Of a stretch of 64,000 nucleotides of DNA, positions 1-64,000 are shown piece after piece. The DNA lies in NCBI GenBank assembly GCA_964019055.1, contig OZ025224.1, forward strand, positions 1,281,001-1,345,000, read 5' to 3'. Position 1 is the first letter of the stretch. Every line of letters starts with the position of its first letter. Both the position numbers and the translations under genes were made by a program. Below the pieces are notes generated by a model. The model was not told where the DNA came from and made no database searches. It saw only the letters and a list, made by a program, of their open reading frames with translations. The stretch comes from Anthopleura xanthogrammica (lineage: Eukaryota; Cnidaria; Anthozoa; Actiniaria; Actiniidae).

Positions 1-28
1 AACACTTCGCAGTTACCAACTCACTGAT
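1..28 (+). pseudogene. 3' tail of a further deaminase copy cut by the window edge
   Basis: The first bases are identical to 36953-36983, the last codons of the reading frame that continues past the TGA of the deaminase gene at 36189. The stop TAA is at about 29-31. A fifth gene of array 1, resembling the gene at 36189, should therefore lie just left of the window. Only its tail is visible. Confidence 0.6.
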
Positions 29-550
29 TAAAATCGGGCAATTGAAGATATCGCTTAGCAACTGATTCCACTGTAAGGGACACATATTCAGCACAGAAAC
101 ATGATTGCATGAGATTAATTTCATTATTATTATTCCATTATTTCATAATTTAAAACAAACAACAACGGGCGAGAAATCGGTTCATTATCGTATCGTCAGC
201 ACATGGAATGATATATGTTCAAGTATTAAGATAAGTAAAACCGGTTTGACGGGCTTTAAATTAAATATAAGGTGAGGGGATATCTCTAGAAAACCTTTTG
301 ATTACGAGCTTACCTAGTTTTCAGCCTAATTTTAAACTACATCATGTGCAATTAGTTATTAGATGATTGACTTTTGGTATTTTAACTTAGTACTTTATTA
401 GATAACTTGCTATTGGTGTAGGTATTATTGGTATTTCAGTTTTCAGTATTTTATCAAATGAATTAGTATTTTAATTATTATGGTAAATCTTTAAAGTATT
501 ATCTTTATAGTTTCTTTCAGTATTTTGTTATATTGCATTATTCATTGTTG

Positions 551-625
551 ATATAGCTTGCTTACTCACATTACAATAACATTAATAGTATCGATAGATG
601 ACAAGGTTAATCCAACGTGTCATAG
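551..625 (-). pseudogene. Decayed copy of Cys-loop receptor exon 3
   Basis: Read on the minus strand, this stretch aligns with the 3' half of the genuine exon at 48491-48558 and its donor side (CTTACTCAC, AATAACATTAATAGTATCGAT, GACAAGG). It has small indels that break the frame, and it lacks the middle part. Flanking sequence up to the polypurine tract also matches. Confidence 0.7.
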
Positions 626-745
626 CAAATTGTAGGAGGTGCTTTATCCTCAGATAAAAACAATTACTGTAGCATATTGTAAGGGTTCAGTGTTATAGAT
701 GAATAAAATCGAGAAAATCTCAGTTGTGTGAATTTTGTAGTTTAT

Positions 746-878
746 GAAGAGAAGAGAAGTGAAAAGAAGAGAAGACAAGACAAGAATAAGACAAGAGAAG
801 ACAAGAGAAGACAAGAGAAGACAAGAGAAGACAAGAGAAGACAAGAGAAGACAAGAGAAGACAAGAGAAGACAAGAGA
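746..878 (+). repeat. Polypurine tract (AAGACAAGAG)n
   Basis: A minisatellite of 5- and 10-bp purine units. A homologous tract follows every deaminase unit and also lies beside receptor exon 3 at 48720. The long open frames across it on both strands are a repeat artefact. Confidence 0.9.
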
Positions 879-1067
879 GCTTCAACTCTTTGTGCGTCTC
901 CTTTAACTTGAATAGTTGTGTCCAGACCAATAAATAAAGCATTCTTTGAGGATGTAATTTTCTTGGAAAAGCAGGACGATCATATCAATAACAAGGCTAT
1001 CACGGCCTAATAAGGCAATGGTAGCTGTGACCCTATCATCTTGACTTTACTTTCACTTTCACATGTG

Positions 1068-1125
1068 TTCAAACAAAGGAAGTAAGCAGCTAATCGTACA
1101 GTTAGAGACGCTTTAAGGTAGCTTT
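1068..1125 (+). other. 5' cassette copy a (possible untranslated exon)
   Basis: First of four copies in this unit of a roughly 66-base element starting TTCAAACAAAGGAAG and ending CTTTAAG followed by GT. This copy lacks the CAG just before it and has GTAGC after it, so it is the weakest as an exon. Confidence 0.35.
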
Positions 1126-1233
1126 AATAATCTTATGGTCTGTTTTCCTTTAAGTTTTGCTTCAATTACTGAAAGTGACGAACCGACAAACAGCTTAATT
1201 TACTTTACTTTCATTTCTTTGCGTCCCCTGCAG

Positions 1234-1299
1234 TTCAAACAAAGGAAGTTTGTAGCTGATCTCCACAGACAGAGACGCTGAACTTCTAGACGCTTTAAG
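1234..1299 (+). other. 5' cassette copy b (possible untranslated exon)
   Basis: The cassette is preceded by a pyrimidine-rich stretch and CCCCTGCAG and followed by GTACGTTTAAT, a good donor. Both borders are conserved between copies and units, which suggests a duplicated 5'UTR exon. Confidence 0.45.
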
Positions 1300-1411
1300 G
1301 TACGTTTAATAATCTTATGGTCTGTTTTCCTTTACGTTTTGCTTCAATTACTGAAAGCCGGTGATGAACCGACAAACAGCTTAGTTCACATTCATTTCTT
1401 TGTATCCCCAG

Positions 1412-1480
1412 TTCGAACAAAGGAAGTTACTGATCGCCACAGACAGAGACGCTGAACTTCTAGACACTTGACTCAGTAAG
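1412..1480 (+). other. 5' cassette copy c (possible untranslated exon)
   Basis: The cassette follows TATCCCCAG and ends AGTAAG before GTACGT. It is present in the units before the genes at 2805, 10457 and 39777. The units of 7010 and 43982 lack one cassette. Confidence 0.45.
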
Positions 1481-1625
1481 GTACGTTTAATAATCTGTTT
1501 ACCTTTAAGTTTCGCTTCAGCTACTGAAAGGAAGAAGTATTATTCCAAAAAGGGAGTGTTCTTTTATGCCCATATCCAACTCGTACCGAGAGTTGACCAT
1601 CAAAATCTAAGCAAGCCAATGCTGG

Positions 1626-1633
1626 TATAAAAG
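1626..1633 (+). promoter_or_regulatory. TATA-like box TATAAAAG of the gene at 2805
   Basis: A perfect TATAAAAG sits in a conserved block about 1.2 kb upstream of the coding start. With transcription starting about 30 bases downstream, the cassette at 2259 and the acceptor at 2761-2762 would give a spliced 5'UTR. This is inference with no transcript evidence. Confidence 0.35.
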
Positions 1634-2258
1634 TTGTCGAGCTTCAAGACATAAAGAAACTGAGAAACAAATATTTCTTTAATATCGATATTGCGATTGG
1701 AATACTAAAGTGTAAAGTCTAATGGGATAGCTTACTATCGCTTGGGATAGTAATCCAACTTACTAATAAGCTCTCAATGTACTAGTTAATTATGGATCGG
1801 TATACGATACCTGTTGATGCTCTTTGGGTCAGCTATCAAAGTCAAACTGTCAATCACGCTATCCAACCCGGTGAACTACGATGTGAAAGGGACGGACGTA
1901 CCTTCGTTATTTGGTACATCTTAAGGTGTTCAAACGAAAAACTTATTAAAATGCAGTAAAATTAGCATTATTTGGTACCATTTAGGGGTGAAAATTGCGA
2001 TTGTTATGACTACGAGAAAGAGAATTTTGGTACCCTTTACTTGATAATGACAAAAAATGTGATCTAGTACTAGCATTTCTACAGAGTAGCTATTCGTCCA
2101 CTGAAATTCTAATCTGGAATTTATAGAAGTTGATTTTTGTAGAGGAAGGAAAGCCGGAGAACCCGGAGAAACCCTTGAAGCACAGGAGAGAACCATCTAC
2201 CAACTCTACTATTAATGTATTAAATATTAATCCCGCCAGGTGCTTGGATTGTCCCCAG

Positions 2259-2324
2259 TTCAAACAAAGGCAGTTAGTAGCTGATCGTCAAATTCAGAGA
2301 CGCTGAACTTCTAGACACTTTAAG
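2259..2324 (+). other. 5' cassette copy d (possible untranslated exon nearest the gene)
   Basis: The cassette follows TGTCCCCAG and is followed by GTACGTTTAAT. A plausible acceptor, CCATTCAACAG, lies at 2752-2762, 42 bases before the ATG. Equivalent copies are at 6464-6529, 9911-9976, 39231-39296 and 43436-43501. Related ones are at 35498-35563 and about 14153-14218. Confidence 0.45.
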
Positions 2325-2804
2325 GTACGTTTAATAATCTTATGGTCTGATTTCGATCCTTTGATTTTTTAAAGTTTTGATTCAATTACTGAAAGTAAGA
2401 AGTAATATTCCAAAAGGGAGTGTTTTATACCCATATTCATCTCCTCTGAGAATATAATTGAAGTGCGATAATAAAACGCTCTTGGTCAGAGCAAAAGTTT
2501 TGACCAAATCTAAGGAATATCTTAGTAGCGATTGGGATACTGAAGAATCTAACTCACCTCGAAGCTCTCGATGCAACTACTATATACGTGAACGGGTCAT
2601 ACAGCTATCAGTTTGAGTATAGTCAAGCAAGTTGAATAGCTAGTCGATCTCTAGCATTATTTAGTTAATATCTATTTCTGATGATACATATCATCATGAC
2701 TTGCATGCATGGTAAAACAGTACTGAGCAATTATTGATAAGTCGATATTCTCCATTCAACAGATATTCGTTACAACTCTAAACTACCCAAGAATCTCGTT
2801 TAAA

Positions 2805-3455
2805 ATGGCGCCAGATCCAATAACAAACGAGGACATTTTGGATAGATTTCTTATTACTTTGATGTATGGAGACAATATTGGTGATTGGCCTCATGTGACA
2901 ATAGCTGCATGCAAGATCATCTTTACTGATGAAGATGGCAACGAACTGCCAGTACTTCATCAGGTCTACAGAAATGAAGTTGATAAACATGCTGAAGTAA
3001 AGCTGATTGAATATCTTCGATGGGATCCAGCCGCATTACAGGCCAGGGAAATTAAAATTGAGGTTTATATCAACTACTCACCCTGTAGCGAGTGTGCTGA
3101 CACAATACTGGACTATATAAAAGCAATGAAATTACTAAAGAGAGAAATTACAATGACCATTGTATTTGCCAATTTTTATAAGATATATCCAAACAACCTT
3201 AATACCCACCCAAACGTTTTGGGGTTGATAAGTCTGTATAACCAACCTGGGGTGGAACTTCGATTGCTTGGAGTACATGTAGGATGGGAAACATTTCTTG
3301 ACATGGGTGAGTTTTTTAATCCTGAAGAGGATAAGAATGAGTGTTTGGATAAGGCTGACTCACCACAAAGAAACACGAGAAAAGAGCAAGATCAGAATTT
3401 CTGGAACGACATCTTTGGGGTCGAAGAAATTGCATCAGGAGTAGGAGAACTATAG
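2805..3455 (+). CDS. AID/APOBEC-like cytidine deaminase, array 1 gene 1
   Basis: A 216-residue single-exon protein. It has the zinc-dependent deaminase signature: H62-A-E64 (zinc ligand and proton-shuttle glutamate) and P93-C94-S-E-C97 (zinc cysteines) on the expected helices. The strand MTIVFANFYK and a helix-strand LLGVHVGWETFLD follow, as in AID/APOBEC folds. The spacing and small PCxxC loop fit AID/APOBEC-like proteins rather than CDA or ADAR. Family members deaminate cytidine in single-stranded DNA or RNA, and many restrict viruses and retroelements. Activity here is inferred. There is no signal peptide or second domain. The tail, ending in a FWNDIFGVEEI-type segment, is shared by the paralogues. 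The ATG follows TTTAAA, and the start is identical in six of the eight copies. The protein is identical to the one at 39777. Confidence 0.85.
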   Translation: MAPDPITNEDILDRFLITLMYGDNIGDWPHVTIAACKIIFTDEDGNELPVLHQVYRNEVDKHAEVKLIEYLRWDPAALQAREIKIEVYINYSPCSECADTILDYIKAMKLLKREITMTIVFANFYKIYPNNLNTHPNVLGLISLYNQPGVELRLLGVHVGWETFLDMGEFFNPEEDKNECLDKADSPQRNTRKEQDQNFWNDIFGVEEIASGVGEL

Positions 3456-4009
3456 GAGTAGGATCCCTTAGCTGTCTGATGAGTGAAAAATGGAAGGGCT
3501 TACGCTTAGCAAGTGATTCCACTGTAAGGGACACATATTCAGCATAGAAACATGATTGCATGAGATTAATTTCATTATTATTATTCCATTATTTCATAAT
3601 TTAAAACAAACAACAACGGGCGAGAAATCGGTTCATTATCGTATCGTCAGCACATGGAATGATATATGTTCAAGTATTAAGATAAGTAAAACCGGTTTGA
3701 CTGGCTTTAAATTAAATTGAAGGTGAGGGGATTTCTCTTGAAAACCTTTTGTTTACGACCTTACCTAGTTTTCAACCTAATTTTAAACTACATCATGTGC
3801 AATTAGTTATTAGATGATTGACTTTTGGTATTTTAACTTAGTACTTTATTAGATTACTTGCTATTGGTGTAGGTAGGATTGGTATTTTAGTTTTCAGTAT
3901 TTTATCAAATGAATTAGTATTTTAATTATTATGGTAAATTTTTAAAGTATTATCTTTATAGTTTCTTTCAGTATTTTGTTATATTGCATTATTTCATTGT
4001 TAATATAGC

Positions 4010-4085
4010 TTCCTTACTCACATTACAATAACATTAATAGTATCGATAGATGACAAGGTTAATCCAACGTGTCATAGCAAATTGT
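4010..4085 (-). pseudogene. Decayed copy of Cys-loop receptor exon 3
   Basis: The same remnant as at 551, here after the gene at 2805. It has the donor-side CTTACTCAC and the AATAGTATCGAT core, with the frame lost. Confidence 0.7.
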
Positions 4086-4197
4086 AGGAGGTGCTTTATC
4101 CTCAGATAAAAACAATTACTGTAACATATTGTAAGGGTTCAGTGTTATAGATGAATAAAATCGAGAAAATCTCAGTTGTGTGAATTTTGTAGTTTAT

Positions 4198-4236
4198 GAA
4201 GAGAAGAGAAGGGAAGAGAAGAAAAGAGAAGAGAGC
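4198..4236 (+). repeat. Short polypurine tract
   Basis: GAAGA repeats at the same unit position as the tract at 746, but only about 40 bases long. Confidence 0.85.
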
Positions 4237-4318
4237 ATCAACTCTTTGTGCGTCGACTCCTTTAACTTGAATAGTTGTGTCCAGACCAATAAATAAAGCA
4301 TTCTTTAAGGATGTAATT

Positions 4319-5340
4319 ACTGGGTTGCTATGGTAGCAAACCAGTCTTAAAATGAGATCCGTTTTTCCGTGGTCAGGTATACCATAATTTCACACGTCAT
4401 GATTGGTCGAGAACTTGTAAACAATGTCCAATGTCCAATGAAGTGGCCACACGACATCGATGTATTTATAGTGTTGTGTCACCATTAATTCATTCGTTCA
4501 GGGTTCGTGAAGTACTAGTTTGTCTGTAGGCACGTTGCGTACTATTGTCTTTAGGTTTTTTAACACTACGCTTAAACTACTTACAAACACACACGCCGTA
4601 CGTGGTAGACACACACTAAAAGATGTTATTGAGCGATTTTGGAACGGGTTGGTCCACATACTCAAAGAGAGAAGCCTGAGAATCTGTGAGCTATCTTTGA
4701 GAATCTATAAGCAAACTAGGTATTGATGAGAATCGTAGAACTAGACAAAATAGACTAAGAGAATCTATAAACTACCTAGCTATGATCAAGCTAGATCTTA
4801 CCAGATCTCAGATACAAAAAAATATACTGAGACAAACTACAGAACGAGAGACAAACTACAAAACGAGTGACAAACAAAGCTTTGATGAAAGCTGACTCCA
4901 AGAACTTGTAGAAGTCAGACGAGCTGATAGTGATCTACAAGAAAGCGAACTGCAAAGACTCCTTGATGAATATTTTCATTTATGAAAATACAGAAAACAA
5001 AAACTGAGGGAAAAACAAATGACCAGTTAAACACATTTTGGCTAAGAGTATTTACATTGATAAAGCGTTTGTTTTGCAGCGAACAGTTTCGATACTGAAA
5101 TAGTTATGTTTATTTCATCAGCTAGTCTTGAAAGGTACTCTAGTAGGTCAAGTAGAAATCTAATACGCGTTAACAAGTCAGTAACGCAACACTAATGTCT
5201 TACTAGAATTTAAAATGTTTTTAATAAAGGGGGACTTTGAACCCAAAAGGAACACTTTGGTAAGAAATAAGAGTATATAGGATTGGTGAGTGGGCGAGCT
5301 CTCGCACAGGCAACCCAGTGAACGCTCCAAGAGCGTCTAG
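4319..5340 (+). mobile_element. Helentron/Helitron2-like non-autonomous element
   Basis: About 1.02 kb is present here and at 41291, but absent from the same place in the other units, where GTAATTTTCTTGG is uninterrupted. The 5' end starts ACTGGGTTGC and folds with 4329-4345. The inverse GCAACCCAGT lies at 5310-5319, set in from the 3' end. It is followed by a 6-bp-stem hairpin ACGCTC-CAA-GAGCGT (5322-5336) and CTAG. Insertion is in a T run, with two T's of boundary ambiguity. Offset inverted repeats, a 3' hairpin, CTAG and a T/T target are traits of Helentrons and their small derivatives. No Rep/helicase is encoded; the 68-codon frame at 4520 has no recognisable match. Confidence 0.55.
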
Positions 5341-5830
5341 TTTTCTTGGAAAAGCAGGACGATCATATCAATAACAAGGCTATCACGGCCTAATAAGGCA
5401 ATGGTAGCTGTGACCCTATCATCTTGACTTTACTTTCACTTTCACATGCATGGTTCAAACAAAGGAAGTAAGCAGCTAATCGTACAGTTAGAGACTCTTT
5501 AAGGTACCTTTAATAATCTTATTGTCTGTTTTCCTTTAAGTTTTGCTTCAATTACTGAAAGTGACGAACCGACAAACAGCTTAATTTACTTTACTTTCAT
5601 TTCTTTGCGTCCCCTGCAGTTCAAACAAAGGAAGTTTGTAGCTAATCGCCACAGACAGAGACGCTGAACCTCTAGACACTTTAAGGTACGTTTAATAATC
5701 TGTTTACCTTTAAGTTTCGCTTCAGCTACTGAAAGGAAGAAGTATTATTCCAAAAAGGGAGTGTTCTTTTATGCCCATAATCAACTCGTACCGAGAGTTG
5801 ACCATCAAAATCTAAGCAAGCCAATGCTGG

Positions 5831-5838
5831 TATAAAAG
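5831..5838 (+). promoter_or_regulatory. TATA-like box of the gene at 7010
   Basis: TATAAAAG in the same conserved context as 1626. Confidence 0.35.
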
Positions 5839-6463
5839 TTGTCGAGCTTCAAGACATAAAGAAACTGAGAAACAAATATTTCTTTAATATCGATATTGCG
5901 ATTGGAATACTAAAGTGTAAAGTCTAATGGGATAGCTTACTATCGCTTGGGATAGTAATCCAACTTACTAATAAGCTCTCAATGTACTAGTTAATTATGG
6001 ATCGGTATACGATACCTGTTGATGCTCTTTGGGTCAGCTATCAAAGTCAAACTGTCAATCACGCTATCCAACCCGGTGAACTACGATGTGAAAGGGACGG
6101 GCGTACCTTCGTTATTTGGTACATCTTAAGGTGTTCAAACGAAAAACTTATTAAAATGCAGTAAAATTAGCATTATTTGGTACCATTTAGGGGTGAAAAT
6201 TGCGATTGTTATGACTACGAGAAAGAGAATTTTGGTACCCTTTACTTGATAATGACAAAAAATGTGATCTAGTACTAGCATTTCTACAGAGTAGCTATTC
6301 GTCCACTGAAATTCTAATCTGGAATTTATAGAAGTTGATTTTTGTAGAGGAAGGAAAGCCGGAGAACCCGGAGAAACCCTTGAAGCACAGGAGAGAACCA
6401 TCTACCAACTCTACTATTAATGTATTAAATATTAATCCCGCCAGGTGCTTGGATTGTCCCCAG

Positions 6464-6529
6464 TTCAAACAAAGGCAGTTAGTAGCTGATCGTCAAATTC
6501 AGAGACGCTGAACTTCTAGACACTTTAAG
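6464..6529 (+). other. 5' cassette copy d before the gene at 7010
   Basis: Same borders as 2259-2324: CCCCAG before and GTACGT after. Two further cassettes lie near 5456 and 5620. Confidence 0.45.
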
Positions 6530-7009
6530 GTACGTTTAATAATCTTATGGTCTGATTTCGATCCTTTGATTTTTTAAAGTTTTGATTCAATTACTGAAAG
6601 TAAGAAGTAATATTCCAAAAGGGAGTGTTTTATACCCATATTCATCTCCTCTGAGAATATAATTGAAGTGCGATAATAAAACGCTCTTGGTCAGAGCAAA
6701 AGTTTTGACCAAATCTAAGGAATATCTTAGTAGCGATTGGGATACTGAAGAATCTAACTCACCTCGAAGCTCTCGATGCAACTACTATATACGTGAACGG
6801 GTCATACAGCTATCAGTTTGAGTATAGTCAAGCAAGTTGAATAGCTAGTCGATCTCTAGCATTATTTAGTTAATATCTATTTCTGATGATACATATCATC
6901 ATGACTTGCATCCATGGTAAAACAGTACTGAGCAACTATTGATAAGTCGATATTCTCCATTCAACAGATATTCGTTACAACTCTAAACTACCCAAGAATC
7001 TCGTTTAAA

Positions 7010-7660
7010 ATGGCGCCAGATCCAATAACAAACGAGGACATTTTGGATAGATTTCTTATTACTTTGATGTATGGAGACAAAATACTTGATTGGCCTCATG
7101 TGACAATAGCTGCATGCAAGATCATCTTTACTGATGAAGATGGCAACGAACTGCCAGTACTTCATCAGGTCTACAGAAATGAAGTTGACAAACATGCTGA
7201 AGTAAAGCTTATTGAATATCTTCAATGGGATCCAGCCGCATTACAGGCCAGGAAAATTAAAATTGAGGTTTATATCAACTACTCACCCTGTAGCGTGTGT
7301 GCTGCAATGATAAAGGACTATGTAAAAGCAATGAAATTACTAAAGAGAGAAATTACAATGACCATTGTATTTGCCAATTTTTATAAGATATATCCAAACA
7401 ACCTTAATACCACCGCGCACAGTAAAGGGTTGATAAGGCTGTATAATGAACCTGGGGTGGAACTTCGATTGCTTGGAGTACATGTAGGATGGGAAACATT
7501 TCTTGACATGGGTGAGTTTTTTAATCCTGAAGAGGATAAGAATGAGTGTTTGAATAAGGCTGACTCACCACAAAGAAACACGAGAAAAGTGCAAGATCAG
7601 AATTTCTGGAACGACATCTTTGGGGTTGAAGAAATTGCATCAGGAGTAGGAAAACTATAG
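7010..7660 (+). CDS. AID/APOBEC-like cytidine deaminase, array 1 gene 2
   Basis: A 216-residue single-exon deaminase with H62-A-E64 and P93-C94-S-V-C97. It matches gene 1 over most of its length. It differs in residues 23-26 (DKIL), in the helix after the first zinc cysteine (SVCAAMIKDYV) and in the loop after the fourth strand (TTAHSKGLIRLYNEPG). In APOBEC enzymes the corresponding loops 1 and 7 set the target sequence, so these changes may alter specificity; that is inference. The positional counterpart at 43982 carries gene-1-like versions of the same patches. Otherwise intact. Confidence 0.85.
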   Translation: MAPDPITNEDILDRFLITLMYGDKILDWPHVTIAACKIIFTDEDGNELPVLHQVYRNEVDKHAEVKLIEYLQWDPAALQARKIKIEVYINYSPCSVCAAMIKDYVKAMKLLKREITMTIVFANFYKIYPNNLNTTAHSKGLIRLYNEPGVELRLLGVHVGWETFLDMGEFFNPEEDKNECLNKADSPQRNTRKVQDQNFWNDIFGVEEIASGVGKL

Positions 7661-8206
7661 GAGTAGGATCCGTTAGCTGCCTGATGAGTGAAAAATGGAA
7701 GGGCTTACGCTTAGCAAGTGATTCCACTGTAAGGGACACATATTCAGTACAGAACAAGATTGCATGAGATTAATTAATTATTATTATTCCATTATTTCAT
7801 AATTTAAAACAAACAACACGGGCGAGAAATCGGTTCATTATCGTATCGTCAGCACATGGAATGATATATGTTCAAGTATTAAGATAAGTAAAACCGGTTT
7901 GACTGGCTTTAAAATAAATTGAAGGTGAGGGAATATCTCTAGAAAACCTTTTGATTACGACCTTACCTAGTTTTCAACCTAATTTTAAACTACATCATGT
8001 GCAATTAGTTATTAGATGATTGACTTTTGGTGTTTTAACTTAGTACTTTATTAGATTACTTGCTATTGGTGTAGGTAGGATTGGTATTTTAGTTTTCAGT
8101 ATTTTATCAAAAAAATTAGTATTTTAATTATTATGGTAAATCTTTAAAGTATTATCTTTATAGTTTCTTTCAGTATTTTGTTATATTGCATTATTTCATT
8201 GTTAAT

Positions 8207-8281
8207 ATAGCTTGCTTACTCACATTACAATAACATTAATAGTATCGATAGATGACAAGGTTAATCCAACGTGTCATAGCA
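8207..8281 (-). pseudogene. Decayed copy of Cys-loop receptor exon 3
   Basis: The remnant after the gene at 7010, with the same break pattern as at 551. Confidence 0.7.
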
Positions 8282-8398
8282 AATTGTAGGAGGTGCTTTA
8301 TCCTCAGATAAAAACAATTACTGTAGCATATTGTAAGGGTTCAGTGTTATAGATGAATAAAATCGAGAAAATCTCAGTTGTGTGAATTTTGTAGTTTA

Positions 8399-8530
8399 TG
8401 AAGAGAAGAGAAGTGAAAAGAAGAGAAGAGAAGACAAGAGAAGACAAGAGAAGACAAGACGAGAAGACAAGACAAGAATAAGACAAGAGAAGACAAGAGA
8501 AGACAAGAGAAGACAAGAGAAGACAAGAGA
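8399..8530 (+). repeat. Polypurine tract
   Basis: (GAAGACAAGA)n with one GACGAGAAG interruption. It differs in length and composition from its counterpart at 45368. Confidence 0.9.
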
Positions 8531-9277
8531 GCTTCAACTCTTTGTGCGTCTCCTTTAACTTGAATAGTTGTGTCCAGACCAATAAATAAAGCATTCTTTG
8601 AGGATGTAATTTTCTTGGAAAAGCAGGACGATCATATCAATAACAAGGCTATCACGGCCTAATAAGGCAATGATAGCTGTGACCCTATCATCTTGACTTT
8701 ACTTTCACTTTCACATGTGTTCAAACAAAGGAAGTAAGCAGCTAATCGTACAGTTAGAGACGCTTTAAGGTAGCTTTAATAATCTTATGGTCTGTTTTCC
8801 TTTAAGTTTTGCTTCAATTACTGAAAGTGACGAACCGACAAACAGCTTAATTTACTTTACTTTCATTTCTTTGCGTCCCCTGCAGTTCAAACAAAGGAAG
8901 TTTGTAGCTGATCTCCACAGACAGAGACGCTGAACTTCTAGACGCTTTAAGGTACGTTTAATAATCTTATGGTCTGTTTTCCTTTACGTTTTGCTTCAAT
9001 TACTGAAAGCCGGTGATGAACCGACAAACAGCTTAGTTCACATTCATTTCTTTGTATCCCCAGTTCGAACAAAGGAAGTTACTGATCGCCACAGACAGAG
9101 ACGCTGAACTTCTAGACACTTGACTCAGTAAGGTACGTTTAATAATCTGTTTACCTTTAAGTTTCGCTTCAGCTACTGAAAGGAAGAAGTATTATTCCAA
9201 AAAGGGAGTGTTCTTTTATGCCCATATCCAACTCGTACCGAGAGTTGACCATCAAAATCTAAGCAAGCCAATGCTGG

Positions 9278-9285
9278 TATAAAAG
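9278..9285 (+). promoter_or_regulatory. TATA-like box of the gene at 10457
   Basis: TATAAAAG in the conserved context of 1626. Confidence 0.35.
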
Positions 9286-9910
9286 TTGTCGAGCTTCAAG
9301 ACATAAAGAAACTGAGAAACAAATATTTCTTTAATATCGATATTGCGATTGGAATACTAAAGTGTAAAGTCTAATGGGATAGCTTACTATCGCTTGGGAT
9401 AGTAATCCAACTTACTAATAAGCTCTCAATGTACTAGTTAATTATGGATCGGTATACGATACCTGTTGATGCTCTTTGGGTCAGCTATCAAAGTCAAACT
9501 GTCAATCACGCTATCCAACCCGGTGAACTACGATGTGAAAGGGACGGACGTACCTTCGTTATTTGGTACATCTTAAGGTGTTCAAACGAAAAACTTATTA
9601 AAATGCAGTAAAATTAGCATCATTTGGTATCATTTAGGGGTGAAAATTGCGATTGTTATGACTACGAGAAAGAGAATTTTGGTACCCTTTACTTGATAAT
9701 GACAAAAAATGTGATCTAGTACTAGCATTTCTACAGAGTAGCTATTCGTCCACTGAAATTTTAATCTGGAATTTATAGAAGTTGATTTTTGTAGAGGAAG
9801 GAAAGCCGGAGAACCCGGAGAAACCCTTGAAGCACAGGAGAGAACCATCTACCAACTCTACTATTAATGTATTAAATATTAATCCCGCCAGGTGCTTGGA
9901 TTGTCCCCAG

Positions 9911-9976
9911 TTCAAACAAAGGCAGTTAGTAGCTGATCGTCAAATTCAGAGACGCTGAACTTCTAGACACTTTAAG
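9911..9976 (+). other. 5' cassette copy d before the gene at 10457
   Basis: Borders as at 2259. The whole upstream region 8610-10450 follows the unit of the gene at 2805, including three earlier cassettes. Confidence 0.45.
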
Positions 9977-10456
9977 GTACGTTTAATAATCTTATGGTCT
10001 GATTTCGATCCTTTGATTTTTTAAAGTTTTGCTTCAATTACTGAAAGTAAGAAGTAATATTCCAAAAGGGAGTGTTTTATACCCATATTCATCTCCTCTG
10101 AGAATATAATTGAAGTGCGATAATAAAACGCTCTTGGTCAGAGCAAAAGTTTTGACCAAATCTAAGGAATATCTTAGTAGCGATTGGGATACTGAAGAAT
10201 CTAACTCACCTCGAAGCTCTCGATGCAACTACTATATACGTGAACGGGTCATACAGCTATCAGTTTGAGTATAGTCAAGCAAGTTGAATAGCTAGTCGAT
10301 CTCTAGCATTATTTAGTTAATATCTATTTCTGATGATACATATCATCATGACTTGCATCCATGGTAAAACAGTACTGAGCAACTATTGATAAGTCGATAT
10401 TCTCCATTCAACAGATATTCGTTACAACTCTAAACTACCCAAGAATCTCGTTTAAA

Positions 10457-11107
10457 ATGGCGCCAGATCCAATAACAAACGAGGACATTTTGGATAGATT
10501 TCTTATTACTTTGATGTATGGAGACAAAATACTTGATTGGCCTCATGTGACAATAGCTGCATGCAAGATCATCTTTACTGATGAAGATGGCAACGAACTG
10601 CCAGTACTTCATCAGGTCTACAGAAATGAAGTTGACAAACATGCTGAAGTAAAGCTGATTGAATATCTTCAATGGGATCCAGCCGCATTACAGGCCAGGA
10701 AAATTAAAATTGAGGTTTATATCAACTACTCACCCTGTAGCGTGTGTGCTGCAATGATAAAGGACTATGTAAAAGCAATGAAATTACTAAAGAGAGAAAT
10801 TACAATGACCATTGTATTTGCCAATTTTTATAAGATATATCCAAACAACCTTAATACCAGCGCGCACAGTAAAGGGTTGATAAGGCTGTATAATGAACCT
10901 GGGGTGGAACTTCGATTGCTTGGAGTACATGTAGGATGGGAAACATTTCTTGACATGGGTGAGTTTTTTAATCCTGAAGAGGATAAGAATGAGTGTTTGA
11001 ATAAGGCTGACTCACCACAAAGAAACACGAGAAAAGTGCAAGATCAGAATTTCTGGAACGACATCTTTGGGGTTGAAGAAATTGCATCAGGAGTAGGAAA
11101 ACTATAG
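10457..11107 (+). CDS. AID/APOBEC-like cytidine deaminase, array 1 gene 3
   Basis: 216 residues, single exon. The protein equals gene 2 except for one residue in the loop after the fourth strand (TSAHSKG instead of TTAHSKG). H62-A-E64 and PCSVC are intact. The body is gene-2 type, whereas the upstream flank with three extra cassettes is gene-1 type. The unit is therefore a mosaic made by unequal crossover or conversion. Confidence 0.85.
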   Translation: MAPDPITNEDILDRFLITLMYGDKILDWPHVTIAACKIIFTDEDGNELPVLHQVYRNEVDKHAEVKLIEYLQWDPAALQARKIKIEVYINYSPCSVCAAMIKDYVKAMKLLKREITMTIVFANFYKIYPNNLNTSAHSKGLIRLYNEPGVELRLLGVHVGWETFLDMGEFFNPEEDKNECLNKADSPQRNTRKVQDQNFWNDIFGVEEIASGVGKL

Positions 11108-11656
11108 GAGTAGGATCCGTTAGCTGCCTGATGAGTGAAAAATGGAAGGGCTTACGCTTAGCAAGTGATTCCACTGTAAGGGACACATATTCAGTACAGA
11201 ACAAGATTGCATGAGATTAATTAATTATTATTATTCCATTATTTCATAATTTAAAACAAACAACAACGGGCGAGAAATCGGTTCATTATCGTATCGTCAG
11301 CACATGGAATGATATATGTTCAAGTATTAAGATAAGTAAAACCGGTTTGACTGGCTTTAAATTAAATTGAAGGTGAGGGGATATCTCTTGAAAACCTTTT
11401 GTTTACGACCTTACCTAGTTTTCAGCCTAATTTTAAACTACATCATGTGCAATTAGTTACTAGATGATTGACTTTTGGTGTTTTAACTTAGTACTTTATT
11501 AGATTACTTGCTATTGGTGTAGGTAGGATTGGTATTTTAGTTTTCAGTATTTTATCAAAAAAATTAGTATTTTAATTATTATGGTAAATCTTTAAAGTAT
11601 TATCTTTATAGTTTCTTTCAGTATTTTGTTATATTACATTATTTCATTGTTAATAT

Positions 11657-11731
11657 AGCTTGCTTACTCACATTACAATAACATTAATAGTATCGATAGA
11701 TGACAAGGTTAATCCAACGTGTCATAGCAAA
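11657..11731 (-). pseudogene. Decayed copy of Cys-loop receptor exon 3
   Basis: The remnant after the gene at 10457, with the same core and break as at 551. Confidence 0.7.
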
Positions 11732-11847
11732 TTGTAGGAGGTGCTTTATCCTCAGATAAAAACAATTACTGTAGCATATTGTAAGGGTTCAGTGTTATAG
11801 ATGAATAAAATCGAGAAAATCTCAGTTGTGTGAATTTTGTAGTTTAT

Positions 11848-11915
11848 GAAGAGAAGAGAAGAGAAGAGAAGAGAAGAGAAGAGAAGAGAAGAGAAGAGAA
11901 GACAAGAGAAGAGAG
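11848..11915 (+). repeat. Polypurine tract (GAAGA)n
   Basis: About 68 bases of GAAGA units between the exon-3 remnant and the next 5' flank. Confidence 0.9.
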
Positions 11916-12502
11916 CTTCAACTCTTTGTGCGTCTCCTTTAACATGAATAGTTGTGTCCAGAGCAATAAATAAAGCATTCTTTGAGGATGTAATTTTCTT
12001 GGAAAAGCAGGACGATCCTATCAATAACAAGTCTATCACGGCCTAATAAGGCAATGATAGCTGTGACCCTTATCATCTTGACTTTACTTTCACTTTCACA
12101 TGTATAGTTCAAACAAAGGAAGTTAGCAGCTTATCGTACAGTTAGAGACTCTTTAAGGTACGTTTAATATTCTTATGGTCTGTTTTCCTTACGTTTTGCT
12201 TCAATTACTGAAAGTTACGAACCGACAAACAGCTTACTTTACTTTACTTTCATTTCTTTGCGTCCCCAGTTCGAACAAAGGAAGTTACTAATCACCACAG
12301 TCAGAGACGCTGAACTTCTAGACACTCGACTCAGTAAGGTACGTTTAATAATATGTTTACCTTTACGTTTTGCTTCAGTTTACTAATTACTTCAGGTACT
12401 GTTACTTCAGTAACAAGTAATATTCCAAAAGGGAGTGTTTATGCCCATATCCATCTCCTCTGATAATATAATTGAAGTACGATAAAAAAAAAAACGCTCT
12501 TG

Positions 12503-12819
12503 CAGGCCCGTAACCAGGGGGGGGGAGCTCAGGGTGCACGTGCACCCCCCCCCCCCCCCATCAGACCAAAAGGTCCGCTTTTTATCAACATTTGTTTGTT
12601 AAAGTTAATAAAGTTCATTATTATTATTATTGCTTGAAAATTAAAAATTAAAAAATACAGATTTAATGTAAATCAAAAAATTAAGCCACTATCATTTCCC
12701 AGTTTTCTCCATTTGTTTCTTTTTTCCAATAATGTGTTGGGTTACCTGTGGTACACTACACTTAGGTCCATTTTTACTTGATGTGCACCCCCCCGGTAAA
12801 TGTTCTGGTTACGGCCCTG
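12503..12819. mobile_element. Small DNA transposon (MITE) with terminal inverted repeats
   Basis: 317 bp bounded by CAGGCCCGTAACCAG and CTGGTTACGGCCCTG (14 of 15 inverted matches), flanked by TCTTG at 12498-12502 and 12820-12824. Other units show the empty site GCTCTTGGTCAGAGC. The CAGGgCCG-type end resembles hAT-like ends, but hAT elements normally make 8-bp duplications, so the superfamily is open. G and C runs lie just inside both ends. No coding capacity. Confidence 0.7.
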
Positions 12820-13113
12820 TCTTGGTCAGAGCAAAAGTTTTGACCAAATCTAAGGAATATCTTAGTAGCGATTGGGATAGGAAGTTAACTGACTTCAAAG
12901 CTCTCGATGCACCTATTAGATGCATGGACCGGTCATAGGTGTTCATCTATAGCTATCATGTTGAACAACCAGTCTAGATCTCTCGCATTATTTAGTTATG
13001 TATAATTTCTGATCATCCATATGAGCCATGTATGAGTAACTATAAAAAATTCGATATTCTCCATTCAACAGATATCCATTACAACTCTAAACTACCCAAG
13101 AATCTCGTTTAAA

Positions 13114-13737
13114 ATGGCGCCAGATCCAATAACAAAGAAGGACATTCTTGAAAAGTTTCTTGTAACTTCGATGTATACAGTGTCAGTTGGTTGGCCTCGT
13201 GGTACTGGTGGGACAGTTGTCTCATACGAGATCATCTGTACTAATGAAGATGATAAAAAACAGGTATTTCACGAGGTCTACAGAAATGATAGCCAACATG
13301 CTGAGAAAAAGTTTATTGGATATCTTAAAGATGATTCGCTTGTAAAAAGTTCGAACAAAATCAAAATTAAGGTTTATCAGAACTATTCACCCTGTAACGA
13401 TTGTGCTAAGGAAATAATGAAGTACATGAGAGAAGAAAGGGGAAAAGAAAACAGAGAAGTTGAAATGACCATTACATTTGCAAACTTCTATAACGCACAT
13501 GTTTATGGATTTAATACCCAGGAGAGGGCAGACGCAAACATTTTGGGGTTGCTAGGGCTGTATAATCAACCTGAGGTGAAATTTAAATTGTTTGGAGTAC
13601 ATGTAGGATGGGAAAGATTCCTAGACATGAATCAGTTTTTTAGTCTTACTGAAGATGAAAAGAAGGCTGAGACACCAAGAAGAAAACATGTAGGGAAAAG
13701 CAAGATCAGAAGGTCTGGGATGACATATTTGGGGTAG
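13114..13737 (+). CDS. AID/APOBEC-like cytidine deaminase, array 1 gene 4 (C-terminal frameshift)
   Basis: 207 residues, single exon, clearly diverged from genes 1-3. Catalytic H62-A-E64 and P93-C94-N-D-C97 are intact, as are the FANFY strand and the GVHVGWERFLD helix-strand. It is closest to the gene at 36189, sharing a longer linker (YMREERGKENREVEMTI type). Near 13690 the frame shifts relative to all paralogues. The alternative frame still reads a QDQKVWDDIFGVEEI-type tail, so the natural C-terminus is lost and about 20 unrelated residues end the protein. The core is complete and may still fold. It could be an early pseudogene. The MITE at 12503 lies in its upstream flank. Confidence 0.75.
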   Translation: MAPDPITKKDILEKFLVTSMYTVSVGWPRGTGGTVVSYEIICTNEDDKKQVFHEVYRNDSQHAEKKFIGYLKDDSLVKSSNKIKIKVYQNYSPCNDCAKEIMKYMREERGKENREVEMTITFANFYNAHVYGFNTQERADANILGLLGLYNQPEVKFKLFGVHVGWERFLDMNQFFSLTEDEKKAETPRRKHVGKSKIRRSGMTYLG

Positions 13738-13829
13738 AAGAAATTACATCAAGACTCGATAGAAGTAGGATCAGTCAGCTGTGAATCTATGAATTTGCTG
13801 TGCCCGTCTTCACTTTGATCCAACCTAAT

Positions 13830-14480
13830 TATATTTTGTTTCTGAGTTCGATAAAGTTAAAGTTTAAATTTTCAAAATAAGGAAAAAGTTTCCAAACGAA
13901 CTTTCATCGCTCTACTGCCAAGCAATCATAGAATCAAATCTTTACATCCGTTGTGCAGATCGAGGTTTGCAAATTGTTAAAAACAATATTTTTTAGCGTC
14001 TCCTTTAGAAAAATTATCAATTTATAAAACATCTTTTGAAGGCATTATATATTTTCTAAGAAAAGCAGGAAGCGGCGGTGAATCAAAAACAATTCTATTT
14101 ATTTTGCAATTCTCCAACTCTCATTTTTTTTTCCATTTCTTTGCGTCCCCAGTTCGAACAAAGGCAGTTAGTAGTTGATCGTCAAATTCAGAGACGCTGA
14201 ACTTCTAGACACTTTAAGGTACGTTTAATAATCTTATGGTCTGTTTTCGATCCTTTGATTTTTTAAAGTTTTGCTTCAATTACTGAAAGTAAGAAGTAAT
14301 ATTCCAAAAAGGGAGTGTTTTATGCCCATATCCTTCACCGAAAAACTAGTGCGATACAAAACGCTCTTGGTCGGTAAAAACTAAAGTTGAACATCAAAAT
14401 CCGGGCAAAATCTAAACAAGCCAAATGCCTTTTAGAAATTATAAAAGTTGTTGAATTTCAAGGCTAAAAAAAGAAAAGAA
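13830..14480 (+). repeat. Deaminase-unit flank shared with 35175-35640
   Basis: A gene-free stretch matching the left end of array 2 (GAGTTCGATAAAG and CAAGCAATCATAGAATC blocks). It contains one 5' cassette at about 14153-14218 with good splice-like borders, but no deaminase follows. It appears to be the remains of a unit whose gene was deleted. Confidence 0.6.
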
Positions 14481-14938
14481 AATCATCTTGACTTTACTTT
14501 CACTTTCACATGCATGGTTCGAACAAAGGAAGTTAGCAGCTTATCGTACAGTTAGAGACGCTTTAAGGTAGCTTTAATAATCTTATGGTCTGTTTTCCTT
14601 ACGTTTTGCTTCAGTTACTGAAAGTTACGAACCGACAAACAGCTTACTTTACTTTACTTTCATTTCTTTGCGTCCCCTGCAGTTCGAACAAAGGAAGTTA
14701 CTAATCACCACAGTTAGAGACGCTGAACTTCTAGACGCTTTAAGGTACGTTTAATAATCTTATGGTCGGTTTTCCTTTACGTTTTGCTTCAATTACTGAA
14801 ATACGGTGAATAGTTATGTCCAGACCAATAAATAAAGCTGGTTTATTTAACTTAACTTAAAGTGTCTAGAAGTTCAGCGTCTCTGAATTTGACGATCAGC
14901 TACTAACTGCCTTTGTTCGAACTGGGGACGCAGAAATA
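14137..14938. repeat. Inverted pair of cassette copies
   Basis: The cassette at 14137-14218 recurs inverted at 14857-14938 (for example GTCCCCAGTTCGAAC against GTTCGAACTGGGGAC). Two direct copies lie between, near 14517 and 14683. Array 1 appears to end in this rearranged stretch. Confidence 0.7.
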
Positions 14939-15191
14939 AAATAAATTGAAGCTATATCGCAACTGCCATTCCCTTATTTAGGGATACACTTGCTACTGAT
15001 TCAACGCTCTTTATTCTTTTCCAAGAAAGTCAAAGTTAGATTGTGTGTTGATTCGTCAACAAAACTACGCGCGTCTAGCTATCATTGTCATACTGGGAAT
15101 AGGTTATAGCAGAGCTCCCGCGCGAGCGGAGCACCATACTTAAGAAAAAATGGTAACCCATCGACTTGATTTTTCATGGCTTGACTTGTCC

Positions 15192-15245
15192 ATACATACA
15201 TACATACATACATACATACATACATACATACGTACATACGTCCGT
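15192..15245 (+). repeat. (CATA)n microsatellite
   Basis: About 13 CATA units decaying into CGTACATACGTCC. The remaining stretch from 14.94 to 16.37 kb has no gene I can recognise. I looked there for upstream M13 exons and found none. Confidence 0.9.
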
Positions 15246-16373
15246 GTACCACTTTGCACAGGGTTCCCGCGCGCTTTGCTTACTCACAAATGCACAGAAA
15301 AATTGCAATAATGTAGTCAATGGATCAAGAAGTATTTTTTTTCTTATTTTTGCAATGCGAAAAATACGTTTAATCGAAGTCATGTCTGTCTTAAAGTGAA
15401 CAAAAACAGTTTTTCGACTTTAGCGACTTGTTAAAGAAGATTTAGCGAGGGAAAGCGAGGGAAGATTCTTAATCTTACGATGAATTAAGTTTCGTGACTG
15501 AAACTTCAGTGAGAGAAAAAGTGGCCTGTAGACCAGAAAAACCTGATCATACTGCAAGAGTGATATTTCAGTTTCGTAGAAAACACTTCATGGAAGGTAA
15601 ATTCATTAAGTTTAACTAATATTTCGTAAAAAATCGACAAGAAATGTGTAAACTAGCTGGAGAAACTCTCAGACAAGCCAAGGACGTTGGTTCGGCAAAC
15701 ATTGTCAGAGAAACTTGGATAGTTTGTCGTTTTTACTGCATTCTAGATTTTTATCATCTTTTTCTTCATTACTTGTGAACCAAAAAAGCGATATTTGAAG
15801 CTTTGATTATTTGTTTTTGATCCCATTTCAAGAAAAAAGGCTAAGACTTAGTAAAAAGACTTGGTTCTTTGAAAAAATATATTTGACGGCCAGCGAACCT
15901 TACGCGAAGTCAAAACAAGATTCCAGTTTCATAATCATATGAATATTTTGACATTTTTATAGATAATTTATTCTAATGTTGAATGAAATATGAAAAAGGA
16001 ATACATATCACACCAAATATTTGCTATTTATCGGGCTTTTCCAGCTATTACTATTACACAATCGCAAAAATGATGAGCTTGTTTTTTTTTATGGATAAGC
16101 TTATGTTTTTTTTTCTATACATGTATTCATATGTTCTACAATCTATAATTATTATTCTTCGAATTGAAAAGTTCTCTAATGCTTTTGAAGGCTTAAGATA
16201 ATGGTTTTTCTTTTAGTTTTTCCTCCTGAATTCTGGTAAAATCAACCAATGTGGTAACGCTATAACCAGCGTTATGCCGCGTCACACAATTGTCACGCTT
16301 TTAGCACTAAGTATACTATTTATGGGAGCTCCGCTTTTAGGCAGTGCCTAAATCTATATATTATTTTTTACAG

Positions 16374-19300
16374 CTCGCAATGAATGTGTCTAACGCTGGC
16401 AAAGCAGAAATTGTCACCATAAAAGATATGGACACAGATGAAGGGAAAACTCAGGTTGGAATATCGTTCCGATTTGTAAAGTGTACGCTATATGCCTGAT
16501 GCAATACTTTCAGCATTGATTCTACATGAAGTGAATAGATGATTGATGAAACATTTCTTGATTTGATTGTCACGTCTTTAAGCTATAAAGGTCTAAACTT
16601 ACAATGTGACGACATACTGGGAATTAGGGTGTACACTGGTCATTATGAGACAACAAATTTATAGTAAACATTGTGGAAACCACGAGAATAATGATGATAC
16701 AAATACTTTTGCTTGAACAACTTCAAAATAGGGGGAGGGAAGGAGGGAGGGAGGAAGAAAGGAAGAAAGAAAGAAGGAAGGAAGAAGGAGATGAGGGGGA
16801 GGGAGGGGGGAGGATATTAGGAAAAAGTACTAAAATTTGACCACTCTTAATTTTTTCCGTTTTTTCTTCGTAGATTAACTGGCTAGACTTTTTCACAAAG
16901 CTTTTTGAGAACGCATCCTTCAAACCTACAGAAAACACCAAAATCTCTCTTCAAAGTCGTACCTATTTCAAATCACTCAATCGATATCTTTACCGAGCAC
17001 CGAAGAGGTAAAAACCAAAGCTTGGTTGTCTTACAAAAGACCAAGCGTCATTTCCTTGTATATGATTCTTTGATTGATTCACTTACACAGCCACATACAC
17101 CGCCACCGGCCGATTGACTCGGTTGGTAAGAACGCAGGCTGTTGTATTGTGCGGGAGGTCGTGGTTTGAGTCAATATGCCGGATAACCACTCAGGGTCTT
17201 AAAATAACTGAGAAGAAGGTGGAGCTGCCTGTAGTAATATAATAATTTCCATCCAAATGGTTAGACCATCAAATCTTCTTGAATAATCTGAAAAAGTTGG
17301 AAAGCTAATATTCCCCCAATGACTCATTTTTCAGCCAGCCCTATTACTGTTCATTTGGCGCGCTAAGGGCATTTTTCAAGCGTGCTATATGCCTTGAAAA
17401 ATGTCCATGTGACTAGGCCTTGTGGCGTCATTTTGTTCAGAACGGTTGCACTTTACCAATATTCAAAACTGGTTCTTGATTTTTTTAATCGTGATTTTGA
17501 TATCGGAATTCATCACCTCTTATACTTTTAGAAACGACCAAAAATATTTTGTCATATCCACTTTAATTCAATAATTTAAAATGTTGTTCTTGTTATTTTA
17601 CAGCGACTTAGCTAACTACATGATGTGGCGCTTGATCAACCATTATGCAGGGCTACTAACCAAACCTTTCCGTCAGTCTTTGCCCATCTTTTACAAGGTT
17701 TTCCGAGGAGGAGCAATGCCAGATGTTCCTCGCTGGGAAACATGCTTGGCGGAAGTGAAGGCGTACTTTGGGATGGCTGTAGGACGGATGTTTGTCGAGG
17801 AAGTCTTTAGAAATGGCAGCAAAGCTGAGGTAGTCACTCGTAATAATATATCCACTTCACAGTTTCCTGCGCCTTTTAGAAAGACAGTCGTACCTCTGCA
17901 TTTTTAAGCGAGACGAACGGTGAGCTTGCAATGATAGAGACCTTTTTTGAAACCTTGGACAATCATTCACATGTCTCTGTCGTTTCAAGGTCACCGTTCG
18001 TCTCGTTTCGATGCAAAGGCACGGCTACCTTTCAAGATGGCGCAGAGAAATGTGAATTGAACTTTACTCCAGTTTCGAGTGCTATATTGCCTCGATTTTG
18101 TGTAGAATATTCATGTGTTCTTGTGAGGGTTTGTAGAATTTCAAAGTGTTTGTATTGTTAAAGTTGTGTATTCTTTACTTTACCGTTGGTATTTGTGAAT
18201 ATTTTGATGAACTCTGAGTAAATGAGTCTGTAATCAAGAAACGAAGCGGTATTTCAAGTTTGAGGGGTACAGTTGGCATGACCATAATAGTTTTCATTTG
18301 CAGTCATGGATAACAGTTTATTGTATCTATGCAAAGTGCCCCTCAAAGTCGAGAATAAGAAACAGTGAATTAGAGTACATGTCGTGAAAAAGTTCCGCGT
18401 ACGGCAAGGTTACGGTACGGAATTGAAAACATACTTCAATCACAGCTCATTAGACCACGTTTCATTCACTTGAGAGTAAGATTCTTTGTTTGAGTTGTAT
18501 CCATATTCATGTGTTTTCTCGTGCGCAACCATTAAACAAAGAAATGATACTCTAGGGAATGACACGTGGTCTGAAATGAGATAAACATTATGCCTAATGT
18601 AAAGGGATATATTGTTGAGTTTTCCATTCTCTTCTTATTCCCTCAAGGCAACAGAAATGGTTGAGGACATCAAAGCAGTTTTTATACAAGACTTTGATCA
18701 AGTTGAGTGGATGGATAGTAAAACACAGGCTGTTGCTAAGGAAAAGGTGAGCTTGTTGCTATGCAGGAAATTGAATAATACCGACTCAGACAATAGAGAA
18801 CCAATCATCATTGCAGCAGATTTCCTATAGTGGAATTAAAATCTTGTCTCACAAACATTGACTACAAATGTATCTGTTTTCAAAGGTACTACCATGCGCA
18901 TTTGATCATATTTCAAATGTTTAAAATGCGCAATTTAACAAATCGAAGTGACTTTTCCATGGTCTGTACTCCTATCGAACATAGAAATGACGTCAGATAT
19001 GATCCAAACTCAAGTGGAACCACGAGCGCAGCGAGGCATACATATATATATATATATATATTTGTATTTTCGCAGGAAAGTAAAATTAAACAATTTATAA
19101 ATAATTTTCCGGCAAATATCAAGATTTTAAATTCTGAAATGTTCTAGCTACGTTTTTGAGCTAGTGGGCCATAGTAACCATTTTGAATGGGGTCCCAAGT
19201 ACACTTATGTACCTTGGGCATAATGTTTCTCCATTTTTGAATCTCAGGCAAAGTCTATGACTGAACATATCGGTTACCCTGAGTCTATCATGGATGATAA

Positions 19301-22300
19301 ACTACTAGCTGATTTATACAAAGAGGTAAGGCGTACTCGTACTGGGACCTGTCTATACGGTAACAAAACCCTGAAGCAACCTCTTGGCTGATCTAAGTCA
19401 GGGCATGGCTAACTCAGATCAAACCCTCAAACAACCTCTGGGCTGATCTAAGTCAGGGCATGGCTAACTCAGATCAAACCCTCAAACAACCTCTGGGCTG
19501 ATCTACGTCAGGGTATGGCTAACTCAGATCAACCCCTGAAACAACCTCTGGGCTGATCTAAGTCAGGGCATGGCTAACTCAGATCAAACCCTCAAACAAC
19601 CTCTGGGCTGATCTACGTCAGGGTATGGCTAACTCACAGATCGAACCCTGAAACAACCTCACAAATCTAATTGAAATCTAGCGTGTTATAGGTGTTACGG
19701 AGGGAGGAAAACCCTCGAATCGAGGAAGAGACCTAACGACCTCTACTCACATGTGATGTCAAATCTGGGAATCGAACCTGAGACCCAAGAGGTGAGAGGC
19801 GAGTGTATTAAGGCTACACCACCCTTGATTTCTACTAATGGAAGAACGAGTCTGTGCTTGATCTTGCGGTCTTGCTTCAACTGCATACATTAAAGGCACA
19901 CAGTGTCTAACTCGAAAACTAAGCGTTAATTTAGACACATTCCAAAAAATTTACTAATAGCAAAAATATGAGAAAAGAAAAATGTAATTAAATGATTAAT
20001 TTGTAATTAGAACCTAAGTATTTAAAAATGTAAAAGAATATAAATAAAAAGTATTGTATTGTATTGTATATTGGTAAATCAATGTATCTTCTCGTATCTC
20101 AGACATTGACTGTTTTGGTTTTTTTTCATACAGATGGATGTGAAGAACGACACTTATTTTCTGAATTACTTGTCGATTGATAGAATGGACAAGAAAGAGT
20201 TATTCGAAAAAATGGGAAACCCTGTTAACAAGAAAAGGTAAAATGAAGGATTAATAGAAAAAAGACAATCATCATCATCATCATGGATCATCATCATCAT
20301 GCATCATCATCATCACCGTCATCATCATCACCATCGTCGTCGTCGTCATCATCATTATCGTTTCCATGATCGTCATTATCAACATCATCGTTATCATTGT
20401 AATCATCATCAACATCATCATCATTCATCATCATCATTATAGACATCGTCATTACCAACGTCGTCAATTTATGTCATTTTCTTTCCTTGCAGCTGGGGAA
20501 TGTCTCCTACGACAGTCAATGCTCTCTACAAGAGTGTCTCTAACTCCATTGGTAAGAAAAGAAACATTATAGCTTAGATTCATAGGAATAAATGCAGGTT
20601 TACGATGCTTTTCGTTCTAATAGGAAACGATATTAGTTGTGATTCAAATAATTAACACGATAACAATGGGAACTACGTGCTGTAAGACATTGCCTTATAT
20701 GTTTCCCACTCATTCGTTTCTAAATTCAAGGAGTTTTCTCAATATTAAATTAGAACTTTGAAAACATTTGTAGGATGGAACAAGAACATCCTGTGAAATG
20801 AACGAATATTTTCATCTACGTTTTTTTAAATTACGTTTATTTTCAGATATTCCTGCTGGAATTCTACAAAAACCGTTCTTTTCTGAAACCTACACAAGGT
20901 ACGTGAAAGATTTAGTTTAATTTCGTCGAAACAAGGAGGTTTCGCGGAATTACTATTTTTACTAATACAAGATTTGTTCTCTGCCGAGAAATAAAATTTC
21001 TTCTTTTTCAAAACCATTTTTTTAAATGTTCCTTCCCTCAACATGGTTGCCGCACAGGTGAATCCTCCTTATTCAATGTTCAATCATCTATAGTACGCAT
21101 CTTTAGTAAGCACGCAGACACTAGAGAAAAACGTTTGCGCATGCGTGCCTTTCAGCACGCTTTCCAAGAATTTACAAGAGTTTTAGTGAGGAAGTTAATG
21201 CTTGTTTTCTCCAAATATACAAAATGTTTCGCGGGTATACTTTTGTGAGACCAAGAAACTGTATTAATAAAGACAATATGAAGAAAATTAGCCTTAAATT
21301 TCGAGAACTTACTTTAAGTTTTGGCATTTCGTAAAGACTATTCTTTAGGCAAGTGTGAAAGTCAGATTTGCATATTTATACAATAGCACGAAGACGCTTT
21401 TGACTAATTTGGATACGGACTTGGAGCATGCGCAGACGTTTTTCACGCGCGTCACGCACGCATTCTCTTTAAACGTATAGTACACACGCGTTACTGCATG
21501 ATTTTGCTGCGATTATAATTTGGCTGTCTCTTGTTTAGTTCGCTAAACTTTGGTGGTATTGGTTCCATCATCGGTCATGAGATGACACATGGATTTGACA
21601 ACGTGGGTAAGTATAATCATATTTTAAAATTCACAGCATATGGCGCTTTTCAAAGTCACAAGGTTTTCTGGTAGGCAATCTCTCTTCGCTCCAACCCTCC
21701 CCGATCCCACAAGACAGGACACTGATCCACAAGGAACACCTGGCTACGCAGGCTAATATATGGGGCTAAATGAAGGGTGATGAAGTGGTATTGTACTCGT
21801 GTCTCAACTCTGGCGTCTCAGTTGGGTTCAATTCAAGGCATGCGAGCATAGCTTTGCACCCTAACGTGATGGCGGCGATGACAGGAGGCACAACAATAGT
21901 CTTTTCCCCCTGGAAAACTGAATTCTTTCTCATGTAAATCATATTAGACCAGATTCAATTGTCATGTTATGGCTGCCATCATGTGATGGTGCAAAGCCTC
22001 TATTCGAGCTGTAAGTTAACCGTACCCTTACTTAGATCATCCAAGAGGTTCATTATGAAGTTTCATGCAGGGTTCGATAACATTAGTATTCGGATTATGA
22101 TTGAAGGAAAGATGATACGGCCACAGAAGACAGCTGTGTTCCACAAATGTTTTAGCACTTTTCTTTTTTCTAGGAAGGATATGCAACCAAAATGGGAACC
22201 TTAAAAAATGGTGGTCGAATGCGTCAATTGAAAACTTCAAAAAACGCTCACAATGTTTTGTGGACCAATACTCCAACTTTACGTATGGGGGTTATAATGT

Positions 22301-23313
22301 AAGTATGGAAGAACAAAGATTAAATATGTTGTTGATTAAATAAAAGTTGGAAACGTACGGTACTGAGATACAGCACGTACACGGTACGACATGCCGTAAC
22401 ATTGAAATGGCTTCCCATACTGAAGAATGGTTATCGTATGAGTGGGAAACGTACGGTACTGACTTACAGCACGTACACGGTACGACATGCTATAACACTA
22501 ACATGGCTTCCCATAAGAATGGTTATCATATGAGTGGGAAACATACAGTACTGACTTACAGCACGTACACGGTACGACATGCCGTAACATTAAATTAATC
22601 AATAACACATCCAGTAACAACAGTTGGTACAGCTACAGCAAAGCACAGGGGGTTGATAATATCCACCCCCCCCCCCCCCCCCTCATGCATTCACATGAAT
22701 AACTTCCCTATACATTTGATTAATTGATTAATTTATTAATTTTATTCATTTAGATGAAAGGAAAAAGAGTTCTTGGAGAAGCCATAGCTGATAATGGTGG
22801 AGTAGAGATATCCTTGAAGGTAAGTAAATAAGCCAGTTCACAGTTTAAGAATCGTTTTCAGTGCGCATGCGATTTTATCCCAAATTTCTCACCTTCTTTT
22901 GTTTAAACCTTCTTTTGTTTTTAATTAAACAAAAGAAGGTGAGAAATCCGGGATAAAATTACATGCGCACTGAAAACGATTCTTAAACTTTAAACTGGCT
23001 TATTAAGTTGAATGTATTCCCTTCCTTCCTTCCTTCCTTCCTTCCTTCCTTCCTTCCTTCCTTCTTTCCTTCTTTCTTCCTGTCCTTTCATTTTTCCACT
23101 CACCCACCTATGCATCTGAACATGTACATATCCATACCATTGCAACTACACTTTACAATACATATTTGTATATTTGTATTAAATTCTATTTGTAGGCTTA
23201 CAAACTGTGGGTCAAAGAACATGGTGAAGAGCCCATGCTACCAGGTATCAACCTAAGCCACGAACAGATATTTTTTCTCTCCTACGCTCAAGTAAGTTAC
23301 TCTTCCCCCCCCC

Positions 23314-23344
<31 letters not shown>

Positions 23345-23860
23345 AAACTGAGTTTCCTGTGTTGAATACTTGGCTATTACGGATGTTATACCTGCAATTT
23401 TCTTCGAATCTTCCAGATATTTTGTGGTTCTTTCACCGAAGCATCGGTCTTCAGGATGATGTTGCTCGCTCGACATCCTATGAATCCTTTGAGGTGTGTA
23501 AGATATTAAAAAAAAAGAAAGGAAAAGTTAAGGAAGGAAGGAAGGAAGGAAGGAAGGAAGGAAGAAAGGACGGACGAAAGGAAGAAATGAAGAAAAGAAT
23601 TAGGAAAGAAGGAAGGAAGGGAGGGAGGGAGGGAGGAAGAGAAGCTGAAGGAAAAAAGAAAAAAAACGCACGAACGAAAAACGAATGAACAAACTGAACT
23701 AGGATGGATGCTAATGACTACATTTCTATATTTCCTTTCTAAATCTTTTTTGTCTTATAGAGTCAAAGGAGTAATGGTCAATTCACAGGAGTTTGCCCGA
23801 GCGTACAAATGTCCTGTAGGATCCAATATGAATCCTGCCAAAAAGTGTAAAATATGGTAA
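16374..23860 (+). CDS. M13 (neprilysin/ECE-like) zinc metallopeptidase A, 5' part not found
   Basis: Fourteen exons joined by GT..AG introns keep one frame of 455 codons: 16374-16454, 16874-17007, 17604-17829, 18648-18746, 19248-19325, 20134-20237, 20493-20551, 20847-20898, 21539-21606, 22174-22298, 22754-22819, 23196-23291, 23417-23493, 23761-23860. Family marks run in order: a DLANYMMWRL segment, VNALY (substrate-binding NAxY), zinc motif HEMTH in IIGHEMTHGFD, third zinc ligand E with D in GEAIADNGG, and the C-terminal CKIW box with the TAA stop. M13 enzymes are type II membrane ectopeptidases of about 750 aa that cut small peptides. Here about 300 N-terminal residues (cytoplasmic tail, membrane segment, first ectodomain part) are not visible between array 1 and exon 16374. 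They may lie left of the window, with array 1 in an intron, or the gene may be truncated. Exon lengths equal those of gene B. Confidence 0.85.
16731..16813 (+). repeat. Purine-rich (GGGA/GGAA)n stretch
   Basis: A degenerate polypurine microsatellite in M13-A intron 1. Confidence 0.85.
17105..17238 (+). mobile_element. tRNA-derived SINE
   Basis: In M13-A intron 2. A pol III A-box-like CGGTTGGTAAGAACG (17120-17134) and a B-box-like GTGGTTTGAGTCA (17160-17172) lie about 40 bases apart. A non-tRNA body with GGTCTTAAAATAACTGAGAA follows. No cloverleaf acceptor stem, so it is not a tRNA gene. Confidence 0.6.
17850..18062. mobile_element. Foldback MITE (family of 49316-49546)
   Basis: Long imperfect inverted arms carry GCGAGACGAACGGTGAGC and its inverse, and TCCTGCGCC with GGCGCAG at the ends. 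A better preserved copy is at 49316. It lies in the M13-A intron after the exon ending 17829. Confidence 0.65.
18445..18600. mobile_element. MITE with GACCACGTGTCATTC ends
   Basis: Inverted ends TTAGACCACGTTTCATTC and GAATGACACGTGGTCTGAAA enclose a spacer with ATTCATGTGTTTTCTC. The same family recurs near 23970, 32273, 34410 and 59215. Confidence 0.65.
19365..19826 (-). mobile_element. tRNA-headed SINE whose tail is a 59-bp tandem repeat
   Basis: On the minus strand a tRNA-like head (A-box region near 19804-19822, B-box GGTTCGATTCCC at 19767-19778) is followed by GAGGGTTTTCCTCC, then about five copies of a unit containing GATCTGTGAGTTAGCCAT and TCAGCCCAGAGGTTG. Relatives lie at 59920-60080 and 62215-62715. 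It occupies the M13-A intron after the exon ending 19325. Confidence 0.6.
20266..20445 (+). repeat. (ATC)n microsatellite
   Basis: Degenerate CATCAT repeats in an M13-A intron. Confidence 0.9.
22349..22597 (+). repeat. Three tandem copies of a ~95-bp palindrome-like repeat
   Basis: Units contain GGTACTGACTTACAGCACG and CGGTACGACATGCCGTAAC, bordered by TGGGAAAC and TTCCCAT. A single diverged copy is at 63280-63362, and a fragment lies near 26043. Confidence 0.7.
22828..23003. mobile_element. MITE with ~75-bp inverted arms
   Basis: ATAAGCCAGTT...TTTAAACC and its near-perfect inverse ending AACTGGCTTAT form one hairpin in the M13-A intron after the exon ending 22819. No coding capacity. Confidence 0.75.
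23011..23085 (+). repeat. (CCTT)n microsatellite
   Basis: CCTT/CTTT units. A C run plus (AC)n is at 23306-23345, and a (GGAA)n tract at 23530-23645, all in M13-A introns. Confidence 0.9.
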
Positions 23861-23954
23861 TTAATTTGGTGACTAACGAGAATTAAGTTGCCAATCAGAG
23901 CATTCGTCTTACTTTATTTCATAACCCAATGAATTTCATTGAAATATACAGCTT

Positions 23955-24110
23955 GAGGCGTAATGTTTTCCCATTTTAGACCACGTGTCATTCCCTAGAG
24001 TATCGTTTCTTTGTTTAACGGTTGCGCATGGGAAGATACATGAATATAGATACCACTCATGATCAAAGTAAGAGTCTTATTCCTAATAGAATGGCATTTG
24101 CTCTACAACA
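23955..24110. mobile_element. MITE with GACCACGTGTCATTC end, partial
   Basis: The left end is as in the family at 34405. The right half decays after GTCTTATTCCTAATAGAATGGC. Confidence 0.55.
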
Positions 24111-25090
24111 GGAAAACATTACGGTCAAGCTAAAGAGCTCTAATATTGCTGGGTTTCACCTGACGTCATTTCCTGTCCCGTGCAGAATGTTCATCAGCTG
24201 TATCACAAGTTTTCAATAGAATTCTTTCTGGCTGACATCACATGGTGGTCAGTGTGTGACCACCATTTTCCTCCGGCAAATTGAGCTGCATTCCGAAGAG
24301 CTGGAAGGCTTTTATAGGGGCTAGCTTATTTCCAAGTGCTCTGGAATGGGCCAAAATTGAGGAGATTTATACAGTGAACCTTTCTGTAGCGGTAGCCTTT
24401 CGTAGGAACAATAGATTATTCCTCGCGTAGCCTCGCACTCGAACGCTTCAGGATGAGGCTACGAAGGCAGAACCAAAGCTTTCATTTGCAAGACGTTTAT
24501 TCCGAAATGATTTTAAGAATGCCATTGGTAGTCATCTTGGTTCATATTTTTCTGTCTAATTCATTCAATATGGCGGCTGTGACGTCACATACACACAGGC
24601 ACCCCAACTTTTTTTTGATTTGCTTCATAAGAAACTAATGTTATGAACTTCAAGGGAGAAAAGACTCAAGCAACCCAGTTGTTCCTTATCTTGAATTTTG
24701 TATTGTACATTATTTAAAAGCTTTATCTTCGACTTCGAATTAATCTAGAACCCAGATCCCTATCGTCTAAATTATGCTGGAAGGGGTCTGGTAGTTGTTT
24801 ATGAATTTTTGCAGTATCACCCACAATACTGTCTGACGTATTTGGGTTTGACTAGCTAGCAGCTTATTGGTCGCTGAGGAGGCCAAGTGACGTACAATGC
24901 TTATACTCGTGTTTCAAGTGTAAGCCAGGATTTAAATATCTTTCAGTTCATTATTAACACTTATTTGCTTAGACCGAGGGAAACAGTGTTTTTTTTTTGT
25001 GTAGTCGCGAGACGACAATGAGTCAGAGACAACATCGCAGACGAAGGACGACAAACAAACTGCTTTTCCGAGATTCCAGTAAATAAATGT
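24111..25090. other. Intergenic sequence, no gene seen
   Basis: Short open frames only, without splice or family support. Confidence 0.5.
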
Positions 25091-25140
25091 TTTGTTATTT
25101 ACCAAGAAGTGTCAAAGAACACAAAACAATTGACCATTTT

Positions 25141-25268
25141 TCGAAAATGGCATCTATGACGTCAAACGAGGAGAATGAGAATGTCCCGGATGTCGAAACC
25201 CGATCATTATCAGTCATAGCATCCGGGACATCCTCGGACTCCTCGTTTGAAGTCATAGACGCCATAAT
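25141..25268. mobile_element. Foldback element
   Basis: Inverted arms include CTATGACGTCAAACGAGGAG and CTCCTCGTTTGAAGTCATAG, with GTCCCGGATG and CATCCGGGAC inside. The 75-codon frame across it is a by-product of the palindrome. Confidence 0.65.
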
Positions 25269-26090
25269 CGAAAGGGTCTATTACTTGATTCTCGATTATT
25301 TGCATGATGTTTAAGTACTTTTTTTCTGGCGAAATCACTTCCGGTTTATTCACCGGTGTTATTCACCGGTGAATAATGACTATCACGTGCACCCTCTTGG
25401 CCAATGAGAAGAGAGAAAATGATCTTTGACACTTAGTATATAACATTTGATATTTCCGCACTATTAGAATAAGAAACGCATATAATATACACTGCATTAT
25501 CTACTGCAAGATATGTAGTATTTTTTCTTTACTTATTGCAACGTTATCCACCATATAGCCAACGTATAACGGATATTTAATAATCGAAATTATTAATCTA
25601 AAATTAATGGGATCAATAAATATAAACACCACTAACCACTTCATATCTTACTATGATGCGCATACAGTGTTTTTCAATATTATTAACACGTGCGCTCAGA
25701 ATAGTTGCCGCGGCGAAGGATGTCTTTGGTAAACGTGAACGTCAATCAAGGCGTCGCCATAACGTTTAATAGGAACGTGCGTTTGAATTTTTTATGTTTA
25801 CTTACAATGTCATGGAAACATCTTCCAACAAAATTCCTGCTACGATTTTACGTTTACGTTTGAGAGGATAGAAACATATTGAATGATTCATCGTGTATTA
25901 TTCCCCTGAGTGTTATTTCTTTCTTCGATGTTTGAGAGGCTAGAAATGATGTTATTGGACGATTAACTGCGTGCGCCCCCTTGAGTATTTTTCGTTTTTC
26001 TTTCATAACATAAATGAGACACACGAAAACCTGGGATAGTTATTTCAGTATTACGGCATGTCGTAGAGTGTACGTGCAGTAAAGCCGGCG
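25269..26090. other. Intergenic sequence, no gene seen
   Basis: AT-rich. A small CACCGGTG palindrome lies near 25350, and nothing else is recognisable. Confidence 0.5.
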
Positions 26091-26092
26091 CT

Positions 26093-26375
26093 AAAATAAC
26101 AGCAACAAAATCGTGCAACTTGTCGCACAACATTGTTGCGTTGCAAGTTGCGGTGGTACTCTTACTCGTATTAATTACAACCCCGCGCGCAGCAAATTTT
26201 TTCATTATTACAAAGAGCTTCTACTTCTTCGACAAAGTCTCGCGACAAAAATTCTTTGTTGTATGGGATGGTAGCATGAGCTATCGATCGATTCACACTG
26301 CAACTTGCGACACCACAATGTTTCGCAATAAATTGCACGATTTCGTTGCTCGTATTTCCACCTTCAAGCAGTACT
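26093..26375. mobile_element. MITE with GCAACAAAATCGTGCAA ends
   Basis: GCAACAAAATCGTGCAACTT at the left matches, inverted, the right end containing TTGCACGATTTCGTTGC. An internal CGTTGCAAGTTGCGGTGG is also paired. Non-coding. Confidence 0.65.
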
Positions 26376-26458
26376 GCACGTTTTTTTTCAAATACCACAA
26401 GAATTTGCGTACCGGTACTTAAGAATTGTACCTAATTATATATCAGTATCCTCCTTAG

Positions 26459-27790
26459 CTAGTAATGCCAAGAAGTTCGCGTTTTGTTCCAAGGTTGTCT
26501 CGCTATAATTTTCTTGATAACATCTTCTTTGATTCCACATTGTTGAGCAGCACCCCAGTAGTCTGCAAGATCGTTATACACTTTCCTCTCATGGTCAATA
26601 TTTAACCTCGCACAAAGCTGGCACGTCCAAGGCGATTTAATCACAACTTTGTACTTGTCCCTCCATTCAAAGTATTTCTTATATTCTTTATCGTTCAAAT
26701 CTAAACGTCTAAGGTAATCTGCCAAAGCTTGGATGGTTGGAAAGTCCTTGACATTGATATACGAGCCGGGAATCGCTATCTTATCGTATTCACCCCCACC
26801 CATCACGACAGGTACAATCCCCATCTCCAGACAAAACCAGTACTTCTCTGTGATATAATCTGTGCAGAAAGAATTCTCGAATGCAAGGAGAAATTTAAAC
26901 CTTTTGAGATGCTTCTTGCAATCGGGAGAGTCTTTCAGACATTTTCCTGAAGTGCCCCCAACCTGGGCTCCGGTTTTGCCATAGACAAAGATCTTGATCA
27001 AAGTTCGAAGTCTCCTTACGTATTTATCTCGCATCAATCCAGAATGGCTAGATAACCAGACAACAAGAAGATCCTTGCTTTCTAAAAACTCTAAGAACGC
27101 CTCTTTTTCGTTTCTAGTTCTTTCACTAGTCCTTGGGTAGAAGTACCCGTAAGGACGAAATATGTCCGAGTCTTTCCTGTACGACAAAGTCCAGTTGAAT
27201 AATCCATTTATTACGTGGCTACCTGGGACATTTTGAGGACTCTCTGTTGGAAAGAATATCCATCGTTGATTGGCTGTTCGTGAGATTTGTAACGCATTCA
27301 GCTCTGAGCGTGACACCATGTCTTGAGCATGAAATATAACAGCATCAGCTTTCTTAAACTCTTTTTTGTCATAAGTTAAAGTACAGTGATAATGAGGGCA
27401 CGTCATGCCATCCCATTGGTTTAGAGCATTTGTGTCTCTCAACCACCCCCACGGGAAATGCCCAAAAAATCCCGTATATACGAGAATAAGTTTGTATCGA
27501 TCGTTCGACTCCGTTTTGACCATGCCAGACATTTTCTTCCAAAATGACGAATCCCTTGAATGTTTTTTCGCTTCTTCTCGAAGCTTTTCCACAATATTGT
27601 TAACAACTTTAATACGATCCTTGTCCGTAGATGTTGTTATAAGACCTTTAGTCCCATTACGTTTGTTGAAGTTGTATTCGTAAAGAATAAAAAGTATGGC
27701 TGCCAAGCTACAGGTAAAAACACACCACGTGAACGCTTTACACTTTTTCTTTCTAGAATATGTTCCACCGTCTTCTTTTGTCGTTGCCAT
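26459..27790 (-). CDS. Alpha-1,3-fucosyltransferase-like (GT10) type II Golgi enzyme 1
   Basis: 443 residues, one exon. A short basic tail is followed by a membrane segment at about residues 20-41 (WCVFTCSLAAILFILYEY), a stem, and a GT10 catalytic domain. Landmarks in order: RWIFFPTESPQNVP, FNWTLSYRKDSDIFRPYG (GT10 motif), LAFENSFCTDYITEKYW (the most conserved GDP-fucose-binding motif, with C where many have H), then GIVPVVMGGGEYD and a C-terminal CQLCARL pair of cysteines. The family transfers fucose from GDP-fucose to N-acetylglucosamine or related acceptors in the Golgi lumen. The acceptor cannot be told from sequence. It lies head-to-head with enzyme 2, 1.03 kb away, which allows a shared promoter. 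Confidence 0.88.
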   Translation of the reverse strand: MATTKEDGGTYSRKKKCKAFTWCVFTCSLAAILFILYEYNFNKRNGTKGLITTSTDKDRIKVVNNIVEKLREEAKKHSRDSSFWKKMSGMVKTESNDRYKLILVYTGFFGHFPWGWLRDTNALNQWDGMTCPHYHCTLTYDKKEFKKADAVIFHAQDMVSRSELNALQISRTANQRWIFFPTESPQNVPGSHVINGLFNWTLSYRKDSDIFRPYGYFYPRTSERTRNEKEAFLEFLESKDLLVVWLSSHSGLMRDKYVRRLRTLIKIFVYGKTGAQVGGTSGKCLKDSPDCKKHLKRFKFLLAFENSFCTDYITEKYWFCLEMGIVPVVMGGGEYDKIAIPGSYINVKDFPTIQALADYLRRLDLNDKEYKKYFEWRDKYKVVIKSPWTCQLCARLNIDHERKVYNDLADYWGAAQQCGIKEDVIKKIIARQPWNKTRTSWHY

Positions 27791-28821
27791 CTGTCGATTA
27801 ATTCATCTGAATTACGCTCAGTGAAACTTCTAGAATCGGAAAACGGTTGATTCTAACCCTACCACCAAAATCTATGGGTGATTTTTAAGCGTGTGTGACA
27901 CAAATAAGACTTTGTAATCATTCAAAAGTACTTGATGACTCATTGATATTGCATAACTTAACATATAATTCAGACCCAAACAACTTATAGTATTTCTTAA
28001 AATTAAAAGAAGAAAAAAAGGAAAAATCAGCAATTCAATATTACTTGAATTGATTGATTTTTCTTTATTTCCTTTCATATTGCGATGACATTCGAAATTC
28101 ATGAAGAATATTTCGTCCAAAGATTAGTATTCACAGATATGCTTCACTTGCTGCTTTATTATCAGCTGAATTATTTCCATTTTAAATAGCAAGCTACCAG
28201 TAACAATGTGCAAATTGTCACGCTTAGTTCTCGTCACATGAATACATGTGGTAAAAAAAGCTTCTCAGTTGAAAATAACGTTCGACTCTTCGTTCTCATT
28301 GACTTAGGAAGAGCAGTTTTGAAGGAATTGAGACAGAAGTCGAGCAGACAACGGTTGCAGCTTCTTCAAACTACACAATGTAACGGTAAACTGCCTTTAC
28401 TAGTTAGCATGCTTGAGTTGAAGCTCCTCGAAGACTCCATGACGAACTGACATAGAATCAAACAGGTAGCTGACACTCGGATCAGTTCTCATCTAATTAA
28501 GCTTTAAAAAGGTAATTTGATCTCTTAAAACTAAAATTTCATCTTTTCAAATATTTTTGCAATGTATGTATTATAAATTGCATCATGCTAGGCAAACGCA
28601 TTCTCAAAATGAGCACATTTTATGACTTGCTCTGCTCTGCCCTCTGTCTGTCTGTCTGTCTCTGTCTCTGCCTCTGTCTCTCACTCTCTTATGCATGCAA
28701 TGATTGATAAAAGTTCAAATTCTCAGTAATACTTTAAAGTGTAACGCTTCTAGAGCTAAAATTATCTCCCTACTTTATTTTCACAGTACTATTTCATGAT
28801 GTTCAGCGGTTGCAATCCATA
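27791..28821. other. Divergent intergenic region of the two fucosyltransferases
   Basis: No gene seen. It contains a (CTGT)n stretch at about 28640-28690. A likely acceptor TTTTCACAG at 28778-28786 precedes the start of enzyme 2, suggesting a 5'UTR intron. Confidence 0.5.
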
Positions 28822-30108
28822 ATGTCAGGCACCAAATCCGTCGCAGTTGTCATAGTGATATCAATCTTCATGCTCATGGTCACCTACGATACCTACTTCA
28901 ACAAAAAAAGCATATTTGAAGTCTTAAAATCAAAATTAAAGAAGTCTTCTTCAACAGAAAGTCCTAAGCACAAACTTTATCATAATTTTACAAGGGATCG
29001 TGTCCTTGAACTCCAGCGTATTATTGACCAAATGAGAGAACATTATGGTATCAATATGTCGCAAAAGCTTGGAAACAGGTCATCAGCAGATGGGAATCAT
29101 TCTTCTTTGCCAACAAAAGTAGTTTTGGCTTATACAACATATTTTGGAAACAAACCTTGGAAATGGATGAAAAATTCCTACGAGTTTAATCACTGGGAAG
29201 GCATCAAGTGTCCTTATTTCACCTGCGAATTGACGTTCAATAGAAGAGACAGGCCTCGAAGTGATGCTCTGATATTCCATGCTCGTGATATGCCACCTTT
29301 AGATACAATGAGGTACATCCTGGAAGAAAAAGATCCCAAACAAAGATGGATATATTTTGCTATGGAAAGCCCGATGCATAACCCTAATACTCGTCACCTA
29401 GTTGATATGTTTAACTGGACAATGACGTATCGAAAGGATGCCGATATTCATCGTCCTTATACCTATTACTTTAACTCCTCTCCCATTCCTACAATGCCAG
29501 CCAACGAGTATCTTAAAGGAAAAGATCGACTTGTTTTCTGGGCAGCGAGTAACTGCGGTCTCTTACGTGATAAATATGTCAAGAAACTTTTGGAATATAT
29601 TCGTGTTGATGTTTTTGGAGGCTGTCGCTCAACCGTCGGGGCCAAAGATGTTGGCGACTGTCCACACAACTCACAACATTGTGAAAACACTTTAAAAAAA
29701 TATAAATTCCAATTAGCGTTCGAGAATTCCAACTGCGTGGATTATGTTACTGAGAAATACTGGGATGGAATCAAGAAAGGAATTGTACCAGTTGTGATGG
29801 GAGGGGGTCGTTATGACGACCGAACAGCTATCCCAGATTCTTTTATCAATGTTATGGACTTCAAATCTGTTAAAGAATTAGCAAATTATCTGGTCTTTTT
29901 AGACAGGAATGATGAAGAATACGGGAAATATTTTGCTTGGAAGTCAAAGTATAGAGTAACGGATTACCCACCATGGAATTGTGTACTTTGTGCTCGATTG
30001 TATCTTGATAATAAGCCAAAGGTTTATGAGAGACTGGAGAAAATATCTGATGCCGAAAAGAACTGTGGTCTTAATGAGAAAGAGCTTGAAAGAATGATTG
30101 TTTTGTAG
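28822..30108 (+). CDS. Alpha-1,3-fucosyltransferase-like (GT10) type II Golgi enzyme 2
   Basis: I place the start at the ATG 28822. The open frame reaches back to 28810 only through a TTG, and an upstream ATG near 28796 is out of frame and stops early. This gives 428 residues, one exon. A membrane segment at about 5-22 (SVAVVIVISIFMLMVTY) precedes a stem with N-glycosylation sites and the catalytic domain: RWIYFAMESPMHNP, FNWTMTYRKDADIHRPY, LAFENSNCVDYVTEKYW, GIVPVVMGGGRYDD and CVLCARL. The same FENS motif variant (C for H) and tail cysteines as enzyme 1 indicate an old local duplication followed by divergence, including the inversion. The donor is GDP-fucose; the acceptor is unknown. Confidence 0.88.
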   Translation: MSGTKSVAVVIVISIFMLMVTYDTYFNKKSIFEVLKSKLKKSSSTESPKHKLYHNFTRDRVLELQRIIDQMREHYGINMSQKLGNRSSADGNHSSLPTKVVLAYTTYFGNKPWKWMKNSYEFNHWEGIKCPYFTCELTFNRRDRPRSDALIFHARDMPPLDTMRYILEEKDPKQRWIYFAMESPMHNPNTRHLVDMFNWTMTYRKDADIHRPYTYYFNSSPIPTMPANEYLKGKDRLVFWAASNCGLLRDKYVKKLLEYIRVDVFGGCRSTVGAKDVGDCPHNSQHCENTLKKYKFQLAFENSNCVDYVTEKYWDGIKKGIVPVVMGGGRYDDRTAIPDSFINVMDFKSVKELANYLVFLDRNDEEYGKYFAWKSKYRVTDYPPWNCVLCARLYLDNKPKVYERLEKISDAEKNCGLNEKELERMIVL

Positions 30109-31835
30109 GATAAAAACAGTAACAGCGAACTAATTACACAAAGGAACACACTAGAACAAAGGTAAGCATTAGTGGGCTTCAAGTTTGGAATAGTAAATTG
30201 TGCAATTCGATGAATCTGATATATATTATTCTTAGAAAATATTAATTATTTATGATTGAAAATATCAATAATGAGGGGAAAAATCAGAAAGCTTGACTAA
30301 AGTCATGCTCTGACAAATAAATCATTAGAAATATAGAATATATAACTAAGCGTTATTAATAGTTCTAAGATAATAATAAATAATTATAAATAAAAAGTAT
30401 AACGGCTATTGGGCTACGCCCAATACGGAATATATTTTCTCCCAACTAGCCGCCAGTATAAACCTGTATTGGCGGCTCAAAATTGCAATAAGTTATGAAA
30501 GTTAAGGTTAGACTTTGCCGTATTGTTTCATACTTTTTTTTTTAAATTGCTCTAAAACTGAGTTACTGGCATATTTTCATCGATTTAAAAGTCGTAGATC
30601 GTAGTTCATACTTCATATTTTTTGGTGGTTTGATCGATTTCAGATTGAATAAGATTATGCTAGCGCTAGTTACGAAAATACGGATAATCTATAGAAAATA
30701 TTTAATATCGGTCACTTTTATTCAGGAAAAATCTCGTTACTGCAGCCAGGTTTATGATTGTTTTCTCTGACTTAAATTTACATTATAATACACTCATGTT
30801 ATTCTTAAACTAAAGTTCGCAAACTTATGAGAGGTTATATTTCTTGCTAAATTGTTAGAGATGCAAATTAGGCTATGTTTCGTCTACCACATTTTTCTCG
30901 GAAAAAAATTTATATTGGACCTCTATTGATCGATGAAAACCAATGCAATTGCCGTATTCCTATTATTTAGCTTTTTTCTTTCTTTCGACTAATCAATCTA
31001 CATGAATTTCTCAATAGAAATAATACTTTATTGAAATTAAGGTATCAGATAGGTTTGAGGCCTTCGAGATTACTTTACGCGCGACCAAAATTTCTCGCTG
31101 CTTTTTCAATATTATTATATAAAAGTATACATTTTCTGAAAGCTAAATAAACGTAATTTTTAAAAAACAAATTGGAATTTTCTGTTTCGCGACACAATAT
31201 TTTATTTCTTTGGACAATGCAGAAATTTAGATAAATTTTATAAGATATTGATTTCGACAAAACCGCTGCGTTCTGTTTTACTGCAAGTACATAGCGAGGT
31301 TTAGTGTCAACATATTTTTCTGCGATTCATCTTCTAAAATATCAAGGAATACAGTTGCGGCTACCAGCGGTTTCTACAGTAAAGTGATTAAGCTACGACT
31401 GCCAATAAGTTAGCATTATATTATGAATGCTTCCATCGACTGAAGAGTTAGAAAAAATATACTACCTGCAGGTTAACATATTTCTGACGAGGCAACTGAG
31501 ATGCGGAGCTGTTACCTTCGTGATAATCAAAGAAAATGGTCTTATATCAGATGATACATCAGGTTTTCTCCTAGCCCGAGAGAATGCCGAGTGGGCGTCC
31601 AAAAAAAGGTCATGGCCAAATAACAACAAGTCGTTCTTTAAGAAAGTATTTGTAAAAGTTCACATCTCCATAATCTCAAAAAATAAGGAGAGAAAAAACT
31701 AAATTGCTCAACTCATTTACCAAAAGGGACTTCAACTTTATATTTGCAAGGTTTTAAAATAATCTAACGTGGAATTTCGGAACCCCATGCAAAAATTCCT
31801 TTTTCGGGATTTCCTCATAACATTACATGTAGTAG
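30109..31835. other. Intergenic, no gene seen
   Basis: AT-rich. Two small palindromes lie at about 30404-30475 (ATTGGGCTACGCCCAAT and CCGCCAGTATAAACCTG), probably a MITE fragment. The 91-codon frame at 31427 has no recognisable features. Confidence 0.5.
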
Positions 31836-31837
31836 TG

Positions 31838-31991
31838 TAACAAGCCAACAAGCCAACAAGCCAACAAGCCAACAAGCCAACAAGCCAACAAGCCAACAAG
31901 CCAACAAGCCAACAAGCCAACAAGCCAACAAGCCAACAAGCCAACAAGCCAACAAGCCAACAAGCCAACAAGCCAACAAGCCAACAAGCCA
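31838..31991 (+). repeat. (CAACAAGC)n 8-bp minisatellite
   Basis: About 19 near-perfect copies, 30 bases from the receptor stop codon. The open frame reading CWLVGLLA repeats is an artefact. Confidence 0.95.
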
Positions 31992-32022
31992 TTCCGAGGC
32001 TAAGGAAAAAACTGGGTTTGAA

Positions 32023-35000
32023 CTAAAACACTCTCATGGCTTCTCCCCAGTAAGCGATATTGAAGATAAGAAAGCCACCAGGAAAGAGTATCAGTGAGTA
32101 CTCATCTAACGCAAGAAGAAAGTCTTCCCTGTAGATGAAAGCTTTGATAGCATTCCACAGGATATTTTGACTACTGATGCGGTAACTTCGAGTCAGTCTT
32201 GGCGGGAAAACAAGAGTGCGATCGTGATCGGTACCCACACTGGCATTTTCCTGAATAAGAAAAATACAATAGAACAATTTTCTCTCATGTGCAATCGTTA
32301 AACAAAGAAATGATACTCTAGGAAATGACACTTGGTCTGAAATCGGAAAATATTGCGTTCAGGACTTTTATCAGCTGATTGAAACCCATGCAGCAATAAG
32401 GACCACAGGGTACCCATTTCGTAAAATGTTTCGTACCTTATTCAGGCTCTCTTCAAGGGATGTTTCTTCTCGTGTCTTTTTTATTCGGTTGCCTAGTAGC
32501 AGCACGATGGCGTATTCCAAGAGAGAGCAGAACACAAAAAGAAAGCATCCAATCAGATACTGGTCAATCCGCTTGACGTAATTCACCTGTGCGCAAGAAA
32601 GTAATAATACTAAAGAGAATGATTGTTCCGCAAATCTATCTAGATATATTTGTTTATCTAGAAAATATTGCTCTAGAAATATTTCTGATGAACCAGAAGC
32701 GAAATTGTACTTCTGGGTGTCTCAGCATGCATGGCTCCATCGTCGTTCCAAAATTCCCTACTTTTTCTATCCTCCTAACGTTTCACATGCAGCCTTAGCC
32801 ATTATGAGATGGCTATGCCCTTAAGTACAACCACCCTAACCTCAGGGTGCGTTATGTGCATAAGAAATCAGTGATAATATTTCGCTATTGACACTGACTA
32901 GACGGAAAACTAAAACATTGGTCAATAAATATTGAGCATTTTAGAATTCGTACTATACCGCTGTGTTTCGTGATTACAGGCTCATTTACACAGGGATAGC
33001 CACATTTCAGGGTCAGAATATTCACAACGGTAAAGTAAAGAAAGCACAACCTTCATCAATACAAACATTTTGAAATTCCATGGACATTTCAGGGCTCAAT
33101 TATAGTGTCAAAATATTCACCAATACCAACGGTAGAGTAAAGAATGCACGACTTCAAAAATGCAAACACTTTGAAAATCATTGTAACGAATATTCTACGC
33201 AGAAACGAGGTTAACACTGCGTGAATGAATATGCAGTCAAGGAACACACTTGTATTGAACGACTTCGAACCCAGTCTATTGAACGAATCTAAACAGTATC
33301 GCATACCTTAGCAACATGGTTACTTAGCATGGTCAAAATCGTGACAACAGTCAATACTGACGTGACACCTAGCGTGATGCGTGCTGGAGGCTTGTCACGG
33401 GGCAGGACGAACCCAATCCACGATATGATAACAATGATTGCTGATGGGGCGTATGCATGGTAGATGAAATAGCTATAGGTTCTTTGGAACTTGAACGTAG
33501 CGTTGAGACCTGACCAGTTTCCTTTAACGATAAAAAAAATGTCCAAAAATAATTATAATAAAATCTAATAATACTAATAATTCTAACAAAATAATTAATA
33601 ATACACTTTAATAACGTGTCATCTATCTTTAACGTTTTCACACTAATTGTAAATCAAGTTGGAACGAAACCGAGCAGGTCTGGGTACGAGATTGCCTTTT
33701 TTACAGTAGCACGATTATGAGCATGCGCAGAAGAGTCTTTGACGTCTACACTGTTCTGTTAGCTTATTGTTTAAGTGATCCAAACGTTTGAAACTTACCA
33801 ACAACATAGATGTTGTAGGTGTTGGACAGCGTAACATCGTTGAGAATGTATTGAGGAAGGACTTTCAATGAGTTGGGTACTGGTATAAGCCCTTCTTCCC
33901 ACTTGAAGGTGATATGCTTATCGATATAACCATCTGGATGGAAAAATGGAGAAATGGGAATTAGGAAAAGTGAAGGGACGTAAGAAATGGGAAAAGTTGT
34001 ATGTCTGTCAGAGGGCTGTATTGACAGAGAAATGGGACAAGAAAGTATGTAAAGAAAAAGAGGAAAAGAGATGGGAAGGGAAGAAAAGGAAAGGGAAGGA
34101 AAGGAATTGAAAGGAATGAGAAAAAAGGAAAAGAAGGAATAATTGAAAGAAGGAAAAAAGGAATGAAATGAAACAAATGAATGAGTAAGGAAAAAAATAT
34201 GCTTACAACTTTCAAAGATGATAGGACAATACTGGGTATCCATAGGAAACTCTTGAAGGTCCATCGAGCAATATGCCTTAACACTCACCCTGAGGTAAAT
34301 AAAACACAGATCACATAAAGACTCCTTCACATGACACCAAAGCAGCTAAGTTTATAGTAATATATATATTCAAAATTCCAAAGTACGAATAGACCGGTAC
34401 CTCATCGGCTTGGGTGTAATGTTGTCCCATTTCAGACCACGTGTCATTCCCCAGAGTATCATTTCATTGTTAAACGGTTGCGCATGAGAAGACACATGAA
34501 TATGGATACAACTCAAACAAAGAATCTTATTCTCAAGAGAATGACACGTGGTCTGAAATAGGAAAACATTACACCCAAGCCTAATGAGGTCTAATGAAGT
34601 TTATTTACTATACCTCGCATTATACTGGACTTTTCCCTTTGGTCCCAACATAATCATCTGGTTGTCAGTGGTTACGGTGTGGAATTTCGCATCTTTTGCA
34701 TTGACGAAATAAGAGTCAGGCAGCCACACCCTATCCATCACGTGATTACTTAAGAACATTGTATTATTAGCACCGTGGTCCAGTCTCTCATCGGTCCATT
34801 CTTGGCGGAGGAACATGTCAATAGAAAAATCCTGGAACAAACAAATTCATTACAAAGGCTGGCCTTGCACGGTACAAGAAGTAATTTTAACCGCGTTCAA
34901 AAAGTTGTACGTTTAGAGGTTCCGTTTACATGGAACTGTACTATCTAAAATTCAAACGCCCAGCCGTGCAAATTAAACAGAAGGTTACGTGTTAATGGTA

Positions 35001-38000
35001 TAAACTGGTCAAATTTTGGAACGTTTTAAAATGCGTCCAGAACCGTGTAAGGCCAACCACAACTCAAGTCGGCGTTTGATATTCCATCGAGCCTTTATTC
35101 ATTTGAATAATGAGTTCCGGTTCAAAAACAACAAGTATTCGGCCTTGACTGAATATTTTTCGTTGAGACTTTTTTAATTTTATTTTGTTTCCGAGTTCGA
35201 TAAAGTTTAAGGTTTTTTCAAAATAAAGAAAAAGTTTTCAAACAAACTTTCATCGGTCTACTGCCAAGCAATCATAGAATCTAATCTTACATCCGTTGTG
35301 CAGATAGAGGTTTGCAAATTTTTAAAAACAATATCTTTGAGCGTCTCCTTTAGAATAATTAGCAATTTATAAAGCCTTTTTTGAAGGCATTATATATTTT
35401 CTAAGAAAAGCAGGACGTGGCGGTGAATCAATAACAATTCTATTTATTTTGCAATTCTCCAACTTTCATTTTTTTTTTCATTTCTTTGCGTCCCCAGTTC
35501 AAACAAAGGCAGTTAATAGCTGATCGTCAAAGTCAGAGACGCTGAACTTCTAGACACTTTAAGGTACCTTTAATAATCGTATGGTCTGTTTTCCTTTAAG
35601 TTTTGTTTAAATTACGAAAGTGACGACCTGACAAACTGCTTACTTTACTTTACTTTCATTTCTTTGCGTTCCCAGTTCGAACAAAGGAAGATACTGATCG
35701 CCACAGTCAGAGACGCTGAACTTCTAGATACTCTAACTGAGGTATGTTTAATAATTTTATGGTCTGTTTTCGATTGTTTGTAATTTTTTGCTTCAATTAC
35801 CGAAAGTAAGAAGTAATATTCCAAAAGGGAGTGTTTTATACCCATATTCATCTCCTCTGAGAATATAATTGAAGTGCGATTAGAAACACTCTTGGTCAGA
35901 GCAAAAGTTTTGACCAAATCTAAGGAATATCTTAGTAGCGATTGGGATACTGAAGAATCTAACTCACCTCGAAGCTCTCGATGCACCTATTATATGCATG
36001 GACCGATTCATAGGTGTTCAGCTATAGCTATAACGTTGAACAACCAGTCTAGATCTCTCGTATTATTTAGTTATGTATAATTTCTGATCATCCATATGAG
36101 CCATGTATGAGTAACTAGAAATAATTCGATATTCTCCATTCAACAGATATTCATTACAACTCTAAACTACCCAAGAATCTCGTTTAAAATGGTGGAAAAT
36201 CCAATAAAAAAGAATGAAATTGTTAGATCATTTCTTGTAACTTCTATGTATACAGTGCCAGTAGGTTGGCCTCATTGGACAGTAGTCGTATGCGAGATCA
36301 TCTATTTTGATGAAGGTGACGACGAATGGGTATTTCATAAGGTCTACAGAAATGATGGTGACGACCATGCTGAAATAAAGCTTATTGGATATCTTAAAGA
36401 TGATTCGCGTGTAAACAGTTCGAACCAAATCAAAATTAAGGTTTATCAGAACTATTCACCCTGTAGCGATTGTGCTAAGGAAATAATGCAGTACATGGAA
36501 GAAGAAAGGAGAAAAGAAAACAGAGAAGTTGAAATGACCATTACATTTGCAAACTTCTATAAAACACATGTTTATGGAATTAATACCCAGAAGAAGGCAG
36601 AGGCAAACATTTTGGGGTTGATAGGGCTGTATGAACAACCTGACGTGGAACTTCAATTGCTTGGAGTGCATGTAAAATGGAAAACATTCCTAAACATGAG
36701 TGAGATTTCTAGTCTTACTGATGATGAAAAGAAAGTGTGTTTGAGGAAGGCTGACTCACGAAAGAGAAAAAGGAGAGAAGTGCAAGATCAGTGAGTCTGG
36801 GGCGACATCTTCAGGGTCAATGAAATTACATCAAAACTCGATAGAAATAGGATCAGTCAGCTGCGTGATGAGTTACGATGGCAAACAGAAAATAGGGACG
36901 CGGAAGATGACGATACCTTGGACAGAAACGTTTCGGTCCAAGACCTTACATCAACACTTCGCAGTTACCAACTCACTGATTAAAATCGGGCAATTGAAGA
37001 TATCGCTTAGCAACTGATTCCACTGTAAGGGACACATATTCAGCACAGAAACATGATTGCATGAGATTAATTTCATTATTATTATTCCATTATTTCATAA
37101 TTTAAAACAAACAACAACGGGCGAGAAATCGGTTCATTATCGTATCGTCAGCACATGGAATGATATATGTTCAAGTATTAAGATAAGTAAAACCGGTTTG
37201 ACGGGCTTTAAATTAAATATAAGGTGAGGGGATATCTCTAGAAAACCTTTTGATTACGAGCTTACCTAGTTTTCAGCCTAATTTTAAACTACATCATGTG
37301 CAATTAGTTATTAGATGATTGACTTTTGGTATTTTAACTTAGTACTTTATTAGATAACTTGCTATTGGTGTAGGTATTATTGGTATTTCAGTTTTCAGTA
37401 TTTTATCAAATGAATTAGTATTTTAATTATTATGGTAAATCTTTAAAGTATTATCTTTATAGTTTCTTTCAGTATTTTGTTATATTGCATTATTCATTGT
37501 TGATATAGCTTGCTTACTCACATTACAATAACATTAATAGTATCGATAGATGACAAGGTTAATCCAACGTGTCATAGCAAATTGTAGGAGGTGCTTTATC
37601 CTCAGATAAAAACAATTACTGTAGCATATTGTAAGGGTTCAGTGTTATAGATGAATAAAATCGAGAAAATCTCAGTTGTGTGAATTTTGTAGTTTATGAA
37701 GAGAAGAGAAGTGAAAAGAAGAGAAGACAAGACAAGAATAAGACAAGAGAAGACAAGAGAAGACAAGAGAAGACAAGAGAAGACAAGAGAAGACAAGAGA
37801 AGACAAGAGAAGACAAGAGAAGACAAGAGAAGACAAGAGAAGACAAGAGAGCTTCAACTCTTTGTGCGTCTCCTTTAACTTGAATAGTTGTGTCCAGACC
37901 AATAAATAAAGCATTCTTTGAGGATGTAATTTTCTTGGAAAAGCAGGACGATCATATCAATAACAAGGCTATCACGGCCTAATAAGGCAATGGTAGCTGT

Positions 38001-41000
38001 GACCCTATCATCTTGACTTTACTTTCACTTTCACATGTGTTCAAACAAAGGAAGTAAGCAGCTAATCGTACAGTTAGAGACGCTTTAAGGTAGCTTTAAT
38101 AATCTTATGGTCTGTTTTCCTTTAAGTTTTGCTTCAATTACTGAAAGTGACGAACCGACAAACAGCTTAATTTACTTTACTTTCATTTCTTTGCGTCCCC
38201 TGCAGTTCAAACAAAGGAAGTTTGTAGCTGATCTCCACAGACAGAGACGCTGAACTTCTAGACGCTTTAAGGTACGTTTAATAATCTTATGGTCTGTTTT
38301 CCTTTACGTTTTGCTTCAATTACTGAAAGCCGGTGATGAACCGACAAACAGCTTAGTTCACATTCATTTCTTTGTATCCCCAGTTCGAACAAAGGAAGTT
38401 ACTGATCGCCACAGACAGAGACGCTGAACTTCTAGACACTTGACTCAGTAAGGTACGTTTAATAATCTGTTTACCTTTAAGTTTCGCTTCAGCTACTGAA
38501 AGGAAGAAGTATTATTCCAAAAAGGGAGTGTTCTTTTATGCCCATATCCAACTCGTACCGAGAGTTGACCATCAAAATCTAAGCAAGCCAATGCTGGTAT
38601 AAAAGTTGTCGAGCTTCAAGACATAAAGAAACTGAGAAACAAATATTTCTTTAATATCGATATTGCGATTGGAATACTAAAGTGTAAAGTCTAATGGGAT
38701 AGCTTACTATCGCTTGGGATAGTAATCCAACTTACTAATAAGCTCTCAATGTACTAGTTAATTATGGATCGGTATACGATACCTGTTGATGCTCTTTGGG
38801 TCAGCTATCAAAGTCAAACTGTCAATCACGCTATCCAACCCGGTGAACTACGATGTGAAAGGGACGGGCGTACCTTCGTTATTTGGTACATCTTAAGGTG
38901 TTCAAACGAAAAACTTATTAAAATGCAGTAAAATTAGCATTATTTGGTACCATTTAGGGGTGAAAATTGCGATTGTTATGACTACGAGAAAGAGAATTTT
39001 GGTACCCTTTACTTGATAATGACAAAAAATGTGATCTAGTACTAGCATTTCTACAGAGTAGCTATTCGTCCACTGAAATTCTAATCTGGAATTTATAGAA
39101 GTTGATTTTTGTAGAGGAAGGAAAGCCGGAGAACCCGGAGAAACCCTTGAAGCACAGGAGAGAACCATCTACCAACTCTACTATTAATGTATTAAATATT
39201 AATCCCGCCAGGTGCTTGGATTGTCCCCAGTTCAAACAAAGGCAGTTAGTAGCTGATCGTCAAATTCAGAGACGCTGAACTTCTAGACACTTTAAGGTAC
39301 GTTTAATAATCTTATGGTCTGATTTCGATCCTTTGATTTTTTAAAGTTTTGATTCAATTACTGAAAGTAAGAAGTAATATTCCAAAAGGGAGTGTTTTAT
39401 ACCCATATTCACCTCCTCTGAGAATATAATTGAAGTGCGATAATAAAACGCTCTTGGTCAGAGCAAAAGTTTTGACCAAATCTAAGGAATATCTTAGTAG
39501 CGATTGGGATACTGAAGAATCTAACTCACCTCGAAGCTCTCGATGCAACTACTATATACGTGAACGGGTCATACAGCTATCAGTTTGAGTATAGTCAAGC
39601 AAGTTGAATAGCTAGTCGATCTCTAGCATTATTTAGTTAATATCTATTTCTGATGATACATATCATCATGACTTGCATGCATGGTAAAACAGTACTGAGC
39701 AATTATTGATAAGTCGATATTCTCCATTCAACAGATATTCGTTACAACTCTAAACTACCCAAGAATCTCGTTTAAAATGGCGCCAGATCCAATAACAAAC
39801 GAGGACATTTTGGATAGATTTCTTATTACTTTGATGTATGGAGACAATATTGGTGATTGGCCTCATGTGACAATAGCTGCATGCAAGATCATCTTTACTG
39901 ATGAAGATGGCAACGAACTGCCAGTACTTCATCAGGTCTACAGAAATGAAGTTGATAAACATGCTGAAGTAAAGCTGATTGAATATCTTCGATGGGATCC
40001 AGCCGCATTACAGGCCAGGGAAATTAAAATTGAGGTTTATATCAACTACTCACCCTGTAGCGAGTGTGCTGACACAATACTGGACTATATAAAAGCAATG
40101 AAATTACTAAAGAGAGAAATTACAATGACCATTGTATTTGCCAATTTTTATAAGATATATCCAAACAACCTTAATACCCACCCAAACGTTTTGGGGTTGA
40201 TAAGTCTGTATAACCAACCTGGGGTGGAACTTCGATTGCTTGGAGTACATGTAGGATGGGAAACATTTCTTGACATGGGTGAGTTTTTTAATCCTGAAGA
40301 GGATAAGAATGAGTGTTTGGATAAGGCTGACTCACCACAAAGAAACACGAGAAAAGAGCAAGATCAGAATTTCTGGAACGACATCTTTGGGGTCGAAGAA
40401 ATTGCATCAGGAGTAGGAGAACTATAGGAGTAGGATCCCTTAGCTGTCTGATGAGTGAAAAATGGAAGGGCTTACGCTTAGCAAGTGATTCCACTGTAAG
40501 GGACACATATTCAGCATAGAAACATGATTGCATGAGATTAATTTCATTATTATTATTCCATTATTTCATAATTTAAAACAAACAACAACGGGCGAGAAAT
40601 CGGTTCATTATCGTATCGTCAGCACATGGAATGATATATGTTCAAGTATTAAGATAAGTAAAACCGGTTTGACTGGCTTTAAATTAAATTGAAGGTGAGG
40701 GGATTTCTCTTGAAAACCTTTTGTTTACGACCTTACCTAGTTTTCAACCTAATTTTAAACTACATCATGTGCAATTAGTTATTAGATGATTGACTTTTGG
40801 TATTTTAACTTAGTACTTTATTAGATTACTTGCTATTGGTGTAGGTAGGATTGGTATTTTAGTTTTCAGTATTTTATCAAATGAATTAGTATTTTAATTA
40901 TTATGGTAAATTTTTAAAGTATTATCTTTATAGTTTCTTTCAGTATTTTGTTATATTGCATTATTTCATTGTTAATATAGCTTCCTTACTCACATTACAA

Positions 41001-44000
41001 TAACATTAATAGTATCGATAGATGACAAGGTTAATCCAACGTGTCATAGCAAATTGTAGGAGGTGCTTTATCCTCAGATAAAAACAATTACTGTAACATA
41101 TTGTAAGGGTTCAGTGTTATAGATGAATAAAATCGAGAAAATCTCAGTTGTGTGAATTTTGTAGTTTATGAAGAGAAGAGAAGGGAAGAGAAGAAAAGAG
41201 AAGAGAGCATCAACTCTTTGTGCGTCGACTCCTTTAACTTGAATAGTTGTGTCCAGACCAATAAATAAAGCATTCTTTAAGGATGTAATTACTGGGTTGC
41301 TATGGTAGCAAACCAGTCTTAAAATGAGATCCGTTTTTCCGTGGTCAGGTATACCATAATTTCACACGTCATGATTGGTCGAGAACTTGTAAACAATGTC
41401 CAATGTCCAATGAAGTGGCCACACGACATCGATGTATTTATAGTGTTGTGTCACCATTAATTCATTCGTTCAGGGTTCGTGAAGTACTAGTTTGTCTGTA
41501 GGCACGTTGCGTACTATTGTCTTTAGGTTTTTTAACACTACGCTTAAACTACTTACAAACACACACGCCGTACGTGGTAGACACACACTAAAAGATGTTA
41601 TTGAGCGATTTTGGAACGGGTTGGTCCACATACTCAAAGAGAGAAGCCTGAGAATCTGTGAGCTATCTTTGAGAATCTATAAGCAAACTAGGTATTGATG
41701 AGAATCGTAGAACTAGACAAAATAGACTAAGAGAATCTATAAACTACCTAGCTATGATCAAGCTAGATCTTACCAGATCTCAGATACAAAAAAATATACT
41801 GAGACAAACTACAGAACGAGAGACAAACTACAAAACGAGTGACAAACAAAGCTTTGATGAAAGCTGACTCCAAGAACTTGTAGAAGTCAGACGAGCTGAT
41901 AGTGATCTACAAGAAAGCGAACTGCAAAGACTCCTTGATGAATATTTTCATTTATGAAAATACAGAAAACAAAAACTGAGGGAAAAACAAATGACCAGTT
42001 AAACACATTTTGGCTAAGAGTATTTACATTGATAAAGCGTTTGTTTTGCAGCGAACAGTTTCGATACTGAAATAGTTATGTTTATTTCATCAGCTAGTCT
42101 TGAAAGGTACTCTAGTAGGTCAAGTAGAAATCTAATACGCGTTAACAAGTCAGTAACGCAACACTAATGTCTTACTAGAATTTAAAATGTTTTTAATAAA
42201 GGGGGACTTTGAACCCAAAAGGAACACTTTGGTAAGAAATAAGAGTATATAGGATTGGTGAGTGGGCGAGCTCTCGCACAGGCAACCCAGTGAACGCTCC
42301 AAGAGCGTCTAGTTTTCTTGGAAAAGCAGGACGATCATATCAATAACAAGGCTATCACGGCCTAATAAGGCAATGGTAGCTGTGACCCTATCATCTTGAC
42401 TTTACTTTCACTTTCACATGCATGGTTCAAACAAAGGAAGTAAGCAGCTAATCGTACAGTTAGAGACTCTTTAAGGTACCTTTAATAATCTTATTGTCTG
42501 TTTTCCTTTAAGTTTTGCTTCAATTACTGAAAGTGACGAACCGACAAACAGCTTAATTTACTTTACTTTCATTTCTTTGCGTCCCCTGCAGTTCAAACAA
42601 AGGAAGTTTGTAGCTAATCGCCACAGACAGAGACGCTGAACCTCTAGACACTTTAAGGTACGTTTAATAATCTGTTTACCTTTAAGTTTCGCTTCAGCTA
42701 CTGAAAGGAAGAAGTATTATTCCAAAAAGGGAGTGTTCTTTTATGCCCATAATCAACTCGTACCGAGAGTTGACCATCAAAATCTAAGCAAGCCAATGCT
42801 GGTATAAAAGTTGTCGAGCTTCAAGACATAAAGAAACTGAGAAACAAATATTTCTTTAATATCGATATTGCGATTGGAATACTAAAGTGTAAAGTCTAAT
42901 GGGATAGCTTACTATCGCTTGGGATAGTAATCCAACTTACTAATAAGCTCTCAATGTACTAGTTAATTATGGATCGGTATACGATACCTGTTGATGCTCT
43001 TTGGGTCAGCTATCAAAGTCAAACTGTCAATCACGCTATCCAACCCGGTGAACTACGATGTGAAAGGGACGGGCGTACCTTCGTTATTTGGTACATCTTA
43101 AGGTGTTCAAACGAAAAACTTATTAAAATGCAGTAAAATTAGCATTATTTGGTACCATTTAGGGGTGAAAATTGCGATTGTTATGACTACGAGAAAGAGA
43201 ATTTTGGTACCCTTTACTTGATAATGACAAAAAATGTGATCTAGTACTAGCATTTCTACAGAGTAGCTATTCGTCCACTGAAATTCTAATCTGGAATTTA
43301 TAGAAGTTGATTTTTGTAGAGGAAGGAAAGCCGGAGAACCCGGAGAAACCCTTGAAGCACAGGAGAGAACCATCTACCAACTCTACTATTAATGTATTAA
43401 ATATTAATCCCGCCAGGTGCTTGGATTGTCCCCAGTTCAAACAAAGGCAGTTAGTAGCTGATCGTCAAATTCAGAGACGCTGAACTTCTAGACACTTTAA
43501 GGTACGTTTAATAATCTTATGGTCTGATTTCGATCCTTTGATTTTTTAAAGTTTTGATTCAATTACTGAAAGTAAGAAGTAATATTCCAAAAGGGAGTGT
43601 TTTATACCCATATTCATCTCCTCTGAGAATATAATTGAAGTGCGATAATAAAACGCTCTTGGTCAGAGCAAAAGTTTTGACCAAATCTAAGGAATATCTT
43701 AGTAGCGATTGGGATACTGAAGAATCTAACTCACCTCGAAGCTCTCGATGCAACTACTATATACGTGAACGGGTCATACAGCTATCAGTTTGAGTATAGT
43801 CAAGCAAGTTGAATAGCTAGTCGATCTCTAGCATTATTTAGTTAATATCTATTTCTGATGATACATATCATCATGACTTGCATGCATGGTAAAACAGTAC
43901 TGAGCAATTATTGATAAGTCGATATTCTCCATTCAACAGATATTCGTTACAACTCTAAACTACCCAAGAATCTCGTTTAAAATGGCGCCAGATCCAATAA

Positions 44001-47000
44001 CAAACGAGGACATTTTGGATAGATTTCTTATTACTTTGATGTATGGAAACAATACTGGTGTTTGGCCTCATGTGACAATAGCTGCATGCAAGATCATCTT
44101 TACTGATGCTGATGACAACGAACTGCCAGTACTTCATCAGGTCTACAGAAATGAAGTTGAACATGCTGAAGTAAAGCTGATTGAATATCTTCGATGGGAT
44201 CCAGTCGCATTACAGGCCAGGGAAATTAAAATTGAGGTTTATATCAACTACTCACCCTGTAGCGAGTGTGCTGACACAATACTGGACTATATAAAAGCAA
44301 TGAAATTACTAAAGAGAGAAATTACAATGACCATTGTATTTGCCAATTTTTATAAGATATATCCAAACAACCTTAATACCCACCCAAACGTTTTGGGGTT
44401 GATAAGTCTGTATAACCAACCTGGGGTGGAACTTCGATTGCTTGGAGTACATGTAGGATGGGAAACATTTCTTGACATGGGTGAGTTTTTTAATCCTGAA
44501 GAGGATAAGAATGAGTGTTTGAATAAGGCTGACTCACCACAAAGAAACACGAGAAAAGTGCAAGATCAGAATTTCTGGAACGACATCTTTGGGGTTGAAG
44601 AAATTGCATCAGGAGTAGGAAAACTATAGGAGTAGGATCCGTTAGCTGCCTGATGAGTGAAAAATGGAAGGGCTTACGCTTAGCAAGTGATTCCACTGTA
44701 AGGGACACATATTCAGTACAGAACAAGATTGCATGAGATTAATTAATTATTATTATTCCATTATTTCATAATTTAAAACAAACAACACGGGCGAGAAATC
44801 GGTTCATTATCGTATCGTCAGCACATGGAATGATATATGTTCAAGTATTAAGATAAGTAAAACCGGTTTGACTGGCTTTAAAATAAATTGAAGGTGAGGG
44901 AATATCTCTAGAAAACCTTTTGATTACGACCTTACCTAGTTTTCAACCTAATTTTAAACTACATCATGTGCAATTAGTTATTAGATGATTGACTTTTGGT
45001 ATTTTAACTTAGTACTTTATTAGATTACTTGCTATTGGTGTAGGTAGGATTGGTATTTTAGTTTTCAGTATTTTATCAAAAAAATTAGTATTTTAATTAT
45101 TATGGTAAATCTTTAAAGTATTATCTTTATAGTTTCTTTCAGTATTTTGTTATATTGCATTATTTCATTGTTAATATAGCTTCCTTACTCACATTACAAT
45201 AACATTAATAGTATCGATAGATGACAAGGTTAATCCAACGTGTCATAGCAAATTGTAGGAGGTGCTTTATTCTCAGATAAAAACAATTACTGTAACATAT
45301 TGTAAGGGTTCAGTGTTATAGATGAATAAAATCGAGAAAATGTCAGTTGTGTGAATTTTGTAGTTTATGAAGAGAAGGGAAGGAAGAGAAGAGAAGAGAA
45401 GAGAAGAGAAGAGAAGAGAAGAGAAGAGAAGAGAAGAGAAGAGAAGAGAAGAGAAGAGAAGAGAGCTTCAACTCTTTTTGCTTCTCCTTTAACTTGAATA
45501 GTTGTGTCCAGACCAATAAATAAAGCATTCTTTGAGGGTGTAATTTTCTTGGAAAAGCAGGACGATCATATCAATAACAAGGCTATCACGGCCTAATAAG
45601 GCAATGATAGCTGTGACCCTTATCATCTTGACTTTACTTTCACTTTCACTTTCACTTTCACATGCATGGTTCAAACAAAGGAAGTTAGCAGCTTATCGTA
45701 CAGTTAGAGACGCTTTAAGGTACCTTTAATAATCGTATGGTCTGTTTTCCTTTAAGTTTTGCTTCAATTACTGAAAGTGACGAACCGACAAACAGCTTAC
45801 TTTACTTTACTTTCATTTCTTTGCGTCCCCTGCAGTTGAAACAAAGGAAGTTTGTAGCTGATCGCCACAGACAGAGACGCTGAACTTCTAGACACTTTAA
45901 GGTACGTTTAATAATCTGTTTACCTTTAAGTTTCGCTTCAGCTACTGAAAGGAAGAAGTATTATTCCAAAAAGGGAGTGTTTTATGCCCATTCCAACTCG
46001 TAGCGAGAGTTGACCATCAAAATCTAAGCAAGCCAATGCTGGTATAAAAGTTGTCGAGCTTCAAGACATAAAGAAACTGAGAAACAAATATTTCTTTAAT
46101 ATCGATATTGCGATTGGAATACTAAAGTGTAAAGTCTAATGGAATAGCTTACTATCGCGAAAATTTCAATTGTTATGACTACGAGAAAGAGAATTTTGGT
46201 ACCCTTTACCTGATAATGACAAAAAATGTGATTTAGTACTAGCATTTCTACAGAGTAGCTATTCGTCCACGGAAATTCTAATCTGGAATTTAGAAGTTGA
46301 ATTTTGCAGAGGGAGGAAAGCCGGAGAACCAAGAGAAAAATCCTTAAAGCACAGGAGAGAACCAACTAGTAACCCTACTATTAATGTATAAAATAGTAAT
46401 CCCGCCAGGTGCTTGGATTGTTTTCCGAGAAAATTTTGTTTGGAGAAACATAATCACATCACTCGAACTCTGCTATTCTGTCCCGGGGGGGGGGGGGGGG
46501 GGGGGTACTCCCCTTTATTTGCTATACGGGTATGTGCCGCCCGATAGGGTATGGTTTTTTGGCTTTTAGGTCTGGGGTAGGGTATCATTTTTTTACAATT
46601 TGTCTGGGGAAGGGTAAGGTTTTTGTCTGGGATAGGGTAACTTTTTGACATTTGTTCTGGGATAAGGTTATGTTTTAGTTGTTTTAGCCTGCTAGGCTAC
46701 GTTTTCTGCCGGCACAAACATTTAAATTCAATTAAACAATTGCCAAATAGTTATTGAAATCTATTGAGTTTAGTCTGGGATAGGGTTTACAATTCTTAGG
46801 TTTAGTCTGGGGTAGGGTCAGGGTTTTGAGGATCTGGCGGTACACCCCCACCCAAGTTGGGGTGGTAGTACCCCCCCCCCCCCCCGGGTATTCTGTCTTC
46901 CATTTTTTTTAAATTGAATACATAAGATTCCAATTCAATCTATGAATTTGCTGTGCCCGTCTTGACTCTTGAAAAAATAGCAACAAATTTATATTCATAT

Positions 47001-50000
47001 AGATTATAGTTAATGGTTCAATATATAGTTACGTAAATGCAAACAAAATATCATGGGATATACTGCTGAGAAGGTGCGTGAGTGCAAGGGTCACTTATCC
47101 ACGGGCTGTCCACGTGCCTCTAATTAAGACAGTCCAATCACGGTATAGCACACATTTCCTGTCAGGCGGTTGGCATATTCCATAGTTTAGTTCAAGCCGG
47201 ACGCTAGTCAAGTCGTGTGGTATACGACTTGCATGCATGGTAAAACATGTACAGTACTGAGCAACTATTGATAAGTCGATATTCTCCATTCAACAGATAT
47301 CATTACAACTCTAAACAACCCAAGAATCTCGTTTAAAAATGGAGCAATTTAATCAAATAACAAAAGAGGAATTTCTTAACAATTTTCCTGTAACTTCGAC
47401 GTATGGAGTGCCAGGTGGTTGGCCTCGTGTGACAGTAGCTGCATGCAAGATCAGCGTTATTGATTATAATGGCATCGGACTTATATTTCATCAGGTTTTC
47501 AGAAATCATGATGGCAAACATGCTGAAGAATTACTTATTGCATATCTCAAAGAGACTATTGCATCAACATATACGCAAATTGGAATTGAGGTTTATATCA
47601 ATTATTCACCCTGTTACTTGTGTGCTGCAATAACACTGGACTATATAAAAGAATCGCTAAAGAAAGAAATTAAAATGGCTATTGCATTTGCTAACTTTTA
47701 TAAAACACATACATATCCAGGAAACAGCCAGATGGATGCAAACATTGAAGGATTGAAGAAGCTGTATAGGCAACCTGGGGTGAAACTTCAATTGCTTGGG
47801 GGGCATGTAGCATGGGGAACATTCTTTAACATAACTGAGTTTTTCAGTCTTACTGAAGAAGATAAGAAGGAGTGCTTGTTAAGGGCTGAATCAGAGGAAA
47901 GACAAGCTAGGGAAGCGGCAGATTTGAAGTTCTGGAACGAAATGTTTGCTGTCGATCAACTTACAAAGCTTATTTCGAGAACTAGTATGCACGGCTGATT
48001 TAACTGATTTAAAATAGCAAGATACGGTATCACTTGACATAGCTGGTTAAGTGATAGTCACTAATAGTCACTAAGTAAAAACTATTAGACCCTCACAATT
48101 TGATATTATTTCATGGATTCAATGTTTGCATTCTAACGGTTGAGGCATTATCTCTTGTAAGACTTTTTGCCAGTTGTGAACTTACTTAATTTTCAACCTA
48201 ATTTGCTTATTTTAAAACACATAATTTGTAATAAGTTAATAGATTATTGGCTAAATATGAATATAAATATGAATATAAAATTTTTATGAAATACTATATG
48301 AGATAAGAATTAATAATATATCGATATTCTAATAAAAATTCTACTGTGATCTATTCTTAAGAATACAAGACTTTACAATAAAATTATTTTTAAATCTATT
48401 TGTTCTGCAGTTTTATAGCTTGTTTTGTAATTGTATTTTATTATATTGCATTGAATTGTTAATATATATATATATATCTAGCTTACTCACCATATCAATA
48501 ACATTAATAGTATCGATGGATAACAAGGTAAAACCAACCGTAACGATGACTGGACCACCTGGGTGAAAATAGCAAATAAATAAGCATTTTAACAAGTTGT
48601 AGGAGGTGCTAATTCCTCAAATAGAACCAGTTATACATTGTAACATGTTTTAATGGTTTGGTGTTCTGGTGATTAAAATTGCGAACTAAAGCTCAGTGAC
48701 TGTTGTTGTTTATATATGTAGAAAAGAGAAATGAATGGAGGGGAAGAGAGGGAAGAGAAGGAGAGGAGAGGAGAGGAGAGGAGAGGAGAGGAGAGGGGAG
48801 GGGAGGGGAGGGGAGGGGAGGATCAAGCCAGTAACTTAAAGCTCACCTTCATAGTTTGGTCGAACTCTTCTGTCATATCCAGCAAGTAGCTCATTCAACA
48901 CTTCAGTTACTGTCTTCTTACTGAAAAAAAATCGTTTCTTTTTACATTAAATGCGCTTCCTTAATTTATATTTCTTCAGTAGTTTAGTTTCATTTATTCT
49001 GAAGACTTGCTACAAAAAATACTGAGATCATTTCAGTTTTAAATTTTCAGATCTTTTTGTATTTTTCTTTCATTGGTGTAACTACAAAGTAGGTTATTAC
49101 AGAATGCTTCACAATATTATTAAGATCATGTACATAGTTAAGTTGAGTGACTTTATTTTCACAAACAAGGTGGCCCATTCAGCTAAAACTCTGGTATCCA
49201 GAGAAGGCCCAGAGGTAGATTGACCGTATTTCTAGGCCGGGATAAGCCTTTTTCCCTTCGGTTTCTAAGGGAAGGCTAAAAGAAGAACAGCTTAGCAGTG
49301 GAGTTACCTCTCAAAATATAGTCCCCTTCACAGTTCCCTGCGCCATCTTGAAAGGTAGCTGTGCCTTTGCATTGAAGCGAGACAAACGGTGAGCTTCCAA
49401 TGATAGAGACCTTTTTTTAACACCTTGGACAATTATTCACACATCTCTATCATTGCAAGGTCACCGTTCGTCTCGCTTTGATTCAAAGGCGCGGCTACCT
49501 TTCAAGATGGCGCAGGGAACTGTGAAAGAGACTATTACACATTCCCATCACGTCAGTTTCACCCATTTTTCACATAATTAATTAATAATTATTCATTAAT
49601 AATATATGAAACATAGCAGGACTTTCTTGATGGATTTTAGTTTCAGAGTATTTTTTAATCTATTAATGATGATAGCGTGTTGTGATCAATGAATAATTAA
49701 TGGATAGACACACGTTTTCAAAACACAATGTCCTATCTAAACAATAATGATTTTTTCCCTAAGGGATAATCGCGGAGTACTTTATTAATATTTTATTTAT
49801 TTGATGCAAAAAAAGGCGATTCTTTGTTTTCGGTGTTTTTGAAATATTTAAGGGAATACTAGAAGGCTTTAGAATGTAGTTTTTGGTGTCAGTGATAGAA
49901 TAAATTCTGCTTACATGAATTAGTTAACAAGAGAGAAAACATGAATTATTTAAGAATATATATAATTTGCCAAAAACCAAGAAATGAACTCTCAGAAAAA

Positions 50001-50344
50001 AAATCAAATACTTGTAAATATTTCATTTTTTTTCCTTTTGCTTAAGTTTTTTTTTTTACCTTTTTTTCCTTTCATCCTTCTTTCTCTCTCTCTCTCTCTC
50101 TCTCACCTTCCTCGTCTCCTTTCCATTCTTTCATCCTTCCTTCCTTCCTTCGATTGATGAGACAACAATACTTTCTTTACTTTATTGAACATAAAAACAA
50201 TCAATTTATAAAATTTATAATAATAACAAAAACAATAAGGAAAATAAGAAATATAAAGAACACTCACCTAGCTGTCTTATTTTCGCCACGAACTCCACAG
50301 CACACAGCAAACCCAATAAACACAGACAACATACCGTATATCAT
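32023..50344 (-). CDS. Cys-loop ligand-gated chloride channel (GABA-A/glycine receptor-like)
   Basis: Nine exons on the minus strand: 50268-50344, 48847-48920, 48491-48558, 34614-34831, 34207-34289, 33799-33933, 33307-33521, 32437-32586, 32023-32250. They sum to 1248 bases in one frame, 415 aa. Exon 1 gives a signal peptide (MIYGMLSVFIGFAVCC). Exon 2 has ELLAGYDRRVRPNY, typical of the mature N-terminus. Exon 5 has the Cys-loop, two cysteines 13 apart around MDLQEFPMD. Exon 7 carries M1 and M2 with PARITLGVTSVLT, the anion-selective form. M3 and M4 are in the last two exons, and the M3-M4 loop is short. The ligand cannot be told. An in-frame TGA upstream supports the ATG at 50344. Intron 3 (34832-48490, 13.7 kb) holds four deaminase genes on the opposite strand. 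Confidence 0.88.
32270..32345. mobile_element. Fragment of the GACCACGTGTC MITE family
   Basis: Only the right half is present (TTAAACAAAGAAATGATACTC and GAATGACACTTGGTCTGAAAT-like), in receptor intron 8. Confidence 0.5.
33960..34200 (+). repeat. Purine-rich intron stretch
   Basis: GGAAAAG/GGGAAAGG runs on the plus strand, that is, pyrimidines in receptor intron 5. Non-coding. Confidence 0.8.
34405..34595. mobile_element. Complete MITE with long inverted ends
   Basis: The left CTTGGGTGTAATGTT and CCATTTCAGACCACGTGTC are mirrored on the right by GACACGTGGTCTGAAATAGG and AACATTACACCCAAG. The best copy of the family, in receptor intron 4. Confidence 0.7.
34860..35058. mobile_element. Possible MITE
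   Basis: GGCCTTGCACGGT at 34862 and ACCGTGTAAGGCC at 35043 are imperfect inverse copies about 195 bp apart, just inside receptor intron 3. No target duplication was identified. Confidence 0.4.
35498..35563 (+). other. 5' cassette before the gene at 36189
   Basis: Borders GCGTCCCCAG and GTACCTTT. A second, weaker cassette follows at about 35677-35745 with GGTATG after it. Confidence 0.4.
36189..36794 (+). CDS. AID/APOBEC-like cytidine deaminase, array 2 gene 5 (stop before the usual tail)
   Basis: 201 residues, single exon. Catalytic H60-A-E62 and P91-C92-S-D-C95 are intact, as are the FANFY strand and the LLGVHVKWKTFL helix-strand. It groups with the gene at 13114 through the YMEEERRKENREVEMTI linker. 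A TGA at 36792-36794 replaces the residue that is N in the paralogues. Behind it the same frame stays open for 62 codons to a TAA at 36981, first with tail-like VWGDIFRVNEITS, then a charged extension absent from the others. This may be a premature stop in an ancestrally longer protein or, less likely, readthrough. The core domain is unaffected. Confidence 0.82.
   Translation: MVENPIKKNEIVRSFLVTSMYTVPVGWPHWTVVVCEIIYFDEGDDEWVFHKVYRNDGDDHAEIKLIGYLKDDSRVNSSNQIKIKVYQNYSPCSDCAKEIMQYMEEERRKENREVEMTITFANFYKTHVYGINTQKKAEANILGLIGLYEQPDVELQLLGVHVKWKTFLNMSEISSLTDDEKKVCLRKADSRKRKRREVQDQ
37503..37577 (-). pseudogene. Decayed copy of Cys-loop receptor exon 3
   Basis: Same remnant as 551, here within the receptor's own intron 3, upstream of the gene at 39777. 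Confidence 0.7.
37698..37850 (+). repeat. Polypurine tract (AAGACAAGAG)n
   Basis: 20 bp longer than its duplicate at 746. Confidence 0.9.
38598..38605 (+). promoter_or_regulatory. TATA-like box of the gene at 39777
   Basis: TATAAAAG, duplicate of 1626. Confidence 0.35.
39231..39296 (+). other. 5' cassette copy d before the gene at 39777
   Basis: Duplicate of 2259-2324 with the same splice-like borders. Confidence 0.45.
39777..40427 (+). CDS. AID/APOBEC-like cytidine deaminase, array 2 gene 6
   Basis: The 216-residue protein is identical in every residue to the one at 2805, with the same H62-A-E64 and P93-C94-S-E-C97 sites, although the two lie 37 kb apart on either side of unrelated genes. 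Intact and single-exon. The identity means very recent duplication, ongoing conversion, or an assembly duplication. Confidence 0.85.
   Translation: MAPDPITNEDILDRFLITLMYGDNIGDWPHVTIAACKIIFTDEDGNELPVLHQVYRNEVDKHAEVKLIEYLRWDPAALQAREIKIEVYINYSPCSECADTILDYIKAMKLLKREITMTIVFANFYKIYPNNLNTHPNVLGLISLYNQPGVELRLLGVHVGWETFLDMGEFFNPEEDKNECLDKADSPQRNTRKEQDQNFWNDIFGVEEIASGVGEL
40977..41050 (-). pseudogene. Decayed copy of Cys-loop receptor exon 3
   Basis: Duplicate of 4010-4085. Confidence 0.7.
41168..41208 (+). repeat. Short polypurine tract
   Basis: Duplicate of 4198-4236. Confidence 0.85.
41291..42312 (+). mobile_element. Helentron/Helitron2-like element, second copy
   Basis: Duplicate of 4319-5340, carried by the segmental duplication rather than by an independent insertion. 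Confidence 0.55.
42803..42810 (+). promoter_or_regulatory. TATA-like box of the gene at 43982
   Basis: TATAAAAG, duplicate of 5831. Confidence 0.35.
43436..43501 (+). other. 5' cassette copy d before the gene at 43982
   Basis: Same borders as 2259. Confidence 0.45.
43982..44629 (+). CDS. AID/APOBEC-like cytidine deaminase, array 2 gene 7 (mosaic)
   Basis: 215 residues, single exon; H61-A-E63 and P92-C93-S-E-C96 intact. By position it is the duplicate of the gene at 7010, yet the protein is a patchwork. The N-terminal loop GNNTGVW and the segment DADDNE are its own, and one codon before the HAE is deleted. The helix after PCxxC (SECADTILDYI) and the loop after strand four (THPNVLGLISLYNQPG) are gene-1 type. 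The tail (ECLNKADS, RKVQDQ) is gene-2 type. Flanks on both sides match the unit of 7010. Gene conversion from a gene-1-like copy plus point divergence explains this best. Confidence 0.85.
   Translation: MAPDPITNEDILDRFLITLMYGNNTGVWPHVTIAACKIIFTDADDNELPVLHQVYRNEVEHAEVKLIEYLRWDPVALQAREIKIEVYINYSPCSECADTILDYIKAMKLLKREITMTIVFANFYKIYPNNLNTHPNVLGLISLYNQPGVELRLLGVHVGWETFLDMGEFFNPEEDKNECLNKADSPQRNTRKVQDQNFWNDIFGVEEIASGVGKL
45175..45248 (-). pseudogene. Decayed copy of Cys-loop receptor exon 3
   Basis: The remnant after the gene at 43982. Donor side CTTACTCAC kept, frame lost. Confidence 0.7.
45368..45465 (+). repeat. Polypurine tract (GAAGA)n
   Basis: About 98 bases of GAAGA units. Confidence 0.9.
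46043..46050 (+). promoter_or_regulatory. TATA-like box in the unit before the gene at 47339
   Basis: TATAAAAG in the conserved block. The rest of this unit's 5' flank is shortened and interrupted by the element at 46483, so its use is doubtful. Confidence 0.25.
46483..46888. mobile_element. Non-autonomous DNA transposon with G/C-run ends
   Basis: About 406 bp from CCGGGGG... to ...CCCCCGGG, flanked by TATTCTGTC at 46474-46482 and 46889-46897 (an 8-9 bp target duplication, as hAT-like elements make). The ends are inverse (GGGGGTACTCCC against GGTAGTACCCCC). The body repeats TCTGGGGTAGGGTA-like phrases. Non-coding. Confidence 0.7.
47339..47998 (+). CDS. AID/APOBEC-like cytidine deaminase, array 2 gene 8 (most divergent)
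   Basis: 219 residues, single exon, starting MEQFNQITKEE. It has the longest open tail of the eight (through FWNEMFAVDQLTKLIS). Catalytic H61-A-E63 and P91-C92-Y-L-C95 are intact, and the strand AIAFANFYKTH and helix-strand LLGGHVAWGTFF are conserved. The loop after strand four is unique (TYPGNSQMDANIEG). Its 5' leader still carries the CCATTCAACAG acceptor-like site and AATCTCGTTTAAA before the ATG. It lies closest to receptor exon 3 and has the most ancient-looking flanks, so it may be nearest the founder copy. Confidence 0.85.
   Translation: MEQFNQITKEEFLNNFPVTSTYGVPGGWPRVTVAACKISVIDYNGIGLIFHQVFRNHDGKHAEELLIAYLKETIASTYTQIGIEVYINYSPCYLCAAITLDYIKESLKKEIKMAIAFANFYKTHTYPGNSQMDANIEGLKKLYRQPGVKLQLLGGHVAWGTFFNITEFFSLTEEDKKECLLRAESEERQAREAADLKFWNEMFAVDQLTKLISRTSMHG
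48720..48822 (+). repeat. Polypurine tract next to receptor exons 2 and 3
   Basis: GAAGA, GGAGA and GGGGA units between receptor exons 3 and 2. This is the counterpart of the tracts in the deaminase units. Confidence 0.9.
49316..49546. mobile_element. Foldback MITE, well preserved
   Basis: TTCACAGTTCCCTGCGCC...GCGAGACAAACGG and the inverse ending GGCGCAGGGAACTGTGAA span the element, with ATAGTC/GACTAT at the outer ends. It sits in receptor intron 1. The diverged copy is at 17850. Confidence 0.7.
49547..50260. other. Receptor intron 1, no further gene
   Basis: AT-rich, with a (TC)n stretch at about 50083-50105 and CCTT repeats near 50135. Confidence 0.5.
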
Positions 50345-50925
50345 ATCTAGAACTGGTTTGATTACTCAAGACCAAGGAAAAACTAAATAGATAACCTAAT
50401 CGTTTTTGTAGGATCTTAAAACAGAGAAAGAAAGAGATGTAGGGGTTTTGATTGATCAATGAATCTAGTATAAATGAAATTTGCTGTAAGATTTTCAGTT
50501 GGGTTTTACTGTTGCTTGATGTAGTAAGGATTGGAATGATATTCTAGTTCGTGACAAATACACGTCTGTAATCATAGCGACCCTAGCACAATTACGCCAA
50601 CCTGGGGGCTCATACCTTACTCTGATTGGTTGGTAACTTAAGAAAAGCATTGCAAGAGCCTGTATGGCATGACGTGCGTGTATTACATTGTGTGAGGACA
50701 TCTTATCACCGTTTCAAATCAGTTTTTGTTATGATTAATTTATTAACGTGTTCTCTAAGAAAGAGGGCTTGTGTTAATGGGTGAGTGTGAGAAATGGTTT
50801 TGGTTAATTGGGAAACTTCAATCAATAGATCCACGCTATCAACGAGCTTTCTAGGATTTACGAGATTTTTTCTGAAAAAAATATTTGGACTCGTTAAGAA
50901 ATGGTTTAGTGAAAGAAAACGAACA

Positions 50926-51355
50926 AGAGAAGAGAAGAGAAGAGAAGAGAAGAGAAGAGAACAAAACAGAACAGAACTGAGAGAACAAAACAGAACAGAA
51001 CTGAGAGAACAAAACAGAACAGAACTGAGAGAACAAAACAGAACAGAACTGAGAGAACAAAACAGAACAGAAGTGAACATGACAAAACAGAACAGAACTG
51101 AGAGAACAAAACAGAACAGAAGTGAACATGACAAAACAAGACAGAACTGAGAGAACAAAACAGAACAGAAGTGAACATGACAAAACAAAACAGAACAGAA
51201 CGGAAGCGAAGGTAAGTAAAGGGAAGGGAAGGGATTGGAAGGGAAGGGAAGGGAAGGGAAGGGAAGGGAAGGGAAGGGAAGGGAAGGGAAGGGAAGGGAA
51301 GGGAGGAGATCGGAAGAGAAGAGAACAAACTGGAAGAGAGGCAGAACAAACAGAA
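50926..51355 (+). repeat. Purine/A-rich minisatellites
   Basis: (GAAGA)n, then about ten units of AACAAAACAGAACAGAACTG type, then (GGGAA)n at 51220-51305. Long frames on both strands are repeat artefacts. Confidence 0.9.
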
Positions 51356-51689
51356 CAGAAGAATTATTCGAATAGAAATATTCCAGAAGAGCATGCTGAA
51401 TAAAAAGGAAAAAATTATTTCAACTCAGAAATTAAATCTCTTGCCATGCAAACATTTTATTTCGTGCCCTGAAGCCATCACGGTTCTTCGCCATCAATAT
51501 TAATAAAGTTACATTCTCTTCAACTTTATATTCACGAGAGGGTAGACACATTGGAGTGTCTGTTAGTTCTTGTCTGTTAGTTTTCCTTAATCTCTATACT
51601 CTAGCCATAACAATGGATGCTGAAGATGCGATAACCAAAATAAATAATAAAAAACCCAAAAACTTAAAATGTTTTCACTTTTTTATTAA

Positions 51690-54600
51690 TTCTTCTTAAC
51701 AAAACACGCAGAAAGAAGATACGCAAGGCTTCGAATTCAATGTCATGCACATGAGTTCGAGGAACGCCTGGTCATTTTCATCAATTTTACACCACCTCAA
51801 AATGCTCAATTTTGAGCTTAATCCGTTGGTGTAAAATTGATGTAAACGACCAGGCGTTCCTCGTCCTTTATATACAAGCCCCTTGTATGAAATTTTACCG
51901 GGTTTTTGAAAACACTTCAAAATTTCCCCAAATCCACCCAAACCATGATCTCAAGGCCACGGAAAGTACCCCAAAGCACTAAAAATTAAGAAAAGCTAAT
52001 TTTGTGAGGGAAATTATTAAGAACTTCCAGAGAGAAGATAGGTAAAAGTTCTATGTCATGCAAATGAGTTCGAGGAACGCCTGGTCATTTTCATCAATTT
52101 TACACCAACGGATTAAGCTCAAAATTGAACATTTTGACTTGGTGTAAAAATCATGATATTGACCAGGCGTTCCTCGTACTCGTTCCTTGTTCCTTGTTCC
52201 TAGTTCCACCAATCCTTTATATATAAGCCCCTTGTATGGAATTTTACCGGGTTTTTGAAAACACTTCAAAATTTCCCCAAATCCACCCAAACCATGATTA
52301 AAAGGTCACGGGAAGTACCCCAAAGCACTACAAATTAAGAAAAAAACATTTTTGGGAGGGAAAAGTATTAAGAACTTACAGAGAGAAGGTAGGTAAAAGT
52401 TCTATGTCATGCAAATGATTCGAGGAACGCCTGGTCATTTTCATGAATTTTACACCAACGGATTAAGCTCAAAATTGAACATTTTGAGGTGGTGTAAAAT
52501 TCATGATTTTGACCAGGCGTTCCTCGTCGTTTATATATAAGTTCCTTGTATGAAATTTTACCGGGTTTTTGAAAACACCTCAAAATTGCCCAAAATCCAT
52601 CCAAACCATAGGGTATAGTGCACGGGAAACACCCCTAAGTCATACAAATTAAGAAAAACCCTTTTTTGGGAGGGAAAAAGTTCGAGGAACTCGTAGATAA
52701 ATATAGCCAAAGCTTGTGTCATGCAAATGAGTTCGAGCAACGCCTGGTCGTTTTCATCAATTTTACACCAACGGATTAAGCTCAAAATTGAACATTTTGA
52801 GGTGGTGTAAAATTGATGAAAACGACCAGGCGTTCCTCGTCCTTTTTATATAAGGCCCTTGTGTGAAATTTTACCGGGTTTTTGAAAATACTTCAAAATT
52901 GCCCCAAATCCACCCAAACCATGATCTAGAAGTCACGGGAATTACCCCCAAAGCACTAAAGTTAAGAAAAGCTAAATTTGTGAGGGAAATTATTAAGAAC
53001 TTCCAGAGAGAAGATAGGCAAAAGTTCTATGTCATGCAAATGAGTTCGAGGAACGCCTGGTCATTTTCATCAATTTTACACCAACGGATTAAGCTCAAAA
53101 TTGAACATTTTGAGGTGGTGTAAAAATCATGATATTGACCAGGCGTTCCTCGTACTCGTTCCTTGTTCCTTGTTCCTCCAATCCTTTATATATAAGCCCC
53201 TTGTAAGAAATTTTACCGGGTTTATGAAAACACTTCAAAATTGCCCCAAATCCACCCAAACCATGATTTAAAGGTCACGTGAAGTACCCCAAAGCACTAC
53301 AAATTAAGAAAAAAACGTTTTTGGGAGGGAAAAGTATTAAGAACTTCCAGAGAGAAGATAGGTAAAAGTTCTATGTCATGCAAATGAGTTCGAGGAACGC
53401 CTGGTCATTTTCATGAATTTTACACCAACGGATTAAGCTCAAAATTGAACATTTTGAGGTGGTGTAAAATTCATGATTTTGACCAGGCGTTCCTCGTCGT
53501 TTATATATAAGTTCCTTGAATGAAATTTTACCGGGTTTTTGAAAACACCTCAAAATTGCCCAAAATCCACCCAAACCATAGGGTATAGTGCACGGGAAAC
53601 ACCCCTAAGTCATACAAATTAAGAAAAACCCTTTTTTGGGAGGGAAAAAGTTCGAGGAACTCGTAGAAAGAATATAGCCAAAGCTTGTGTCATGCAAATG
53701 AATTCGAGCAACGCCTGGTCGTTTTCATCAATTTTACACCAACGGATTAAGCTCAAAATTGAACATTTTGAGGTGGTGTAAAATTGATGAAAACGACCAG
53801 GCGTTCCTCGTCCTTTTTATATAAGGCCTTTGTGTGAAATTTTACCGGGTTTTTGAAAACACTTCAAAATTGCCCCAAATCCACCCAAACCATCAACTAG
53901 AGGTCACGGGAATTACCCCCAAAGCACTAAAAGTTAAGAAAAGCTAATTTTGTGAGGGAAATTATTAAGAACTTCCAGAGAGAAGATAGGCAAAAGCTCT
54001 ATGTCATGCAAATGAGTTCGAGGAACGCCTGGTCATTTTCATGAATTTTACACCAACGGATTAAGCTCAAAATTGAACATTTTGAGGTGGTGTAAAATTC
54101 ATGATTTTGACCAGGCGTTCCTCGTCCCTTATATATATACCCCTTGTATGAAATTTTACCGGGTTTTTGAAAACACCTCAAAATTGCCCCAAATCCACCC
54201 AAATTATGATCTATAGGTCACGGGAAGTACCCCAAAGCCCTAAAAATTAAGAAAAACCCTTTTTCGGGAGGGAAAAGTTCGAAAAACTAGTAGAAAGAAG
54301 ATAGCCAAAGCTTGTGTCATGCAAATAAGTTCGAGGAACGCCTGGTCATTTTCATGAATTTTACACCAACGGATTAAGCTCAAAATTGAACATTTTGGGG
54401 TGGTGTAAAATTCATGATATTCACCAGGCGTTCCTCGTCCTTTATATATAAGCCCCTTGTATGGAATTTTACCGGGTTTTTGAAAACACCTCAAAATTGC
54501 CCCAAATCCACCCAAATTATGATCTATAGGTCACGGGAAGTACCCCAAAGCCCTAAAAATTAAGAAAAACCCTTCTTCGGGAGGGAAAAGTTCGAAAAAC

Positions 54601-56315
54601 TAGTAGAAAGAAGATAGCCAAAGCTTGTGTCATGCAAATGACTTCGAGGAACGCCTGGTCATTTTCATGAATTTTACACCAACGGATTAAGCTCAAAATT
54701 GAACATTTTGAGGTGGTGTAAAATTCATGATTTTGACCAGGCGTTCCTCGTCCTTTATATATAAGTTCCTTGTATGAAATTTTACCGGGTTTTTGAAAAC
54801 ACCTCAAAATTGCCCCAAATCCACCCAAATTATGATCTATAGGTCACGGGAAGTACCCCAAAGCCCTAAAAATTAAGAAAAACCCTTTTTCGGGAGGGAA
54901 AAGTTCGAAAAACTAGTAGAAAGAGGATAGCCAAAGCTTGTGTCATGCAAATGAGTTCGAGGAACGCCTGGTCGTTTTCATCAATTTTACACCAACGGAT
55001 TAAGCTCAAAATCGAGCATTTTGAGGTGGTGTAAAATTCATGATATTGACCAGGCGTTCCTCGTCCCTTATATATATACCCCTTGTATGAAATTTTACCG
55101 GGTTTTTGAAAACACCTCAAAATTGCCCAAAATCCATCCAAACATAGGCTATAGGGCACGGGAAACACCCCTAAGTCATACAAATTAAGAAATACCCCTT
55201 TTTGGGAGGGAAAAGTTCGAAAAACTCGTAGAAAGAAGATAGCCAAAGCTTGTGTCATGCAAATGAGTTCGAGGAACGCCTGGTCGTTTTCATCAATTTT
55301 ACACCAACGGATTAAGCTCAAAATCGAGCATTTTGAGGTGGTGTAAAATTCATGATATTGACCAGGCGTTCCTCGTCCTTTATATATAAGCCCCTTGTAT
55401 GAAATTTTACCGGGTTTTTGAAAACACCTCAAAATTGCCCCAAATCCACCCAAATTATGATCTATAGGTCACGGGAAGTACCCCAAAGCCCTAAAAATTA
55501 AGAAAAACCCTTTTTCGGGAGGGAAAAGTTCGAAAAACTAGTAGAAAGAGGATAGCCAAAGCTTGTGTCATGCAAATGAGTTCGAGGAACGCCTGGTCGT
55601 TTTCATCAATTTTACACCAACGGATTAAGCTCAAAATCGAGCATTTTGAGGTGGTGTAAAATTCATGATATTGACCAGGCGTTCCTCGTCCCTTATATAT
55701 ATACCCCTTGTATGAAATTTTACCGGGTTTTTGAAAACACCTCAAAATTGCCCAAAATCCATCCAAACATAGGCTATAGGGCACGGGAAACACCCCTAAG
55801 TCATACAAATTAAGAAATACCCCTTTTTGGGAGGGAAAAGTTCGAAAAACTCGTAGAAAGAAGATAGCCAAAGCTTGTGTCATGCAAATGAGTTCGAGGA
55901 ACGCCTGGTCGTTTTCATCAATTTTACACCAACGGATTAAGCTCAAAATCGAGCATTTTGAGGTGGTGTAAAATTCATGATATTGACCAGGCGTTCCTCG
56001 TCCTTTATATATAAGCCCCTTGTATGAAATTTTACCGGGTTTTTGAAAACACTTCAAAATTGCCCCAAATCTACTCAAACCATGATCTAAGGCCACGGGA
56101 AGTACCCCAAAGCACTAAAAATTAAGAAAAGCTAATTTTGTGAGGGAAATTATTAAGAACTTCCAGAGAGAAGATAGGCAAAAGTTTTATGTCATTCAAA
56201 TGAGTTCGAGGAACGCCTGGTAATTTTCATGAATTTTACACCAACGGATTAAGCTCAAAATTGAACATTTTGACTTGGTGTAAAAATCATGATTTTGACC
56301 AGGCGTTCCTCTTCC
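51690..56315. repeat. Satellite of ~15 units of ~313 bp, each with a long hairpin
   Basis: Hairpin left arms start (GGAACGCCTGG or GCAACGCCTGG) at 51761, 52074, 52424, 52737, 53050, 53394, 53708, 54022, 54335, 54648, 54961, 55273, 55586, 55898 and 56210. Spacing is 312-314, except 350 and 344 where the unit carries a GTTCCTTGTTCC insert. In each, GAGGAACGCCTGGTC...AATTTTACACCA pairs with TGGTGTAAAATT...GACCAGGCGTTCCTCG around an inner CTCAAAAT/ATTTTGAG. A TATATATAAG-like motif follows many hairpins. Units 54866-56096 show two alternating variants (about 625-bp higher-order period). Frames on the minus strand stay open because 312 is divisible by 3; I see no protein family. Confidence 0.92.
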
Positions 56316-56462
56316 CTTTCATATTCTTTGTGAGCCTCTTGAAAGTAACTGTAATAATAAAATATGTATTCTTTTATATGAGACTTCATATTTCTTATTG
56401 TTAACACATCCACATCCATCAAACACATCCATCCTATCGAACACCCTGTTTCTGTCCCTGAG

Positions 56463-56683
56463 GATGGATGGATGGATGGATGGATGGATGGATGGATGGA
56501 TGGATGGATGGATGGATGGATGGATGGATGGATGGATGGATGGATGGTTGGATGGATGGATGGATGGATGGATGGATGGTTGGATGGTTGGATGGTTGGA
56601 TGGTTGGATGGATGGATGGATGGATGGATGGATGGATGGATGGATGGATGGATGGATGGATGGATGGATGGATGGATGGATGA
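56463..56683 (+). repeat. (ATGG)n microsatellite
   Basis: About 55 units with a few GTTG changes, on the edge of the satellite. Confidence 0.95.
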
Positions 56684-56689
56684 TTCGAA

Positions 56690-58270
56690 CGTTCCCTCGG
56701 AAAGGTAAAATATTAATATTATTAATAAAACTTCAAAACAAAACTTCAGTTCCATATTTTAATACTTGATATAACATTACAAATTCTATTGACAATCTTT
56801 ACCTTTCTTTTCCCTATAACTATATATGTACATACAATAATATTCCAACAGAACCATAACCAGTAGAATGTATTTTCGATAAGCAAGCCTATAATCTATA
56901 CCTCTGCTTATTTTTGGAGGTAGGTCATTCCAGGAGGAAATAAGTGACCCTTTGGTAATATATATTGAAAAGCTCGACCATTACTGCTATATCAGCTAAA
57001 GAAGCCATTTTGAACTCTTTCACTTTTTGCTGTGAGCATTTTTTGAGTATAATATATGCATGTCTACTGTTCCTAGAATGACCTGTTTTCCATCCCAGAT
57101 CAATACTCAACGCCATTTAGCCTAGACAACATTTAAGGAATCTTGGCTTAAACTTTGTATTGTAGAGATATGAGAATGAAAAAGATAGAAAGATGATATA
57201 GAGCTAATATATTCTAATGGACTTTTTTTTCGATAGAACATCTTCAAATTCGTACAATACTGCTAATTTTCTGGTGTAGATACCTATTTGCTCAGGGCTA
57301 GGCTAATTAATTTCAACATCAAAATATTCACAAATATCAACGATAGAATAAAGGAATGTACAAATTCAACAGTAAAAATACTTCAGTATATTCCAAAGAT
57401 CTTTACTGGAACAGATGCTAATTCTGTAAATATAAAATCGAGGCTAATCCTGAGCATCAAAGAACTGGAATCTCGAGTATTGTTTATATAAATACCGCTA
57501 AAATGAAACGATAACTGTTAACACCAAATCCAGCTATGAATAAAAATAGGAAAAAGAAAAATGCTTGTTCTTCCTTTTTTTGTATCCGTCAAACTAAAAA
57601 CAATTACTTGATTAATTTGTACCCGACGTATTTGACAGCAACTACCCATGATTCTTTGCACACTTGGTGCACGTAGTTTGATGGATAAAAGCCCAGCTGA
57701 CTCAACCCCCTACCCTCCCTACCCCAAACACGGAAACTCATCCCCTCCGTTCTCGGTTTAGGTTGTAAAATTTCTCACTCCCAAAATACTACTTGAATTT
57801 TCAATCCCAGGTTTGATCTGATGGAAAAGTGTCACTTTGAAAAGACTCCATTGACCCCCTCCCCCCCCCCCCCCCCCCACCCCTCCCGCTGGAGGATTTT
57901 GTCATCCGAACAATTGACGTACGATGGGGGGATGGCGAACCGGGGAAGGAAGGGATTACGAAATTAAGAAAAAAAAATATCTAAAATCCAATTACCTAAA
58001 ATATCATATCCCTATATTGCAAAATGTCCCGCGAAGATATTTCCTGAATATCTATACTGGATCAATTATATATAGGAATAGTTATTACTTTGTATAATGA
58101 TGATACTCAGTTCCTTTGCATACATTGGACTGGTCGATCTCATTAATAAAATCCTAATAAAAACCTATTCAACCTTTTTAACCGAGGAGGACTGAGTTCT
58201 AGCTCAAGTGAGACACGTGGACGTCACGTGATGCATTAGATATCGCTAATATGTACGTATATTCTAGTGT
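56690..58270. other. Intergenic, no gene seen
   Basis: Mostly AT-rich. A C run is at 57858-57878. Short frames at 56925 and 57288 have no supporting features. Confidence 0.5.
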
Positions 58271-61200
58271 TTACCATACTCGACATTTTTTGGCGGGATT
58301 CATGCGAGAACCTACTGGACACTTGAATGTTTCAGAAAACTCATAAGAGTTGGACATTTCGAGGATAACTCTGGAACAAGAATAAATAAAATATATTATA
58401 AAGCTGTGATAAATCTCTCGTTCTAATTTGTTTGGGGCGTGTGCTTTATGGGAGCACACAGCACGTGCGCGCACTTTCTATTTTGCTTTTGGTACCGAAA
58501 ATAACATCTGTTATCAAAGCACTCGAGTTCCTTCTCAGCACTTTTCTCGTTTTCCCGCATCTATATATGTACACAGTACCGTACCATACGTGCGCACTTT
58601 CTGTTTCAACTTTATTTCCAAGATAACGCGCGGCCATTGTGATTTGTATTTTATGAAAGAACGCGTAGTGTTTCTTAACTCTTATCTCGTGTTCTGGCAA
58701 TATAATGCAGATGATCTATATCCGCACACTACACTGCCTCTCCATTGGTTCAAACTCAAGCGAGGTTAGGATATGAATTCGGTCTAAAAAACGACCCTAA
58801 AATAAAAATTGCTTGGTCACTGTTGTGCACAATTTTCCCATAAACTTTTAAGACCTGAATTTTTTAACGGAATTTTGCCTTTCGTGGTTCAAGAGACCTG
58901 TGCCTTACAAATAAAACGTATTATAAAGAGCCATCAAAAATATAGTTTTCTGATTAATTGTTTCGTCTGCCATTCAGCTAGAGTCGCGCGACGTCAAATA
59001 AAACATAACTACTTACTAACCTCCATTTACTAAGGGAATGAGTTGATGTTTCGATGAGCTTTTTGGCTTTTTGAGGTAAAATTGAACCACAATCAACCTG
59101 AAATAGAACACAAATAACAGAAAATTTCATTACTTTTTAAAATTTTATTTCAATTTAAACACTAGATTTTATATATGCCTTCAGCACAAAATAGACCTCT
59201 TTAGTTTGTGCGTAATTTTTCTCATTTCAGACCACGTGTCATTCCCTAGAGTATCATTTCTTTGTTTAACGGTTGTGCATGAGAAGACACATGAATATGG
59301 ATACAACTTAAACAAAGAATCTCATTCTCAACAGAATGACACGTGGCCTGAAATAGGAAAACATTCACATACAAGGTAAAGAGGTCTATGCTATACTCCT
59401 TCTCACAATATTTCTCTTCCTCATACGATACCCACTTCCTTCCCCAATATGCCCTCTTTCTTACACAATAATTCTCTCCCTCTGACCACTCCCTTGAACA
59501 GTTAAACAGAACTCCTAACTAGTAAATACCTGTGCTGCGCTGATAAAGAACAGTTGATCATTAGTGTAGTTCATTCCAGGGAGTCTTAGTTCTTCCTTGT
59601 TTTTACTGACCCATTGTTTATAAGCCTGAAATAACAGATTCATTGGATAAGCAAAATACGATGTTCAATCATAATCTGTTAGTACGCATTATGGGCCTCA
59701 TATTGTTTGAAACTTCATTAGAAAATAACTAAAATCCTATCTTGGGCTCAGAATTTTTTCTGAGTCCATTCAGTATGGTACGATCACATATACATTTCAT
59801 ATTCCATCACCATACGCAAACCAACATTATCATAGAAAATAACTGTCATAAATCTCGTTTTCTGATTGGCTGTGGCCGCGTGCGTTGTGTGACCACACAT
59901 GCAGCACGATAGGGCATTCACATGTGAGTAGAGTTTGTTAGGTCTTTTCCTTGATTCGAGGGTTTTTCTCCGGGTTCTTCAGTTTTACTACCTTAACTTC
60001 GCAAAACCTAACAAGCTAAAGACTAATCCGATCTGTGAGTTATCCGTGCGCAGAAGTTGTTTCAGGGTTCCATGAAAGGTTGAAAGTCGAGAATGGAATT
60101 ATCATAAGACGCAGTCAACAGGCAATGTGCATCAAAACTCACAAAACACTCTGGGAAAGTGAGTTCTTTAAAAATGTAACAAGGAAGTCAAAGGAACTTT
60201 CGAAAAAAAGTTACTCTGTTATTTTCGTCTGCTGAAATCCTTTTTTTCCATAGCAAATGTCGAAGGAAAAATTGTCAGATGAATTTTTAGAGGAGCCAAA
60301 AAAGCGTAAGAACTCACTTTCCCATCATGCTTTGTGCTATAATTTCGAGCTCGTGCACATTGGCTATTGTATTTTACATATATCAGTACTGACTTACCAT
60401 GTAAGCCTGCCTTATTGCACCATTGTCTGCAATATTTTCTCCCAATGTTAGTTCACCATTCAACTGAAAAGAAGAAAAAAATACATAAATAACTGCATTT
60501 TGAATGTAATGAATACCTAAAAATTTCCATGGAATGAGCACTTCCTTATTTTTTCTTTTTCGTAGCCATGTATGTCCTTGGCCTTTTGGTTCTTCTGGAC
60601 ATGTTACGTTTGCACTCAAGTAATAAGAATTTATTTGGGTGGACCCAGGAATGTGAAGAGCGCGACTGACTACTTCTATTACAATACAAGTTGCGCAAGT
60701 CTCATTATCAACGTCTGTTTCCTTCATCAAGCCACTATCCTCATCGGATATCCAGTGCGTTCTTGTATAGAGTAAAATTGGTGCCAAAAATGAAGTGACT
60801 GTCATTAAAAAATCTTGTTTTTACGAGGGTAGCGCTTAATAACCAGTGGCTAACAAACCTGTGGCCCTGGTCATAGATTATCCTTATCCCTCCCCCCCTC
60901 CATGAAGGCTTGACACAATTAACACAATCAACTCCATACTGAACATATTTCGTATGGCTGTGAAAATCTCCAGACCGTGTCGTTTCACAATCATATTAAT
61001 CATTTCTAGAGATCTAATTCTCACTCACATTCATATCGTAGTCAGTGATGTTCGAGTATTGATCAACAAAACATTGAGATTTCCTGACAAAGGCATCGTT
61101 TGATTCTTTGGTCCACCAGTTGAAGAGATCTCCACTCTTGTCGTACAAACGTCCTATTAAACAAAAGTAAAGGATACAATGGCTTGTTAGAATACGGGGG

Positions 61201-61594
61201 ATTTTATATACTTGCTTAGGTTACTGTGAGGTTGCTTGTTCGGGATCAGGGGGAGACTGGTAGTGGGGGAAGTGTGGGGGGAAGGAATGAGTGACTTTCA
61301 GGGTTCGCACACGATTTCACAAAAACAATCGACGACCTCCCCTAATAAAATAGACCAGTCGCGTCAAAATGAACACCAGAAATGAAAAAGAGCACCTATC
61401 GTAAACTAGCTTTAACGAGCTTAAACGAGCTCAGTAAAAATGGTTTTTAAGCACAGGAGTTTGTGACATTTACTTAACACAGGGAGCCCAGTTTATACTA
61501 AATTTACTGACTTACCGTTGCTATCAAATCCATGAGTTATCTCGTGTGCCACTACAATACCAAGGCCACCAAAGCTAACAGCTCTAACAATAAT

Positions 61595-61638
<44 letters not shown>

Positions 61639-63999
61639 TTAATAACTTATAAAGCGCAAAACTCTATGTACATATTCAATTGCGCTATAACTATTTACAA
61701 AGTATATTATAAATATATCAATATAAGATAATGGAATTGAAATATGATGTGTCGAAAATAGGTAAGTAATCACGATTTATAAATCATTCTAGTAGCTATG
61801 GCTGTAAGAAGGCCCTAGTAAATAACAGTGTCTTGAGTTTTTTCTTGAAAGAATTAATACTTAGTGAAATATCTCTAATGTCTGATGGAAGAGCGTTCCA
61901 TAGGGCTGGTGCGGCAAAGGAAAAAGCGCGATCTTCTTGAGTACTCTCAGATTTTATGTTAGGTGGATAGCTTAGGAGTAACCCATTATTATTCCTTCTT
62001 AAATTATATGTAGATTGGGGCAAAACAGTGATGAGCTCAGTAAGATATAATGGAGCGAGCCAACAAAACAATAATAATAATAACAATAAATCTTGTCAAT
62101 ACAAATGAGATAAAATTATATTTAAGAAATTTTAGATATGTACCTTGGGAACCCTTTGTCGAAAAATGGAGGTTGAAGGAAACCTGCTGGAAATGCTGTT
62201 ACAGAAAAAGAACAGAAGTTATATTTGCGAATCAAGGCTGGTGTAGCAATCTCGGGTCTTGAATCATATTCCTGGGCTCGGCATCACGAGTGAGTAAAGC
62301 CGCTTCTTAAGTCTCTCCCCTGATCCTGATTGGAGGGTTTTTCTCCCTAGCCGTACCTTGACTTAGATCCGTCAGCCAAAAGGTTTTTGCATGGTTGGAT
62401 CTGTGAGTTATCCATGCCCTGACTTAGATCAGCCCAGAGGTTGTTTCAGGGTTTGATCTGTGAGTTAGCCATGCCCTGACTTAGATCAGCCCAGACGTTG
62501 TTTCAGGGTTTAATCTGTGAGTTAGCCATGTCGGCTTAGATTAGCCCAGAGATTGTTTCAGGGTTCGATCTGTGAGTTAGCCATGCCATGACTTAGATCA
62601 GCCCAGAGGTTGTTTCAGGGTTCTATCTGTGAGTTAGCCATGCCCTGACTTAGATCAGCCCAGAGATTGTTTCAGGGTTTAATCTGTGAGTTAGCCATGT
62701 CGGCTTAGATTAGCCCCGACTGTTAGGTTAAAGATTCGGTGCATGAACGAGTAAAACTCACTTATTTTATTGGTCACTCTGTCGTAGAATGCATTGACTG
62801 TTTGTGGCGGGACAATCCATCTTAAGAATAAAAGCAAAACACTTTATGATGCGTGAATATTCAAGGACATGCAATCTGACTGACTGACTGACTGACTGAC
62901 TGACTGACTGAAAGAATGACTGACTGACTGAAAGAATGACTGACTGACTGACTGACTGACTGACTGACTGACTGACTGACTGACTGAATGAATGAAGTCT
63001 TACCTGTTTTTGTCTACAGGTTCTTTGATGAGAGACAATTCCTTGTAAATTATGAAGCGACGTAAGTTTAACAGACTCGCAAAGTATGACGTCTTGTTAA
63101 CTGATAACTGTTATCAAAACAAACAAGATTAGATGAGGGTCGAACTAGTATAGACATGGTATATGAGATACAGTCACGTGACAGAAGATGTAGTCACATG
63201 ATACAATCACATGACACGACGATATACAATAACATGACACAAGGGATACTGCCACATGAAACAAGTGATAAAATGGATATCGTATGAGTGGGAAACGTAC
63301 GGTACTGACTTACACGACGTACGCTGTACGACATGCTGTAACATTGAAATGACTTCCCATTGTCTTCCAGTAATTCATCCAATCACGACGCGTAGTTACA
63401 GTTACGGTAGGATATGGTACGGCTACAATACGACTACGCATCGCTTCCCATTCATACGAAAACCGCTCTACTATTACTTGATCCAAGGAATACAGTCACT
63501 TGATCCAAATCATATTGATATCTCTAATCATTGTTATCATCGATGAAAATACTCCATATAAAGCTGCTGTTACCCACCTCTTTGTATCTTTTATGTAGCT
63601 CATCAGGGTTCCTAAGGTATTCTGGGTAACCAATGTTTTTGCGAATTGCTTCAGCCTTAATGTGACAAGAGAAGATCAAAACTAAATTTACCATACAAGA
63701 CTTATAGCGCGCTTTCCATTACTCAGAACCGACCGTTCAATTTAAATGGGAGAAGGCCTTATTCTTGGATACAATGTTTAAATTGCTTGATCTGGCTGGA
63801 CAGTTCTGTCTAATGGAAAGCACTCATAGACTTTATCAGAGTAAATATCCACATCGACCATTTCCACGACCTATATCAGCGTGTGACAACTCTACTCTAC
63901 CTTTTCTTTAGCCTTTTGTCTTGTACTCTCATCCATCCAGTCTAGATTCTGTAAATTGTCAATGAATGCTTCGCGTTGATCGTTTATCAATTTCGAAAC
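58271..63999 (-). CDS. M13 (neprilysin/ECE-like) zinc metallopeptidase B, 3' part
   Basis: Eleven exons on the minus strand, continuing beyond the right edge: 63901-63999, 63578-63655, 63004-63107, 62762-62820, 62144-62195, 61516-61583, 61029-61153, 60398-60463, 59530-59625, 59021-59097, 58271-58370. They keep one frame of 308 codons. Marks: [24 protein letters not shown], zinc motif [18 protein letters not shown] (third zinc ligand), [13 protein letters not shown], and the C-terminal CRVW box before the stop. All lengths equal the matching exons of M13 A, so intron positions are conserved. The catalytic residues are canonical. The N-terminal half lies outside the window. Confidence 0.88.
59195..59390. 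mobile_element. MITE of the GACCACGTGTCATTC family
   Basis: Outer GACCTCTTTA and TAAAGAGGTC bracket inverse TTTCAGACCACGTGTC and GACACGTGGCCTGAAA. In an M13-B intron. Confidence 0.7.
59920..60080 (+). mobile_element. SINE-related fragment
   Basis: Contains TCACATGTGAGTAGAG, TTCGAGGGTTTTTCTCC and GATCTGTGAGTTATCC in the order seen on the minus strand of 19365-19826. Single tail unit. Confidence 0.5.
61590..62090 (-). mobile_element. 3' end of a non-LTR retrotransposon
   Basis: On the minus strand a 96-residue frame (61796-62086) contains the RT-tail phrases [19 protein letters not shown] and [17 protein letters not shown], which end many LINE ORF2 proteins. A 3' untranslated part and an (ATT)n tail at 61593-61640 follow. 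A microsatellite-type tail suggests a CR1/L2-like clade; that is inference. The element is 5'-truncated, in an M13-B intron. Confidence 0.7.
62215..62715 (+). mobile_element. SINE with tandemly repeated tail
   Basis: GGAGGGTTTTTCTCC (62325) is followed by about six copies of a 58-60 bp unit (GATCTGTGAGTTAGCCATG ... CTTAGATCAGCCCAGAGGTTG). Same family and same orientation relative to its host gene as 19365-19826. Confidence 0.6.
62877..62990 (+). repeat. (GACT)n microsatellite
   Basis: GACT units interrupted twice by GAAAGAAT, adjacent to the M13-B exon at 63004. Confidence 0.9.
63280..63480 (+). repeat. Single copy of the GTACGGTACTGACTTAC repeat
   Basis: Diverged relative of 22349-22597, bordered by GTGGGAAACG and ACTTCCCATT. 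A second ATGGTACGGCTACAATACG-like stretch follows. Confidence 0.55.
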
Positions 64000-64000
64000 C

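Follow-up and report, generated by a model that had tools for sequence, protein, structure and literature searches.

A tandemly duplicated cluster of AID/APOBEC-like deaminase genes in the sea anemone Anthopleura xanthogrammica, with excess amino-acid change in one clade and ISRE-like upstream repeats

Introduction

Evolutionary arms races involving AID/APOBEC deaminases are best known from mammals. The genes described here, found in a 64,000-nucleotide stretch of Anthopleura xanthogrammica DNA (the whole of which is called the window below), resemble mammalian APOBEC3 in their local expansion, in their signs of positive selection and in the best match of their profile in the PDB, which is an APOBEC3G. 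They differ from it in being nearest to cnidarian relatives, in encoding a single domain and in having the coding part in one exon, while the interferon-type control of APOBEC3 is only suggested for the anemone genes.

AID-like proteins from other phyla are described in PMC5956068: for those of sea urchins and brachiopods it reports mutator activity, assayed in bacteria, together with expression that pathogen challenge can induce, and the sea urchin genes SpAIDL1-9 occupy nine loci, five of them frameshifted in the reference. The HxE...PCxxC arrangement is common to these proteins and those of the window, and the SpAIDL proteins are also similar in size (PMC5956068).

Corals and anemones were already known to possess this enzyme family. 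Closest among named proteins are LOC116288249, LOC116291838 (a partial record) and LOC116291839 of Actinia tenebrosa, which are 47-52% identical to those of the window and alike in PCxxC spacing. Two of these three genes have adjacent locus numbers and contigs of equal size, so that they are probably neighbours. Oculina patagonica LOC144658055, Exaiptasia AIPGENE1030 and a number of metagenome proteins belong to the same family and bear the HAE and PC...C sites, but the zinc cysteines are separated by 8 residues in Oculina and Exaiptasia, and by 6-15 in the tabulated metagenome rows other than P0039, as against 2 in this anemone. A separation of two is seen also in the Actinia-type proteins, in a clam protein and in P0039. 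The Oculina protein, furthermore, has two domains where the window proteins have one.

In PMC13319465 a dsRNA response with IRF genes is described for Nematostella, and poly(I:C) and cGAMP responses of anemones appear as already studied; the main text of that paper has zero occurrences of 'APOBEC', 'deaminase' or 'ISRE'. Among the literature matches listed, covering titles and abstract openings and few subscription journals, there was no study of selection on the cnidarian family or of its promoters. The new parts of the present work are the strength of selection in one clade, the IRF-like upstream modules and the recent duplication.

Family assignment

A sequence-only reading of the window had placed its encoded proteins in the AID/APOBEC family, and profile comparison agrees. 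All eight proteins score above the Pfam cut-offs for AID/APOBEC models, the best such model for each reaching 49-56 bits against cut-offs of 25-27, and the E-values of 9e-13 to 9e-15 exclude a chance match. The models passed by all eight are NAD1, SNAD4, APOBEC_N, APOBEC3 and APOBEC2, while the general cytidine/dCMP deaminase model (PF00383; cut-off 25) remains below cut-off in each, at 12.6-21 bits. A best match to a CDA, TadA or toxin-type profile, which that reading had named as counting against it, was found in Pfam for none of the eight proteins, the listed models of these kinds falling below cut-off throughout. An APOBEC4-like identity was also set aside, APOBEC4 scoring 28-41 bits versus 49-56 for the best other model in every protein. 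NCBIfam gave no deaminase match for five proteins (four of the eight window ORFs and one copy from contig C2). When the PDB was searched with a profile of 38 relatives, all 37 sequences at E<=1 were named AID or APOBEC, the best being the APOBEC3G (7e-9), with AID at 2.6e-4. The pattern H[AVS]E-x(24-36)-PCxxC, taken from PMC5956068, is present in all eight window ORFs and in 12 of the 13 open copies in the genome.

Within the family, the NAD1 model outscores the APOBEC3 model in all eight window proteins, and the nearest relatives are cnidarian, the tree given below being built without vertebrate rows. Membership of the secreted SNAD group was rejected for want of an N-terminal signal peptide, N-termini such as MAPDPITNEDILDRF being, as judged by eye, not hydrophobic. 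PF18785 (Inv-AAD) is a precomputed label on the nearest relatives; local Pfam scans yielded no PF18785 row, even for those relatives. A viral origin was discarded: a single scan of viral contigs, made with one peptide pattern, matched 93 stretches, and none of these encodes a relative. The profile evidence supports the assignment of the window genes as genuine invertebrate AID/APOBEC-like deaminases, apparently of the cnidarian Inv-AAD kind.

Gene inventory

All eight ORFs reported earlier are complete and lie where they had been placed, encoding 201-219 residues on the + strand (Table 1; genes are named by their first position). In each, the HAE and PCxxC sites are present as claimed, the latter as SPCxxC, with an intervening gap of 27 residues in 47339 and 28 in the other seven. 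The copies do range from identical to strongly diverged: 2805 and 39777 share the same coding DNA, whereas the identity of 47339 falls to 44% with 13114 and to 50% with 2805. A ninth gene, thought to have its tail at the left edge, exists, but its ORF lies entirely outside the window at C21:1280237-1280842 (-764 in window coordinates), ending about 160 bases to the left; its coding DNA is identical to that of 36189.

In the genome as a whole (289.8 Mb in 125 contigs) there are at least 14 deaminase loci, comprising nine on contig C21 (the eight of the window and the one just left of it), three on C15 and two on C2. Three genome queries, with the NAD1 model, one window protein and the APOBEC4 model, returned the same 14 loci and none outside the family, these counts being lower bounds. 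That the active site is kept in every copy is true of all eight window genes but not of the genome, where C15b is frameshifted; PCxxC is found in all 13 open copies and HAE in 12, the exception being C2a, which has HAV. A sea anemone host close to Actinia is indicated both by the nearest named proteins and by COX1, which lies on C125 in two parts about 840 bases apart; such a COX1 intron is a hexacoral trait. Two more COX1 matches are on C59 and C44.

A tree was made of the 11 distinct genes of this genome and 20 from relatives. Clade A consists of 2805, 7010, 10457 and 43982 (39777 being identical to 2805) and clade B of six genes, 13114, 36189, C15a, C15c, C2a and C2b; both clades and 47339 form one group with Actinia, with support of 100/99.

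Table 1. Positions, in window coordinates, of the deaminase genes, the duplicated segments and the upstream elements.
Feature	Position	Strand	Basis
AID/APOBEC-like deaminase gene, clade A, 216 aa	2805..3455	+	ORF; Pfam NAD1 54.2 bits
AID/APOBEC-like deaminase gene, clade A, 216 aa	7010..7660	+	ORF; Pfam
AID/APOBEC-like deaminase gene, clade A, 216 aa; differs from 7010 by one nonsynonymous change	10457..11107	+	ORF; Pfam; pairwise comparison
AID/APOBEC-like deaminase gene, clade B, 207 aa, C-terminal tail altered	13114..13737	+	ORF; Pfam; alignment
AID/APOBEC-like deaminase gene, clade B, 201 aa; tail shorter than those of C15a, C15c and C2b	36189..36794	+	ORF; Pfam; alignment
AID/APOBEC-like deaminase gene, clade A; identical to 2805	39777..40427	+	ORF; coding DNA comparison
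AID/APOBEC-like deaminase gene, clade A, 215 aa	43982..44629	+	ORF; Pfam
AID/APOBEC-like deaminase gene, separate lineage, 219 aa	47339..47998	+	ORF; Pfam; tree
Duplication, first copy	about -21180 to 8967	.	self-comparison
Duplication, second copy	16366..45917	.	self-comparison
GT10 fucosyltransferase gene, passenger in duplicated unit	26459..27790	-	Pfam PF00852 160.5 bits
GT10 fucosyltransferase gene, passenger in duplicated unit	28822..30108	+	Pfam PF00852 165.8 bits
Repeated upstream modules of gene 2805: three candidate non-coding first exons, donor-like AAG/GTA	1040..1500	+	pattern scan; function inferred
ISRE-like GAAAGTGAAAGT upstream of gene 2805	1049-1060	-	motif search
Like modules before other genes	about 5430-5700, 8700-9150, 12080-12350, 38020-38470, 42400-42680, 45630-45920	.	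pattern scan
Near-invariant block before ATG: pyrimidine tract, CAACAG acceptor-like site, short 5' UTR	2740..2804	+	alignment; splice role inferred

A tandem segmental duplication

The two groups of genes that had been described as a two-cluster layout are indeed present and are accounted for by a tandem segmental duplication of about 37 kb. Two GT10 fucosyltransferase genes are present in each copy of the duplication, along with three deaminase genes, the latter being -764, 2805 and 7010 in the first copy and 36189, 39777 and 43982 in the second; the DNA between the copies holds 10457 and 13114, and 47339 follows the second copy. The divergence of the two copies is a mosaic, in which about 11 kb contain 5 mismatches and the remainder differs mostly by 1-6%, suggesting gene conversion.

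Such a nearly identical stretch between more divergent flanks would also fit an assembly in which both haplotypes had been placed in tandem, making the duplicated cluster in part an artefact. We think this unlikely: the window contains no run of N, the copies differ by indels and have two further deaminase genes sitting between them, and those members of clade B that are located on C15 and C2, together with their selection signal, are independent of the duplication.

Upstream modules and a candidate first exon

Upstream of the genes are repeated modules of about 160-180 bases, and a genome search with one of them gave 44 matches, of which two are on C4 and the rest on C21, C15 and C2. A pattern scan of the fetched loci found 36 modules having a AACAAAGG box and a donor-like GGTA; since the scan pattern demanded both that box and an A-GGTA donor, the presence of the donor there is not independent evidence. 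In 25 of the 36, an IRF-like GAAA-N-GAAA or GAAA-NN-GAAA lies within 45 bases upstream. The exact ISRE-like 10-mer GAAAGTGAAA is found in the 2.5 kb upstream of 8 of the 14 genes, and the window holds 10 copies of GAAAGTGAAAGT where shuffled sequence would give 0.01, these copies being related by descent; an ISRE-like 16-mer has 11 genomic matches versus 6 for its backward control. Orphan modules lie at 14156-14700 and on C4; searches around them with tblastn and blastn brought up no further gene remnants at the thresholds applied. The genome has seven IRF domain matches in all, five of them near-full-length and open.

Twelve of the 14 genes were aligned, and immediately before the ATG they share a nearly invariant block of 65 bases that contains pyrimidines, CAACAG and a short leader. 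Even 47339 keeps this block, though its 250-base 5' flank is 36% divergent from that of clade A. The description of the genes as single-exon therefore needs qualification: the coding part does lie in one exon, but upstream of it a candidate non-coding first exon, spliced to the coding exon, is likely.

Selection

Codon models were fitted with our own, recombination-free implementation, from which identical duplicates and C15b were left out. In clade B, amino-acid replacements are in excess around a zinc site that is itself intact. Its pairwise dN/dS values are 1.3-3.7 in all 15 pairs and, in the recombination-free models, M0 yields an omega of 3.36 (versus 1, 2dlnL 28.8, p 8e-8), while the M7/M8 comparison gives 2dlnL 74 and assigns 36% of sites an omega of about 8. 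For comparison, 30 neutral simulations at omega 1, also recombination-free, gave omega no higher than 1.58 and 2dlnL no higher than 5.7. Clade A plus 47339 has an M0 omega of 1.00 with M8 preferred over M7 (p 1.5e-5), and for all 11 distinct genes omega is 1.58 (p 0.001). Both the duplication and the clade with omega above 1 support the rapid local turnover proposed earlier.

The clade B signal is strongest in the middle third of the protein, the 64 codons around the zinc site, where the 15 pairs have 0-1 synonymous versus 4-21 nonsynonymous differences; constraint on synonymous sites was rejected as the source of the low dS there, pS between lineages being 0.34-0.44. Three non-overlapping clade B pairs give a Fisher p of 0.002 overall and 0.40 in the first third. 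With the loops placed according to motif order, nine of the 26 selected sites (posterior above 0.9) fall in loops 1, 3, 5 and 7 (one-sided Fisher p 0.03), and seven of 22 do so when all 11 genes are used (p 0.066), selected sites being spread across the protein beyond the substrate loops.

Flanking DNA was used as a control. In the three pairs formed by C15a, C15c and C2b, divergence of the 3' flank (0.038-0.055) is lower than dN (0.10-0.14) and either near or under dS (0.040-0.056). In the three C2a pairs among the C15 and C2 copies, 79-97 bases of 3' flank align, with a divergence of 0.03-0.10 that exceeds dS and is less than dN; for pairs with 13114 or 36189 the 3' flank gives no usable control. 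The 5' flanks of the C15 and C2 copies diverge by 0.05-0.14, more than dS in all six pairs and more than dN in four, and follow a genealogy different from that of the coding part, which together make gene conversion likely. Tried as a neutral yardstick, the 5' flank tells against a dN excess in those four of the six pairs.

The rate of protein change in clade B is what would be expected in an evolutionary arms race, much like that of the antiviral APOBEC3 proteins of mammals. The same fold and active site would nevertheless serve an editor directed at the host, editing its own mRNA or diversifying its own genes in the manner of AID or APOBEC1, with sequence changes following shifting cellular targets, and profile matches do not separate editors of ssDNA from those of RNA. 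We regard this as improbable, the omega above 3 of clade B, the repeated duplication, the frameshifted copy and the copy lacking Glu all fitting conflict better. A family maintained for dosage or subfunction, whose young duplicates evolve under relaxed constraint without any arms race, would be in keeping with the omega found for clade A plus 47339, with the damage to C15b and C2a and with the altered tails of 13114 and 36189, and gene conversion could have inflated the site tests. Relaxation alone, however, does not lift omega above 1, a value that clade B rejects while lying beyond the neutral simulations, and this account too seems doubtful. That the proteins are deaminase-independent factors, retaining nucleic-acid binding and not catalysis, would suit the still open frame of C2a but is very unlikely with the catalytic Glu and the zinc cysteines so widely kept among the open copies.

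Possible function

The explanation that we favour, with moderate confidence, is that these genes encode intracellular cytidine deaminases acting as innate restriction factors, duplicated, partly under positive selection and probably switched by IRF; that confidence is lower than it would be otherwise because of the weight of the 5' flank result. Lacking an obvious signal peptide (by eye), the proteins are probably intracellular. Each would bind one zinc through His and two Cys, with the Glu of HAE as the presumed proton shuttle, and is predicted to deaminate cytidine in single-stranded DNA or RNA, the putative targets being viral or retroelement nucleic acid inside the cell. Several duplicated versions, some apparently diversifying under positive selection, would be deployed, their expression probably switched on by IRF-type signalling as an inducible innate response. 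We infer, as did the sequence-only reading, an immune or anti-transposon role.

Many young, open LTR elements persist in the genome (341 integrase candidates, of which 150 were scored), which tells against such a role. Two 1-kb LTR fragments, representing two young LTR families, were followed in a check for hypermutation that is too small to exclude editing. Of the 14 matches to the first fragment, 13 stood at about 100% and the other at 75%; of the 11 to the second, ten stood at 98-100% and the remaining one at 85%. Set against the reference piece, this 85% copy shows 16 C>T, 9 T>C, 12 G>A and 5 A>G changes, without strand bias, and two other copies of the second family have 17 and 8 differences in 1000 bases. 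In this weak test of two young families, no hypermutated or strand-biased G-to-A copies were seen.

More tentatively, the restriction factors might form part of an independent, cnidarian-built counterpart of APOBEC3, an antiviral locus with IRF-driven promoters, alternative first exons and amplifying, gene-converting deaminases, one clade of which has an omega above 3 and would be in conflict with a viral or retroelement antagonist; we consider this less likely than not. More generally, a cnidarian deaminase family with such an excess of protein change and with IRF-like elements upstream would put mutagenic innate immunity and the accompanying arms race near the base of the animals, and anemones would gain a concrete effector to test beside their poly(I:C) and cGAMP responses.

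Altered deaminase copies and orphan upstream modules

Across the middle 64 codons of the clade B deaminase genes, nonsynonymous differences are many and synonymous ones almost absent, a pattern likely caused by gene conversion, giving a young common origin, together with selection. The copy C2a has HAV in place of HAE and Leu at one Trp position; it is likely to be inactive, yet its dN/dS remains high. Two sets of upstream modules were followed by no recognisable deaminase gene in tblastn and blastn searches at the thresholds used, and that on contig C4 adjoins a transposase-like frame.

Features in the window and elsewhere in the assembly (C, contigs; L027, extracted locus carrying C2a; G000, whole assembly)
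Feature	Position	Strand	Remarks
C15b, frameshifted clade B member	C15:5496783-5497371		flanked by two intact members
C2a deaminase copy	L027:5827-6525		frame open
GT10 fucosyltransferase gene	26459-27790	-	within ~37-kb duplicated unit
GT10 fucosyltransferase gene	28822-30108	+	within ~37-kb duplicated unit
Orphan upstream modules	window 14156-14760		
Orphan upstream modules	C4:1236040-1236384		
COX1 match	G000:C59:11997-13361		additional to split COX1 on C125
COX1 match	C44:5-1162		additional to split COX1 on C125

Surrounding and genome-wide sequence

The left-hand copy of the minus-strand fucosyltransferase is broken into two frames (8683-9850 of extracted locus L030). Separately, 51700-56330 of the window is a tandem array of period ~314 bases, with stretches about 81-95% alike. 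The tabulated COX1 matches are possibly DNA of another organism within the assembly. Integrase searches of the genome assembly gave 150 scored matches (341 candidates) over many contigs. Dozens of the scored matches sit in open frames of >1000 aa, and two LTR families include members at close to 100% identity; recent activity of LTR elements in this genome therefore seems likely.
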